This document shows positions 1-64,000 of a DNA stretch of 64,000 nucleotides, piece by piece. Under the pieces are notes generated by a model. It ran no database searches. It had not been told where the DNA came from and saw only the letters and a list, made by a program, of their open reading frames with translations. The number at the start of each line of letters is the position of its first letter. The first letter of the stretch is position 1. The translations under genes were made by a program, and so were the position numbers. This DNA comes from Caprella mutica (taxonomy: Eukaryota > Arthropoda > Malacostraca > Amphipoda > Caprellidae): assembly GCA_947561585.1 (NCBI GenBank), contig CANNZV010001444.1, positions 89,902 through 153,901 of the forward strand, read 5' to 3'.

Positions 1-452
1 CTAGGTCATAAGCCCCCCCGGGTCAAGAGCCCCCCGGTCATTAGCCCCCCCGGTCATGAGCCCCCCCGGTCACGAGCCCCCCCTGTTTTTAAATCCTTAT
101 TTACCTATACTATTTAATCCTTATTGACACTTTTGTAGTTCATTACTGAATAGACATAAAATATATGTATATCGGGGGGCGTGTCGCCCCCCGAACCCCC
201 TGCCAGGTCATTAAACAATCATGAACTGTGCAGTACAACAATCTAGCGGATACAACAAACTACATTAGCAACTCTCAGTTATTTCTATCTAAGTAATTCT
301 TCATTTGTTTATAACTAGGTAAATAAGGATTAAAAAAACAGGGAGGGGGGGGGGGCTCGTGACCGGGAGGGCTCATGACCTAGGGGGGCTCATGATCGGG
401 GGGGCTCGTGACCGGGGGGGCTCATGACCGGAGGGGCTCTTGACCGTATCCC
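1..452. mobile_element. Tandem-repeat fold-back element FB-1, left end cut by the window edge
   Basis: Inverted arms at 1-85 and about 345-452 consist of a 16-bp unit that reads GTCATGAGCCCCCCCG inward from each end. The right terminus, read inward on the minus strand, is GGGATACG followed by GTC-AAGAGCC-CCTCCG, which fits the GGTNNNNG-plus-unit plan of the other fold-back elements here. The core at 86-344 is AT-rich except for a GC hairpin at 172-194. The core is homologous, in reverse orientation, to the core of the element at 25794-26311, although the two arm repeats differ. No coding capacity is seen. The left terminus and left target copy lie outside the window. Confidence 0.75.
172..194. 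other. GC-rich perfect hairpin in the FB-1 core
   Basis: A 10-bp perfect stem (TCGGGGGGCG, 172-181, pairing with 185-194) closes a 3-nt TGT loop. The cognate hairpin in the related core at about 26119-26137 keeps its stem although bases around it have changed. This suggests the structure matters, for example in transposition or transcript processing, but that is inference. Confidence 0.7.
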
Positions 453-883
453 ATGTAGAAGGTATTGACACTGAAAAAAACAACTAGGTAGGTATGATGC
501 TTAAGTTAACATATAATAATCTAGGAAAATTAGTTTGGATATCAATTTACAAACTGGAAGGCAGTAATCAAAATTTATTATTATAAAAGTTATATACTGA
601 TAATCAGCTCTTCAAATAACTACCTATATAAAGCCACCAAACTATCAATCACCAATATTTTAGAATATTTAGGCAGACATTTATCAATTTATTAATGAAT
701 TCAATTAATAATCGATCGGCACCGATAATACTATTTAGTGCATATAACGCTATTGTTTGCACTTGAACTAAAATGGTATTGAGGAGCGTTCACATTCAAC
801 ACGTAACACACTTGAAACAAGATTTGAACTGAAAAGTGTTATGCGAATAAATTAGCTTTGAGGAAAGCATAACTTGCCACTTA
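453..883. other. AT-rich spacer, nothing recognised
   Basis: No open frame of note, no terminal repeats and no tandem structure could be seen here. Confidence 0.5.
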
Positions 884-1420
884 CTCATTTGATTGAACTC
901 ACATCTAAACTTTAAAAAAAAGTAGCACTAACTCTCATAGTAAGTTAATTTATACACCAGATAAATAAGATTAACAGTCTTTGTGGGTTACATTATCACA
1001 CTATGTCATAGTTGTTTTAACTCTTACCTAAACTTACAAAAATGTAGCGCCAACTCTCATAGTAAGTTAATTCATACACTGCAGAATACACTGGATTAAC
1101 AGTCTTTGTGGGTTACTATAACACACTATGTCATAGTTGATTTAACTCGCACCTAAAATTAAAAAAGTAGCGTAAACTCTCATAGTAAGTTAATTCATAT
1201 ACCAGATACATTGAAATGACAATCTTTGTGAGTAACTTCAACACACTATGTCCTAGTTGTTTTAACATATGTCTAAACTCCCAAAATGTAACTCCAACTC
1301 TCATAGTAAGTTGATTCAATCTATAAAATGATTTGAATTAACTATGTTTGGTGACACACACGTCATAGTTGTTTTGACACACATGAAAACATGATTATAG
1401 TCAAACCAACTCACGTAATA
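884..1420. repeat. 122-bp tandem repeat, about 4.5 copies
   Basis: The phrase ACTCTCATAGTAAGTT recurs at about 931, 1053, 1176 and 1297, spacings of 121-123 bp. Each copy also carries the phrases CTTTGTGGGTTAC and CACTATGTCATAGTTG, and copies are visibly diverged. A degenerate fifth copy runs to about 1420. The 62-codon minus-strand frame inside it is an accident of the repeat. Confidence 0.85.
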
Positions 1421-1659
1421 AATTGATTCAAAGCATAAATTGTTGACCCATTAAATATGAGTAAACTTTTTTCTCTGTGTACCAATAAAAGTGGTACTTA
1501 TTTCGAGTCATGTCTAAATAAGTACCGTTCAAAGACATAGAAAACGGAGACAATATTTTGTATTTATTTCACGGTAACTATCGAAAACATCAAAATTAGA
1601 ATCCAGATGAGGTTATTAGACGCAATTGGTTTAGAAATTCAACATGTCCCATTTTAGAG

Positions 1660-1851
1660 TAAGTTCCAAGTTATTGCATGGTACAGTATTTTCAAACATG
1701 TAAAATTCTTTATACAAATCTCTATGTACACATAATAATCATTATTTAACTTTCATTTCAATTGGTATTCATGATACCAATTTGAATAGAAGTTGAATAA
1801 TAATTATAACTATTATATTTTCTTTTTAACGTAACAATAACTTGGAACTTA
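1660..1851. mobile_element. Small palindromic MITE
   Basis: Terminal inverted repeats TAAGTTCCAAGTTATTG (1660-1676) and its complement (ending 1851) bracket a second internal palindrome around ATTGGTATTCATGATACCAAT (about 1764-1785). The whole 192 bp can fold into one hairpin. No coding capacity; superfamily not assigned. Confidence 0.65.
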
Positions 1852-4439
1852 GTACCCTTCTTCCAAAAATATTTCATAGAGCATAAAATCGCTGTTTGTT
1901 CAATGTAGCACTATAATTATAGAAATATTAGTATCTATTAATTTCTCACCTATAATAAGTGAGAGTTAAGATATGGTTGGATTTTAAAACCTTTAATAAA
2001 TTCACTATTTTAAACTTTCATCACAGTCATAAACACTGAAACACTTTAATAATAGGGTTATATATAGTACTCTAACTCTAAAATAATTTTTTTTCATTAT
2101 AACTCATAGAAAATGAGATATATAATGAAGGAGTGACAATTATAAATTTCTTGTTACTTTTCCTCGATTTAGTTAACGTTTGGTAATTAAATTGAGTTGT
2201 GATTTGGTAATTAAATTGGGGTATGCTTGTAGTATAACTTCCAGATTATTATAAATGGCTACCAATACCGAAAAAAAATAAGGTAGCTAAAAGTATACCT
2301 ATTTACCTAGTTCCCATTAAATTTACGATAATAAAAGGTAAAGTTCGTCCAGCTTCTTTGTTATTCTATTGAATCTAATAGAAATGTCGGACAGTGATGA
2401 TGAAGTGTTATTCTTCCTTAAATAAATAATTGCGAAGCGAATACTTGATCAATTTCTTTGTGTTAAGTGTGTTATGTTATGTAACCGTATGTTATACAAA
2501 TTTAATTAATTTCAAGATAAATTTTAATTTAGGGTAATCCTTTTAAGAATTCAAGTGATATATAATACTTATCTAAAATTATAATAGTTAATTTAAAGTC
2601 CATTGTTGAATCCTTATTATAATACTTATCAATATAAACATGTTAAATGCAGATTGTCAGTACAGTACTACTCCTCAATAATGAAGTCCTGTATAGTCTT
2701 GAGGAGTCCTGAGTAATGAACTTCCATGCATAATGATTAATGAACATACTCTGTTTAATCTACCATAAATTGGCCATCTGTTTACTAAGCATCTCTTGAC
2801 TTCTATATAATGAAGTAACCTCTATACAGGTAATATTTCTTATGAATTAGCAAATACGAAATAAATTTCTTTTCTGTTAACTGTTTTATGTTATATAACC
2901 TTAGCTCTACAAATTTGAAGAATTTCTAAGAAAAAATTAATTTAAAGTGGAGAGGACCTTTAACGATGAGCTAACATATATATTATTTTATATAATATAC
3001 AGGGTGTTTCAGATTTAAGGCAAACAGGTTTTGAATGTCAAATGAATCATCAATTTCGATCTTTGACTTTATGAAAGGTATGACATATTGCATCAAGTGT
3101 CATAGTCAAGGGCACAACTTGGAGTTTTCTACGCCGGACTTTCCCCCTACGATTAAAATATCAATATTTTGCGCTATTAAGTTATATTTTTGATAATACA
3201 AGCAATTAAAAGTTTTACACAGTAATAAAATTTTATTGTTACGATTTTAGGACATCTCAAGGACGGATATTTTGCTGCGCGGGCAACTTACCGTTAGTAC
3301 AATTCGCCGCGTGATTTATGCTGTACCGGCGTATACATCATTTATATTATAACATTTTATGAATAAGAAAAATATTAATTTCTTGACGTTCAAGACTGAC
3401 TTAAAATAGTAGGTGACAAATTTCAGTAGTGCATTTTAGTTGTTTCTTTTGTTGTAGTTCTTCACTTGTTCTTGGAAAATATAAGTATATAATTGTTATA
3501 TTTCGAGACTATTTTCTCCTCTACCTCTTTGATAGCCTGGCTTAGAATACCTTGATTTATGTATTTATCTGAAAACCAAGTTCTCCTACATACCAAAAAA
3601 AGACTTAAAGTTTTTTTCTTTCCAGTTAGAGAATGACCTGTAGATCAGTATCTATTGCCAGGGAAAATATTTGTCATAGTATCAACATAGTTTTCAGTTA
3701 AGCGAAATACACTCTTATATTCATGAGCGATCGTTACTGACGTTATTTCCCGATGATACCTTTAAAGAAAACCAAACAAATCCATGGTCCTGTACTATGG
3801 AAAATAAGTCAATACATCAAATTAAGCTGAATATATAACAAAGTGTGGTCTTGTAGGGCGGTCTCCAGGACACTTCAAAATATTGAAGTACGCCACCTCA
3901 CTTTTCGCCAGATTTAGCATACCAAACCGTAGTGTGAAAGTGGACACTATGAATAGTAGTGTGGTGGTGGGCATATGGAGTATAGTGTGGAGGTGGGCAC
4001 TTCAAGATAAAATCTCACACAATGACCTGTAGTGTGCAGTGCTACTTTAAAGTGCTAGTGCCCGATTTAACATACGGGCCAATGTCTGACTGCAGGTAAA
4101 ATGCTCTTTTGTGCCAAATAATTACTAGATTGGATAGTGGCTCCATATTGTAGCAATATTCGTCCTATAGAAAAGTCATGCACTTTTATTGCTGGGAGTT
4201 GTAGTCTAATTCTTTTGAACGTTACACAATCGAATCAGAATTGGAGGGCAATGCTATGTGAAATGGAGAGAGCACATTGGGGAATAGAATAAACTTCCTA
4301 GGCTTTTAAAACGTTCCAATCGAATCATTCAATTAACTCAATAAATAAATATTTAATTTAGTGACACAAGTAGAAATAAAAGAGCGGTGCATACTTAGAA
4401 TATGGTTTATTTTCATTATTTTTTTTACTTTTGAGATTG
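1852..4439. other. AT-rich non-coding region
   Basis: No gene recognised. A phrase CAGGGTGTTTCA at about 3000 resembles mariner-type MITE ends, but no partner end was found nearby. Around 3880-4075 there are loose repeats of AGTGTGG/GTGGGCA without clear period. Around 2660-2830 there are phrases such as CTCAATAATGAAGTCC that resemble pogo-type ends; too weak to call. Confidence 0.4.
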
Positions 4440-5247
4440 TGTGGTGTCCGGCGATTGGGTAGTGTCCGGTGATTGAGTAATGGCCGGTGATTGGGTAGTG
4501 TCCGGTGAATGGGTAGTGACCGGTGATTCGGTAGTGTCCCTTGTTTGGGTAGTGTCTGTTGTTCGGGTAGTGTCCGGTGATTGAGTAGTGTCTGGTGATT
4601 GGGTAGTGTCCGGTGATTGGGTAGTGTCTGGTGATTGGGTAGTGTCCGCTGATTGGGTAGTGTCCGATGATTGGGTAGTGTCTGTTGTTCAGGTATTGTC
4701 CTGGTATTGGGTAGTGTTCGATGATAGGGTAGTGTCTGATGATTGGGTAGTGTCTGTTGTTCAGGTATTGTCCTGGGATTGGGTAGTGTCCGGTGATTGG
4801 ATGGTGTCCGGTGATTGGGTAGTGTCTGGTGATTGGGTAGTGTCTGGTGATTGGGTAGTGTCCGGTGATTGGATGGTGTCCGGTGATTGGGTAGTGTCTG
4901 GTGATTGGGTAGTGTCTGGTGATTGGGTAGTGTCTGGTGATTGGGTAGTGTCTGGTGATAGGGTAGTGTACGGTGATTGGGTAGTTTCCGGTGATTGGGT
5001 AGTGTCTGGTGATTGGGTAGTGTCCGGTGATTGGATGGTGTCCGGTGATTGGGTAGTGTCTGGTGATTGGGTAGTGTCTGGTGATTGGGTAGTGTCTGGT
5101 GATTGGGTAGTGTCTGGTGATTGGGTAGTTTCCGGTGATTGGGTAGTGTTCGGTGATAGAGTAGTGTCCGGTGATTGGGTAGTGTCCGGTACTTGGGTAG
5201 TCTCCGTTACTTGGGAAGTGTCCGTTACTTGGGTACTGTCCGTTGAT
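4440..5247. repeat. 18-bp minisatellite (GATTGGGTAGTGTCCGGT), about 45 copies
   Basis: The unit length is constant at 18 bp, with C/T and single-base variants. Because 18 is a multiple of three, a 220-codon frame opens at 4588-5250 and would encode a six-residue repeat (SGDWVV). I regard it as a by-product of the repeat: no start context, no domain and low-complexity composition. Confidence 0.9.
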
Positions 5248-5400
5248 TAGGTTTCAGTTCTCTATCTCTCCCTAATGTGTCTCATATTCGCATTGATATA
5301 AATAGGTGACTCTGTGTTCTAGAACTTCTGGGCACTACACGAGTTTACAAATTTCTATTTAATCAATACAACTATTGTACTCTTATAATTTATATATGTA

Positions 5401-5617
5401 CAGGATGATTGATAAGTAATGGATTTTATTAACCATAAGATAACTCGTAAATAAAAATATTTGATCAAAAGATAACATTTTCTAGTAGGTATAATTTGTT
5501 GTTTTGTATATGTATGTATTATAGCTACCAGAAAATGTTGTTCTTTAATAAAATTTATTTAATTTACTATGTAGTTATCTTACAGGTTATAAAATTCGTT
5601 ACATATCAAACACCCTT
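5401..5617. mobile_element. Palindromic MITE, probably Tc1/mariner type
   Basis: The left 95 bp (starting CAGGATGATTGATAAG, preceded by TA) matches the complement of the right 95 bp (ending CAAACACCCT). Both arms share an internal TAAGATAACT and an inner ACATTTTCT phrase. The total of about 217 bp and TA at the left edge fit a mariner-type MITE; the exact right boundary is uncertain. Confidence 0.65.
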
Positions 5618-5948
5618 TATTTTGCAAGGTTCAAGGAAAGATTGATAGTGTTGACGTGATTTAATTTTTCTATATCAGAGTGAAATGGACTAGAGAAGCA
5701 GGCTCTCACTTGGTGTGGTACTCACGTCTTCGTTGCCATAATTCACGTGACTCAAAATAATCGAACTTTTCCAGGGCAGTAATGATGGTCCATTGCTTTA
5801 TGTTGCCAGTGACAACACGTCGACGCTAAACACACCTAATTAAAAACGCTGCAAAATCCATATTTTGAAAGGGGGAATACATTTATTTGGGGGGAATGAG
5901 CACTGTTTTATTTTTTTTAATCAAGGATGCATTTCAGGGTAATCTACA

Positions 5949-6049
5949 AATTAACGGATGGTTTCACATCTTCGATATAATAAAAGAAACTATTAGTTAA
6001 ATAATAAATATTTCATATTCAATCGAAGATGTGGAACTTTCCGTTAATT
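5949..6049. repeat. Imperfect hairpin, 27-bp arms
   Basis: Arms 5949-5975 and 6023-6049 pair around CATCTTCGA/TCGAAGATG and TTAACGGA/TCCGTTAA with a few mismatches and a 47-bp AT-rich loop. Could be a tiny MITE or a folded transcript feature. Confidence 0.55.
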
Positions 6050-6589
6050 CACAACTCTCATTACATTAAGATTGGAAGGGCGGGCAACCAAATCCAAATC
6101 TGATAACATCTACTTTGCAACTCTGTGCGGTTAACTGTTAGAGTCAGTTGTTCACTTTAGTGAGTAGGTTATGTACCACCCCTGCATGCAGTTACATTGC
6201 TATTGGTGATTTACGTTGTTTTTGCTGTGCACAGTAATATTGTTGTAGTCTTTGTATGTACAGATTGAGTTTTGTCATTCCAGTGATAGAGCAATTTATC
6301 AGTGTCAAAGCAGCAGATGTCCTTTTGACCCTCACGGCTCCTGTGTCCAATGATTAGTGCCTCTTCACCGTTTATGTAATGTGTTTATATTATTTACTGG
6401 CTGTTCAATATCACACCAATAATTTATCTTCTTTTATTTTTATAAGAATTCTTTTAATTTAATTGGTAATTAAAATTGGGAAGTGCACATCAGATAATAA
6501 TCTCTTTCTCTTTCCAACGACCACTGATGTCATTCTTTATTAAATTTCAACTCCATGTAATAGCCACTAATAGGTAACACAGGAATGTA

Positions 6590-6995
6590 ATTAGTACAGA
6601 TGTACAGGCCTGTAGATATTACAGGTGTATAGGCCTGTAGATATTACAAGTGTACAGGCCTGTAGATATTACAGGTGTACAGGCCTGTATATATTACAGG
6701 TGTACAGAACTGTATATATTACAGGTGTACAGGCCTGTAGATATTACGGGTGTACAGGCCTGTATATATTACAGGTGTTCAGAACTGTATATATTACAGG
6801 TGTACAGGCCTGTAGATATTACGGGTAAACAGGCCTGTAGATATTACAGGTGTGCATACCTGTAGATATTACAGGTGTACAGTTCTGTAGATATTACAGG
6901 TGCACAGACTTGTAGATATTACAGGTGTACATACCTGTAGATATTACAGGTGTACAGACCTGTAGATCTTACAATTGTATAGGTCTGTAGATATA
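6590..6995. repeat. 25-bp minisatellite with internal dyad, about 16 copies
   Basis: Unit TGTACAGGCCTGTAGATATTACAGG recurs at 25-bp spacing (seen as a 20-base core CAGGCCTGTAGATATTACAG). Each unit holds AGGCCT and the dyad CCTGTA...TACAGG, so the array can form many small hairpins. Two overlapping short frames inside it are repeat artefacts. Confidence 0.9.
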
Positions 6996-7924
6996 TCTAC
7001 AGGCCTATCTTTGTTGACTTCTTTATAAAATATGGAGGCGAAACATTTATTGCAAGCAAAATCTTACAATATCTGAAATAATTTAATTTATTCAGGCGAT
7101 ATTGAACACTATTATTTATTTGTAAATTAATAGCTACTTAATAGATAATTAAAACTATTAATTATCAAATTAATTCATCTGTATATTTAAGTATGGATTC
7201 AAATTACTTTTAATTATAGTATTACTTTCATCGTAAGCAGAATTTTAGTTAGTTGATTTCACCAATAATCAGATATTTTAGTAATTCGGTGATGCTCACT
7301 ATTTATTTAGATCAAGATTAATGCAAATGGTAATGAACAGATTTAAAGTGTAGAGGCAGATGTAGGTACATACATACAGTTATCAAAAGTTTTTCATATA
7401 AGTTACGAACTGCTGAAACTATCACACATTTTTTATTCGTATTGAATATGTATACTCCTCTGTTTGGTTAACCCATTCTTGTTCAATTGATTGAAAAGAT
7501 TCATACTCAACGGGAAATCCATATTATCAGAGGTTATTTAAACTCAGCGTTGAAGGTTTTTTTAGTTTGCTTTCGAATAGACAGAATTCTATTCATCATC
7601 AGGAGAAGGGTGGAAAACCTGTACCTGACAATGAATTTTATGACCAATAGTTGTATGTTGGATATCGTCTTTCCATTCATGTTATCTATCTTATAGTTTA
7701 TTAATATTAATTAATCTATTAAATATTAAAATATGAGACAAAAAAATAGAAAATTTGTTACTACCTATAGCTATTGCTGATTTCATTAATTCTCAAAAAT
7801 AAATGTACTTTCTTTATATCTGTAAAAGAATCAATTTTTTAATTTTCTTATCAAGTGTCTTCTTGTTTCTAAGAATATCCTCTATGCCTATTTGTGTTCT
7901 CTACTCATATGCACTACTTGTTGC

Positions 7925-8390
7925 TAAATATGTTTCCTCTTGATCATAAGTGTGTTCTGTTAATCTGAAGTGTGTCTTTTATATCCTAATATGTGTGTCC
8001 TGTTGATCTTAAGTGATTCCTGTTTTGTAGAGAAACAGGAAACACTTAGGGTCAACGAGACACACTTAGGATCAACAGGACACACTTAGGATCAACAGGA
8101 CTCACTTAATAGGATAAAAAGACTTACTTACGATAAAAAAGACACACTTAGGACAAAAAAGACACACTTAGGATTAACAGGACACACTTAGGATCAACAG
8201 GACACACTTAGGATCAACAGGACACACCTAGGATCAACAGAACACACTTAGGATCAACAGGACACACTGAGGATCAACAGGACTCACTTAATAGGATAAA
8301 AAAGACTTACTTATGATAACAAAGACACACTTAGGATAGAAAAGACACACCTAGGATTAACAGGACACACTTAGGATCAAGAGGAAACAC
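7925..8390. repeat. 20-bp inverted minisatellite in the centre of element A
   Basis: The unit AGGATCAACAGGACACACTT is on the plus strand from about 8040 to 8390 and on the minus strand, more degenerate, at about 7925-8030. The dyad centre is near 8035. The two arms differ in copy number, so one arm has expanded or the other contracted. Confidence 0.85.
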
Positions 8391-8642
8391 ATTTAGCAAC
8401 AAGTAGCGCATATGAATAGAGAACACACATAGGAATAGAGGACATACATAGAAACAAGAAGGCACTTAAGAAGAAAGAAAAACAGTTGATTTTTTACAGA
8501 TATATAGAAAGTAGAATTATTTTAGAGAATTAATGTAATCAGCAATAGCTATAGGGAGTAACAAATTTTCTATTTTTTTGTCTCATATTTTAATATTCAA
8601 TAGATTAATTAATATTAATAAACTATAGGATAGATAGCTTAA

Positions 8643-10281
8643 CCCATTCCAAGCGGCAGTAGGTAAATGGAAGTAGACAAAAATAAAAATCGTCTATATA
8701 AAGTCACCGCCGCTATTGACAGTCTTCAATTTAAACTACACTATTTAGTTACCCCGCTAAATCATGGCGTCAGATAAGCGACTACATATTATAGTCGTGC
8801 CGCTTGTTGATTATACATAGAGTCTATATATAGACTGTGCCGCTTGTTGGTGGAGTGACATATGAGTTTTGTATTGTTATTCATATAGTTGAACTAAAGA
8901 TATAAAAAAGTGACCATTATTGAGTTGCACAAATTGAATTAGTTACTTTTATTCGTATATATATAAACATATTTATGAAATAAATTATAACAAAAAACAA
9001 TTCGAAAATAGTTATCCTTTATTTCATTTTTATTGTTTTTTTCGAGTATTTATTTCATTGTTGGATGGACAATGTACTTAACAGTCAACACTCAACATAT
9101 TTACATCTTTCCATTTCAAATGCACCATCTTTCTTTAGAGCTGACATACAGTTTGTCCTTTAGTCCCCTCCCCCCTCCCCTCTTTAAGGGGACAGTCCCA
9201 GGTTTGTAAAAACTTGTTTATTATTGAAGCTACGGTTGTGAAACTTTGTTCACATATATAAAATTGAATTTAGGTTTGTTTTCGTAAATGATTTTTTTTC
9301 GATTTGACGAGTTTCGAACGAGTGACACGAGTTTTGAACCAATTTGAAAAAAACGTATTACTCCCAAAGTTTTGAAGTTAGGATAAAGCAGTTTTTTGCT
9401 TTCGATGCTTCTATGAATTTTCTACAACATGTAGCAAATTTTTATTTTATTTTTTCAATTTATTTATCGAAATTTTCCGAAGTTTGGAAAATTTCACTTT
9501 TTCCAAAAAAAAATTACAACAATGTATTTTCAAAAATTGAAGGTCAAAATCAAAAATATATTTGCAAAATAATGTAGAGAATTCATAGGATCATCGAATG
9601 CAAAAAACCGCAATGCTGTAACTTCCAAACTTTTTGTAAAATATAAAAAAGAAATACGATTTATAAAAATATTCGCAATTATTCAGGAGGATAATAATAA
9701 TAAAAAATAACAAAAACAAAAGTATAAATACAAAAAAATGTTTTCGTGTTTGCCACTTAATCCCCTCAGGCCAGGCAAGCCTGGTATCGTCCACTCGAAG
9801 GTATGGGTGTCATCAGGCGCCACCTGACTCACTGTGGTAAAGTTCAACACAAAAACCAGAACAAGAACAAACAATCAAAATCCACTAGTTTATCGATTTT
9901 TACTCCCTAATCCCTCTCTTCAAACCCCCCTCCACCGTTTTGGGAGTTAGTTAGCGATGTGATATTTGCCTACCTGAGTATTAGAACACTAGAAACACTT
10001 TAGTGAAGAAAAAAATATTTGGATAAAAAAACAGAAAATGGCTGGGACTGTCCCCTTGACACTTTTTCAAGTACTGAGCTATCGGGTGCATTATTGCACA
10101 ATAACCGGTAATTATGTGTTTACACGTTAGCTAACACTTGTCATATTTCTAAATACCGTCTACATATTGACCCTGCCACTTGACTGTTACAGCAAAAAAA
10201 TGTAGTGACTATATATTAACGCTCCGCTAAATGGGACCAATTTTCGGAGCGTCTATATATAGTTAGGCTGCTTGGAATTGG
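8643..10281. mobile_element. TTAA-targeting (piggyBac-like) non-autonomous element
   Basis: TTAA at 8639-8642 and 10282-10285 flanks ends CCCATTCCAAGCGGC and, read inward on the other strand, CCAATTCCAAGCAGC. The related sequence in element B (19213-19232, GATAGCTGAAATAGAAAGAC) is the unoccupied site and confirms one TTAA was duplicated. Subterminal motifs GTCTATATATAG and GCCGCTTG recur near both ends. No transposase is present; a second element occupies 9188-10055. The assignment to piggyBac rests on the TTAA target and CC-start termini. Confidence 0.75.
9188..10055. mobile_element. Second TTAA-type element nested in the first
   Basis: Terminal repeats GGGGACAGTCCCAG (9188-9201) and CTGGGACTGTCCCC (10042-10055) are perfect inverses; the repeat is itself partly palindromic. 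Flanks are TTAA (9184-9187) and TTGA (10056-10059), so one target copy has probably mutated. Length 868 bp, no credible coding frame. Short minus-strand frames at about 9591-9874 are not recognisable. Confidence 0.65.
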
Positions 10282-10482
10282 TTAAATAAAAAGACGGTAT
10301 CCAACATACAACTATCGGTCATAAAATTCATTGTCAGGTCCAGGTTCTCCACCCTTCTCCTGATGATGAATAGAAATCTTTCTATTCGACATTTTGAAAC
10401 TAAAAAACCACCAACGCTGAGTTTAAATAACCTCTGGTAACACTTTTATTGTTTAGCAAACCTGTTTTCATTCTCAGTTTAA

Positions 10483-11314
10483 AGGCCTTGTTACATGGTG
10501 CAAGTAAACATGCAAGTTGTCCTAGCCAGATACTGTAGTGCAGTGTGACTGCATCAGTCGAGTAACTGCCATGTGCGAGGAAGTTTAGTAACTCGCATGC
10601 GAGTTTCTACAACATTTTTTGTTTTTACTTGCCACTCATGTGCGAGTCAGCCACTCGCCAGCCAGACTTGCATGATGATGCTACATAACAGTAACTGGTA
10701 TGTCATGCAGATATAGTTTCTTTGCCTATTTTTTTCTTTCTTTTTTGAATAATTTTGCAATAAATTAGGTAGCCGATTTGTCAAATTTGATCTGAGTCGA
10801 CTTCATATTGTCTGGGGTTTTATTTGATGGTTAATAAAGCACGTATCTTATATAAGTTTGTAAAAGCTATACAATGTTAATAACAAATAAATACTATGAA
10901 GAACCAAATATTATAATAAAATAAAATAATTAAATTAATAAAAAATTAATTAAACATTAATTAATTAATAATATATATTAATAAAATTAATAAAATATTA
11001 ATAAAATTAATAAAATATTAATAAAATTAATAAAATATTAATAAAAATTTATAAAATATTTATCAAATTATTTAAATAAAATATTAAATAAATATTAAAT
11101 AAATTAATATTATAAATTTAATTAATTAATACTAAATATATCAATATTATGTGACACAATGCGAGTGTAGGTTCAGTAACTGCCTATTTTCAAGCCATCA
11201 GCTCGCACTTGTGTTGTGTGACCGGGTGAAGCGAGTCGAGCTACTGGCATGCGAGTACAGTGGGACAGCTACTGTCCACTGTCACGACAAAAACTCGCAC
11301 CGTGTAACAAGGCG
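10483..11314. mobile_element. TIR DNA element, superfamily uncertain
   Basis: Ends CCTTGTTACATGGTGC (near 10486) and GCACCGTGTAACAAGG (ending about 11312) are inverted, and several GCGAGT/ACTCGC motifs lie within 150 bp of both ends. TTAA occurs at 10479-10482 and 11315-11318. The middle (10860-11150) is almost pure A/T with ATAAAATTAAT repeats. PIF/Harbinger or a TTAA-type family are both possible. No transposase frame. Confidence 0.6.
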
Positions 11315-11629
11315 TTAAGTCTTAGGACACTAAAAGTGGTTACAAGAATTGGATTGAAATATTTTAGAAACTTTTTCAGAATTGTTCACCTGATTTTTTT
11401 TCGAAAATTGAGTGAAATCCTTCTTTGAAATATGTTTTTGAGAGGAACTATTCTGATAATTTACACTGCAGGTGAAGCTCGTACAACGGACAGTAATAAG
11501 TTGGACACCTCTATCAAAGGACAAAAACGAACCGTTCTTAGAGCCATGCAACTCCTACAACGATGTCTTTGAATTACATGATTTAACAAATATTATATAC
11601 GTCTACCAAGTATCTAGTAACGGTGTGCG

Positions 11630-13560
11630 GACGGAGTATCGAAAGACAGAGTATCGAAAGACAGAGTATCGAAAGACGGAGTATCGAAAGACAGAGTATC
11701 GAAAGACAGAGTATCGAAAGACAGAGTATCGAAAGAAAGAGTATCGAAAGACAAAGTATCGAAGACAAAGTATCGAAAGACAGAGTATCGAAAGACAGAG
11801 TATCGAAAGACAAAGTATCGAAGACAAAGTATCGAAAGACAAAGTATCGAAAGACAGTGTATCGAAAGACAGAGTATCGAAAGACAGAGTATCGAAAGAC
11901 AAAGTATCGAAAGACAGAGTATCGGAAGACAAAGTATCGAAAGACAGAGTATCGAAAGACAAAGTATCGAAGACAAAGTATCGAAAGACAAAGTATTGAA
12001 AGACAGAGTATCGAAAGACAAAGTATCGAAAGACAGAGTATCGAAAAACAAAGTATCGAAAGACAAATTATCGAAAGACAAAGTATCGAAAGACAGAGTA
12101 TTGAAAGACAGAGTATCGAAAGACAGAGTATCGAAAGACAAAGTGTCGAAAGACAAAGTATCAAAAGACAGAGTATCGAAAGACAGAGAATCGAAAGACA
12201 AAGTATCAAAAGACAAAGTATCGAGAGACAGAGTATCGAAAGAAAGAGTATCGAAAGAAAGAGTATCGAAAGACAGAGTATCGAAAGACAGAGTATCGAA
12301 AGACAGAGTATCGAAAGACAGAGTATCGAAAGACAGAGTATCGAAAGACAGAGTATCGAAAGACAAAGTATCAAAAGACAAAGTATCGAGAGACAGAGTA
12401 TCGAAAGAAAGAGTATCGAAAGAAAGAGTATCGAAAGACAAAGTATCGAAAGACAACGTATCGAAAGACAAAGTATCGAAAGACAAAGTATCGAAAGACA
12501 GAGTATCGAAAGACGAAGTATCGAAAGACAGAGTATCGAAAGACAAAGTATCGAAAGACAGAGTATCGAAAGACAAAGTATCGAAAGACAAAGTATCGAA
12601 AGACAGAGTATCGAAAGACAGAGTATCGAAAGACAAAGTATCGAAAGACAAAGTATCGAAAGACAGAGTATCGAAAGACAAAGTATCGAAAGACAGAGTA
12701 TCGAAAGACAAAGTATCGAAAGACAAAGTATCGAAAGACAGAGTATCGAAAGAAAGAGTATCGAAAGACAAAGTATCGAAGACAAAGTATCGAAAGACAG
12801 AGTATCGAAAGACAGAGTATCGAAAGACAAAGTATCGAAGACAAAGTATCGAAAGACAAAGTATCGAAAGACAGTGTATCGAAAGACAGAGTATCGAAAG
12901 ACAGAGTATCGAAAGACAAAGTATCGAAAGACAGAGTATCGGAAGACAAAGTATCGAAAGACAGAGTATCGAAAGACAAAGTATCGAAGACAAAGTATCG
13001 AAAGACAAAGTATTGAAAGACAGAGTATCGAAAGACAAAGTATCGAAAGACAGAGTATCGAAAAACAAAGTATCGAAAGACAAATTATCGAAAGACAAAG
13101 TATCGAAAGACAGAGTATTGAAAGACAGAGTATCGAAAGACAGAGTATCGAAAGACAAAGTGTCGAAAGACAAAGTATCAATAGACAGAGTATCGAAAGA
13201 CAGAGAATCGAAAGACAAAGTATCAAAAGACAAAGTATCGAGAGACAGAGTATCGAAAGAAAGAGTATCGAAAGAAAGAGTATCGAAAGACAGAGTATCG
13301 AAAGACAGAGTATCGAAAGACAGAGTATCGAAAGACAGAGTATCGAAAGACAGAGTATCGAAAGACAGAGTATCGAAAGACAAAGTATCAAAAGACAAAG
13401 TATCGAGAGACAGAGTATCGAAAGAAAGAGTATCGAAAGAAAGAGTATCGAAAGACAAAGTATCGAAACACAAAGTATCGAAAGACAGAGTATCGAAAGA
13501 CAGAGTATCGAAAGACAGAGTATCGAAAGACAGAGTATCGAAAGACAAAGTAGAGAAAGA
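11630..13560 (+). repeat. 15-bp minisatellite with a 1017-bp higher-order repeat
   Basis: About 128 copies of the 15-bp unit GACAGAGTATCGAAA. Rare variants (GACAGTGTATCG, CGGAAGAC, GTATTGAAAG, CAAATTATCG, GACAGAGAATCG) recur in the same order 1017 bp apart. Thus 11761-12777 is repeated at 12778 to about 13550 with only a few differences. Scattered 14-bp units (TCGAAGAC) shift the phase. Very long frames on both strands (up to about 700 codons) arise because 15 is a multiple of three and the unit lacks stops; they are not genes. Confidence 0.92.
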
Positions 13561-13674
13561 TATTGTAAAGAAAGAAAACGAAAGTATAGAAAAACAAAAA
13601 TATAAGGACATATAGCATAGAAAGAAAAATGTAAAAAAATTTGAGACCGTGTCTCCCTAGCCTTGTTCAATGAA

Positions 13675-14380
13675 GACAAAATGAGCCCACCTACATTTCA
13701 GCCCGAAACAATTGGGCTCAGGACAATTCGGCCACAAGACAATAATTTTTGGGCCCAAGATAATCGAGCACATAATACTATTACAATATTCTTCCCTCTT
13801 TTGTGTAATCTTGATATTCAGTATTTGTAAGTTTAAATTTATTTTAAACTTAATTTTGCTCTCTATTCTTGCTCTAAATTAAAAATAGTCAGGTGACGAT
13901 ATTGAGTTGTGTTGTGCATCGCTCGATCTGTACCACCCTTCAATTACGTTAGTGGTACGAAGCAGACCTTCCATGACACGGTTGAAGAAACTCCACACAC
14001 ATAGTTTAGAAAGAGAATTTTGTCTATTTCTTCTGAATGGCTTTCATATCGACAAATTAACCTTAATGAAGCTTTCAGTGAAAGTTAAATATTATGTATG
14101 CAGTGTTATTCTATGGGAAAGCAAAATCTTAATATTCCGGGTTGTTACTGAGTCCACTTTTATCAGAGTCTATGATATCAACTTAATTTGCTACTGTAAT
14201 AGAAAAGTAAAGCTTCTCTATATTGTCTGCTGTAACCATTTAATTATTTTTTTTTGGGATCAATTGTACTAGGCTCAATTGTATTGGGGCCCAATTGCCA
14301 CGGGCCCAAATATCTTCGGCTCAATTTTTGGTGAGTCCAATTGTCGGGACATATGCAATTGACTTGGGCCCAACTGTCGG
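13675..14380. mobile_element. Tandem-repeat fold-back element FB-3, nested in FB-2
   Basis: TCAATGAA at 13667-13674 and 14381-14388 is a candidate 8-bp target duplication. The right end read inward is CCGACAGTTGGGCCCAAG and the left is GACAAAATGAGCCC. Arms carry degenerate units of the type GAC-AATTGGG-CCCAG at 13690-13775 and 14262-14375. The usual GGTNNNN terminus is missing on both sides, so the boundaries are less secure than for its neighbours. The core is AT-rich without a recognised gene. Confidence 0.55.
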
Positions 14381-14985
14381 TCAATGAACAAAATTCATGC
14401 TTCAAGTTATGTATAACTAATATAATGTATGTTATTTTTAAAGAAAGATTTCTCCAATTGATTAATTTTTCATTCGATCAATTTTCTATTTGATCAATTC
14501 TCCATTTTTATAAATTCGATTGAATTTTCGATACTCTGTCTTTCGATACTTTGTTTTTCGACACTTTGTCCTTCAATACTCTGTATTTCGATACTTTGTC
14601 TTTCGATACTCTGTCCTAGTACCCTAGTAACACATTGGTTATATTCAGAGGTATTACAATTTACAATCAACACTTAATGTATAGTTTTTCAGATTTTCTG
14701 GAATTTGATTTTGTTGCCGCTTTATACACATTTTCATTGATTGATTTATTTTCACTTAATTCATAAATTATCTATTTTGGTTGCTATTATATAAATATTA
14801 TGAAAAATATATGATTTGTTATATTACATTTGTTTCTATATTAGTTTACATGTAAGTACTTTGATATGTTTACATTATACAAGTGAAGTCAAATAAAATA
14901 TGACCCTCTTAATCATTTTATATAGCACTTCAAGCGACAGTTATTCCTACCTTATTATTTGGTAAAATATTATAAGATTTTATTA

Positions 14986-15073
14986 GAGGTTATTTAAACT
15001 CTGCGTTGAAGTTTTTTTTTCAGATTTGAAGCTTTCGAATAGAAAGATTTCTATTCATCACCAGGAGAAGGGT
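14986..15073 (+). mobile_element. Single-arm fragment of the element A/B family
   Basis: AGAGGTTATTTAAACTC through GATTTCTATTCATC matches the outer arm of elements A and B. The match stops after CAGGAGAAGGGTG, and no inverted partner lies nearby. Confidence 0.65.
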
Positions 15074-16639
15074 GATGCCCTTTTATATTTTAAGATTAAA
15101 AATATTATAAGATTATTATCTAATAATAATATGAGATTATTAACCTTCATTAGCATTCCTTTGAATGCTGTTAATAGTTACCAAGTATAAATCTGAACTA
15201 ATTCTCTGCTTGTACAGCAACCACTAGATCCGTATAGCGTCTTCTATTTCATGTATGTACATGTACTGTCCGTAGTACGAGCTTTACACGTATATAACTT
15301 TTGTCATTAGCTTTGTAATATTGTTCTTTACTTTACTTTATCCCTATTTTCACATAAATGTATTGGTATTTTCATTCTTAGGAACATTTTAATTGAGATT
15401 CGATATCTATTGATTTAAATGATCGTAAAGGCAAGCAGGTTAACATTTCCATTCGCTTTCTACCTAGGTCTTGAAACGCATGGATTGTTTTGAAACACAT
15501 GAATGGAGTCAAATGAATTGCAGCAACTTCTGGCCCATTTTATCTTTTACTTTGAAAGTTATTAATGGTATAATAGCAACTGAAAATTACGCATCCGATG
15601 GACTTATTCAATCCAATTAGTGTCGAAGCGACTGATAAATTGCTACACTAAATTTTAGAACTATTTCACGGAGTGAAAATTCCCTCCGTGATGCGAATAA
15701 TAAGGACAGAAAAGTTACTCCCGGCATAAATTTGTTGGTTTTTCGCTCTGATGCACACGAGAAATCTTTGCTTTCTTAGCACTAAAAGAAAATAGATTGA
15801 AGAACAAAATTTTGATAAAACATTTTCTAGAATGTAATTCGTATATTCAATTATTAATTTCGTGAATAGTTAAAGGGTGTACTTATTGTTCCTTCAAAGA
15901 ATGAAAAAAATAAACCAAGAATTATTTAAGAATACGAATTAAGAGAGAATGGATGAGGAGTTTCCATTGTATTTAAGCTCTTTTTTAATAACATTTCATC
16001 TCTACAACTAAATCCAAATTATTTAAAATTGTTCAATACTATAAAACAAACCAGATATCTTTACAAAAAAGTGTAGTATAATGTTTATTCACACCAGAGT
16101 TTACTTATTTCTTAGGTGGGAAATATAATCGTCGTATTACTAACAGGAAGCTCCGATTTATTTTTTATGCTGACTGGTAGTTCCTGTGGATAAACCACCA
16201 CCGGATATTGACTTTCCTTTCTAGATTTCGCTAGAGTTTCTTCTTTCTGTTCAGCGAAATGTCCATGAAAAATCTTTTGGCTGCTATTTGGAGAATGCTA
16301 TAATGAAAAACGTATCGTGAAGTTTCTAGACTTAGTGGACTATAAAGAATTTTTGGTGTTATTGGAATTGTAAATTGTAACAAATATGTAATTTGAAATA
16401 CCATACAGTGTTGGTAGAAAAATGTAAAATTTAATTGTAGTGGTGGAATAAATTTTGTGATTGATTTTTAGTTTTAAGAAAGATTTAGAGTATATGGTGT
16501 AAATATTGAAACAAATTTTGAAACATAGTGGTCTTTACAGAAGAATAATTCCCAATTCGGTGATTCAGTTTTTAGAATAGCCAATGCACTACATTATCAA
16601 CTCACAATTTGTTTTTGTAAAAATATTTATGTAACTGAA
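15074..16639. other. AT-rich non-coding region
   Basis: No terminal repeats, tandem arrays or coding frames recognised. Polyadenylation-like AATAAA occurs by chance in the AT-rich background. Confidence 0.4.
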
Positions 16640-16782
16640 AAAGCCACACAAACGGGTTGCTACACTTGCATTACACTTTGCCGGAAAGTCGGCTTCCGTT
16701 ATTGCGACAAAACCTTTAATTGTCCGGAAATCATGAAGCGTTTCAATGTAAAAGGTGATGTGTCTGATCGTACAAGAAGTGG
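16640..16782 (+). pseudogene. Mariner-type transposase fragment, N-terminal part, split by FB-4
   Basis: In the frame through 16688-16782 the translation ends EIMKRFNVKGDVSDRTRSG. This matches the end of the helix-turn-helix region of mariner transposases, where a motif of the type DRxRSGRP links the two DNA-binding helices. The frame breaks off exactly at the insertion of the 5-kb fold-back element. The sequence resumes at 21776 with AGA AGT GGT AGA, reading RSGR, because the duplicated target AGAAGTGG encodes it. Upstream of about 16640 the frame is degraded. The gene is dead (stops and frameshifts downstream). Confidence comes from the two halves supporting each other. Confidence 0.6.
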
Positions 16783-18056
16783 GGATGTGTAAATTCATCT
16801 CGGTTAAATATATCGCAGTAAACTCATCGCCTGGTAAATTCATCACATGGTAAATTCATCGCTTGTTAAATTCATCGCATAATAAATTCATCGCATGGTA
16901 AATTCATCGCATAGTAAATTCTCGCATGGTAATTTCATCGCAGGTAAATTCATCGGATTGTAAATCCTCGGTTATATGAAACAGGAAGGTAGATAGATAA
17001 TACAAATAATAGAGAGGTAAATAATAGATGGCTTTTTTAAAAGACATTGTAACGTTTCAAATAATAAGGTTATTATCAGGTTATTTAAACTCAACGTTGA
17101 AGGTTTTATCATTTTTCAAGCTTTCGAATAGAAAGATTTCTATTCATTATCAGGAGAAAGGTGGAAAACCTCGACCTGACAATGAATTTAAGACCAATAG
17201 TTGTATGTTGGATACCGTCTTTCTATTTCAGCTATCTATCTTTTTGTTTATTATTATTAATTAATCTATAGAAATTTAAATATGAAACCAAAATTATAAA
17301 ATTTGATACTACTTATAGCTACTGTTGACAAAATTCATTCTCTACAAAAGATTCTACTTTCTTTATATTTGTAACAAGCTTTAGAGGAGCGATAAAAAAA
17401 AACGGTCAACCTCTATAAATATATGTTTATTTCTTTCTGTTCACTTTTCTGTATTTTATTAGTTCTACCATTATTATTTTTTTTTATTATTATTATTATT
17501 GTCATTTCTTAAATTTTTTTTTAGAACTAATAAAATACAGAAAAATGAACAGAAAGAAATAGACATATAGTTATAGAGGTTGACCGTTTTTTTTTCGCTC
17601 CTCTATAGCTTGTTACAAATATAAAGAAAGTAGAATATTTTGTAGAGAATGAATGTTGTCAACAGTAGCTATAGGCAAGGTTCATAGACTATAACAGGTT
17701 AGACGAATTGAATATTACAACAACTTCAAAGTGTTACTATGAACTGCATCCACCAAGTCTTCAAACAATTTTAAAAATTAATTAATATTTTTTATAAAAG
17801 CGCTATCAAAATAATTCTCCTACATGCTAATTAGTTATTAGGTATTAAATTTTTGAATAAAATATACTTTTTTAATTTCAGAGAACCTAGTCATAATTTA
17901 ACAAAGGTTAAAAGTTTCATTTTCTAAATCATCTCTGAAATTAAAAAGTTCATTTTATTAAATAATAACTGATAAGGTAATACTTTGAAGAACTATTTTG
18001 ATCAATCCTTACGAAAAATAAATAATTTTTAAAGTTAAAGTAGTACCTATACACTG

Positions 18057-18111
18057 TATAGGTACCTACCTATTAATTTTGTTCACAGTAATCAGTAGGT
18101 AGGTACCTATA
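18057..18111. repeat. Perfect 16-bp inverted repeat
   Basis: TATAGGTACCTACCTA (18057-18072) and its exact complement (18096-18111) are separated by 23 bp. The phrase TACCTACCTA is common through the window. Confidence 0.8.
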
Positions 18112-18300
18112 GGCTATAAAAATAAGTATAATTGCAGTGTCATGAAACTTATGTTACAAATAATTGACATTTTATATTATTTATTATTACAATATTATGT
18201 GTGTAATCATTTTAAGAACAGTAATAAAAGCTGATGAAAATGTTAACCAGTGCCCCATCATATTTAAACTCACAAGGTGTTTGTAGCATCCTGGCATTCG

Positions 18301-19040
18301 GGTTTTTATCAATTAACAAGCGAAAAAATAATAATACTGAAATAATTTCCTACCACTCGATAGATTATTGAATTTAAAAGAGTTCTAGCTATGGACCCAC
18401 ATTGTTAAATTTATAGTTTAAGAGATATTCAAAACGAAACACTGCAGTTTTTTTTCAAAGAGTGTAGCACACTTATTTTCGGAGTTCATTGCAGTTAGTT
18501 TATTATCCATTTGCAAGCGAAAAAATAATAATATTGGAATATTTTTATACTCTTCGATAGATTATTAAGTTTAAAAGAGTTCCGGCTGTGGACCCACATT
18601 GTTAAATTTATAGTTTAAGAGATATTCAAGACGAAAGTTCTTTCCATACACTGTTGCACACTAATCACCGGAGTGAATGGTCTTTACTCTTTAGTTTCTC
18701 ATTCATTTTTCCACGGAAACACAATTATCTTATTATAATTTGATATCATCTGATAGATTATTAAATATAGAAGAATTTTGAGTATGGAACTAGTCTCTAA
18801 AAAGGGATGGTTTAAGAGATATTTCAGACGAAAGTTCTTTCTATACACTGTTGCACACAAATTCTTGGAGAGAACGGTCATTAGTTTTTTATCCATTTTT
18901 CCGTGGAAACACATTTATATTATCATAGTTTTATATAATATTATAGGTTATTAAATTTAAAATAATTCTGAGTACGGAACCAGAATCGAAAAATGTATGG
19001 TTTAAGAGAAAACCCCATATATCTCACTGTTTCACAACTC
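18301..19040. repeat. About 195-bp tandem repeat, four copies, inside the hAT element
   Basis: Copies start near 18301, 18497, 18693 and 18883. Each holds GATAGATTATT or a variant, AGTTTAAGAGATATTC or a variant, and TACACTGTTGCACAC in most copies. Copies 1-2 and 3-4 are closer to each other, suggesting stepwise duplication. Confidence 0.8.
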
Positions 19041-19408
19041 ATTTTTCAAAAACCGCCATATGATCACATCGTACCTCTGGCATTTTTTTCCAGACTGGTT
19101 AACCTGTTATAGTCTATGAACCTTGGCTATAGGTATTATCAAATTTTATAATTTTGGTTTCATATTTCGATTTTTATAGATTAATTAATAATAATAAACA
19201 AAAAGATAGATAGCTGAAATAGAAAGACGGTATCCAACATACAACTTATTGGTCATAAAATTCATTGTCAGGTCGAGGTTTTCCACCTTTCTCCTGATGA
19301 TGAATAGAAATCTTTCTATTCGAAAGCTTGAAACCTGATAAAACTTTTAACGTTGAGTTTAGATAACCTCATAATAATATGGTTTAAATCTTTTCCATCA
19401 AATAATAA

Positions 19409-21128
19409 GGTGCACCGACAATTGGGCCCAGGACTTTTGGGCCGAGGACAATTGAGCCCAGGACAATTGGCCCACAGGAAAATTTGACCCCAGGACAATA
19501 ATTGGGCTCCAAGACAATTGGCCCACGATAATTGGACCCCCAAACAATTGAGTTCTGAAAAAAATTAGGCAGAAGACACAATAACGAAGGGTATTTCTCA
19601 GTTATCTCTGAGCAAATTATATTATAATGAAATAAATAAATATTTTTTCATTGTTTTGTGGATACTGTTTTTAAAGAAAAATATTAATCAAATAACATAA
19701 ATTTATTGAAACCTGACTTTTTACAATTATGTTGGTGAATAAAATTCAGCAATACCTGAAAGAATTGCTTAAAATGCTTTAAAAGAAACGCTCAATATCC
19801 ATCTAGCATCTCTGCCTCTTGTTTTGAATCTTAATGCATTTCTTTTCACTGTAAATTTTTCGAATGACTGTCTTAAGATTATCTTCTCTTTAATGAAGAA
19901 AAGAGGTAGAGATAATAGAAATAACTAGGAAATAGTTTTGTCAGTAGCCACGATATATTGGAAAAATTTGTTATTTCAAATAAGAAGTTAAAATAAAATG
20001 TTGCGGGAGATAACTGGAAAGTTATTAAAAAAGTGTTACTTTGTTATTACTAGTGTAATGACAAAATTATCTTTGATATATGTTATATATTCTCTAAATA
20101 TGTGTTATATTTTTTTAATTCGATTGATATACTTGATAAGGTATATAATTAGCAATCCCGTTAAATCACATTTGGATACTAATCTCATGTCTCATTGTAA
20201 TGAAAATCTTTGTAGTATATAAAAAAATTCTATTAACTTGAATCATGACCTGTGGATCCATTGTGTAGTGTACATCGTCTGACAAAGTTGTCTCAGGAAT
20301 ATTTAGTTAATAAATAGGGTAACTTTTAAAGATTTTCGTTACATTGAACTAAGAAAAATTGAACAGATGTAGGTATAAAATGAGATTGTGAGAATCCATT
20401 TTGTAATAATAATATATAAAACTCTTCGATATTGAACACTGAACAGTGAAAAGGTTTCAACAAATTCACATTAACTTTGAATAAACTTGTATGTTCCGAT
20501 AATATCTGTATGTATTGGTGGGCCACGGCCTTCTTTAAATACCCATATTCTTATATTCTATTGGCTACATCATAACTCATTCGATATGCAGGAGTTCACT
20601 ATTGAGGTATACTTTAACTAGGAAATTTGTTGCTTACCTGACCTATCTCAGAACAGAAAATTATCGCAGTTTAAAAGAATAATAGTATTTTTTCATGAAA
20701 TGAATACGTTCTATTAAAAAAATATATTATTCATAACAAGAATATTTATTTCATATTAGGAATATTCTTTATTTTAATTATGGTCAAGACTATATATTTT
20801 TATGCAAAACGCATATTGTCACATGCCTAGTTATTACGGTTATTAAGATTCTTTAATTAAGTTAATACAGCCCAACCAACCATGACACGTACATTGTCAA
20901 CATGGGCACTAGACGGTTAGATGGACAAGAGATGGCAGACTGAAAAGTAGCCCAGAAATTACATTGGGATAATGTGGTTTTCCATTCTCGATGAATGTTA
21001 CCTTGGGAGAAAGTTGGTTCAATGTCAGGAAAACATTCCATTGAATTGTCATGTTGGCCCAACCTGATTACTATATAGCGTATCAACATTATCAACCCAA
21101 TTGCCGGGGCCCAATTGGATATGTTGCC
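19409..21128. mobile_element. Tandem-repeat fold-back element FB-5, within FB-4
   Basis: The left end GGTGCACC is followed by 15-bp units GAC-AATTGGG-CCCAG up to about 19555. The proposed right end, read inward from 21128, is GGCAACAT followed by two units with GGGCCCC. Flanks AAATAATAA (19400-19408) and AAAGAAAAC (21129-21137) agree at 6 of 9 positions. The right arm is very short. Between the arms there is no recognisable gene; frames of 66-77 codons at 19998-20222, 20326-20526 and 20862-21095 have no identifiable domain. A pair of inverted GTAAYGAAAATCTTT phrases sits near 20200 and 20335. Confidence 0.55.
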
Positions 21129-21775
21129 AAAGAAAACCGTTAATATTAAAAATTAAATTCTATCGTAACAGCTGCACAAACAATATATCTAAATTACTTT
21201 TAAAAAGATAAATTGTAAGCAATACCTCTTAAATAATTAGAAAACCTGGTTCCCATTTAGTGAGGCACTTATGCTTTGCTGATCAAATTTTCAAAGAGGT
21301 GTATCATTTACAGTTATGTTGTTGTTCAAACTATGGGTAGCTAACCAAATACGTTATTTGAGAAATAATATAAATTTAAATTAAAGAAAAATATGCATAA
21401 CTAATAAATAATAAATCAACGCAATTACCCACATATTTAAATATTTTATAGTAATTGTATGATATACATGTAAAAATTATATGACATTCTATTACTAAAA
21501 ATCCAATCTTTTTAAATATACTAACAGCTCAGATTCGTACAAATAAGTTACCCTAATCCAGCGAAAAGTAAATTTAGTAAGGTCGGCGAAATTATTTGCG
21601 AAGAGTTTATTTTATCTTATCAATTTAATTTTATAATGTACCATGCGATGAATTTACCATGCGATGAATTTACCATGCAATGTATTTATCATACGATGAA
21701 TTTGCCATGCGATGAATTCTACCGGCAATGAATTTACCGGCGATGAATTTACTGCGATGAATTTACCGGATACCG

Positions 21776-22391
21776 AGAAGTGGTAGAACTTGTTCTGAAC
21801 GGTTTTAACCAATGGTCAAACGTATTTGAGAGAAGATTAGGGGAAACCCAAAATATCGATTAGGTTGGTAGTGAAGACAGCTGACATGAGTCCCAGAACC
21901 ATGAGACGAATCGTCCACGAAGACTTTGGAATGTCCTCTTTCACCCTTCAAGAGAGACAAGCCCTGTCAGCTGCTATAAAGAAAAAAAATATTGTAGAAA
22001 AGCAATCTTCTTTTGAGAGAATTCAAGTCTGGCACGACTGGCGAGATCGTTTGGTCAGATGAAAGATCTTCACAGTTGAATTAACCCATAATTGAAGAAA
22101 TGACAGAATAGTTGAAAGAAATTTCCAATATATTCCTAATGATCAAAACTGGTGCAGACAGAATATTCCCAGGTTTTGGTCGAAAGTAATGTGGCCTCCG
22201 TGATCCTCAGATCTGATTCTTTTGAAATTTTTGCTGTGGTCCATCCTCGAAGCCAGGGCTTTTGGGAAAATTCACTGCAGAGTGGACTACTTAAAAGAAA
22301 TCTTATAAGAACAGCTGCATGCTGCGATAGGTGTTCAAAGGAAACTAGACGCGGTCAAATACTGATGGGGGAATTTTATACTTTTGTATAG
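21776..22391 (+). pseudogene. Mariner-type transposase fragment, central and C-terminal part
   Basis: Continues the frame broken at 16782. Blocks seen in shifting frames are: a second DNA-binding block MSPRTMRRIVHEDFGM (about 21886-21933); the first catalytic aspartate in WSDE (22052-22063) followed one frame over by KIFTVE; and a C-terminal block WPP-stop-SSDLILLKFLLW then SILEARA (about 22193-22265). In mariner elements the last region reads SPDLNPLDY-like and holds the third catalytic aspartate; here a lysine stands in its place. Stops, at least two frameshifts and a missing middle make it non-functional. Family level (mariner) is likely, subfamily not assigned. Confidence 0.6.
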
Positions 22392-25020
22392 CCAAAACCC
22401 ATCGATTGAGTATTTCAAACAGTGACACAAATGAAGAGCTTTGGTTAACTGAAAGCAAACAAACCTAATTCGATCTTTTTAAATTCGATGAATTACTCTA
22501 ACCTACTTCATGGTTGTCAACAAGTAAAATGAGTTAGGATAAAATAATGATACGTTAAATATAAGCGACGTTGTCACTCTTCAAAGCTTAGGAGACAAAC
22601 AAAATGTTATTGAGTGAATGCAGCCATCATAAAATTACTACAAAATATAAAATGGGAAGTGTAGAACAAGTTTCATATTCAAGGACGATCTTAATTATTT
22701 GTAGAAACATCTGTTAGTCTTCATATTAAATATCTGTTAGTGGGTAAATATTAAGGTAATAATATATATTTTCCTAAATGGGTAAATATTAAGCTTTTCC
22801 GTGTCCGGCGATTATGAAATTCAAGTAGGAATTATATTAGAACAAATACCTATAATATTTTGAATTATTAGTGTATTCAAGACCATTAGACAATAAGTGA
22901 TGATATAAAACATTTCTTAAGTCTTTCACTCACTCACTTATTTCAATCTAATCATATAATTCAAACTGAGTTCTAGCGTCAGTTAATATATTTTTTAAGA
23001 CAATATTTTCCCATGAAAAAACAGATTTGTCTCCAGTTCTCGAAGACGATAGGATCGCGAAAACTCCTCTTCAGTCAGAACCTCTCCATTGGAGAGCTCT
23101 TCAATTCGATATCAATCTACTTGGAAAGAAAAGAGAAAAACTTTACGAGAAGTTTCATTGAGTGAAACAAAAAAAAAGAATAAAAAGCAATTAGGTTTTT
23201 TTCTAAGTTAAATGTGAAGGACTTTAAGTAATGAACTTAACAGCCAAATGATTAAGAAGATCTTACCATCAATATATTATCTGTCATTGCTAGAATTTAG
23301 TGCCTAGCCATTAAAATTGTAATCAATAAATGTGAGTGAGCTTTCAAATGTGATTGAAATTATGAGCCTATCTATTATGAAAAAAATAAGTATTGATAAG
23401 TTTTTACTATAGATATGTATCTTATTTTTCTCTAATATCTGAATCATATTGACAAAACTTTTCAAAATATTTGTCCTAGGGCAAACTGATATATTCCTTT
23501 GCTACATTTGCATCAGTTTTTGCTATTTTAACCCTAAGGAAAAAGAACACGAATTTAAGAATTATGAGCAGCACGTGTAATGTGATCTTCAATTAGGTTT
23601 CCCCCTGAAAATGGGACTGCTGTTCTTTTTGCTCTCTCACATCATTCATCAGACGATATCGAACACTGCAGTGAAGCACCCTTTGTTACAAATTGAAAAA
23701 GAATTTCCGATAGGAAAGATTGCTGCTTAAAAAAAAATAGGAGGGAACTAAAAGCTATTCATATTATACTTGTGAATATTTCTACTGGTGGTAGATGGCT
23801 TTGGTCATGGGGATATTTTCCTTTCTGACTGTTTCTTCCAGTCTCTTGTATTTTATTTCTGTTGTCGTTAGCGATATTGGCTTTAGTTCAGTAACAAACG
23901 CTAAACCCCCTTCAACATAAAATATTTTCTTATTCACACTAGGAACTCAACATATATTAATTTTAGTCCTAACTCAATGTTCATCTCAAAAATAGGTGTT
24001 CGGGTATTTTTCTCAGTCGGATAGTAGCTTGTAGTTATTTTACAAGCTAGATATATGATAATAATTATGCTCGAATTTGATTAAACTTAGATATAACTGA
24101 CATGCATAACCTGGTCATAATTTGGACCCAGTCCACATTTGTAATCACACTTTAACTTTAAAAATACCCCCCAAATAAATAGTTCCACATTTTTTTCACA
24201 AAGTATAATGAATATCGGATATGAATTAGGTGTTACATTCATGGCAGTTAACAGAAATTTTTAAATCATACTTATATATTTCTTTTCTGTTTCAGATAAA
24301 TTTTAAAATATTATTTAATAACCATAATTTTTTGTTCCCTATTTGGATTGTTGTTAGTACATGGATACATCCAGCTTTTTGTTGACATAGAAAAATTAAG
24401 AGTATGACCAATTGACCATTGACAATTTAAAATAATGTTAATGAAAAAAGTCATTTAATCTTAGTTGATTTAAATTCACTAGTACAAATATTTTATCACT
24501 CTTGTCGAGCTCAAACTCCACAGTCAGTTTTTTAAGGTTTATGATTTACGATTTTAAAAGAATATTGTAACAAACCTACAGTAATTACTGTAATTTTTTT
24601 ACACAAATTTTAGTTTAGAAGACGTTCATTTCTTACCTGAAAATGTATAGCTTAACCTATATTGCGCATTGCACATTTCTATTGTATACTGAACAATTTA
24701 TGTAAAATAATAAATAGGAGATGGGATTAAACACAAGACTAGTAGCTAGTCTGTAGAAGAGATTTTCGAAATTATAAGACGCGTTATTAATTTTTCAAAA
24801 TTTAAATCAAAGAGAATCTTTTTTCAACTTTCTTCTTAAGAATAATAAGACTAAAATTAGACTCTCTTTGTACAGCAAACTCTGTCAGTAGAGAACGTTA
24901 AAAGAACAGTAAGGAGAAGAATAATAAAAATAACAATAGAAACACACTATAGTGAAACCTTTTAATTAATTAGAATAGTGAGTGGAATAAGTAATAAATT
25001 AGGCAGATTATATGTATCTT
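22392..25020. other. AT-rich non-coding region
   Basis: No gene or clear element recognised. The part around 23790-23895 shares phrases with 40165-40205 and 56750-56825 (see dispersed repeat). Confidence 0.4.
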
Positions 25021-25754
25021 CGTTTGCGGACTATTGGCCGAAAGGCAATTATGAACTGCAGCCTCTGTTAAATTAATATATTATCTTTAATTCCATGAAA
25101 TTGAAATTTATTATATAAAAAGGAAAAAAATTGTTATGATGTACATAATGTGAATCCATATTATGAACTGCAAACTTACAAGCCTGTTAAAAATAACGGG
25201 TCATCATCAATACCAATTTTGGTAAATATTTCATTTAGGAACGTAAACTGTAGGAACCCATCCAAATACCCCCTTCCTAGTTACCGCTCCTAAGTCAATA
25301 AAGGACGTGAACTAGAAATTGGATCGGTTCCTAGTTCCAGTCCTAAAATGAAATAGGGATGTAAACTAAGAATTTACCCTAATTTTTTACCCGTTATTAG
25401 GCTATATTTAATGAATTAAATTTAAATCAAATTTAAATTAGAACACCAAATAAAAAAATAAACAAAACTACGGTATTATTAGTTCTCAACAATTTGTATT
25501 TATTCATAATCATTGTTTTCATAATAATTATTGGATATTATATTATATACAGTTAAAATATTATTATATACAGTTATCATATTGTTATACTGCATAAAGT
25601 TAGTATTTGTTATAATATAAAGTAATATCAGTATTACATTTTTTGTTTGCCAATATTACAATTTCACTTCAACCAAATAAAAGTTTTTCTGCCAAATGTC
25701 CGTTCGGCCAAATGTCCTTCGGTCAAATGTCTTTCGACCAAATGTCAGTATTCT
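25021..25754. mobile_element. Tandem-repeat fold-back element FB-6
   Basis: The right arm (25683-25746), read inward, is GAC-ATTTGGT-CGAAA, GAC-ATTTGAC-CGAAG, GAC-ATTTGGC-CGAAC, preceded by a degenerate terminus AGAATACT. The left arm is a single decayed unit at 25029-25048 (GAC-TATTGGC-CGAAAGG) after CGTTTGCG. The unit code is the same as in FB-11 at 58.1 kb, so these are two members of one subfamily. The core carries a palindromic MITE. Target duplications are too diverged to be sure. Confidence 0.5.
25190..25400. mobile_element. Palindromic MITE
   Basis: ATAACGGGT near 25193 and ACCCGTTAT ending 25397 are inverted. The match continues inward through TAAATATTTCATTTAGGA and CCTAAAATGAAATAGGGA type phrases with several mismatches. 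About 210 bp, no coding capacity. Confidence 0.6.
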
Positions 25755-25793
25755 GTGTTTTTTTAGCTAGGTATCTAATTGAATTGGAGGAAT

Positions 25794-26311
25794 TCTCAAT
25801 AGCCCGATGCTCCACTAGTCCGACGCCCCACTAGTCCAACTGTTCCATCTTTCTGTATTATTTTTCGTTTTATTTTTTGATTAAAATAAAAAATATGATT
25901 AAATAGGTATACTCAATTAATAACTAATCTAAATGATAAAATAATTTTTAATTTCTCTCATTTTCGAAATATGATATCACTCTTTTATTTTATTTTATTT
26001 CTAATATTAATTTATGATTCAATCCCTCACTTGATTTCATCATTTAATGTAGTTTGTTGTATCCGCTAGTTTGTTGTACTGCACACTTCATGATTGTTTA
26101 ATGACATGGCAGGGGGGTTCGGGGGGCGGCACGCCCCCAAATATACATATACTTTATGCTAAATTAGTAATAAACTACAAAAGTGTCAGACAAATGGGGT
26201 GTCGGACTACTGGGGCGTTGGACTACTGGGGCGTTGGACTACTGGGGCGTCGGACTACTGGGGCGTCGGACTAGTGGGGCGTCGGACTAGTTGGGCGTCG
26301 GGCTAATGCCC
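25794..26311. mobile_element. Tandem-repeat fold-back element FB-7, sharing the FB-1 core
   Basis: Arms of the 16-bp unit GTC-CGACGCC-CCACTA run at 25802-25846 and, inverted, 26196-26303. The right terminus read inward is GGGCATTA; the left aligned position is TCTCAATA. The core from 26045 to 26190 matches 115-265 of FB-1 in reverse orientation at roughly 90 percent by eye, including the GC hairpin. The arm repeats of the two elements are different. Flanking 9-mers agree at only 5 of 9 positions, suggesting an old insertion. Confidence 0.7.
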
Positions 26312-28194
26312 AGACGGAAATCATAGTTGGCATTATGTACATTTATATACGGGGAGTATTTTTTACCGTTGATTATGTGCGGTTCCCCCTTCTATCGTAT
26401 TACTGGAGGCGAATCCGTACTTAATCAACCATAATTTATTTAAAAAAATTCAGATTGTAAACCCAACTATAATCTACTGAATGATAGATGTCACAACCAA
26501 CTATAATCGGAGTTGTTCGAATCACCTAAAATTTATAGCAGAGTATAGTTGGTTGAACCCCGGATAATAAAATTAAAGCAAAATTCATAAAAATACATAT
26601 GGATGAAAATGATTTTGGTTTCATAGAGATTGATCAATAGGTATTATGAAGTGATAATATATAACCTATTTGCTATATTTCAATGTAATTAAGAGTTGGT
26701 GGTGTTAATTCTAAAATGCATACTGTGGTTATCATTTTCCCGTAAAACATAATACAAGACATGGCAACTCTTAGTACAGCTGACAATCCTGCCATATACC
26801 TAGTAACCAATAGTAACCATTGAATTGTGCTAATATTAAATTTTCATTCAAATACAAAACTTTTTGAGCAATTTAAATACTTATTGTTGCGTTAGAGTTA
26901 AAAATGATTTAATATGTAATAAATAGCATTTTTAATTTTATAGCGATAATTATAGGAATTATAAAATAATTGGCAGATAAAAACAAAATTATATTAAAAT
27001 ATATACATTTTATTCATTTAGGTAGGCAGAATAGGTACAAGTTCATTGTAATAATTAGTTATTATGTATTCTTCATCTCATTGAAGTTGGTTGAAGAAAA
27101 TGTTACCAAAAATTTGGGAATCATTATTATTTCATCAATTCTCAAAGAGTAGAAATAACTTTTCAACACATGTCCATTAATACATCTATTAATGCATATT
27201 ATTCATATAAATGAACACTTTGAAAATTGAAAAGTAAAACAACCTTCGTAATTATTTGTTAGAATTCAATTAAATCATATCTTAGATTTTGAAATAAATT
27301 CTATTAGTGTAAGTTCCGAGTAAATGGGTGGTTTCATGTTTTTGGACATATAAAAAAAAAATTATAATAATAATAGTTTCACAACTTACACGAACCAAAA
27401 TTTAGCAGCAAGTGATATCTTACATTTTATATCATAGTGCCTGCCACTAGCTATCAGTCTATTTTTCTGATGGAAACACGACTCTTGCTCATAAATTAAG
27501 GAACATTGTGTGTTTCTATGTTGAGACTTTTCTTCTCGTCGTATATTTTGCTTACGCAGTACACGGTAGCAAAATATGAGACATTTTGAGTAGGAAATAT
27601 AAAAATAGTGATACAGAAGCTACCTAAATTGCCTAAAAACCATTTTGTAGAAGAGCCCGCTATTTGTAATGGCTAGGTACCCTTGTTTTGTCTATCAGAG
27701 TTAATTATCTTAATTCTCTATCTTCTTCTTGTGACCCTTTAAGTTCATCAGAAACTTACCACAATTCTTATAGAGTGACTTTTTTAAAAATGTTACTTTT
27801 TACGGTTCAAAATATTTATTTTATAGAGACTTAATCAACATTCAATCAACTCAGGATAGTCAGAGAAAATTTAGTTTCTCGCATCAAAAATAACAGATTT
27901 TCGAAGATTTTAAATAAAATCTGAATGAAGTTCATATCAATTCCTTATCCCATATGTATAAAAAGTTATGGAGATATTAAAAAACATACTTTTTTAGCGG
28001 CACCCTTGTGCAGTAATGAACCTTTATAGACTGTTACGTACAGCTCATGAAAAAAACTGTTTATTTATTAAGATCAGTGTAAAAACGATTGAAGTAAACA
28101 CCCACTTTGACACGTTCTGTCAACCTGCAAGAATCTTTATATCATAAATAACAAATGTATTATCATGGAATAATGTTGTCTATAAACTTGGAAT
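26312..28194. other. AT-rich non-coding region
   Basis: Nothing recognised beyond short direct repeats of CAACTATAATC near 26470-26550. No coding frame of note. Confidence 0.4.
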
Positions 28195-28835
28195 GGTGCT
28201 AGAACAATTCGTCACGGACAATGAGTCGTGGACAATTCGTCGTGCACAATTCGTCGCGGACAATTAATCGCCATATTTTCCATTTTGCCATATATCATAT
28301 CATTAATTAGTTTCATATTTCATTTCGCAATTTATTCGCCATATTTTCCATTTCTTTCAAATCTTCAAATTAATAAATGATATAACATGAACAAAACTTG
28401 GTATCTATGATACAAAAGATTTTTCTGTTGAATAAGTAATCTTCCATGATTTTGAAATTAATTATTTCACATTTCAAAAGAAACTATTTAGTAGAGAGTC
28501 TATTAATTAATATTAATAGACTAATTAAATTAATAGACTCTCTACTAAATTAAAGAAAAAGAAAGAAATAAAAGATGATCAAAAAGAAACTATTAAACAT
28601 TTGAAATAAATAAATAGAAACAATTATTATTAAATAATAACAGGACATAATTATTCGTATCAACAATACGAATAATACATACAAACCTAAATTTCTTTGA
28701 TCAAACCAACTCAAAATCTTTGAATTATATTTGAAGAAATAAAAAATGGTATAAAATTGTGTTGAATTTGTGTTAAAAATATATAAATACGAATATAAAA
28801 AAAATAGAAAAGTGTACTCGAATTGTCTGGACACG
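28195..28835. mobile_element. Tandem-repeat fold-back element FB-8
   Basis: The left end is GGTGCTAG followed by four 14-bp units of type GAC-AATTCGT-CGCG (28203-28265). The right end read inward is CGTGTCCA then GAC-AATTCGA. Flanks ACTTGGAAT (28186-28194) and ATTTGGAGT (28836-28844) match at 7 of 9 positions. The arms are unequal (four units against one). The AT-rich core contains a perfect 22-bp inverted repeat. A 94-codon minus-strand frame at 28550-28834 is AT-driven and not recognisable. Confidence 0.65.
28487..28549. repeat. Perfect 22-bp inverted repeat
   Basis: Arms 28487-28508 and 28528-28549 (TTTAGTAGAGAGTCTATTAA plus two more bases, and the exact complement) flank a 19-bp A/T loop inside FB-8. 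Confidence 0.85.
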
Positions 28836-29098
28836 ATTTGGAGTATTAGAAGTGAAAAATAGAGTTGCTAGTCAATATTTTGAGATTTTTCAACAGTGTT
28901 GTTGATAAACTCCTCCTTTTTATTGTAAAAACAATAGTGAAATTGTGATTGTTTGATAATATTGTAGTGTGAACTAGACTTGCTTTAATAATAATTTCTT
29001 CCTATTTAGATACAATAAAATCCAGTTGAAATTAATAATTCAAGAATAATTGGTTGTTACAAAAGAAAAAAAAGACTGAACTGAACAGTAAGGAACAC

Positions 29099-30121
29099 GG
29101 TTCTAGGTAAATTGCTCGAAAACAATTATTGCTCGAAAGACAATTGCTCGAAAACAATTGCTCGAAAAACAATTGCTCGAAAACAATTGCTCGAAAGACA
29201 ATTGCTCGAAAACAATTGCTCGAAAAACAATTGCTCGAATGAACAATTGCTCGAAAGAACAATTGCTCGAAAGACAATTGCTCGAAAAACAATTGCTCGA
29301 ACGAACAATTGCTCGAATGAACAATTGCTCGAATTATCAAATTGCTCGAATGAACAAAATTGCTCGAATTATAAAATTGCACAGTTTTCGATTTTATAAC
29401 AGTCAGTTATTCATGAAGTGGAGCTGCACCTAACAATGTTTGTTTCTTTTTAGTAATTGATCATTAATCATTCTATAAATGTTTTTAATTATTACTCATT
29501 CTGCATAATCTTTTTTTAGACCGTTTGTGTCATCTTGTATGTATCATGTCAATCATGTGTCAAAAAAAAATTCATAGATTTATTAAAACTCTGCCATAAC
29601 TTTGAGTTATTTCACCTATTGAGGTGCCACATACAGATATGCTAGTAATAAAAAAGTTTTCGGATTTATGATAAAAAAAAAACATGAATAGAAGTGATTC
29701 ACTACATGATTTTAATTGACATGTTACATAAGAGAGGACACAAACGGTCTAAAAAAAGATTATGCAGAATGAGTAATAATTAAATTATTTATAGAATGAT
29801 TAATGATCAATTACTAAAAAGAAACAAACATTGTTAGGTGCAGCTCCACTTCATGTATAACTGACTTTTATAAAATCGAAAACTGTGCAATTTTATAATT
29901 TGAGCGATTTTTTCATTCGAACAATTTGATAATTCAAGCAATTGTTCATTCGAGCAATTGTTCGTTCGAGCAATTGTTTTTCGAGCAATTGTCTTTCGAG
30001 CAATTGTCTTTCGAGCAATTGTTCTTTCGAGCAATTGTTCATTCGAGCAATTGTTTTTCGAGCAATTGTTTTCGAGCAATTGTCTTTCGAGCAATTGTTT
30101 TCGAGCAATTTACCGGCTACC
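29099..30121. mobile_element. Tandem-repeat fold-back element FB-9 (type example)
   Basis: The best-preserved member. A perfect 9-bp target duplication AAGGAACAC (29090-29098, 30122-30130) flanks termini GGTTCTAG and, inverted, GGTAGCCG. Each leads into GTA-AATTGCT-CGAAA and then arrays of the 15-bp unit GAC-AATTGCT-CGAAA (29106-29372 and 29905-30112). Inside the arrays a further 170 bp of non-repetitive sequence is also inverted (about 29374-29545 against 29735-29890), leaving a short loop. Length 1023 bp. Many short frames on both strands come from the 15-bp unit and are not genes. Confidence 0.93.
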
Positions 30122-30130
30122 AAGGAACAC

Positions 30131-33100
30131 ACATTACACATCACGAACGTTAGGAATACTTAGGTTACAAAACTCTCTTACATTTAGACAAAATTGTACA
30201 TAAAATTAACAAACAATTGCATATTTTAGAAAAAAATTCTGTCTAAATTAATATAGATTGAATTAAATCATCATGAGTAAAGGATTGCAATTTATTCCAG
30301 TGATTCTTCCTGATTCTTCAATATAGAATAATAATTTGATTCTCTAAATAAGTAGAGTATTGGGTTTGTGATAGAATATAGGACATATGCAACCATTTTT
30401 TTTTCTATTCTGACTGCCATAAGGTGGAAACACACTCTATTATTCAAGTGCTGAACAATTGATAATTGCACATTAATGTTTAATTCCCACTTTGTCACTG
30501 TATAAAATAATAAATCAGCAGGATATACTTATTACAAGTTACTATAAAAAGGCGAAATGCTAACATTTTAACGGTCAACAGCAATCACGTACGAAACCTG
30601 AATATAATGAATAAATATTTAAAATAGTTATCGGAAAGTTAACTAAATTTCTTTTGATGAATTATTATTTTCTTACAATTTTTAACTTTTAATAATTTGT
30701 AAATAGGGGAGGTTGGCACCGGTGCCATTTGATTGCCAGAAAAAGCACTCAGTGCCGCAATTGCCCACCCTTGCTCTATATCCTCCCTTTCTTTCCTTTT
30801 TCTTTTAAAAGCTTCATCACTTCAGCTATTTTGTTATATGATAATTTACTTATATTGATTACACAAGCGCAAAATTGCTATAACTATTAACTATTAATTT
30901 TCCCTTAAAGATATTCATATTGTTTCCTTTATCCTGTACCTACAGTCCTACATAATACCAAGTTGATGCACAGTTCATTCTAATTAATATTGATTAAGTT
31001 TTGATCGCAATGTCCAAAATATATTGCATCTAAGTGCCTGAGCTTCGTGTTCTGCGATTGCCTAAAGTGGAAAAGCTAATACTAGAGAATTAGAATTTAT
31101 TAAGCCTTATAAAAAATTAAATTTGTAAATGGATTTATAGGTAAATATTATTATAGTATTTTCAAGTTCTCATTCGAAGCTGTTCATTTATTCAATAGTT
31201 GACTCAGATAGAGCTAGGAATAAATTCATAGAAAAATTAAAAAGAATCATATGAGATAAACTGTTATTGTGCCATTTAGAAATTCTTTAATTTTAAATAC
31301 GTAAAATTTATTCTGTAGGTAGGTATTTAGCGTCTTCTTTGGAACCAAAGGTTATATCGATGATGTAAAAAGGAAATTTGTGCAAGAGAGGCGAAGAAGC
31401 ACTCATAACGGAGAGTGATTACCACCAGTCGGTGAAAATATGCATGGAAACAGAAGAAAGGCTACTTCGTGACTTTACCAGGAATGTGAAGAAAGGATAC
31501 AAAAACATTGGTTACTGCTTTACGATTGAAAGAGGACAATGAAGAGGTGAGAGTAAATGAAGCCTACGAACCTACCTAACACAAAATCTAAGACAGCGAA
31601 AATAATGTCTCTGGGTAATCAGCTCTCCATGAAGACATTACTTTATCTAGTTATTTTTTCTCTTCAATCAACCTCCTATATATGACAGGGTAAAGGTGAT
31701 GTATGTCCTACTTGAAAGGGTTATGTATTGTTATTAACTTAAAGCATAGTATTACAGATGGTGATGAGAGAGCAGACCAGAGTTGGGCCTTGTCCGCCTC
31801 TGTTAAAGTCTGAGCTCTTCCTCTAACTACTGAACCCTAAGTTACTGACCAACTAACTGACTCTGGTTATATAATTTCATGTTTTTATAAAGTCTAAGCA
31901 ACTCAACTAATGAGCCTAGATTCCGTCCATAGTTTTGGGTGGTCCAATCACACCATTGATTTATTTGGGCCAGCAGTAAGCGACAAGAATTCTGAAAGAC
32001 GCTTATATCAATTTACTCTGTATATTTCACATGGAAACAGGTTCATATACTATCATTAGAATATCAAAACTCTTCTCCACACATCATTAAATCTTTTAGT
32101 ACTCCGTAAGCAAGATACATTAATTAGACTGAAAGTTATGGGTCCCTTTTCTAATGTAACCTACTAAAATATTCACTAATTCCGAATGCTACATAAAATC
32201 ATAACTCTACCGCTATCCTCTTGAAAAAAACTAAATGAAATACATGTTACAAATGAAAAAAAATCTGATTCCAATAGTTCGTGGAACCGGGAAGAAAATG
32301 ACTATACATTATACAAAAATCAGGTGCAAGTGTAAATATAATACATTTCAGTAGGTTTGTTAATTATTTTTAGCATGCTTTGGCATACTAAAAAAATACG
32401 ATGGTACATTTTAAATAGAACAATGTTTCATCAATTACAGCTCAAACACAAGGGTAGAGTTCTCTTCCATCAACAACAGACAGCTTCCGAATACATCCCA
32501 TGGGGCTAATCATATTACAGTTCTGACTGTTATAGAGTTAAATCAATACAGTCAGGATTGTTAATTCGAAGGACTTCTACACAACGAAAAATGAAGGTGC
32601 GGCTATATATTGTTAAATAAAATATTTTGGAAGTTTTCAGTTAACTTATACAGGTGGGATGGATAGAAAAGCATTCTATGGTGATGAACAAATTTTATTT
32701 ACCATTCAATTATTTTAATATATCCCACCTGCTTTATTTACGGCGAAAAACACTATAACTGAGAGCTACCAACCAAATTACCAAATTTACTCCTGAAATA
32801 CTCCATGTGAAATATAATTAAGCGAGACATGCCGCACACTGATTCGATTGTCATAAGTCTGAGACGTAATATAAGAACGAGGTGTCCAATTTACTCTTGA
32901 TATTTCACAGTTCCCTGATATTTATATAAAATCTGCAAGTAACTCAATACATAATTTGTATAAAGGTAGAATAACATCATGCATACTGTATACAAAAAAA
33001 TATTTTCATAAACACGATTTCTTTCACTATTAATGTATATACAAGAAATAAAAAGTATATTGCAATCTGTGCGCACAAAGTTCTTACTATCGTACATATG

Positions 33101-33344
33101 AACTCATCATTTTAATGTGAACTCAATCCATTTTAAAATATAGAAATGCAATAAAGTTTATCAGTGGTGTATATATATATCTATAAAGCTTTGCTATTCT
33201 AGAACTATTTCCAGTCAAGATTAATGTTTTAAATTGTTCGAGATACCAAAGAAACACAAGTAATGTAGTTAGTTAAATTGTTAATTTAAAATGTTCAATC
33301 CAATATAAAAATTCACTGTAGCTATATGTAATATTTTATCGCTT
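30131..33344. other. AT-rich non-coding region
   Basis: No gene recognised. A small inverted pair CAGGTGGGAT (32651-32660) / ATCCCACCTG (32722-32731) encloses 61 bp. The stretch 31380-31560 is richer in G and C and looks faintly coding but is broken by stops in all plus frames examined. Confidence 0.4.
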
Positions 33345-33685
33345 GAACGTGAATTGTGATCTGATATGCACTGCAATGTGACATGTGATCTGATATGCAC
33401 TGCAATGTGACATGTGATCTGATATGCACTGCAATGTGACATGTGATCTGATATGCACTGCAATGTGACATGTGATCTGATATGCACTGCAATGTGACAT
33501 GTGATCTGATATGCACTGCAATGTGACATGTGATCTTGCATGCACATTGCACAGCAATGTGACATGTGATCTGTATGCACTGCAATGTGACATGTGATCT
33601 GGTATTCACAGCAATGTGAAATGTGATCTGTATGCACTGCAATGTGACATGTGATCTGGTATGCACTGCAATGTGACATGTGATT
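33345..33685. repeat. 29-bp minisatellite, about 11-12 copies
   Basis: The unit begins TGATCTGATATGCACTGCAA and ends TGTGACATG, 29 bp in all. The first six copies are nearly identical; later ones vary (TGATCTTGCATGCACATTGC, TGATCTGGTATTCACAGC). Minus-strand frames of 85-146 codons rich in HMSHCSAYQIT-type repeats are artefacts. Confidence 0.9.
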
Positions 33686-34323
33686 AAGTAATTTAGGCAT
33701 TACTATTTTTGTAGATTTCATTGAAATGAATATGCATATTTTTCTAATCCTGTTTTTGAAATTATATTTAATGGTAGTTTATTTTTAAATTTATAACTAT
33801 AATCACATTTCAAAAATATGAATATACTCAAATATCTACCTTCTACTTTTTTGGTTCACTAAACTAAATGGAAGTGCATTTAAATTTTAAAATTTGATCT
33901 AATTCATAATTTTGATTAGGTACGCTTTTGATACATAATTATAATTGTTGCTGATAGAATAAAGTTAAATTGTGTAAAATAATTATTGCCATTTTGATTG
34001 AATATCTAAATGAGAAGTAATTATTATTGAATATTATTAACTACGAAAAGGAGAAGTTCATCCACAACACTGTTGCCTAATCTCAAAATATTGAATCAAA
34101 TCTCTATGGTTTTTGCTTCTAGCATTTCAAGTGTATGGACAACTTTATTCCCCAATAATACGAAATTGTGTGATGGTCGGAATAACATAACTTACCTACT
34201 TGAAATTCTGTCACAGGATTGGTTCATCGTCAACAGATAATCTGATAGAATTTATGTATATACAATTTTTGATCATTAAATGGTTTTGATGATCTATTCT
34301 TGATTTGCTGCATTTATTATATA

Positions 34324-35743
34324 CTGTAAAACTCCTGAGTTATGAAATTCTTAGTTTTGAGGCAATCGATGATTAGAGTAATGAAGGACCTGAATTATGA
34401 AATGCTTCTGAGATATGAAGTAGTTTTCTTTGTTTAAATCTTAGAAAACGATAGTCCTTTAGGTATAACTATACCTTTTCCAAGTCAAGTTGGCAGGAGT
34501 GAATAATGAATTGACAGAATTGAAAAATGAATTGGAACAGGTTAAAGTCATATTGCAGAAGTGAAACTGAAAAAAATATGACAAGCAATAACAATATAAA
34601 AGTTTATTTATTTTTATGAAAATTACAACCTCAATCCAATAGGTTTTTTTTTGCGATCTTCTCCACCAGACACTACCATATTATAAGATAATACTCAATT
34701 ATAAGATAATACTCTATTATAGGATTATACTCTTTTATACCATAATACTCTATTATAGAATAAACCTCTATTATAGGATAATACTCTATTATAGAATAAT
34801 ACTCTATTAAAGGATAATATTCTATTATAGGATAACACTCTAAATTATGTATATGATAAAACTCTATTATAGAATGATATTCTAATATAGGATTGTACTC
34901 TATTATAGAATAATACCCTAATAAAGGATTGTACTCTATTACAGAATAATACTCTATTATAGGATAATACTTGATTAAAGGATAATACTCTATTATAGAA
35001 TAATACTCTATTATAGGATAACACTCAATTATAGAATAATGTTCTATTATAGGATAGTACTCTATTATAGAATAATGCTCTATTAAAGGATAGTACTCTA
35101 TTATAGAATAATGCTCTATTATAGGATAATGGTCTATTATAGGATAATGCTTAATTATAGAATAATGCTCTATTATAGGATAGTACTCTATTATAGAATA
35201 ATGCTCTATTATAGGATAATACGCAATTATAGCCTATGATAATGCTCTATATAGCATAATACTCAATTAAAGGATAACGCCCAATTATAGGATAATACTC
35301 AATTATAGGATAATACCCAATTATAGAAAACAAAATAACTATAATTATTGTGTTTCATTCTGTAATAGAGTATAATGTAGGAAAATGTAAATCAGGAAGG
35401 TGAAGATTTGGTATAAAGTTTAGGTTATCATTAAATCGGTTCTATTGAGTATAAACTATATTTTCTGTATTGTTTGAGATTTAAATGATGTGTTATTGTG
35501 TATTTTTTGTTAATGATTTGAATTTAGGCATAATTGCCTACTACCATGATGTATATTAATATTTACCGCAATTTTGTATAAAATTTAGTGCACATCCAAA
35601 TAAGAATAATATCTGTCATAGTTATCCCTCAATGACCAAAATTATCTATGATTTGAATCATAGAAAACTATCATTGCATACGAGTTATGAAGTTGCTCTG
35701 AGTTATGAAGAAACCATTACTTCATAACTCAGGAGCTTTACTG
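34324..35743. mobile_element. Pogo-like TIR element with an internal minisatellite
   Basis: The left end CTGTAAAACTCCTGAGTTAT and the right end, inverted, CAGTAAAGCTCCTGAGTTAT are flanked by TA on both sides (34322-34323, 35744-35745). CAGTAAA-type ends and a TA target are typical of the pogo/Tigger branch of Tc1/mariner. The phrase GAGTTATGAAG recurs subterminally on both sides. Half of the 1420-bp body is an 18-bp minisatellite. No transposase frame. Confidence 0.7.
34675..35335. repeat. 18-bp AT-rich minisatellite (TATTATAGGATAATACTC), about 36 copies
   Basis: Units alternate between ...ATAGGATAAT... and ...ATAGAATAAT... with AAAGGATAAT variants. This alternation suggests a two-unit (36-bp) higher-order step in places. 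It sits in the middle of the pogo-like element. Confidence 0.88.
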
Positions 35744-35745
35744 TA

Positions 35746-38700
35746 TATAATTTTGATTTTGTTATCAAAAATAAATCAATAATTTCAATTTAAAATTCTA
35801 CAAAAGAAACTTTATAAGAATAATATGTTCATTCTGCTCACCAACTCTATTATGAATACAAATTGTTACAACATCAAAATAAATGAATGCACAATAATCA
35901 ACTTTTAAATCGCTAGGTACTATTTTTGACGAGTAGTTTGTATCAACTCTTGTGCTATATTATGCTATATTGTATATATCGTGATATGTTTGCGCTATTT
36001 TTCTGTCGCAATAAAGTAGCTTCTGTTGGCATCAACTTAATATGGCCAGATAATATTTTTTTTGGGTAATTATTCGAGAGAACCATTGATTTGGGATAAT
36101 TTCTATGAAAGTTACTTAAAGTAAATCTTTTCTCGATCTATTTTAAAGCCGTTCGTTTTGGGAGTCAATACCATACACAAAGATCCAGTGCCGATCGTAA
36201 GATGATGGGCTGTGAGGAATTGAGAGTGTGACGCCGGATGAGGAAAGTTGGTAGTCACTTATATAAGTAATATCAGCAAAGAATAGATCAGAGCTGACTG
36301 CATGATAGCAGGGAAACTGCGTATTGATAATGTTGACTATCACGTTGGAAGGACTAGCTACGTTACGTGTATCGTCTTGAAACGTCAATGATTTCAACGT
36401 CTATCGTCTGGCTAAAGGAATCGGCTAAACACATTGATTGAAAGGGTTAGTCTTTTTTTTTTTGGTTTGAACTCCTTTAGTCATATTTGTTCCCTGTGAA
36501 ATATACCTAGAATTTAATCTATTTGTCAAAAAAACAACATGGAAATAAAATCCACACGAAACAGTTAAAATTCTTTAATGTTATTTTTTTGTAAATGGTC
36601 GAAATTTCCAAATTTCTAAATTAACTTATTTATTTGTTAAAAATTTATATTTTGAATGTTTGTGCTTTTAAATTTACTTCTTGTTGATCCATTGAATCTT
36701 TAACATTTATTTACGTTAAAATAATAAAAAAATATTTAAATATGCTTTAACACTTTTTTTACGTTGAAAAACTTATCACAGATCTGTGTTTTCAACTACC
36801 ATTTTTCCATTTAAGATTGTCAGTTGAAACTTTCAGTTTTTGGTATACTTAAACTTTTGCTGAGAACTTCCTAATGAGAGTTGTTGTTAATCCTATTTCT
36901 ATTTGGTAAATGAGCCTTTTAATGCTGCTATAAACAATATATAATTTTGCTTTACAAAATTTAAACATCTATTTTTTTTTCTTAGCAACCAAGACTACCA
37001 ATCATCCTCATCAAGCAGTGGATTAAGAGAGAGAGAGAGAGAGGGAGAGGAAGATGTAGGGAGAAACATATAAATATCTACATTAATCAATTATTTACTG
37101 TTTGTTTTAGTTCTCCATCCCTGTAGGTATTTCAGTATAACTGTATAATTTACATATAATTATTACAAATCCAATATCTGTGAAGTTCTTGGTAACTTTA
37201 AAGTTTTACGTATTTCCATCCTCACGAACCTTTATTCTTACGTGATAATTTTTGCTTCAGCTTTTACAAGAACACATTTCCAAATTTTTTCTTGCCATCA
37301 CACCAAACCTATTATTCCACCCAAAATATACTTACTACTGTTTCTACGCATATATTCACTTTTAGTATTGAATAGTGATCCAAATCTAATAGCATACCTC
37401 ATGAGTTAACAAGTTAATATATAACCAGTTTCTTTAGTTTAAGATTTGTTTCCAAATATTCTACTTTTCGTTTGAGTCTTAAAGCTAGTTGAGTCTTAAA
37501 GATTTTGTTTATTCCAGTGTTACTATGCAATATGGATAATAATCTGTGAAAAGAATTAAAATAGGAACAGTTAGAATGATCATAAAACTAGAAAGAATTC
37601 ATTTAACCATTAAACAGAAGTTATAGTTTTTAGAGAAGTTAGTACAGGTTATGATGCTCTTGTCTTAGTTTTCAATATTTTAAATATGTTACCACATCTC
37701 CAGTTTTACGAATTGGCTCTCTAGTTAGTTACCTGCATGCTCTTTACCTAATTGCTAAAGTACATTCCAAGTCATGACCACTGAATATTAGGAACATAGA
37801 AGTGTGGTCCAGTGTACCTTCATTTCGGAGGACTGTTCTCGCACCAGAAATCTGCATAAATCATTCCATCTCATTCGGTGTCGATAGGCGCAATTTCAGT
37901 GAATGTTAAATAGATTGCAATGCTGAAATGCTGCCATTTTACACACACATACTAAAAATCACTGACGCTTACTCTACAATGAGCTTCGTTATTGTTAGAC
38001 TTGGGTTCGATTCACTGACGTCACTGTACAATGAACAGAGTTATTGTTATGTTTGGATTTCATATACACTGAACTATCATAATGTCTGCAAACTAAATTG
38101 GTTTTATTTTTTTCATAAAAGGACGCCTTACAGTCTCGGATAACGTGAGAGAATATTCAAGCTCAAAAATATCAAGAAGTTTCCTTTTTTCTTACTTATT
38201 TTTTTTTCTTCAAAAAATATATTAAATTTGGCTCATCTGGAAAGTTCTCTTTTGACAGCAAAGTGTATCAACTCGTACAGTTTTTAGCTAGAGAGAGAAA
38301 GGTTTTATTTGATTTTATTCAGAATTAAGTTATCTACAAATTATCACAAATTTCTTAGTGTTAGAAAATGTATATGGAAATATTTAAATATTTTAAATAT
38401 TTTCGAAAAAATTTGAAATCATATTTCTTGAATATTTTCTGAGACCAATTCGTTAAGAAGCTCTAATCTTGTAGACAAATAAATTCTGAGCAATATGAAT
38501 TAAACTTCATGTCCGTCTCTAGCTAAAGAAAATGTAGGATGTGACACAATAAACATAATAGTTTTCTTTTATGGGTCGGGGATATAAATCTGAAATATAT
38601 CGAATTGTACAGGAAGGTTAACTCTCGTTTTGTATCACAAGATGGAGCCGGATAAAAAGAGATGGTGGATAATTCGAGATGCCATATTTGGTTTAATAGA

Positions 38701-38759
38701 AAATGTGAACCTGTTATATTACGGAAAACTTTGGATAAAAAACATTTTATTTATACATT
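35746..38759. other. AT-rich non-coding region with a short (GA)n tract
   Basis: A GA-rich microsatellite occupies about 37028-37050. An 84-codon minus-strand frame at 36143-36397 and a 71-codon frame at 37928-38143 have no recognisable domain, and I do not support them as genes. A B-box-like GGTTCGATTC at about 38006 lacks any tRNA fold around it. Confidence 0.4.
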
Positions 38760-39061
38760 ATTTTAGGGATACGCATCAATGATTCCGCGGTTGAGGCCAG
38801 ATCAGCTGCCGTGTTGGGGAGAACCCTAAACGTCAGAAATACTCAGCCCTTTTAGATGCATACATATTTGAGCAAATTGCTACTGAGACAACAAGAGCGT
38901 GCAGCAGTACGGCCTCCTCAATCATGAAATCCATAGATAGACGCCTTGTTGAGAAAACGAACGATCCAAGGAAGTCTGCCTGTTTCCAACAGCGAATGGC
39001 TCTTGCGATTCAGAGAGGGAAGGCCATCAGTATACTCTCAGCCGCAAAGGAGAGGTTTTAG
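38760..39061 (+). pseudogene. Short coding-like stretch, unknown protein, probably a broken exon or element fragment
   Basis: The composition becomes markedly more GC-rich and codon-like than its surroundings. One frame runs from about 38853 to a stop at 39061 with some 70 codons and no internal stop. It reads through RRLVEKTNDPR and QQRMALAIQRGKAISIL, which has the look of real protein. A second open block (38769-38854, starting after a plausible ATTTTAG splice acceptor) is in another frame, so the stretch is either frameshifted or two exons. I do not recognise the family; a retroelement tail is one possibility. There is no start codon in good context. Confidence 0.35.
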
Positions 39062-40484
39062 AGGGTCAGGTCTACTCCTTCACGGAACTCAACCCCTTCT
39101 GTAAAGATTTTATCCTTCTTGTTTTTAATTGTAAAATATTGTCATTGTAAACAAAAAAAAAATGTTTAATGCTCTCTTACTTTGCAATCACAGTTGCAAG
39201 CAGTTGAAGAAAAATGCCTTTATGATGTTTTTCTTACAAAGATTGTTGCAGAATACAGGACGAACGCGAAGGGTGGATAAATCAAGATGGTGTGGACTGA
39301 CCGAGACAAACAAAACTATATAAATCGAGAGAGTGACTACCATAGAGATTGGTATAAATTGAGAGTTACCTGCATTTGTTTGGCATAAAATAATTCTTGT
39401 AGTCTTCCGAATAATTTGTTAAGATATTAGAGTTCATTTCAAAATAAACTAGAAATGCTGTTATAACAAATTTCCCCAAATTTTTTTCAAATAAACTGCC
39501 CTCCTGAAAAATTGCATGTTTAGAATGCAATAATTTTTCATTATTTATCCGTGGGTTTTATATATAAAGAAAAACGGAATATCGCAACTTGTTCTAAAAA
39601 CACGTTTGTGATAAATATATATTGCTTTTTCTTTCTGAATTAATTTTCCTACTTCAAAGACTTCCTCATTTTGCCAAAATAATCTCTCATTTTTTCGCTT
39701 AAATTTTTTTTTTCAATTAAAAAAATTCGCAAAATCGTATCATAGATTTGTAAAGTGAACATTTTTGAATAAGATGGTGAAATTGGTTTGTTTCTATCTG
39801 AAGAACTCATTGGTAAATAGTATTTTTTAATAACTTTTCTTTGGAGTTTAACGGAAATTTCAAAAGAAATATTAAACAAATGTGGTTCAGAAGCTTAGAA
39901 TACATGTACAGAAAAAAATACACACTTAAAATAACAACTTTCTTATGATGGCAGAAGATCCCCTTAAGTTTATTATATTTTAACGCTACTTGTAGATTTT
40001 GATCATTTAGAGACTCGTTAATTTTAGTTATTTAATATTATCTCTTCATTTACTTCTTCCATCCGTGAGTGCAGCAGCCGGTGCTTGTGTTTGTTTCCAC
40101 CACTTTCCTTGGATGTAACTATATTCGCTGAGTAGTTTTACTGTAACCATGAGCCCTTGTTCATAATTTCTTTCTGGCGTCAGCGATATGGCATTTGGCT
40201 CAAAATTTGACGTTTAACTTCCTACTACTTTGAATTACTTTTGTTTTGGCAAATTAAACATGAGAAAATATAGAGAGAAAATCACATCTCTCATTACTAC
40301 TCTCTATCATAAATCATCTCATTCTATCATTCCCCTCTCCCATTACTTCCATATCCCCTTAATCTCCTCTCCAATTAATCACTCTCCCATGCCTAATATT
40401 CGAATTTCAAAATTAGAATAGAAGCCTGAGCAGCTCCGTTCGATTAGAGAGTCACCTCTTGAATTTAAATGAGGCAATGAGTAG
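39062..40484. other. AT-rich non-coding region
   Basis: Nothing recognised apart from a dispersed-repeat fragment at about 40045-40205. The minus-strand frame at 39649-39879 has no identifiable domain. Confidence 0.4.
40045..40205. repeat. Dispersed repeat fragment (other pieces at 23790-23895 and 56595-56825)
   Basis: CATCCGTGAGTGCAGCAG...CTTGTGTTTGTTTCCACCACTTTCCT resembles CATCCATGAGTTCAGTCAC...CTTGTGTTGCTTTCCGTCACATTCCT near 56625. Both are followed about 100 bp later by a GATATGGC phrase. Estimated by eye at about 70 percent; nature unknown, possibly remains of an old retroelement. Confidence 0.35.
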
Positions 40485-40735
40485 TGCCAAATCATTGGGT
40501 AATACTTGGTATTTATGATATTATCGAGTCATTGGGTGATACTTGGTACTTACTAGTGTCAAATTATTTGGTAATACTTGCTACTTACTTGTGTCAAATC
40601 ATTTTGTGATACTTGGTACTTACTAGTGTCAAATCATTGGGTGATATTTGGTACTTTCTAGTGTCAAATCATTTTGTGATACTTTGTACTTACTAGTGTC
40701 AAATCATTACGTAATACTTGGTATTTACTAATCCT
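40485..40735. repeat. 35-bp tandem repeat, about 7 copies
   Basis: The unit contains GATACTTGGTACTTACTAGT and TCAAATCATT, period 35 bp, with 5-15 percent divergence between copies. Confidence 0.85.
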
Positions 40736-41416
40736 TCCAACCTACTGATCGGAAAGTAGTGTTGCCTCTTTCATTTATAGCTGAACATTCCTTTTTTAAA
40801 TAATCGATAAATATTTGAGAATGTAGTGGGATACTTTATTGATGAAGTTCATAAGTTTATTCATTTGCTTGCTTTGTTCTAATTAGATTGAAATTTTAAT
40901 TAATTCAGGTTAAATAAATATTAGGTAACAATAGATATATTTATTAAACATAATGAGCCAAACCATAGCTGAGTACCAAGAACAATAGTGATTAATGTAT
41001 ATTTTATATTAAGGCTATCCACCAATTATTTAATTAAAGCTATTATTATTATTAGCTACACTATCGATAAAGAAGTTGTATTTTCGTTTAAATTGATTAG
41101 TTGGATTATGATTCATGAGCAATATGGTGCTTCAATCTCTGGAGATTTTAGCCAATATTATCGACTATAAATTTTGGAGATTTTCTATGCTCTGTTCTCC
41201 AGAGTTTTCGGCTGATAATAACTCGTCAAACCTCCGCAGATTATCTCACCCTTATCCTGTCGTGGCCTCCGTAGGTCGCAGTAAACATTTGTGAGAAGCA
41301 GAGATTATCTGCTGAGCGCTACTTAGAAATGCTGAGACTGCCGTAAACTACAGTAAAACGTCCGCTATACTGCAACGAATTTTAACTGGTCAGGGTTGTC
41401 AATTACTCTAAAAATA
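40736..41416. other. AT-rich spacer up to the retrotransposon
   Basis: No gene or repeat recognised. It ends with the 5' copy of the BEL target duplication TAATT (41417-41421). Confidence 0.45.
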
Positions 41417-41421
41417 TAATT

Positions 41422-42480
41422 AGTATCTAATATATTAGGATTTCCAATATTTGTAAGATGTATGTACGGAGTTCTTTGGCGGTGACTGTTAATAAATTCT
41501 GTACCAACTTATGTATAAGGCTCGTCACTGCTACGGAACTCCACATAAAATAACTTTATTTCGAGTATCGCCAGATATTTCTCTGCCCTGATGCGGTGAT
41601 GTACAATGTATCTTCGCATCTGGAGACTGGTCTTCAACTCTGGATCCACTTGTGCATAGTCGGGCAGAATCCTCACACACACTGATGTGGCTAGTGAACT
41701 GTACAGCGTCCTCATCATATCTATCTAAATTAGCCTTGTATTAGCTATGGCAGGCTAAAACTTTACCACTATGTGAGACGTCTGGAATTCGCCACCGGAA
41801 GACATTTGTTCCAGGCTTACCGCTGTATCAAGGGTATGTGATGTAGCCTACTTGTTTCTAAGTCTGGTACAGTGAGGTTATTAATTTAACGTGGTGTAAA
41901 TCGTTCCTTCCCTACCATTCATTGAATTACATACCATATATAAAATTAATACCCTTCAATATTTAATTAGCATAAAGCTGCCAAATTACTCCATTACTCT
42001 TACTTGTTGGATAATCTTATTCCAGTCGATATGATAATATATATTATCATATCATGAATTACTAACTTACTATTACTCTTTATGTTCTATCGAACTAAAT
42101 TACCTTTAATTACAATTAAGTAACCATAAGGTTACATTACTAAAACTAAAGTACTTTATTAAATCCTTTCTATTTTCATTCTCATAGTTTCATTCCACAA
42201 CTTAATTATTCTATTTTTCTATCTACAGGTGATTGTCAGCGAAACACAGCTGCGCTCCTTCATCTGCCGTAATTCATCATGTTATTGTTTAAAACTTTAA
42301 CTTTTAACTGTTATTAATACTGTTGCAGTTTGTACTTAATCATAATAAAACTTTAGTATTTGATCAATTTTTGTTATATACCTTTTTATAAGCTATAACT
42401 ATTAAATAATTACTGAAGTACTAAACTGAAATTGAATAACCAGTACTAAAATTAAATAACTTAAATTACTAAATTCAAGA
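41422..42480 (+). repeat. 5' LTR of the BEL/Pao element
   Basis: Starts AGTATCTAATATATTAGG and ends AAATTCAAGA, so the ends are AG...GA rather than the usual TG...CA. The boundary is fixed by the end of LTR-LTR identity together with the TAATT duplication. It contains AATAAA at 41491 and 42344, a perfect 26-bp palindrome at 42028-42053 and a splice-acceptor-like TATCTACAG near 42228. A 69-codon minus-strand frame, identical in both LTRs, has no known domain and is unlikely to be a gene. Confidence 0.95.
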
Positions 42481-42482
42481 TA

Positions 42483-42500
42483 TGGTGGCCAGTATGGGGA
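42483..42500 (+). promoter_or_regulatory. Primer-binding site, possibly tRNA-Ile type
   Basis: TGGTGGCCAGTATGGGGA starts two bases after the LTR. TGG is the complement of the universal tRNA CCA end. TGGTGGCC and the later GGGGA also fit the complement of an insect tRNA-Ile(AAU) 3' end as I remember it; the middle four bases fit poorly, so the tRNA identity is tentative. Confidence 0.65.
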
Positions 42501-42712
42501 TGAACGGTTGAGCCGGGGCTGTGTTTCGGTGGTGTCACCAGTTCGTCTTGCAAGGTAATACTTTTCTATTTGTGATTCTATATCTATTATTGATTGTTTT
42601 TCTATTTGTGATTCTATTTCTATAACTGATTCTTTCCTTATTTGTGATTCTGTATTATTGTATATAATCTGTGTCATTTATTCATTGTTTATAAAAGGGG
42701 AAAACTAGAAAA

Positions 42713-45700
42713 ATGAAGGATCTTGTTGAAGCAAGTTCTTCTAGTGCGAAATCACTAGACGAACAATGTCAGGCATTAATTAAAACTCGAAAGTATTTGA
42801 GAGCGCAAGTAACGCGCATATACACTATTGTATCTAATGCACTTAATTTTGAATCTTTAACTCTTGCTAAGAAATTTGAGTATAGTCAGAAGTTGTTAAC
42901 CCTTAGAGAGAAGCTTGATGATATTGATCAGAATATATTTGAGTTAAAGTCCGAGGACGAGGGAGATATTGATACCATTCTCTCAGATCAGGAGACATAC
43001 TCCGATAGGATTACTGAATCCTTATCAATATTAGATCCTGTAAACAGTGGTAATGATGGTTCTAATTCTCCTCCTGCTAGTCCTTTATTTGGTCAACCTA
43101 ATATTAATTCTTCTCTTAATTTAACTAAGATCAAACTTCCAACTATATCTTTGCCTACATTCAGTAATGGTAGAAATGAAAGTCTAGGGAAATTTCTCTA
43201 TGCACTTGAGTCTATTTTAGATAAGCATAATCTCTCGGATTATGAAAAGTTTATCTACTTGAAAGGTCAGCTTCATGAAGGGCCTAAATCTTTAATAGAA
43301 TCGCTTGACTCAGGTGAACAAACTTATACATTAGGCAAAGAATTGTTAACCGAAGCGTTTGCCTCTGACCTTACTCAAAAGTATGACGTGATAGCCAGAC
43401 TTTCAAAGCTTGATTTGTCGATAAGTGATGATGTTTACGAATTTATCGGCGGTTTACGTACTATCATCTCGACAATTAAATCATTGAATATAGATGTTGA
43501 CACTATTATTCAGTATTTTGTTTGGGCATCGCTGAATGATAGATTTCAGTCTCAATTGATTCAAATTACTAATAATACTAAACCTAACCTAGATCAAATT
43601 ATGTCTAATATATTTGTTGCTACAGATAGATATATGAAGTTGAATGAACAGATTGCTGAAAAACGAAATAAATTCAAAACCAATTCCTTCAATTCTAATT
43701 CTGTACAACAGAAGGCATCACCTAATAAGTCGAAAACTACTAGTAACTTTGCAGTCAAAATCGAAACTAAGCCTATTCGTAAGTGTCAGTTGTGCAGGGC
43801 AGATAAACGTGAAAATATTACTCACGACCTTAGAGGGTGTCATACCTATTCCAATCCATCTGACAAAATTGATAAGTTAGAATCATTAGGTCATTGTAGT
43901 AAGTGTTCGTTTACTAATCATAGGAAGAAAGATTGTCGTTTTAAATTTGCCAGTCCTTGTCTAAATTGTAGTGGTGCGCATTTAAGTTTTTTGTGTCACA
44001 ATAGTGCTGAGAATAGAGATTCTAATAGGAAATCTGTAAATTCTAATTTGTCCATTGTTCATTATAATAACACTGTGGATAATGATGATGTTATTTTGCC
44101 TACATTTTCGATCTCATTAGGTATTGAAAAAAGTACTAATTACAGAGTTCTTTATGATACTGGATCTCAGAGAAACTTTATAACTGCTGATATTGCTGAT
44201 AGTTTAAATTTGAAGAAAATTAAAACTGATATTGATTTAGTAATCAATGGTTTCAATTCAAAACGACCTATCAAAACTAATATAGTTGAGGTTCCTATAT
44301 TTATTAGGGATATTTTGCATAACATTGAAGCTATAGTAGTTCCTTCCATTGATGTAAAATTGCATACTGATAGCATGCATAATATAGTAAGAGAATATTC
44401 ATCGAAAGGTTATAGGTTAGCTGATCGTATTCTTCTTTCGTCAGATGAAGATAGCATTAACCTAATAATGGGCTCTGATGTAAACCGGTTATTAATTCCT
44501 AAAACTGAAGTGTTTGGTGATAATTCCAATTGTTCTGTATTTATATCTTCTAATTTGGGTACTATTTTGACTGGGGATATCGGGCAAATTGAAAGTAATT
44601 TGATGCATTTAAAGAATATTAAATGCACGGAAGTGTCTAATTTTCTATGTAATTTTAGTAAGAATTCCGTATTTTCTGATATGTCTCCCAACAGTGAAAG
44701 TTCAGTTTGTATAAATACCAGTATTGAAGTTTTAAGCGAAAAGGGTTCATTATTGGAAGATAAACTTAAAAATGCTACTCATGAAGCATTAGATATGGAA
44801 AGTAGTAAATACTTCAATTATGACAATCAAAATTGTAGCGAGTCAGATGAGACTAATGATAAAATTATTAGTTATATTTTAACTAATGCTGACCGTAACT
44901 TTGAAGGTAGAATGATTATGCCACTACCTTGGAATCCACAATGTAAACATCTGTTAGGCACTAATTATAACCTTAGTAAGAAAATTTTGTTTTCTAATTT
45001 GTCTAAATTGAAGAGTAAGAATAAATTAGAGTCCTACGATGATGTTTTCAAAGAGCAGGAAGAATTAGGTATTATTGAGAGGATAGAAGATGTTGACGGG
45101 TTTATGAGAGAGCATCCTACTTGTAGTTTTCTCCCTCATATGGGAATATTCAAAACTGATAGGGATACCACTAAAGTTAGGGTTGTATTTTTGTCTAACT
45201 TATGTGAAAAAAGTGCTGATAAGCCAAATGCCGTTAGCCATAATAATGCCCTCCTTCCAGGTCCATGTTTAAACAGTAAACTTATTACTACTTTGTTGCT
45301 GTCACGATTTGACGAGTATATATTAATATTCGATCTGAAAAAAGCTTTTTTGAATATAGCTTTGAATGAATGCGACCAGAGTAAGCTTCTCTGTCTCTGG
45401 TTCAAAAATGTTGGTAAGTGCGATTATTCGCTCATTGCTTATAGGAATCTTAGATTAAGTTTTGGATTAAGATCCAGTCCTACAATACTTATGCTCACCT
45501 TGTATAAAATGCTTATATTAGATACCGACAATGATGATGCCGATATGGTTGAATTGAAAAAGTCTATTTACAACAATATCTATATGGATAATGGATTAGT
45601 GTCATCAAACAGTGAAATTTCCTTGAATAGCTATTATGAGAAGTTACCTTTGATATTTGATGATTATAAGTTTGGCCTTCAGCAATTTGCTACAAATGAC

Positions 45701-47242
45701 TTAGATTTGCAATCGAAAGCAGATATGGAGCAAGGTGTTGTAACAGATACTGTAGTGAAATATTTCGGTATGCAGTGGAATAGGAAGTATGATACTTTGA
45801 ATCCTTATGTTATTAACCTTGATTCCGCTGCAAATACTAGAAGAAAGATACTTTCTTCGCTGAATTCTGTCTATGATCTTTTCAATGTTTATTCGCCAAT
45901 GCTGAATAGAGCTAAGTTATTCCTTCAGAGTTTACAGGTGAATAAATCATTGAACTGGGACACTGTATTGCCTCAGAAATTACAAGGGACTTGGCTTAAT
46001 ATTTGCAAACAAGTCAATAGAACACCTCAGATTAATCTACCTAGATTCGTAGGTACAAGGGATAGTGTTTATGACCTTGTGGCTTACTCTGACGCTTCCG
46101 CTGCTATCTATGGGACTGTAGTTTATCTAATTAATAAGACTACTAATAAGATTTCTTTCGTTCTCTCTAAGAACAGGTTGATTAATTGTAGCACTGTGAA
46201 GAAATCCATCCCAAGTTTGGAATGCCAAGGTGTAGTATTTGCCGCAGAGATCCTGATAGATCTGTATGATGATCTTGGTTCCAGTAAAAATGATGTTCCT
46301 ATTCACATTGATAAACTATATGTGTACACTGATAGCATGATCAGCTTGTCGTGGATACGTTCCTATTTTGTTAATTTTGACAAAATGCAGAAGAGAACTG
46401 TATTCATATTAAATAGGCTTAAAAGACTTGATGATTTATGCCAGGTTAAACAGATCACTTTCAGATATGTTGCAGGCAAGGAGAATCCTGCAGATTTCGT
46501 AACCAGACAGGTTAGCTATAACCAACTGAAGACTACTAATTACCTGAGTGGCCCCAATCATCTGTTGGACAATCCGGATCAACCGGATATGGAAGTTATT
46601 GTTCCAAATACTACCGTGGACTTGAAGGAAGATGAGACGGAAGGTAATGCGTCGGAAGGTATGAACTCTTATCTTTGTGTGAGCTATGTTGATGAGGAGA
46701 TAGATCACGTGGTGCCTCTGGAGAAGTACAGTTGCTTTGGTAAGCTTGTAAGAGTATGTAGTAATGTAATGAAGTTCATTAATAAGCTCAAATTGCGAAT
46801 TGGTAAAATTAATACTATTGATGAAGATAAGACTGCTGTTATTAATATGTTGATCAAGAGGGAACAGCTTATAAAATTTAATGATATAATTAGATTTTTT
46901 CATGCAAATAAAGTACCCGTTAAAAACATTCCTAACTTGGTACTCCAAATGAATTTATATATGGATGAACAGGGTATTATTAGAGTAAAAAGTAAACATG
47001 TTTCATTTCATCCAATATTGTTGCCTCATGATTCTTACTTGGTTAAATTGATTGTTTTAGAAACTCATGCACGGTTTTTGCACGCCGGTTTGTATACAGT
47101 ATTGAGAGAAATAAGAAAAACATTTTGGATCCTTCGCGGATTTTCAACTATTAGGAAGATTCTTAAAACATGTGTAACGTGTAGAAAGGTAAACGAGAAA
47201 AAAATTAAAAAAAAAAAAAAAACAGGAGCACGGTATTTCTAA
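42713..47242 (+). CDS. gag-pol: BEL/Pao gag-pol polyprotein (1509 codons), integrase cut short
   Basis: Makes the capsid and the enzymes for reverse transcription and integration. N-terminal gag with a DUF1759-like region (about 1-110) and capsid-like region (140-310). Cysteine-rich knuckles CQLC (358-361), CSKC (395-398) and CLNC (416-419) follow. Aspartic protease with YDTGSQ (D482). Reverse transcriptase about 770-1020 with the first catalytic aspartate in FDLKKAF (D874) and IYMDN (957-960) where most retroelements have YxDD. RNase H with D1127, E1170, D1207 and D1261. Integrase zinc-binding H1452, H1457, C1487, C1490. The frame then enters an A16 run (47207-47222) and stops after 11 unrelated residues. 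ATG in context AAAATGAAGG, 230 bp after the 5' LTR. No internal stops, consistent with youth. Family certain; function of this copy doubtful. Confidence 0.93.
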   Translation: MKDLVEASSSSAKSLDEQCQALIKTRKYLRAQVTRIYTIVSNALNFESLTLAKKFEYSQKLLTLREKLDDIDQNIFELKSEDEGDIDTILSDQETYSDRITESLSILDPVNSGNDGSNSPPASPLFGQPNINSSLNLTKIKLPTISLPTFSNGRNESLGKFLYALESILDKHNLSDYEKFIYLKGQLHEGPKSLIESLDSGEQTYTLGKELLTEAFASDLTQKYDVIARLSKLDLSISDDVYEFIGGLRTIISTIKSLNIDVDTIIQYFVWASLNDRFQSQLIQITNNTKPNLDQIMSNIFVATDRYMKLNEQIAEKRNKFKTNSFNSNSVQQKASPNKSKTTSNFAVKIETKPIRKCQLCRADKRENITHDLRGCHTYSNPSDKIDKLESLGHCSKCSFTNHRKKDCRFKFASPCLNCSGAHLSFLCHNSAENRDSNRKSVNSNLSIVHYNNTVDNDDVILPTFSISLGIEKSTNYRVLYDTGSQRNFITADIADSLNLKKIKTDIDLVINGFNSKRPIKTNIVEVPIFIRDILHNIEAIVVPSIDVKLHTDSMHNIVREYSSKGYRLADRILLSSDEDSINLIMGSDVNRLLIPKTEVFGDNSNCSVFISSNLGTILTGDIGQIESNLMHLKNIKCTEVSNFLCNFSKNSVFSDMSPNSESSVCINTSIEVLSEKGSLLEDKLKNATHEALDMESSKYFNYDNQNCSESDETNDKIISYILTNADRNFEGRMIMPLPWNPQCKHLLGTNYNLSKKILFSNLSKLKSKNKLESYDDVFKEQEELGIIERIEDVDGFMREHPTCSFLPHMGIFKTDRDTTKVRVVFLSNLCEKSADKPNAVSHNNALLPGPCLNSKLITTLLLSRFDEYILIFDLKKAFLNIALNECDQSKLLCLWFKNVGKCDYSLIAYRNLRLSFGLRSSPTILMLTLYKMLILDTDNDDADMVELKKSIYNNIYMDNGLVSSNSEISLNSYYEKLPLIFDDYKFGLQQFATNDLDLQSKADMEQGVVTDTVVKYFGMQWNRKYDTLNPYVINLDSAANTRRKILSSLNSVYDLFNVYSPMLNRAKLFLQSLQVNKSLNWDTVLPQKLQGTWLNICKQVNRTPQINLPRFVGTRDSVYDLVAYSDASAAIYGTVVYLINKTTNKISFVLSKNRLINCSTVKKSIPSLECQGVVFAAEILIDLYDDLGSSKNDVPIHIDKLYVYTDSMISLSWIRSYFVNFDKMQKRTVFILNRLKRLDDLCQVKQITFRYVAGKENPADFVTRQVSYNQLKTTNYLSGPNHLLDNPDQPDMEVIVPNTTVDLKEDETEGNASEGMNSYLCVSYVDEEIDHVVPLEKYSCFGKLVRVCSNVMKFINKLKLRIGKINTIDEDKTAVINMLIKREQLIKFNDIIRFFHANKVPVKNIPNLVLQMNLYMDEQGIIRVKSKHVSFHPILLPHDSYLVKLIVLETHARFLHAGLYTVLREIRKTFWILRGFSTIRKILKTCVTCRKVNEKKIKKKKKTGARYF

Positions 47243-48041
47243 GCCTTCTTTTGAACAATATGCTAAAGGCAATAGTAGTTTAGGGAGCCTTGTAGAGAGT
47301 TGTGTCAAACAAACTAAACGTTTAATATCAAAGTCTCTCGGTAAGAAAATACTTGATTTTCCAGATTTCCAACTGCTCATATCTAAAGTTTGTCATGTAG
47401 TCAATCGTAGACCCATTGCTTTCAAGGATAGTTTGCGTGGTTATTTTTCTAATGACATGCCCCGTGTAATAACTCCTGAAATGATGTTGCGAGGTAGAGA
47501 ACTCATTACTTTAGACGTGATTCCTCAGTTATTTTCAGACAATTCACATGATCCGACTTATAGTTGTAATTCGTCAAACATTAATAAAGAGTTCGAAAAA
47601 TTGAAGTCTGTTAATGATGGTTTACGAGAAATTTATCATCATGAATTTCTTGTACAGTTGATTTCTCAGGCTGTTGATAAAAGAGATAGGTATAAGCCTG
47701 TTTCTCACAAGGTCTTGTCTGTTGGAGATATTGTTTTGTTGGTGGAGCCCAATACAAAACAATGCAACTACCCAATGGGTATTGTTAAGGATGTTACCGT
47801 TAATTCTCTTGGTGAAGCTACGTCTGCCCATATTCTAAAAGGTAAAACAAGAGAATTAGTTTATAGACATTGCACCTCTTTAATTTTGCTGTTAAAGTGC
47901 GAGAGCGAGCCTCTTGAGGAAAACTTATCTGACACTGGTTCAGATGTTGAGATGGTTGTGAAACCGCGACGCGCTGAGCGTGATTGTGCTGCTAAAACTA
48001 GGAATAAGATATCGCGCCTTTACGCCGATGATGCAGTGTGA
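47207..48041 (+). pseudogene. Rest of the BEL/Pao pol frame: integrase tail and DUF5641-like domain, out of frame
   Basis: Open in the frame +1 relative to gag-pol, from the poly-A tract to a stop at 48039-48041, about 278 codons without a proper initiator. It begins with the helix that normally carries the last catalytic residue, LGSLVESCVKQTK, with the glutamate at 47295-47297. It continues through VNRRPIAF and ITPEMMLRG, then a C-terminal SVGDIVLLVEP block typical of DUF5641. The catalytic core between the zinc-binding domain and this helix, with the first two catalytic aspartates, is absent. So the lesion combines a deletion of probably a bit over 100 codons with a frame change at an A16 tract. 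An assembly or polymerase slip could account for the frame change but not for the missing domain. Confidence 0.85.
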
Positions 48042-48275
48042 TAATTATTTGAGCTGGGTTCCTGAGTTTTGATTTTGTTCTTTGTATATATGTTAAGTTC
48101 ATGATCAATTTTTTGCCCAGGCTTAAATATTGTATATATGTTTCTTTATTTTTAATGTAGTTTGATTTGTCCGTTACTTATATTTTTTGTGTATGTTTTT
48201 TCTTCATTTCTTTTCAATAAAATGTCCACATTTTCAATTTAAACCTCTTTTTGAAAATGTGAACCTCCCCCGCGG
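48042..48275 (+). other. BEL/Pao 3' untranslated region and polypurine-tract region
   Basis: Contains an AATAAA at 48216-48221. Just before the 3' LTR the plus strand reads GAACCTCCCCCGCGG (48261-48275), pyrimidine-rich where a purine tract would be expected. So the second-strand primer is not obvious. Confidence 0.6.
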
Positions 48276-49334
48276 AGTATCTAATATATTAGGATTTCCA
48301 ATATTTGTAAGATGTATGTACGGAGTTCTTTGGCGGTGACTGTTAATAAATTCTGTACCAACTTATGTATAAGGCTCGTCACTGCTACGGAACTCCACAT
48401 AAAATAACTTTATTTCGAGTATCGCCAGATATTTCTCTGCCCTGATGCGGTGATGTACAATGTATCTTCGCATCTGGAGACTGGTCTTCAACTCTGGATC
48501 CACTTGTGCATAGTCGGGCAGAATCCTCACACACACTGATGTGGCTAGTGAACTGTACAGCGTCCTCATCATATCTATCTAAATTAGCCTTGTATTAGCT
48601 ATGGCAGGCTAAAACTTTACCACTATGTGAGACGTCTGGAATTCGCCACCGGAAGACATTTGTTCCAGGCTTACCGCTGTATCAAGGGTATGTGATGTAG
48701 CCTACTTGTTTCTAAGTCTGGTACAGTGAGGTTATTAATTTAACGTGGTGTAAATCGTTCCTTCCCTACCATTCATTGAATTACATACCATATATAAAAT
48801 TAATACCCTTCAATATTTAATTAGCATAAAGCTGCCAAATTACTCCATTACTCTTACTTGTTGGATAATCTTATTCCAGTCGATATGATAATATATATTA
48901 TCATATCATGAATTACTAACTTACTATTACTCTTTATGTTCTATCGAACTAAATTACCTTTAATTACAATTAAGTAACCATAAGGTTACATTACTAAAAC
49001 TAAAGTACTTTATTAAATCCTTTCTATTTTCATTCTCATAGTTTCATTCCACAACTTAATTATTCTATTTTTCTATCTACAGGTGATTGTCAGCGAAACA
49101 CAGCTGCGCTCCTTCATCTGCCGTAATTCATCATGTTATTGTTTAAAACTTTAACTTTTAACTGTTATTAATACTGTTGCAGTTTGTACTTAATCATAAT
49201 AAAACTTTAGTATTTGATCAATTTTTGTTATATACCTTTTTATAAGCTATAACTATTAAATAATTACTGAAGTACTAAACTGAAATTGAATAACCAGTAC
49301 TAAAATTGAATAACTTAAATTACTAAATTCAAGA
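48276..49334 (+). repeat. 3' LTR of the BEL/Pao element
   Basis: Same 1059 bp as the 5' LTR with one difference seen (G at 49308). AATAAA at 49198-49203 is the likely polyadenylation signal for the genomic transcript. The 26-bp palindrome lies at 48882-48907. Confidence 0.95.
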
Positions 49335-49339
49335 TAATT

Positions 49340-49945
49340 AGCGAAGCTATATATTTGCTACTAAGAGGATTGTTATATTCCATCAGGTATATTAAGTTGA
49401 AAGCAATACATTGCCTTGAAATAAAGTGATATATAGTAGGTGAATTTTGTAGAATCAACTAGCCTCTAGTAGAAATAGGTACTGTCGTAACTTACAAACT
49501 TACGAGCAGCTTATGAGAAATCTACTCACGGAAAACACCATTAACCATTTCAAAAGTGAGAGACAATTGAATTAGAAAATCTGATTGGAAGGTAGAGTAG
49601 AACTGTATCTGCATTTCCTTTAGTCTGCCATGAATTTCTATCAGTTTTCGAAAACTGATTGCAGACTATTGGAAGTTTGTTAACTATACAAGGTAGTTCT
49701 CTTACTTAGTACTCAATATTCACTATAGAGGACTCCACTATTGAAGAGTTCAACTGTACTTTACTCTAGGCAGTCGAACTTCTAGCTTCTTGTTTTAAAA
49801 AACCTCTGACCTCAGTTAAAATAATCAAGTTCAAAAGAATATAGCCTACAATCAACACACAAGGGAAATATAATGACCTCTCGATCACGATTGCTTATAA
49901 AATTATTAATGCTAGATTATTAATTCATATATGCATGATGTATAT
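49340..49945. other. AT-rich spacer
   Basis: No gene. Around 49705-49760 the phrases GGACTCCACTATTGAAGAGTTCAACTG resemble a pogo-type end, but no partner was found. Confidence 0.4.
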
Positions 49946-49953
49946 ATCATGAT

Positions 49954-51233
49954 TAGAGCCCGGATTTCTATGCTCTAACAGAATAACAGTATAGAAAGCT
50001 ATAAAAGCATAGATGATCTATGCTTTATAGGCATTAATCTATTTTGCATACAAAGCATATAAAATTCTATTTAAGGATATTTTTGTCTACGCTACAACAT
50101 GCAAAACTCTAATTAAGAGATATTAAAGTTTATGCTACAGTTGCTCCATTTTCTATTTACAGTTTTTTTGTTGTTGTAATATTTTAGCAAGTCATTTAGT
50201 TCCAAGTCCTCGTAGTATTAACAATTTATTAATTAATAATACCCAAAGTTAAGCGGTCTGATAACGTCATGATACGAAATTTAGTTGATGGATTTGGGTG
50301 TTATGCAATGAAAACGTTGTTTTGAAATGCAAGCCATGCAATGTGAAGCTGAGTAGCTACAAGAAATCAAATGCTGTATCACAGTTTAGAACAGCGAAAC
50401 ATAGGCGTAAAAGAGTGTAAATTTTGTAGATTTGAATGAGGATGATGCCAACATGATACCAACCATATTGTAGCAAATAATCCTTGATTGCAACTCATAG
50501 AATAAATATGAAGCATTATCGCTGGAGTGAAAGAGGTGCAGATTGAAAGGAATATAACACAAAATGCAATGTATTTCAAGTACGCCCGTTGACATCACTT
50601 TCAATGAAGTAGAAAGAAGCTTTTCAAACTTAAAATTGTTTATTGCTAAATTATTTATATTTTAAATATAGCTACTATTATTTTTATCTAGCTAGATGAA
50701 TAAATAATTTAATCTCATTATTTACCATATATCGTTATATAGAGACTTATTTTTTTGTTCTAATATTTTGTTAGATATTAATGAAACTTCAGCTGTCTCT
50801 TAGTAGAACTGAGAATCTGAGAAATAATCGTTTATGGTTATTAGTAGCTATAATTAATATTTAATTTAATTTTAAATTTATTTAAAAATGCGATGCAAAA
50901 AATGTGGTTCGATTTCCAATTCCATTTTCAATTATTACAAAAAATGTATTTCGATAATTTTCTATTTGAAACGGGAAACAATATTCAACATCATATACCT
51001 TACGACCTCAAAATTAAAGAAAAGTATACGTAATTAAGTCTACCATTTGAATCATACAGCATGTTTTTAATGTTTTTTGAGTAAAGAAAACGTTATTTAA
51101 GGTATAACTAGTCAATTTATAACGGCATATTTAGCATGGATTTGGGCTATAAAGCATATTTTTAAGAGCATATTTTGCCTAGTTTTTAGTGATATTTCGC
51201 CTAGATTGAATGGGCATAGAAATCCGGGCTCTA
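49954..51233. mobile_element. hAT element relic with internal deletion
   Basis: 8-bp duplication ATCATGAT (49946-49953, 51234-51241) and perfect inverted ends starting TAGAGCCCGGATTTCTATGC. Length 1280 bp. Because the duplication is itself a palindrome, the boundary could shift by a base or two. Subterminal copies of AAAGCATA/TATGCTTT occur near both ends. Remains of both ends of a hAT transposase are inside. Confidence 0.85.
50319..50655 (+). pseudogene. Remnants of a hAT transposase (zinc finger and C-terminal motif)
   Basis: From 50319 one frame reads KCKPCNVKL and then VSQFRTAKHRRK before a stop at 50418, a Cys-x2-Cys then His arrangement like the BED-type or CGGBP1-like zinc finger at the start of hAT proteins. 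Around 50575-50655 another frame reads VDITFNEVERSFSNLK, resembling the ERSFS motif of the hAT dimerisation domain. The middle of the transposase, including the catalytic residues, is missing. The hAT termini around it make the assignment reasonable. Confidence 0.5.
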
Positions 51234-51241
51234 ATCATGAT

Positions 51242-52107
51242 GTATTTTGTCGTATTAATATCAAATAAATATTTATTATTTATAATCAGATAAATGTAAA
51301 TCATCAAAATTGCATAAAATTGTTAATTATTAGAATTAGAATTTTCAGTAGTTAATTGCAGATTTGATATTGTACTGTTGTGCTGAAGCAGTAATTAAAA
51401 TAGTTACATAATTTATATAACTTCCGGGTCTTTTGTTTTTTTTGTTTTGAATTTTATTGATAACTGTCTCTATACTTTTGAGATGTTTTTTAATTTTTTT
51501 TTATCTTATTATGGCTGTTGGTGTGTTCTTAGAGTAGGTTTAGAAAAATCATATTTCAATACTAGTAATTCATAAAAGTAAAATAAGTATGTAATTTACA
51601 ATTTACTGATGAATTAATTTATATGATGGCATATTCGCACGGACCAGTAGATTGTTAATGCGTAGTCTGCAAATTCAGCCATTTTTGTACCTTAGTTTGA
51701 ATAAAAATCAAAATTAAATGTGCTAATGTAGCTCTGATTCACCATCCTGGCTGATAAACTATGATAAATTTAAGACACAGATTTCTCAATAGATTGAATA
51801 TTAATCACTTTTCGTATGAAAATAGTTCATTTTTGTCTTAATATAGAAAGTTTAAGCTGAAAAAACTTTCATACACTCATATATTAACACGAAACAGCTA
51901 ACAACATAAAGAATAAGTTGTGGAATACCATTTTTATCAAAAGGAAATCTTTTTCATAACTGGTATTCCTTGTGCTAGAGTGAACAAAAAAAAAAAAATA
52001 TTGTGCAATGATTACTACTGGAATTATCCAAAGAACTGTTCGAAACTATCTGAATGAAAAATTCTAACTCACCGGAATCTCCATATTTTCAAGACTCCTA
52101 GGACCTA
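51242..52107. other. AT-rich non-coding region
   Basis: No gene, element end or tandem repeat recognised. Confidence 0.4.
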
Positions 52108-52185
52108 GAGGGTTATTTGAACTCAACGTTGAAGGTATTTCAGGTTTCAAGCTTTCAAATAGAAGGATGTGTATTCATCGCCAGA
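52108..52185 (+). mobile_element. Single-arm fragment of the element A/B family
   Basis: GGTTATTTGAACTCAACGTT, then TTCAAGCTTTCAAATAGAAG and ATTCATCGCCAG, match the outer arm of elements A and B with several changes. It stops about 40 bp before the Tc1 element. Confidence 0.6.
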
Positions 52186-52241
52186 AAAAAGAACTACCAA
52201 ATAATAATTCAAACATGATGGTGTACAGTAGTGGACAAAAT

Positions 52242-53519
52242 GGTACACGGAAAACTGCCAGGCGGAAGACTGCCAGGCGGAAAACTGCCGAAGCTGAAAA
52301 CTGCCAGGCGGAAAGCTGCCAGTTATTTACTGGCAATTTAATGACTTTAGTCAATAATAACAATTTAATTTATAAAAAGGTTGTTCGCCCAACGTTAAGG
52401 AGTTAAGGAACATTCATTTTTACTTAGTATACAAAACAAAAATAATAATTAAATGTAGACAATTTATTAGAAAAATATGTAAATATATAAATATTAAAGA
52501 TATAAATGAAATATAATATAGAAACTAAAATCGTTCTTAGGAAAGGTTTAAAATACTAAGAGAAAAAACAAAGAATTATTAGTATTAGGGACAGAGTACA
52601 ATTTATTTATTTACACAACGCATCTTTAAATTATCAGTTCATAACGCGCTAACTGTCTAATTTTTTTTATAATTTGAGAATTGAACAAGCCTTCAAGCTT
52701 AATATTCGCTTGTACTCATTATAAAACAAATTCGATCTGTGTTTGTGAAATATTTAGAATTTGCAACACAACATGTATGGTTATTCAACTGCTATTACCT
52801 ACCAATAGTACCTAAATCTCTGACAATTTCACTCGATCGAATTGGATTGTATACATTAATTAATAATACTTGTTATATATAAAGGAATATTGTACAAATG
52901 AAGGAGTTGTGCAATTGACATGGAGAATAAAAATGTAAATATAATAAATATTGAACATACATATATGTTGATTTAACATACACTTAATTTATTGTATAAT
53001 TTGAGAATAATTAATTATGAGAATATCTAATTAGCTATTAATCACAAATCAGTACGCGGGGTTTAACGTTTGGTGTTGAACCAAATGTTATATTGCTGAC
53101 ATTAATATAGGAAATTGAAAACAAGGGACTATATACGTAACTTAACATGTTTTTTTAAATATACTTGACATAGCAAATAAGTATAAAAGGGTAATTGTTA
53201 CTTCCTTATGTGTACTGGAGTTTGATTGATTGTGTGTTTAATAAGGTACCTTTTTTGAAATATAATTTTCCTTTTGATATTAACTAATCCAATATCTATA
53301 TTGTTATTACTCTAAAAATGAATGTCCCCTTAATCCCTTAACGAAGGGCTGACGCCGTTTTTTTAATTAAAATGTTCTTTGAATGAATTAATAACTAAAT
53401 AATAAAAGTAAAAAAATACATAGATTCCCATTAAGTGACTGGCAGTTTTCCGCCTGGCAGTTTTCCGCATGGCAGTTTTCCGCTTCGGCAGTTTTCCGCC
53501 TGGCAGTTTTCCGGACACC
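52242..53519. mobile_element. Tandem-repeat fold-back element FB-10, inside a Tc1 terminal repeat
   Basis: The left end is GGTACACG then GAA-AACTGCC-AGGCG; the right end, inverted, is GGTGTCCG then the same unit. Arrays of 15-bp units at 52249-52322 and 53443-53512. A variant unit GACTGCCAGGCGGAA shows the GAC-N7 frame directly. Just inside each array AAGGAACATTC and, inverted, AAGGGGACATTC are also matched. Flanks are GGACAAAAT and GACAAGAAC; compared with the other Tc1 end, about 9 bp are missing at the junction, so a clean target duplication is not visible. The core is AT-rich and non-coding. Confidence 0.8.
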
Positions 53520-53814
53520 GACAAGAACAAGTTATCTAAATCTTTAATTTCATAAAAAGTACAAAACACACATTATTGAAATTTTGCACGTATTTTCATG
53601 TAGAGCTCATTCTTGTTCGTATAAAATTTCAAAGTATTTGGACGAATAATCTAGAAAGAGTTCCATATTTCAATTCAAACAATAAATTTTGCTCTGGTCA
53701 AAAGTTAAGGGTTACTTATATACTTTGTGAATAATTCTTTGCTATATCACTTCATTACTTCTTCTGCCACAAGTTTCTACTATTTTTGCACGATATGAAG
53801 GAGTTATCCATCTT

Positions 53815-54000
53815 CTATTCATCCTCAAGAAATGTCCACAATTCTTCCGCATTTGTTGAGTTTCCCCTCTGATACAGGGGGGAAATTGTCGATGCGAGAG
53901 ATTTCAATTGCCACATGAAGGTCCAAGAGGATTGTGCAACATATTGTGGCTTCATAAGCAGTATGGAGTTGTTGATTCCAAACTGAAGAATGGTAGACTT
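53815..54000 (-). pseudogene. Inverted copy of the Tc1 transposase C-terminus
   Basis: On the minus strand blocks NQQLHTAYEA and, near 53818-53850, AEELWTFLEDE match the C-terminal catalytic part of Tc1 transposases (QDNxPxH and NxIENLW motifs). The second catalytic aspartate position reads Q here. It duplicates the plus-strand segment at 54520-54670 with divergence, in reverse orientation. Confidence 0.55.
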
Positions 54001-54671
54001 CCCAAAGCATTGCTGAGAGAAGATCATGCAACTCCTCAAAGTAGCTTGCAAGATAGTTTTAATATTTCTGGTCAAATTTTTCGTGAGATAGATGTCATGT
54101 CTGGTGGTACGGTGTCCCAGTCTACTTTTTTGCTTCTACTTCAACAAGTTGTTTTGCAATCATTTGACCCTGCATCGAAGCTTTAAACTCTAAAAAGAAA
54201 CGGAAAGTGTTACTTGTGTTTTATCATGAGCATGTTGTTCGGTCGATTGAACAGTGGTCGATAGTATGTACATTCTAGTGATGAATGAAAGAAAATTATA
54301 AATCTTTGGTTATAATGGGAAAGTACGAATAAACCATAAAGTTGGGGAAATGTTAACTCTGAACTGCGTCAAGAAAACAGAAGTTTGGAGGAGGTAATAA
54401 TTTCTTCTGCTGGACCTGGTCCCATTGTTTGTCCGCACAGAGGAGTAATTGTAGAAGTATAAAACAGCTCTTCCGTCAACATACTCTCCCCTATCAGCAA
54501 GCAGCTGACCCTCAACCACCGAGTTTCAAGCAGGACAACGTACCCTACTATTCAGATAAAAAAGTAAGGACCCTATTAGATGATGAATTAATTGCTCAAA
54601 TGAGCTTGCCTTCACAGAGAAGAAACACATCAAATGTGGAAAAATTATGGACATTTCTGGAAGATGAATAG
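53950..54671 (+). pseudogene. Decayed Tc1-like transposase
   Basis: Blocks in order across frames: an N-terminal paired-like DNA-binding region with GRLPKALLRE and VSQSTFLLLLQQ (about 53990-54165); the first catalytic aspartate in SSDE (about 54275-54285) followed by FGYNGKVRINH; and a C-terminal block FKQDNVPYYSDKKVRTLL then VEKLWTFLEDE (to 54671). The second catalytic aspartate (QDN) and the final glutamate (VEKLW) are still there. Several stops and frameshifts interrupt it, so it cannot be made as one protein. The family, Tc1 branch of Tc1/mariner, is supported by the element ends. Confidence 0.65.
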
Positions 54672-55033
54672 AAGATGGATAACTCCTTCATATTGTGCAA
54701 AATTAGTAGAATTTTATGGTAGAAGATTTATTGGAGTGATATAGCTAATAATTATTCACAAAATAATAATTATTAATAGCCAATATCCTGGAATATTTCA
54801 AGGCTTATGATGGCTACCCTTAACTTTTGACCAGAGCAAAATTTATTGTTTGAGGTGAAATATGGAACAATTGCTAGAATATTTGTCCAAATGCTTAGAA
54901 ACTTCATATGAATACATATGAGTTCTGTATGAAAATACGTGCAAAATTTCAATAATGTGTGTTTTGTACTTTTTACGAAATTAAAGATTTAGATAACTTG
55001 TTTTTGCCTACCCTTATATTTTGTCCACTACTG

Positions 55034-55544
55034 CACGTTCTCTCTCGCCAATTAAATAAAACACTAAATAGTGGTGTGAAAATATCATTTTCCCAAGATC
55101 TTGGGGTTATTTAATTAAGTCTTCTTCATTATCGGGCATCAAGCCATTCAATTTATGCTTTCGGTTAATTCTGAATAAAGAAGTTTGTGCTTCCTCGAAG
55201 TTTTGGAAAGTCTTTCTTAAATATTTTTCAAGCGTTAAATTTGCGTCGATAGGACAAAATGTATAAGGTATTCATAGAATATTTCACTTAAACTGTTGAA
55301 TACAATGATATTAATGATTTTATTTGTTATCTTATTTGAACTTTTTACACACTTTATATAGTAAACATTGTGTTCAATTTAGTCTATCAATAGTAGGGCT
55401 GAAGGAATTAAAGATGTGGTGCTCAGTAACTAAAATATGAACACTATAGCATTACAAAATTGTTTGAAAAATGATTTCTCATTGAAAAATAAAACATCTA
55501 AAATTTGAGATCTCATTTACTCAAAAAAAAACTATTTATTCAAA
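55034..55544. other. AT-rich spacer
   Basis: Nothing recognised. Confidence 0.4.
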
Positions 55545-55800
55545 ATTAAAGTGAATATTTATTATGAAAATGATCATTCAAAATAAAAAATATTCATTCG
55601 CAATAAAAATATTCGTAAATATTCATTTGCAATGAAAATATTCATTCAAAATAAAAATATTCATTCGAAATAAAAATATTCATTCAAAATAAAAATATTC
55701 ATTCAAAATAAAAATATTCATTCAAAATAAAAATATTCATTCAAAATAAAAATATTCATTCAAAATAAAAATATTCATTCAAAATAAATATATTCATTCT
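55545..55800. repeat. 19-bp AT-rich minisatellite (CATTCAAAATAAAAATATT), about 12 copies
   Basis: The last eight copies are almost identical; earlier copies carry ATTCGCAAT or ATTTGCAATG variants. Confidence 0.88.
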
Positions 55801-57689
55801 TTTTTTAATGTAAATGGAGTACGTATTTCCATTATATCAAGTAAGCAATTCCAACTGTTCCAAAGTGAAGTTGTTTAAGTTGCAGCTCTTCTCGTACACC
55901 GCAGCTAAGATCATCTCAAAGTGGTTAGAGCCAAACTTTAGGCGTAAAATTAGAAATAAATGTATCTGCACCTGCAGTTTGAATAAACGATCTATATGTT
56001 GATAAGTTGCATGTAAAACTGACTTCATTATCAAAGTTCAATACTTGCAATGAAATATGTCGTCTACAGTTTCTTCTCAGTTGATTTTCATTGCATAACT
56101 TAAAATTGTTATAACCTTGTGTTTGAACATCTTGTAGATATTTTAAAGAATAAAATTTTGCTGCGACTCCTTAATTTTAAGATAAGCAACTGAGAGAATT
56201 GAAAGAATTTCCTGGCCATCACAGTGAACATTGAACACCATTATGTGTAAAATTAGTGAAAATATGAAGATTAGTAGGAGATGTTCTTTGGGTGTTTATA
56301 GCTGCATCATTGCCCCAATATTGTCACGATGTAATTCCAATATTGTTGCCTTCAGAAGCTTCATTTCATTCTATCCTGATTCCTAAAGCTGTGTGTGGTG
56401 AATGGAAGAGAGGGGAGTAGCGTACTTTGTGCCCCAAACTGTTCTAATTTGGATTATATATTCTCATTTTTACAATGTTTATAATTTTGTTAACACGTTT
56501 TGCAGTTGTAGAAAATAGTTCATGGGTTATGCTCTTCAACTAATATGTCTTATATATTCATTTTGTGTTGGGTAGGCTCGTAGGCTTCTTTTACTATCAC
56601 TTCTTCATTTTTCTCGTCCATCCATGAGTTCAGTCACTTATACTTGTGTTGCTTTCCGTCACATTCCTCTGTAAGTGACTGCATTCATATAGTATCTTTT
56701 CTACTACCAACAGCTTTGTCACTGACTAGTGGTAGGTGACTCTGTCCGAGGTATCACTTTCCATTCTGACTGCTTCTTGCATGGGTCCCTTATATTTTTT
56801 TTTGTTGCAAAGATATGGCCCATGGTTTTAAAAACGTTAAAACCCATCTAAAATGATTTCCATGAGGCAGAATAGCTACAGTAGTGAAAATAAAGGTTTA
56901 TATTGCGTGACGTTATCATCAGAACGCAATAAAATGTAAATTTAGTTGTTCATCATCTTTGGTAATTAGATCAATATATTACTGTTTAAAAATAACTCTA
57001 TATTAAAAATAAACTGATGAATTTCTACTATTTTACTCGGCATATTTTTCTGAAATTTGACTTGTCATGGTTAGGAGTTTGACTGATGTGATGTTTGTGT
57101 TTATTAACAATTAAGTTATATTGTACTTCCAGTCCAGACCTGTATCTTCATAGCTATTGGCCTTTCAACGCTACGCAAGACCATTTTCATAAAGGCTTCA
57201 TTCAACATTGCCAACTTGTTACACTTACGCCCCATCACCCTCTGGCTTTACTCATAAAGCACACTCGTCCACCAAGTATCTATAAGCCTTCATCAGGACT
57301 CTTCTGTATTCAAAATACAAAAGTTGACTCCATATCTCAATATCAGCTGCCACAACCCATCAAAAATTATCCAAAATCTCCTCTTCCACCCCACACATAC
57401 CACGAGTAATCTCACCAAACAATCATCAATATGCAATTCAAACTCAGACTATTGCTACTTGCTGTGAAGAGCAACACTGCTATCCATTCAGAATATTAGC
57501 ATATCTCTCCTTATCCTCTCTTACCCTGGAAAGCCCAACAAACATGAGAGGCTTATTTCGCTGAGAATATACATTTTCTCTTGTGTTGCTTGACATGAGT
57601 TGCTGAAAATCCAGGACTTTTGATTATTGTTTATGAGGTGTTTAAAAAGTATGAATGAAAATAATACAATACGTTTTGTTCAATTTAAT
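55801..57689. other. AT-rich non-coding region with a dispersed-repeat fragment
   Basis: 56595-56825 belongs to the dispersed repeat described at 40045. A 104-codon frame at 57095-57409, rich in P, H and L, has no recognisable domain. It could be an old coding remnant but I do not support it. Confidence 0.4.
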
Positions 57690-57835
57690 TGAATACCTCT
57701 TGCCTAATAACTCTCACCTCTTGCTTGGCTATTCCCACCACGTGCCTGATAATTCCCATATCGTGCCTGCTAATTCCAATCTCGTGCCTGATAATTCCCA
57801 CTTCGTGCCTGATAATTCTCACTTCGTGCATGTAG
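57690..57835. repeat. 21-bp tandem repeat (TCGTGCCTGATAATTCCCAC), about 6 copies
   Basis: Copies vary at GCTTGGCTATTCCCACC, CCTGCTAATTCCAATC and similar. No inverted partner array was found, so it is not assigned to the fold-back family. Confidence 0.8.
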
Positions 57836-58080
57836 TGTGTAGATTACAACAGGTATACCCAATGTATTCAGGTAGATTGGGGGAAGTATACCCAAAGAAT
57901 GTTATGTGGATAACCTTATTTTTCACACCACTCCTTCCTCTTTCAGTAAAAATCCACTTAAGTTCTCAAAAAATGTTAGAATTGCAATAACATAAATAGA
58001 TGCATTGTGAGCTATTTCGTTGTTATATGAATCGTCTCTATTGATCATTAAGAGCAAAATAGTTTCGTGAACTTTCAAAT

Positions 58081-58570
58081 CGTGTGCGCACCTTTGACCG
58101 AGTGACATTTGGCCTAACGGACATTGGGCCGAAGTGACAATTGGCCGAAAGACATTTGGCCGGAAAATATTTGGCCAAACTGAAATTTGACCGACCGGTC
58201 CTCTGACCGAAAGGCGTATAAATTATCATATAAATTCCTATATTAACATTGAATGAAATTTTTATAATATAATATAAATTCTTATAATAATATTATATAA
58301 TAATAAATATATGCTTATTCCTTTGTAAACGATGCAAGCGAATCCATTAAGCAGTTACTTTCCTTTTTCCCGTGTCGTCTCGATGAAAAAAAAAATCATG
58401 ATTATATTATTTTTTTAATATGAGTATCAAAAATGTTAAATACACAATATATATACACACCAAATGACTATACTAATTCTTTATTTATTGGCCAAATAAT
58501 TAAAATAACTCTAAACTAACAGCCAAATGTCCGTTCGGTCAAACGTCTTTCGGCCAAATAACCGTATACC
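58081..58570. mobile_element. Tandem-repeat fold-back element FB-11
   Basis: The right terminus read inward is GGTATACG then GTT-ATTTGGC-CGAAA, GAC-GTTTGAC-CGAAC. The left is CGTGTGCG then CAC-CTTTGAC-CGAGT, GAC-ATTTGGC-CTAAC. The 15-bp unit is GAC-ATTTGGC-CGAAA, same code as FB-6. Flanks CTTTCAAAT and CTTACATAC agree at 6 of 9 positions. The core of about 300 bp is AT-rich and non-coding. Confidence 0.7.
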
Positions 58571-58986
58571 CTTACATACTAAATAGCTTTCAAAGCGATT
58601 ATTTTTTTAAACTGCAGAATTTAAACAGAGATAAAATTTATATTTTAATCTGAAAGGAAATTGTGATAATATTCAATTTATTAATTAATGTATTGTAAAG
58701 TGATATTGTTGATGTCAGTAAATATTCGATGTTGAAATGTAGTTGTTGCTCATACTTTATGACAATAGATACCGTTTATAATATCACTGGAGAGAAAAGC
58801 AACATGCGTCACTCTCAACTTCGACAAATTTAAGAGACTGAGACAAATTCTGGAACAGAAAATGACAATAAGGGGATGCGGTAACAACTGAAACGTTACT
58901 CCTAAACCATTTAATGCTTTCATCCTAAGAGTATATAGACTTTGTGTGGTAAAATAAAAGTGTTAGACATACAGTTGTCTTAGAAA

Positions 58987-59012
58987 TGTATTCCGTCTGC
59001 AGACGGAATACA
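58987..59012. repeat. Perfect 26-bp palindrome
   Basis: TGTATTCCGTCTG followed directly by its complement, with no loop, centred on a PstI-type CTGCAG. It stands alone in AT-rich sequence. Confidence 0.9.
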
Positions 59013-59608
59013 ATTCATGTGTTCTTTAGCTATATGGTGATGGTTTTGATTTTAGGCTACTAGAGGGGAAATAAAATACTTCGAACATTGTCTTACCAAC
59101 ATTCTCTATTTACAATAAGACAAGATACAGAATTGAAGTCTATGCGCAGATACACAAATGCGTTAATTCTAATAATGTAATACTAGTACACAAGGAAGTT
59201 TGAAGCTAACGCCAGTTAACACTACCGTAACGTGGATCGCCTGATCGACGACTGAACATTTTTGTCATTAAGCATAGGCCTTACATAAAAGTTAAAGATA
59301 GTATAAAAGTTTACACGGACGTGGTCAATATAACGTACGCGTAGCAAAAAAATATAATGTCTTGTTACAAGCATTTCTATGCATATTGTAAAAATTTTAA
59401 GGACTTGATTAGAACATACTGTCAATAAAGAATTAGTCACATTATCCTCAAATCTATTCAATGTTTACTTGACTATAATCTCATGGTGTTTATAGACAAT
59501 AAGTAGAGTTTACAATCATCAACTTTTTAAACTGGAATCTTACCGAAATGAGAATAGCAGCAGGTTCGAGGCAGTGGTTAAGCTGATCAGAGAAGTCATC
59601 ACTGCAAT
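59013..59608. other. Non-coding spacer
   Basis: Nothing recognised; the 79-codon minus-strand frame at 59222-59461 has no known domain. Confidence 0.4.
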
Positions 59609-59904
59609 CAGGGAGCAGCGAGAGCGCATCGTGGGAGCCAAACTGACCGCCTTGGGGGCTAATTCTACTCCGAGATAACTGCACAGAACTATTCTGGGCC
59701 TAGCGGATGCGCAGCCCCTAGTCACGACTGTAATGTTATATAACTTTTATAGCAGTTTTGGCTAAGGGCCGCGTATCCGCAGTTAGGCAGTGCGCTAGGG
59801 AAATGATAGCAGGTACTCATAGTAGTTCTGCGCAAATACACTGTAATAGAATTAGCCCCAAAGCTGTCAGTTTGGCCCCCACGCTGCGCTTTCGCTGCTC
59901 CCTG
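59609..59904. mobile_element. GC-rich inverted-repeat element (possible hAT-type MITE)
   Basis: The left arm starts CAGGGAGCAGCGAGAGCGCA and the right arm ends with its near complement. The arms match for about 90 bp, through CCAAACTGAC and GGGGCTAATTCTA. It is far richer in G+C and CpG than its surroundings. CAGGG-type ends suggest hAT, but the flanking 8-mers ACTGCAAT and GCTGCCGT agree at only 5 of 8. Confidence 0.6.
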
Positions 59905-60399
59905 GCTGCCGTGGTGACCAAGGCTAATATACTATAATAAGGTTGACCAGACGCCATTTTCTGCCAAACGTACGATTGCCGGGCACCCAAGCCGATAATA
60001 AAGCATGCAAATGAACAAGTTATTAACCGTATATCAATATTTTACCCGTTTTTTGACGAAAAGTTTGTGAATATTAAAAGAAAAATTGAATACCTTGCCA
60101 TATCAGACACTTTCCTCACTTGATATTTATTATTTTCCATAATAATTACCGAATTGGAATTGATAAGTGACGTAACTAAGTATAGTTGGATAGGGTACCT
60201 AGCTGTTTTTAACTCGCATTTTAGATAATTTGTGAGAAATGGTTAGTAACTACATATGCAAAATCCTCTATGGTATAAATTATTCAATATTTACAGCTAC
60301 ATACTAAATAGTAATAGTTAAATTAAGTCCATGCTAATTGCATGGACTTGCAACCTACCTATATGAGTATAATATGAAGGGCCACAAGCCAAAGTCTCT

Positions 60400-60560
60400 T
60401 AACCGCAAAAATCGGGTTGCTCAAGGTAAAGTCTCTTAAGCGCTTAGCACCAGTGAAAACGGTTACAATCTTGATGTGCTAAGCGCTTAACACTCACGTA
60501 AAACGGTTGGAGTTTGCGGCAAACAAGAGTCTCTTAACCGCATCTCATTGCATAGAAAAC
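60400..60560. repeat. Short direct and inverted repeats around AAGCGCTT
   Basis: TTAAGCGCTTAGCAC (60436-60450) is exactly inverted at 60476-60490, each containing the palindrome AAGCGCTT. AGTCTCTTAA followed by GCG or CCGC recurs at about 60392, 60430 and 60529. Origin unknown. Confidence 0.6.
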
Positions 60561-61399
60561 GAAGCGCAGGCATAGAAAACGAAGTATATATATATAGCTA
60601 ATTATTGCAATGTTATTTATGGGAGTGTATATATACAATAATTATGGATAATGAATTGTAATAACTATTCATGTAATAAAAAAAAAGTATAGGTAGGTTT
60701 AGTCCGGAAAGAATGATTCATTCGATGAAAAGTACGTAAATTGAATCAGGAATATCAATAAATCATTAGGTATAAAAAATAATATTTTTATTAATTTTAA
60801 AACTACCTATGTATTTATTGATAAACTCATTCAGTTCCTTGAGATATATTTGGAGTAGATACAGCTTATGCTGTGAATCTGAATATAGTATAAAACACTT
60901 AGCCGAACTATTTCTCAAACAATTAAATCTGTTTGAAGATACTGGAATCTATAAACAGTTTTTATAAAGGGTTTGAAACTGTATACCAATCATTACGCTT
61001 AGCTTTTGTTTCTCAACCCTTTATTACCGCCTAATTCGGCACGAATTTCGAGACCATTCTATTGTGCTTTGGATCTGTTACACTGTAGAGATTTGAAATT
61101 AGAAATACCTATACCTAGTTTAAATTGTAAATCTAGGTCCAAAAACTCATTATTAACATTGAGAATCCGCTCGAAATATTTTTGTATAACAAAACCTCTT
61201 CATCAGGTAGGTAAGTCGTCACTCGTCTCTTGATATTTTGAGTTTGAAAATGTACCTGGGCTAAGCCAATCTACCTAATTAGGTAGCAAGATTGGTAGTT
61301 TAATTTGTTTTATATCCTGAAGTACCACTTGGCTATGGCTTATAAGCTAAAATTACAAAATAGTAGGAAGGTATATAGGTAGCTATTACCTAGGTATGT

Positions 61400-61561
61400 C
61401 ATGTTTCAGAGGCTGGAAAAGTGTAGGTACCTAAGCCAATTTTAGAGCCAAACAATTTCACAAAAATTCCGAGCTAAGCCAATTTAGCTTATTTTGTAGA
61501 TTTCAAGCCAAAATTAACATAGGAACATAAGAAATAATTTAAAATTGTATGCCAATTAGGT
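61400..61561 (+). mobile_element. MITE arm copy (CATGTTTCAGAGGCTGG family)
   Basis: Starts CATGTTTCAGAGGCTGGAAA and matches 61773-61935 in direct orientation over about 160 bp, sharing AAGCCAATTT and TTTCAAGCCAAAATTAACAT. It lacks a right end of its own. Confidence 0.55.
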
Positions 61562-61772
61562 ACCTAGGTATACCTACTTATCTGAGTAGGTATTGACCTT
61601 TTGAAATCTAAGACAATTATATAGTTGGCTTTAACTGACATACCTACCTACTCTAAAACTTAGCTAGTATGTACTATGTAGGTTACCTGCCTCTCTGAGC
61701 TCTCTAGACAGACTAGACTCTAGTTAAGTTGAGAGATACTAGTTCAGTAGGACCCAGTTACCAGTCTGTTAC

Positions 61773-62480
61773 CATGTTTCAGAGGCTGGAAAATTGTAAG
61801 CCAATTTTTGAGCCAAGATTTAATAAAAAATATGAACTAAGCCAATTTGGTTCATTTTTTGAAGATTTCAAGCCAAAATTAACATGGGAAAAAAGGAATT
61901 AATTCAAAATTTAAAGCCAATTAGACATATCTGAGATTTGACCATTTCAAATATAAGCTAATTAATTGGCTTTAACTGACATGCTCTTATACATGGAGTC
62001 TGTATTTCATGGTAAATTCCTCTGACATGTCGGTGGAAGTTTTCTAGCAAAGTTGGTGGATTTTTAGCTATTTATTCCTATATTATCATTAATTTTCAGT
62101 GGAAAAATGTGTAAAATCACTAAAATGTTGGTGGATCAGCCAAATTACTGTAAATTTATGGTGGATTTTTTCAGCTTTTTCAAAAAGTCAGTGGAATTTT
62201 GTGGACCAAATACAGACTAGCTGGGCCAGTTAATAAACTTTTATATAAACCCCAGCCCCAGGTACTAACTACCTTGTGGCTCACTGACTAGTACCTATTA
62301 AAACTTATGTCTATCCATGATAATATTTCAAAAGATAAAAATCAGATACCTATTCCTAATTGGCTTAAAATTATGAATTAATTCCTATGTTCCAACTTCC
62401 AATGTTAATTTTTGGCTTGAATTTTCAAAAAAAGAAAAATGAGCCAAATTGGCTTACAATTTACCAGCCTCTGAAATATG
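61773..62480. mobile_element. TIR element with nested smaller MITE
   Basis: Ends CATGTTTCAGAGGCTGG and CCAGCCTCTGAAATATG are inverted, and about 150 bp inward on each side also match. The middle contains the separate MITE at 62007-62217. No coding capacity. Confidence 0.6.
62007..62217 (+). mobile_element. MITE with GTCTGTATTT ends, copy 1
   Basis: Inverted ends AGTCTGTATTT (about 62008) and AAATACAGACT (ending 62217). Both arms contain phrases of the type GTGGAA/TTCCAC and GGTGGATTTTT. A reverse-orientation copy lies at 62577-62812. Confidence 0.6.
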
Positions 62481-62576
62481 GATGATTTGGATGTCCATTC
62501 TTGCTATTTTATTTGTGGGTTAATGACAATTATTTTGAGCAAATTAAGAACTTCGGACCTTCATTGCAAATGTAGA

Positions 62577-62812
62577 TATCAATCTGTATTTGGTGCACAA
62601 AATTCCACTAACTTTTTCTAAAAGTTGAAAAAATACACCAACAATTTCCAAAAATTAGACTGATTTTCTACTAAAAAGTGAAGATTTATGGTTACATAGT
62701 TAGGAACACAGAGCAGCAAGAGCTAGAAATCCACCAACTTAGCTAGAATTTTATTTTCAAAGAGGGCAAAATTCCACCGACATGTCAGCGGAATTTACCA
62801 TAAAATGCAATC
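62577..62812 (-). mobile_element. MITE with GTCTGTATTT ends, copy 2, opposite orientation
   Basis: Matches the reverse complement of copy 1 with moderate divergence: ATCCACCAACTTAGCTAGAA, CACCGACATGTCAGCGGAAT and an end at ATCTGTATTTGGTGCACAAA. The pair could form a large hairpin in a transcript. Confidence 0.55.
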
Positions 62813-64000
62813 TGGTTCAGGCAGTAGAGACATTTCTCCTAGTTATTCTTGCCTCTGGGTAGTCCTACAATTAGTACGATCATACAATGTTTTTTAGGAT
62901 AGAATTTATGACAATTTGAGCCTAGCTCAGGCTAGCTTAAGACCATAGTAAAATAGTATATCTCTTTGTTTTATAAACTCTCCATTTGTCTCTCCATTTC
63001 TCTTCAAAAATCACCAAATTTCTTTCCAAAATGACCAAATTATCATTAAATCTCCCCAAAATAACATTTTAAATGTAGTGTAGCATAAGAGAAAATTAGA
63101 TATTTCTCTCCATTTGCAATTGAAGGGCTCAAAATATCTAAGTCTGGCACAAACTCGCCATTAAAATGGCGATTTTGCCTCAGTTTGGACATGCTTTATT
63201 ACCTGGAGGCTGGAGTCTTAAATCTTGAAGGGACAAGTAGGTAGAGAGTTTATGAGAATTACTATTTTACCTGGAGCTGCAGTTAGTGGAGTAGGTAGGA
63301 CCTAGTATGAGTGTATGAGTAACCAGTCTGTAAAGTGTGGTAAATCTGTCTACAAGATTTTCAAATCTGTCTCCAAAATGACCAGACTTTTGCAAAATGT
63401 CTCCAATAAAAACACAAATACATGTAAACATTGGAATTGATTAGGAAAATTAATTATTTTCCCTCAAAATTTGTCTCCAAAGGTTTTCGGGGATATGAAT
63501 GCGCTTTGCAGACTGGATGACTCGGATGAGTAGTATCCAATTATCTGTTTCTTGTTTCATTATTAAATATTCATAGTGTAGCTAAATTATATAGGTAGGT
63601 TTCTAGGCACTATCTGTAATTTTGTAAAAACAACTTGGTATTATAAATTTAATTTATGTACCTAATACAGCTAATATCAATATCTAAGCAGAGTTAAGGC
63701 TGTTATTTATAACTAAAAAATTTCAGATATCCTAGCCCATTCTGCATAATGTAGCTTCTTTCAGTGACTTCAGGGTCTCCTGACTTTCAGATATTTTAAT
63801 TTGATGTGAAGTTGAGCTCATGCTATTAAGCTCAGCTTATCAGCAGATTCCCAGTCAGTTAGCAGAAAATGGGACATTTTTAAGATTTTCTGAAATTCTG
63901 TGTGAACAATCTCTAATTTTCTCCTATACTTACATGTAGTTTACTGAGAACAGAAGCCTAAATAGAGGATTTATTTTTGAACACTTTATAGTTCTCGATT
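62813..64000. other. AT-rich non-coding region
   Basis: TCTCCAAAATGACCA-type phrases recur loosely at 62990-63060 and 63350-63480. No gene recognised up to the window end. Confidence 0.4.

Follow-up and report, generated by a model that had tools for sequence, protein, structure and literature searches.

Fold-back elements of Caprella mutica are probably non-autonomous members of several Phantom-type Mutator-like families with a common end plan

The combination of a terminal motif, 13-15-bp tandem repeats, and 8-9-bp duplications is published for Tm1 (PMC3169594) and Muta5 (PMC5225508), according to the portions of the literature available to us, to which all comparisons below refer. Tm1 of Meloidogyne is a Phantom/Foldback element, and the best matches of its FLYWCH-MULE transposase come from pea aphid (PMC3169594). 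In Aedes aegypti, FLYWCH is present in 13 of the 14 Muta families, and derivatives with heterogeneous interiors occur (PMC5225508). Phantom elements have a FLYWCH-MULE transposase and 8-10-bp duplications, and aphid Phantom has a minisatellite 3' of the transposase gene (PMC6446971, PMC3169594). Galileo of Drosophila belongs to the P superfamily and has a THAP-domain transposase; cognate ends are bound, with weak or no binding for some other subfamilies (PMC3688188).

The elements of Caprella mutica analyzed in this study have the overall architecture of Tm1 and Muta5, as far as the available text describes these. Tm1 is similar in its 7-bp end motifs, which are unequal at the two ends and followed by GGA and 1-9 units of mostly 14 bp, in its mostly 9-bp duplications, and in its FLYWCH-MULE transposase, but it has one unit consensus per species (PMC3169594). 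Muta5 of Aedes aegypti is similar in its 8-bp terminal motif, nine 15-bp subterminal repeats, and 8-9-bp duplications, whereas the available text on Muta1 and Muta5 states no cross-family register or fixed end pairs (PMC5225508). The FLYWCH-MULE transposase and 8-10-bp duplications of Phantom, which was compared by description, also have counterparts here (PMC6446971, PMC3169594). Galileo works alike, with tips conserved between subfamilies and family-specific internal sites (PMC3688188). However, its transposase is of P type and not MULE, whereas the families tested here have MULE and 8-9-bp duplications. Novelty lies in the register common to different families, in the end pairs, and in the pairing of repeat with transposase, with the Phantom of Marquez and Pritham 2010 compared by description only. 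The original prediction regarded the common unit skeleton as undescribed; this can hold for the cross-family register only, since the motif, tandem repeats, and duplications are published for Tm1 and Muta5. The likeness to FB/NOF Foldback of Drosophila is confined to the fold-back layout. Sea urchin TU elements are a further comparison system, for which no literature match was found. Our main reading, with a probability of about 0.82, is that the eleven elements (E1-E11) are non-autonomous members of several Phantom-type Mutator-like families that have a common end plan, a transposase of each family's own, and the unit core as an address.

The window, that is, the whole stretch of DNA analyzed, comprises 64,000 nt of contig CANNZV010001444.1 from the 903-Mb genome. 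The arrays of the eleven elements proposed earlier are real, with an inverted partner for most of them, and their units are 14-16 bp long, as stated there. The eleven elements represent nine unit families, because E3 and E5 have one unit in common, as do E6 and E11. Outside these elements, an ungapped scan (period 13-17) yielded a two-copy stretch at 37468 and otherwise nothing except AT-rich runs. The elements are as follows.

E1, 1..452: family H, unit GTCATGAGCCCCCCCG; octamers GGGCGTAG / GGGATACG; duplication ATGTAGAAG.
E2, 11622..14623: family A, unit GACAGAGTATCGAAA; octamers GGTGTGCG / GGTACTAG.
E2 duplication, 11614-11621 and 14624-14631: CTAGTAAC.
E3, 13675..14380: family D, nested inside E2; 8-bp duplication TCAATGAA; without a clear octamer.
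E4, 16783..21774: family F, unit GTAAATTCATCGCATG; right octamer GGTATCCG; duplication AAGAAGTGG / GAGAAGTGG.
E5, 19409..21128: family D, nested inside E4; left octamer GGTGCACC; right end weak.
E6, 25021..25754: family C, unit GACATTTGGCCGAAA; termini CGTTTGCG / AGAATACT; duplication weak.
E7, 25794..26311: family I, unit GTCCGACGCCCCACTA.
E8, 28195..28835: family E, unit GACAATTCGTCGCG; octamers GGTGCTAG / CGTGTCCA; duplication 7/9.
E9, 29099..30121: family B, unit GACAATTGCTCGAAA; octamers GGTTCTAG / GGTAGCCG; duplication AAGGAACAC, 9/9.
E10, 52242..53519: family G, unit GAAAACTGCCAGGCG; octamers GGTACACG / GGTGTCCG; duplication 6/8.
E11, 58081..58570: family C; octamers CGTGTGCG / GGTATACG; duplication 6/9.

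Several details of the earlier description had to be corrected. E1 does not start at position 1 but, by a visual count, approximately 56 bp before the window, and NNNNCTAG was rejected as its left octamer because the array continues beyond the window edge. By comparison with family I copies elsewhere, the true termini of E7 lie approximately 8 bp farther out, and the phasing of its unit therefore fails. For E10, the phased unit is GAAAACTGCCAGGCG instead of GAC-TGCCAGG-CGGAA. The left terminus of E4, GGATGT, was taken as a shortened form of GGATCAGT; the right array of E8 is a single unit, and E9 is self-complementary at 86% across almost its full length.

The predicted common terminus is present at most but not all ends: among 19 ends (E3 and the left end of E1 excluded), GGTNNNNG was perfect in 9 and matched in at least 3 of 4 letters in 14, whereas E3 has no clear octamer and E5 and E8 each have a weak right end. 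GGTNNNNG alone was not enriched ahead of tandem starts in the window (7/189 sites versus 9.1 expected), but GGTNNNNG with the GAC-N7-CG skeleton occurred 686 times in the genome, compared with 5 times for the reversed pattern and 6 times for a spacer shortened by one N, demonstrating a spacing that is fixed genome-wide. Units phased from the terminus do align, as had been claimed: nine window units showed a mean pairwise identity of 0.498 versus 0.255 (sd 0.020) for random rotations, a value equalled by 0/20000 rotations. Over 13 families the identity was 0.545 versus 0.265 (0/20000), and for J-N, five families discovered outside the window, 2/20000 rotations reached the observed register. The middle seven bases differ less between families than had been claimed, and positions 4, 5, and 7 are largely conserved across the 13 families. 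Among the 100 places listed, all 12 facing pairs had one family at both ends, and in all 12 exactly one end was of the CTAG type. The pattern including the octamer had no match in viral contigs. GAC-N7-CGAAA alone was rejected as a diagnostic mark, because such tandem stretches exist in 23 bacterial loci (33 matches, none with a GGTNNNNG edge; 0-1 inverted core copies in these loci). Six unit words were compared with published texts; among the matches listed there was one word only, with a single occurrence each. The Tm1 unit was rejected as a relative of the present skeleton, its fit being not beyond chance (ranks 2/28, 9/28, and 3/30), and the present units did not qualify as matches to the Tm1 Motif C unit CGATTCAGTATCGC.

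Duplications of 8-9 bp, which the original prediction proposed as a check, lie directly outside the 8-bp terminal motif in the nine testable elements as a group. The edge-shift score was 23.3 at zero shift and 2.9-5.6 at shifts of 1-6 bases, with E1 and E3 excluded and the edges taken from the original coordinates, except for the left edge of E4, which was moved by one base. The edges used also agree with the repeat phase. Individually, the duplications matched at 8/8 (E2), 9/9 (E9), 7/8 (E4; 8/9 by eye), and 7/9 (E8), and more weakly at 6/8 (E10), 6/9 (E5, E6, and E11), and 5/9 (E7); that of E1, ATGTAGAAG, is 9/9 when bases left of the window are included. The 17 family H copies found by a script pattern requiring the left end to be of GTAG type and the right end to be of TACG type had 9-bp duplications that were exact in 11, with one mismatch in 4 and two mismatches in 2. 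Seven MULE-bearing elements with both ends had duplications of 9/9 (three), 8/8 (one), 8/9 (two), and 7/9 (one); for M32 and M49, the left edge was set with the duplication in view. These data demonstrate insertion with duplication.

Duplication length alone is compatible with hAT, P/Galileo (7 bp in Galileo), and Merlin, and the layout of Galileo is similar; nevertheless, membership of the present elements in one of these superfamilies is very improbable, because MULE genes are found within families having both ends and duplications. That alternative is refuted for families B, F, J, K, L, and M and less completely for G. Each of these seven families encloses a MULE transposase of its own elsewhere in the genome, and three of them are represented in the window (29099-30121, 16783-21774, and 52242-53519). 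The proposed mobile-element group with one end design is supported, its type being MULE, one of the options first named. The MULE domain (PF10551) was above cut-off in B, F, J, K, L, and M; the N-terminal FLYWCH zinc finger (PF04500) exceeded it in B, F, K, and L and stayed below it in J, and the open frame of family M gave no FLYWCH match. In M38 (family G), inverted arrays flank a broken MULE preceded by a THAP segment. These seven families are Phantom-type, with MULE inside and FLYWCH above cut-off in four, whereas families A, C, D, E, H, and I are filed with Phantom as putative members by their common octamer, register, and duplications. The octamers of E9 are identical to those of the MULE-bearing copy M34, and E10 has the unit and one octamer of M38. 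In the window itself, Pfam analysis of 20 open frames or pieces detected no MULE-type transposase, and four open frames inside E4 or crossing its left edge had no MULE/FLYWCH match.

The genome has at least 59 MULE places. The MULE sample comprised 30 loci, of which 12 were evaluated (11 read beyond 1.5 kb, and M45, complete without extension). Nine of the 12 were picked because an array was already visible; among the three picked without that (M33, M34, and M52), arrays were found in M33 and M34. M52 has no array of the present kind and instead has an approximately 290-bp inverted repeat (79-82%) around its MULE. M33 and M54 have an array at one side only, and M39 has no correctly oriented array. 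At L039, an array lies in the wrong orientation. The array beside the best MULE match (L032) was rejected as its own, being part of a nested family B element within an enclosing family F element.

Transposase identity was 31-49% between families and 88-97% within a family (pairs seen), and transposase similarity correlated weakly with unit similarity (Mantel p 0.02 to 0.18; five codings, 7 families). The octamer and register common to many families would suit a single transposase that mobilizes all of them via octamer, spacing, and conserved unit positions while the core drifts freely, as first proposed. We consider this quite unlikely: the seven families contain different MULE genes, cores are less variable than linkers inside arrays, and E9, E4, and E10 retain the core of a MULE-bearing copy, which would also argue against free drift. 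The pairing of a private core with a private transposase at 31-49% identity thus argues against one common enzyme.

Within arrays, positions 4-10 matched at 0.91 and positions 13 to the end at 0.80, and 6 insertions fell at positions 4-9 compared with 44 elsewhere. The linker is therefore more variable than the core, and, given also the conserved positions 4, 5, and 7, the earlier suggestion of a middle free to change was not borne out. Homogenization alone could also produce uniform cores, which would fit ordinary minisatellites arising by slippage in terminal repeats, with family likeness due to descent only and no recognition role. Array length is indeed very uneven (E2 has approximately 129 copies on the left and 6 on the right), and Muta1 derivatives with truncated repeats are described in the available text (PMC5225508). 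We nevertheless regard this explanation as unlikely, because cores vary less than linkers and the register relative to the octamer is fixed across highly diverged families.

Two elements have an interior in common.

E1 interior segment, 125..267, + strand: common with E7, 90% over 144 bp; high-copy in the genome.
E7 interior segment, 26045..26188, - strand: common with E1.

An array swapped in place was rejected as the explanation because this high-copy interior occurs in families H and I; together with L125, the one copy mixing both families, this points to interior exchange and not to array replacement as such.

Under the main reading of several Phantom-type families, the end plan demonstrated here may be written as an 8-9-bp target duplication, an 8-bp motif close to GGTNNNNG, tandem units of 14-17 bp whose register is fixed (approximately GA[C/A]AAYTSNY[C/A]S), and a variable interior, usually with a CTAG-type end on one side and a CG-type end on the other. 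The octamers would serve all families as the ends that are cleaved and paired. The tandem units would offer the family's own transposase a series of putative binding sites for its N-terminal DNA-binding domain, presumably FLYWCH. The variable core could then act as a family address, and copies bearing it would be mobilized. Unequal exchange, together with copying from one arm to the other, probably maintains the uniformity of the arrays, with linkers drifting more than cores. A more specific proposal, which we hold tentatively at somewhat below even odds, is a single end grammar in which the address can be exchanged: handed octamers would cut and pair, the skeleton would be common, and a short core (mainly positions 6 and 8-10, and the linker) would be matched to the family's DNA-binding domain. 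Families would arise as core and domain change together and sisters cease cross-mobilizing. Swapping would affect the interiors and might, in one copy, even extend to the DNA-binding domain, with THAP in place of FLYWCH.

With seven tag families each having its own transposase, whether the tag is an address read by each transposase becomes testable; since one genome holds seven transposase and repeat-family pairs on one skeleton, site and domain can be swapped pairwise. If true, this would account for fold-back elements seeming unrelated despite one common machinery.

We re-read all eleven fold-back elements of the window (E1–E11) and found nine tandem-unit families, A–I, among them. The originally noted unit skeleton was supported by the families taken jointly: the nine families showed an in-register identity of 0.498 versus 0.255 for rotations, and none of twelve other tandem units in the window fitted the skeleton clearly above its own shuffles (at best 9 of 14 versus a shuffle mean of 7.4). 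These controls include six minisatellite arrays lacking a separate inverted partner array, listed below with the other window repeats.

Other repeats in the window
4435-5252, 6595-6994, 33355-33684, 34679-35326, 40482-40730, 55521-55799: six minisatellite arrays, 18-35 bp units
7516-7771, 10284-10440, 14949-15074, 17071-17374, 19126-19385, 52111-52191: separate MITE-like inverted-repeat family, copies about 82-94% identical, partly nested in E4
41422-49336: BEL/Pao LTR retrotransposon, with terminal repeats and Peptidase_A17; long open frame 42695-47242
53522-55006: roughly 390-bp inverted repeat at 78%

With 99.9% identity over 1061 bp, the two terminal repeats of the BEL/Pao element (41422-42482; 48276-49336) point to a recent insertion. 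The presence of this element gives the window the look of animal DNA.

By the measure used for the control units, units A, F, G, H, and I singly gave no clear skeleton fit (p 0.05 to 0.43); the case for the skeleton depends on the joint register of the families, not on single units. Identity in register was 0.562 versus 0.261 for rotations in six families with better-fixed edges, and 0.545 versus 0.265 in thirteen families, a set to which J–N from elsewhere in the genome were added and from which I was excluded because its phase fails. The five families J–N alone gave 0.592, equalled by 2 of 20,000 rotations. The strongest unit positions were G1, A4, and T7, followed by C/A3, C/A11, G/C12, A2, and A5. 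Within arrays, consensus match was about 0.86-0.91 by group at positions 1-12 and 0.80 from 13 to the end, and 6 insertions fell at positions 4-9 (in E5 and E9) versus 44 elsewhere. Positions 5-10 were about 90% kept inside a family and 35% across families.

The terminal motif GGTNNNNG was perfect at 9 of 19 window ends. By itself the motif is frequent in the window and shows no enrichment ahead of tandem starts there. In the 903-Mb genome (7200 contigs; window at C1444:89902-153901), the 35-place pattern GGTNNNNG-GAC-N7-CG-N3-GAC-N7-CG occurred 686 times versus 5 for the reversed control; with three Ns instead of four, the counts were 6 versus 9. Among the first 100 of the 686 matches, sorted to family by rough script rules, 95 belonged to three families with family-specific octamers (N, 55; A, 28; C-like, 12) and 5 to others. 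Pairs within 6 kb among these 100 comprised 12 facing, 1 same-strand, and no back-to-back, and in all 12 facing pairs the two ends came from one family, with exactly one of them CTAG-type. A scan of 36 family H loci, with a pattern requiring a GTAG-type left end and a TACG-type right end, yielded 17 distinct copies with both ends; their 9-bp duplications were exact in 11, with one mismatch in 4 and two in 2, the better-matching end being used for the two copies with two possible right ends. The left and right ends are therefore handed, as they are in Tm1. Family F, with ends GGATCAGT / GGTATCCG, departs from the CTAG rule, and E10 is CG-type at both ends.

The 8-9-bp duplications expected outside the elements were detected by comparing flanking 8-9-mers of nine elements (E1 and E3 excluded), at the originally noted edges, with the E4 left edge shifted one base; these edges fit the phase of the repeats. 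True flank pairs summed to 23.3 versus 4.2 expected from cross-paired flanks, a score equalled in 1 of 100,000 permutations, among which the true pairing was possibly counted; displacing the edges by one to six bases lowered it to 2.9-5.6, so that a single base sufficed to lose the signal. Only E2, E4, E8, and E9 had individually strong duplications, and the match of the E7 flanks did not surpass that of 13% of random pairs.

Pfam searches located MULE matches at no fewer than 59 places in the genome. Thirty loci were fetched and 11 of them were extended; with M45, which had both ends already within reach, 10 of these 12, a set chosen with a bias toward visible arrays, carried correctly facing arrays.

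MULE-bearing loci by array family
Family B: M34
Family F: M32, M33
Family G: M38
Family J: M48
Family K: M37, M45
Family L: M36, M54
Family M: M49

The array was found on one side only in M33 and M54. M39 had no array in the correct orientation, and M52 had none of this kind beside its MULE. A longer inverted repeat of another type, about 290 bp at 79-82% with overlapping offsets, encloses the M52 MULE (C6722, L112+L052+L113). Seven complete MULE-bearing copies measured 2.7-5.8 kb, with duplications of 9/9, 9/9, 9/9, 8/8, 8/9, 8/9, and 7/9. M32 and M49 had their left edges set with the duplication in view, though the left octamer of M32 recurs in M33. Window elements E9 and M34 have identical octamers at both ends, E4 and M32 have the right octamer in common, and E10 and M38 have one octamer and the unit. 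At the ten array-bearing loci, nested elements aside, each array family had one transposase family and vice versa. Transposase identity was 31-49% across families and 88-97% in the within-family pairs seen. Transposase similarity correlated only weakly with unit similarity; across five codings, p ranged from 0.02 to 0.18. Four families (B, F, K, and L) had FLYWCH above the cut-off, and J had it below.

Five further MULE genes (L035, L043, L044, L057, and L058) had no convincing 14-17-bp array within 1.5 kb; the L058 transposase is 66% identical to that of family B. In M38 (C2268, L038 / L126), a single copy, a THAP domain (4.3e-8) immediately precedes a broken MULE gene, in the place of FLYWCH in other families; this may be a domain swap or a captured fragment. 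The five next-best THAP relatives, L127-L131, had no MULE-protein match within 1.5 kb. On C3840 (L106+L032+L107), a MULE-bearing family F element contains a nested family B element of the E9 type.

Interiors are shared across array families: E1 and E7 have in common a 144-bp segment (90% identity) that is high-copy in the genome. Downstream, all 30 fetched loci of the E1-copy interior carry the inner flank of family H, L086 being rearranged and L071 adjoining another element's end. The 12 fetched loci of the E7-copy interior comprised five with family I arrays (L114, L115, L117, L118, and L124), six with family H (L116 and L119-L123), and L125, which combines an I interior with an H end. Units H and I differ at 7 of 16 positions, versus about 14 of 144 for the interiors.

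These results show that the elements are mobile with target duplication, that their common ends differ between left and right while the arrays are family-specific, and that seven families hold their own MULE gene within the element. MULE transposases cleave at element ends and bind subterminal sites. This kind of element is already known (Tm1, Muta1/Muta5, and Phantom); no description of the cross-family register or of the repeat-to-transposase pairing was found in the literature covered. The Galileo study (PMC3688188) reports that a THAP domain binds family-specific sites within long repeats whose tips are common, without success on some other subfamilies' sites, and its authors propose that many site copies lead to transposase specificity. 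By analogy with the Galileo THAP domain, the FLYWCH domain would bind each family's array, and the many site copies may confer specificity on the transposase.
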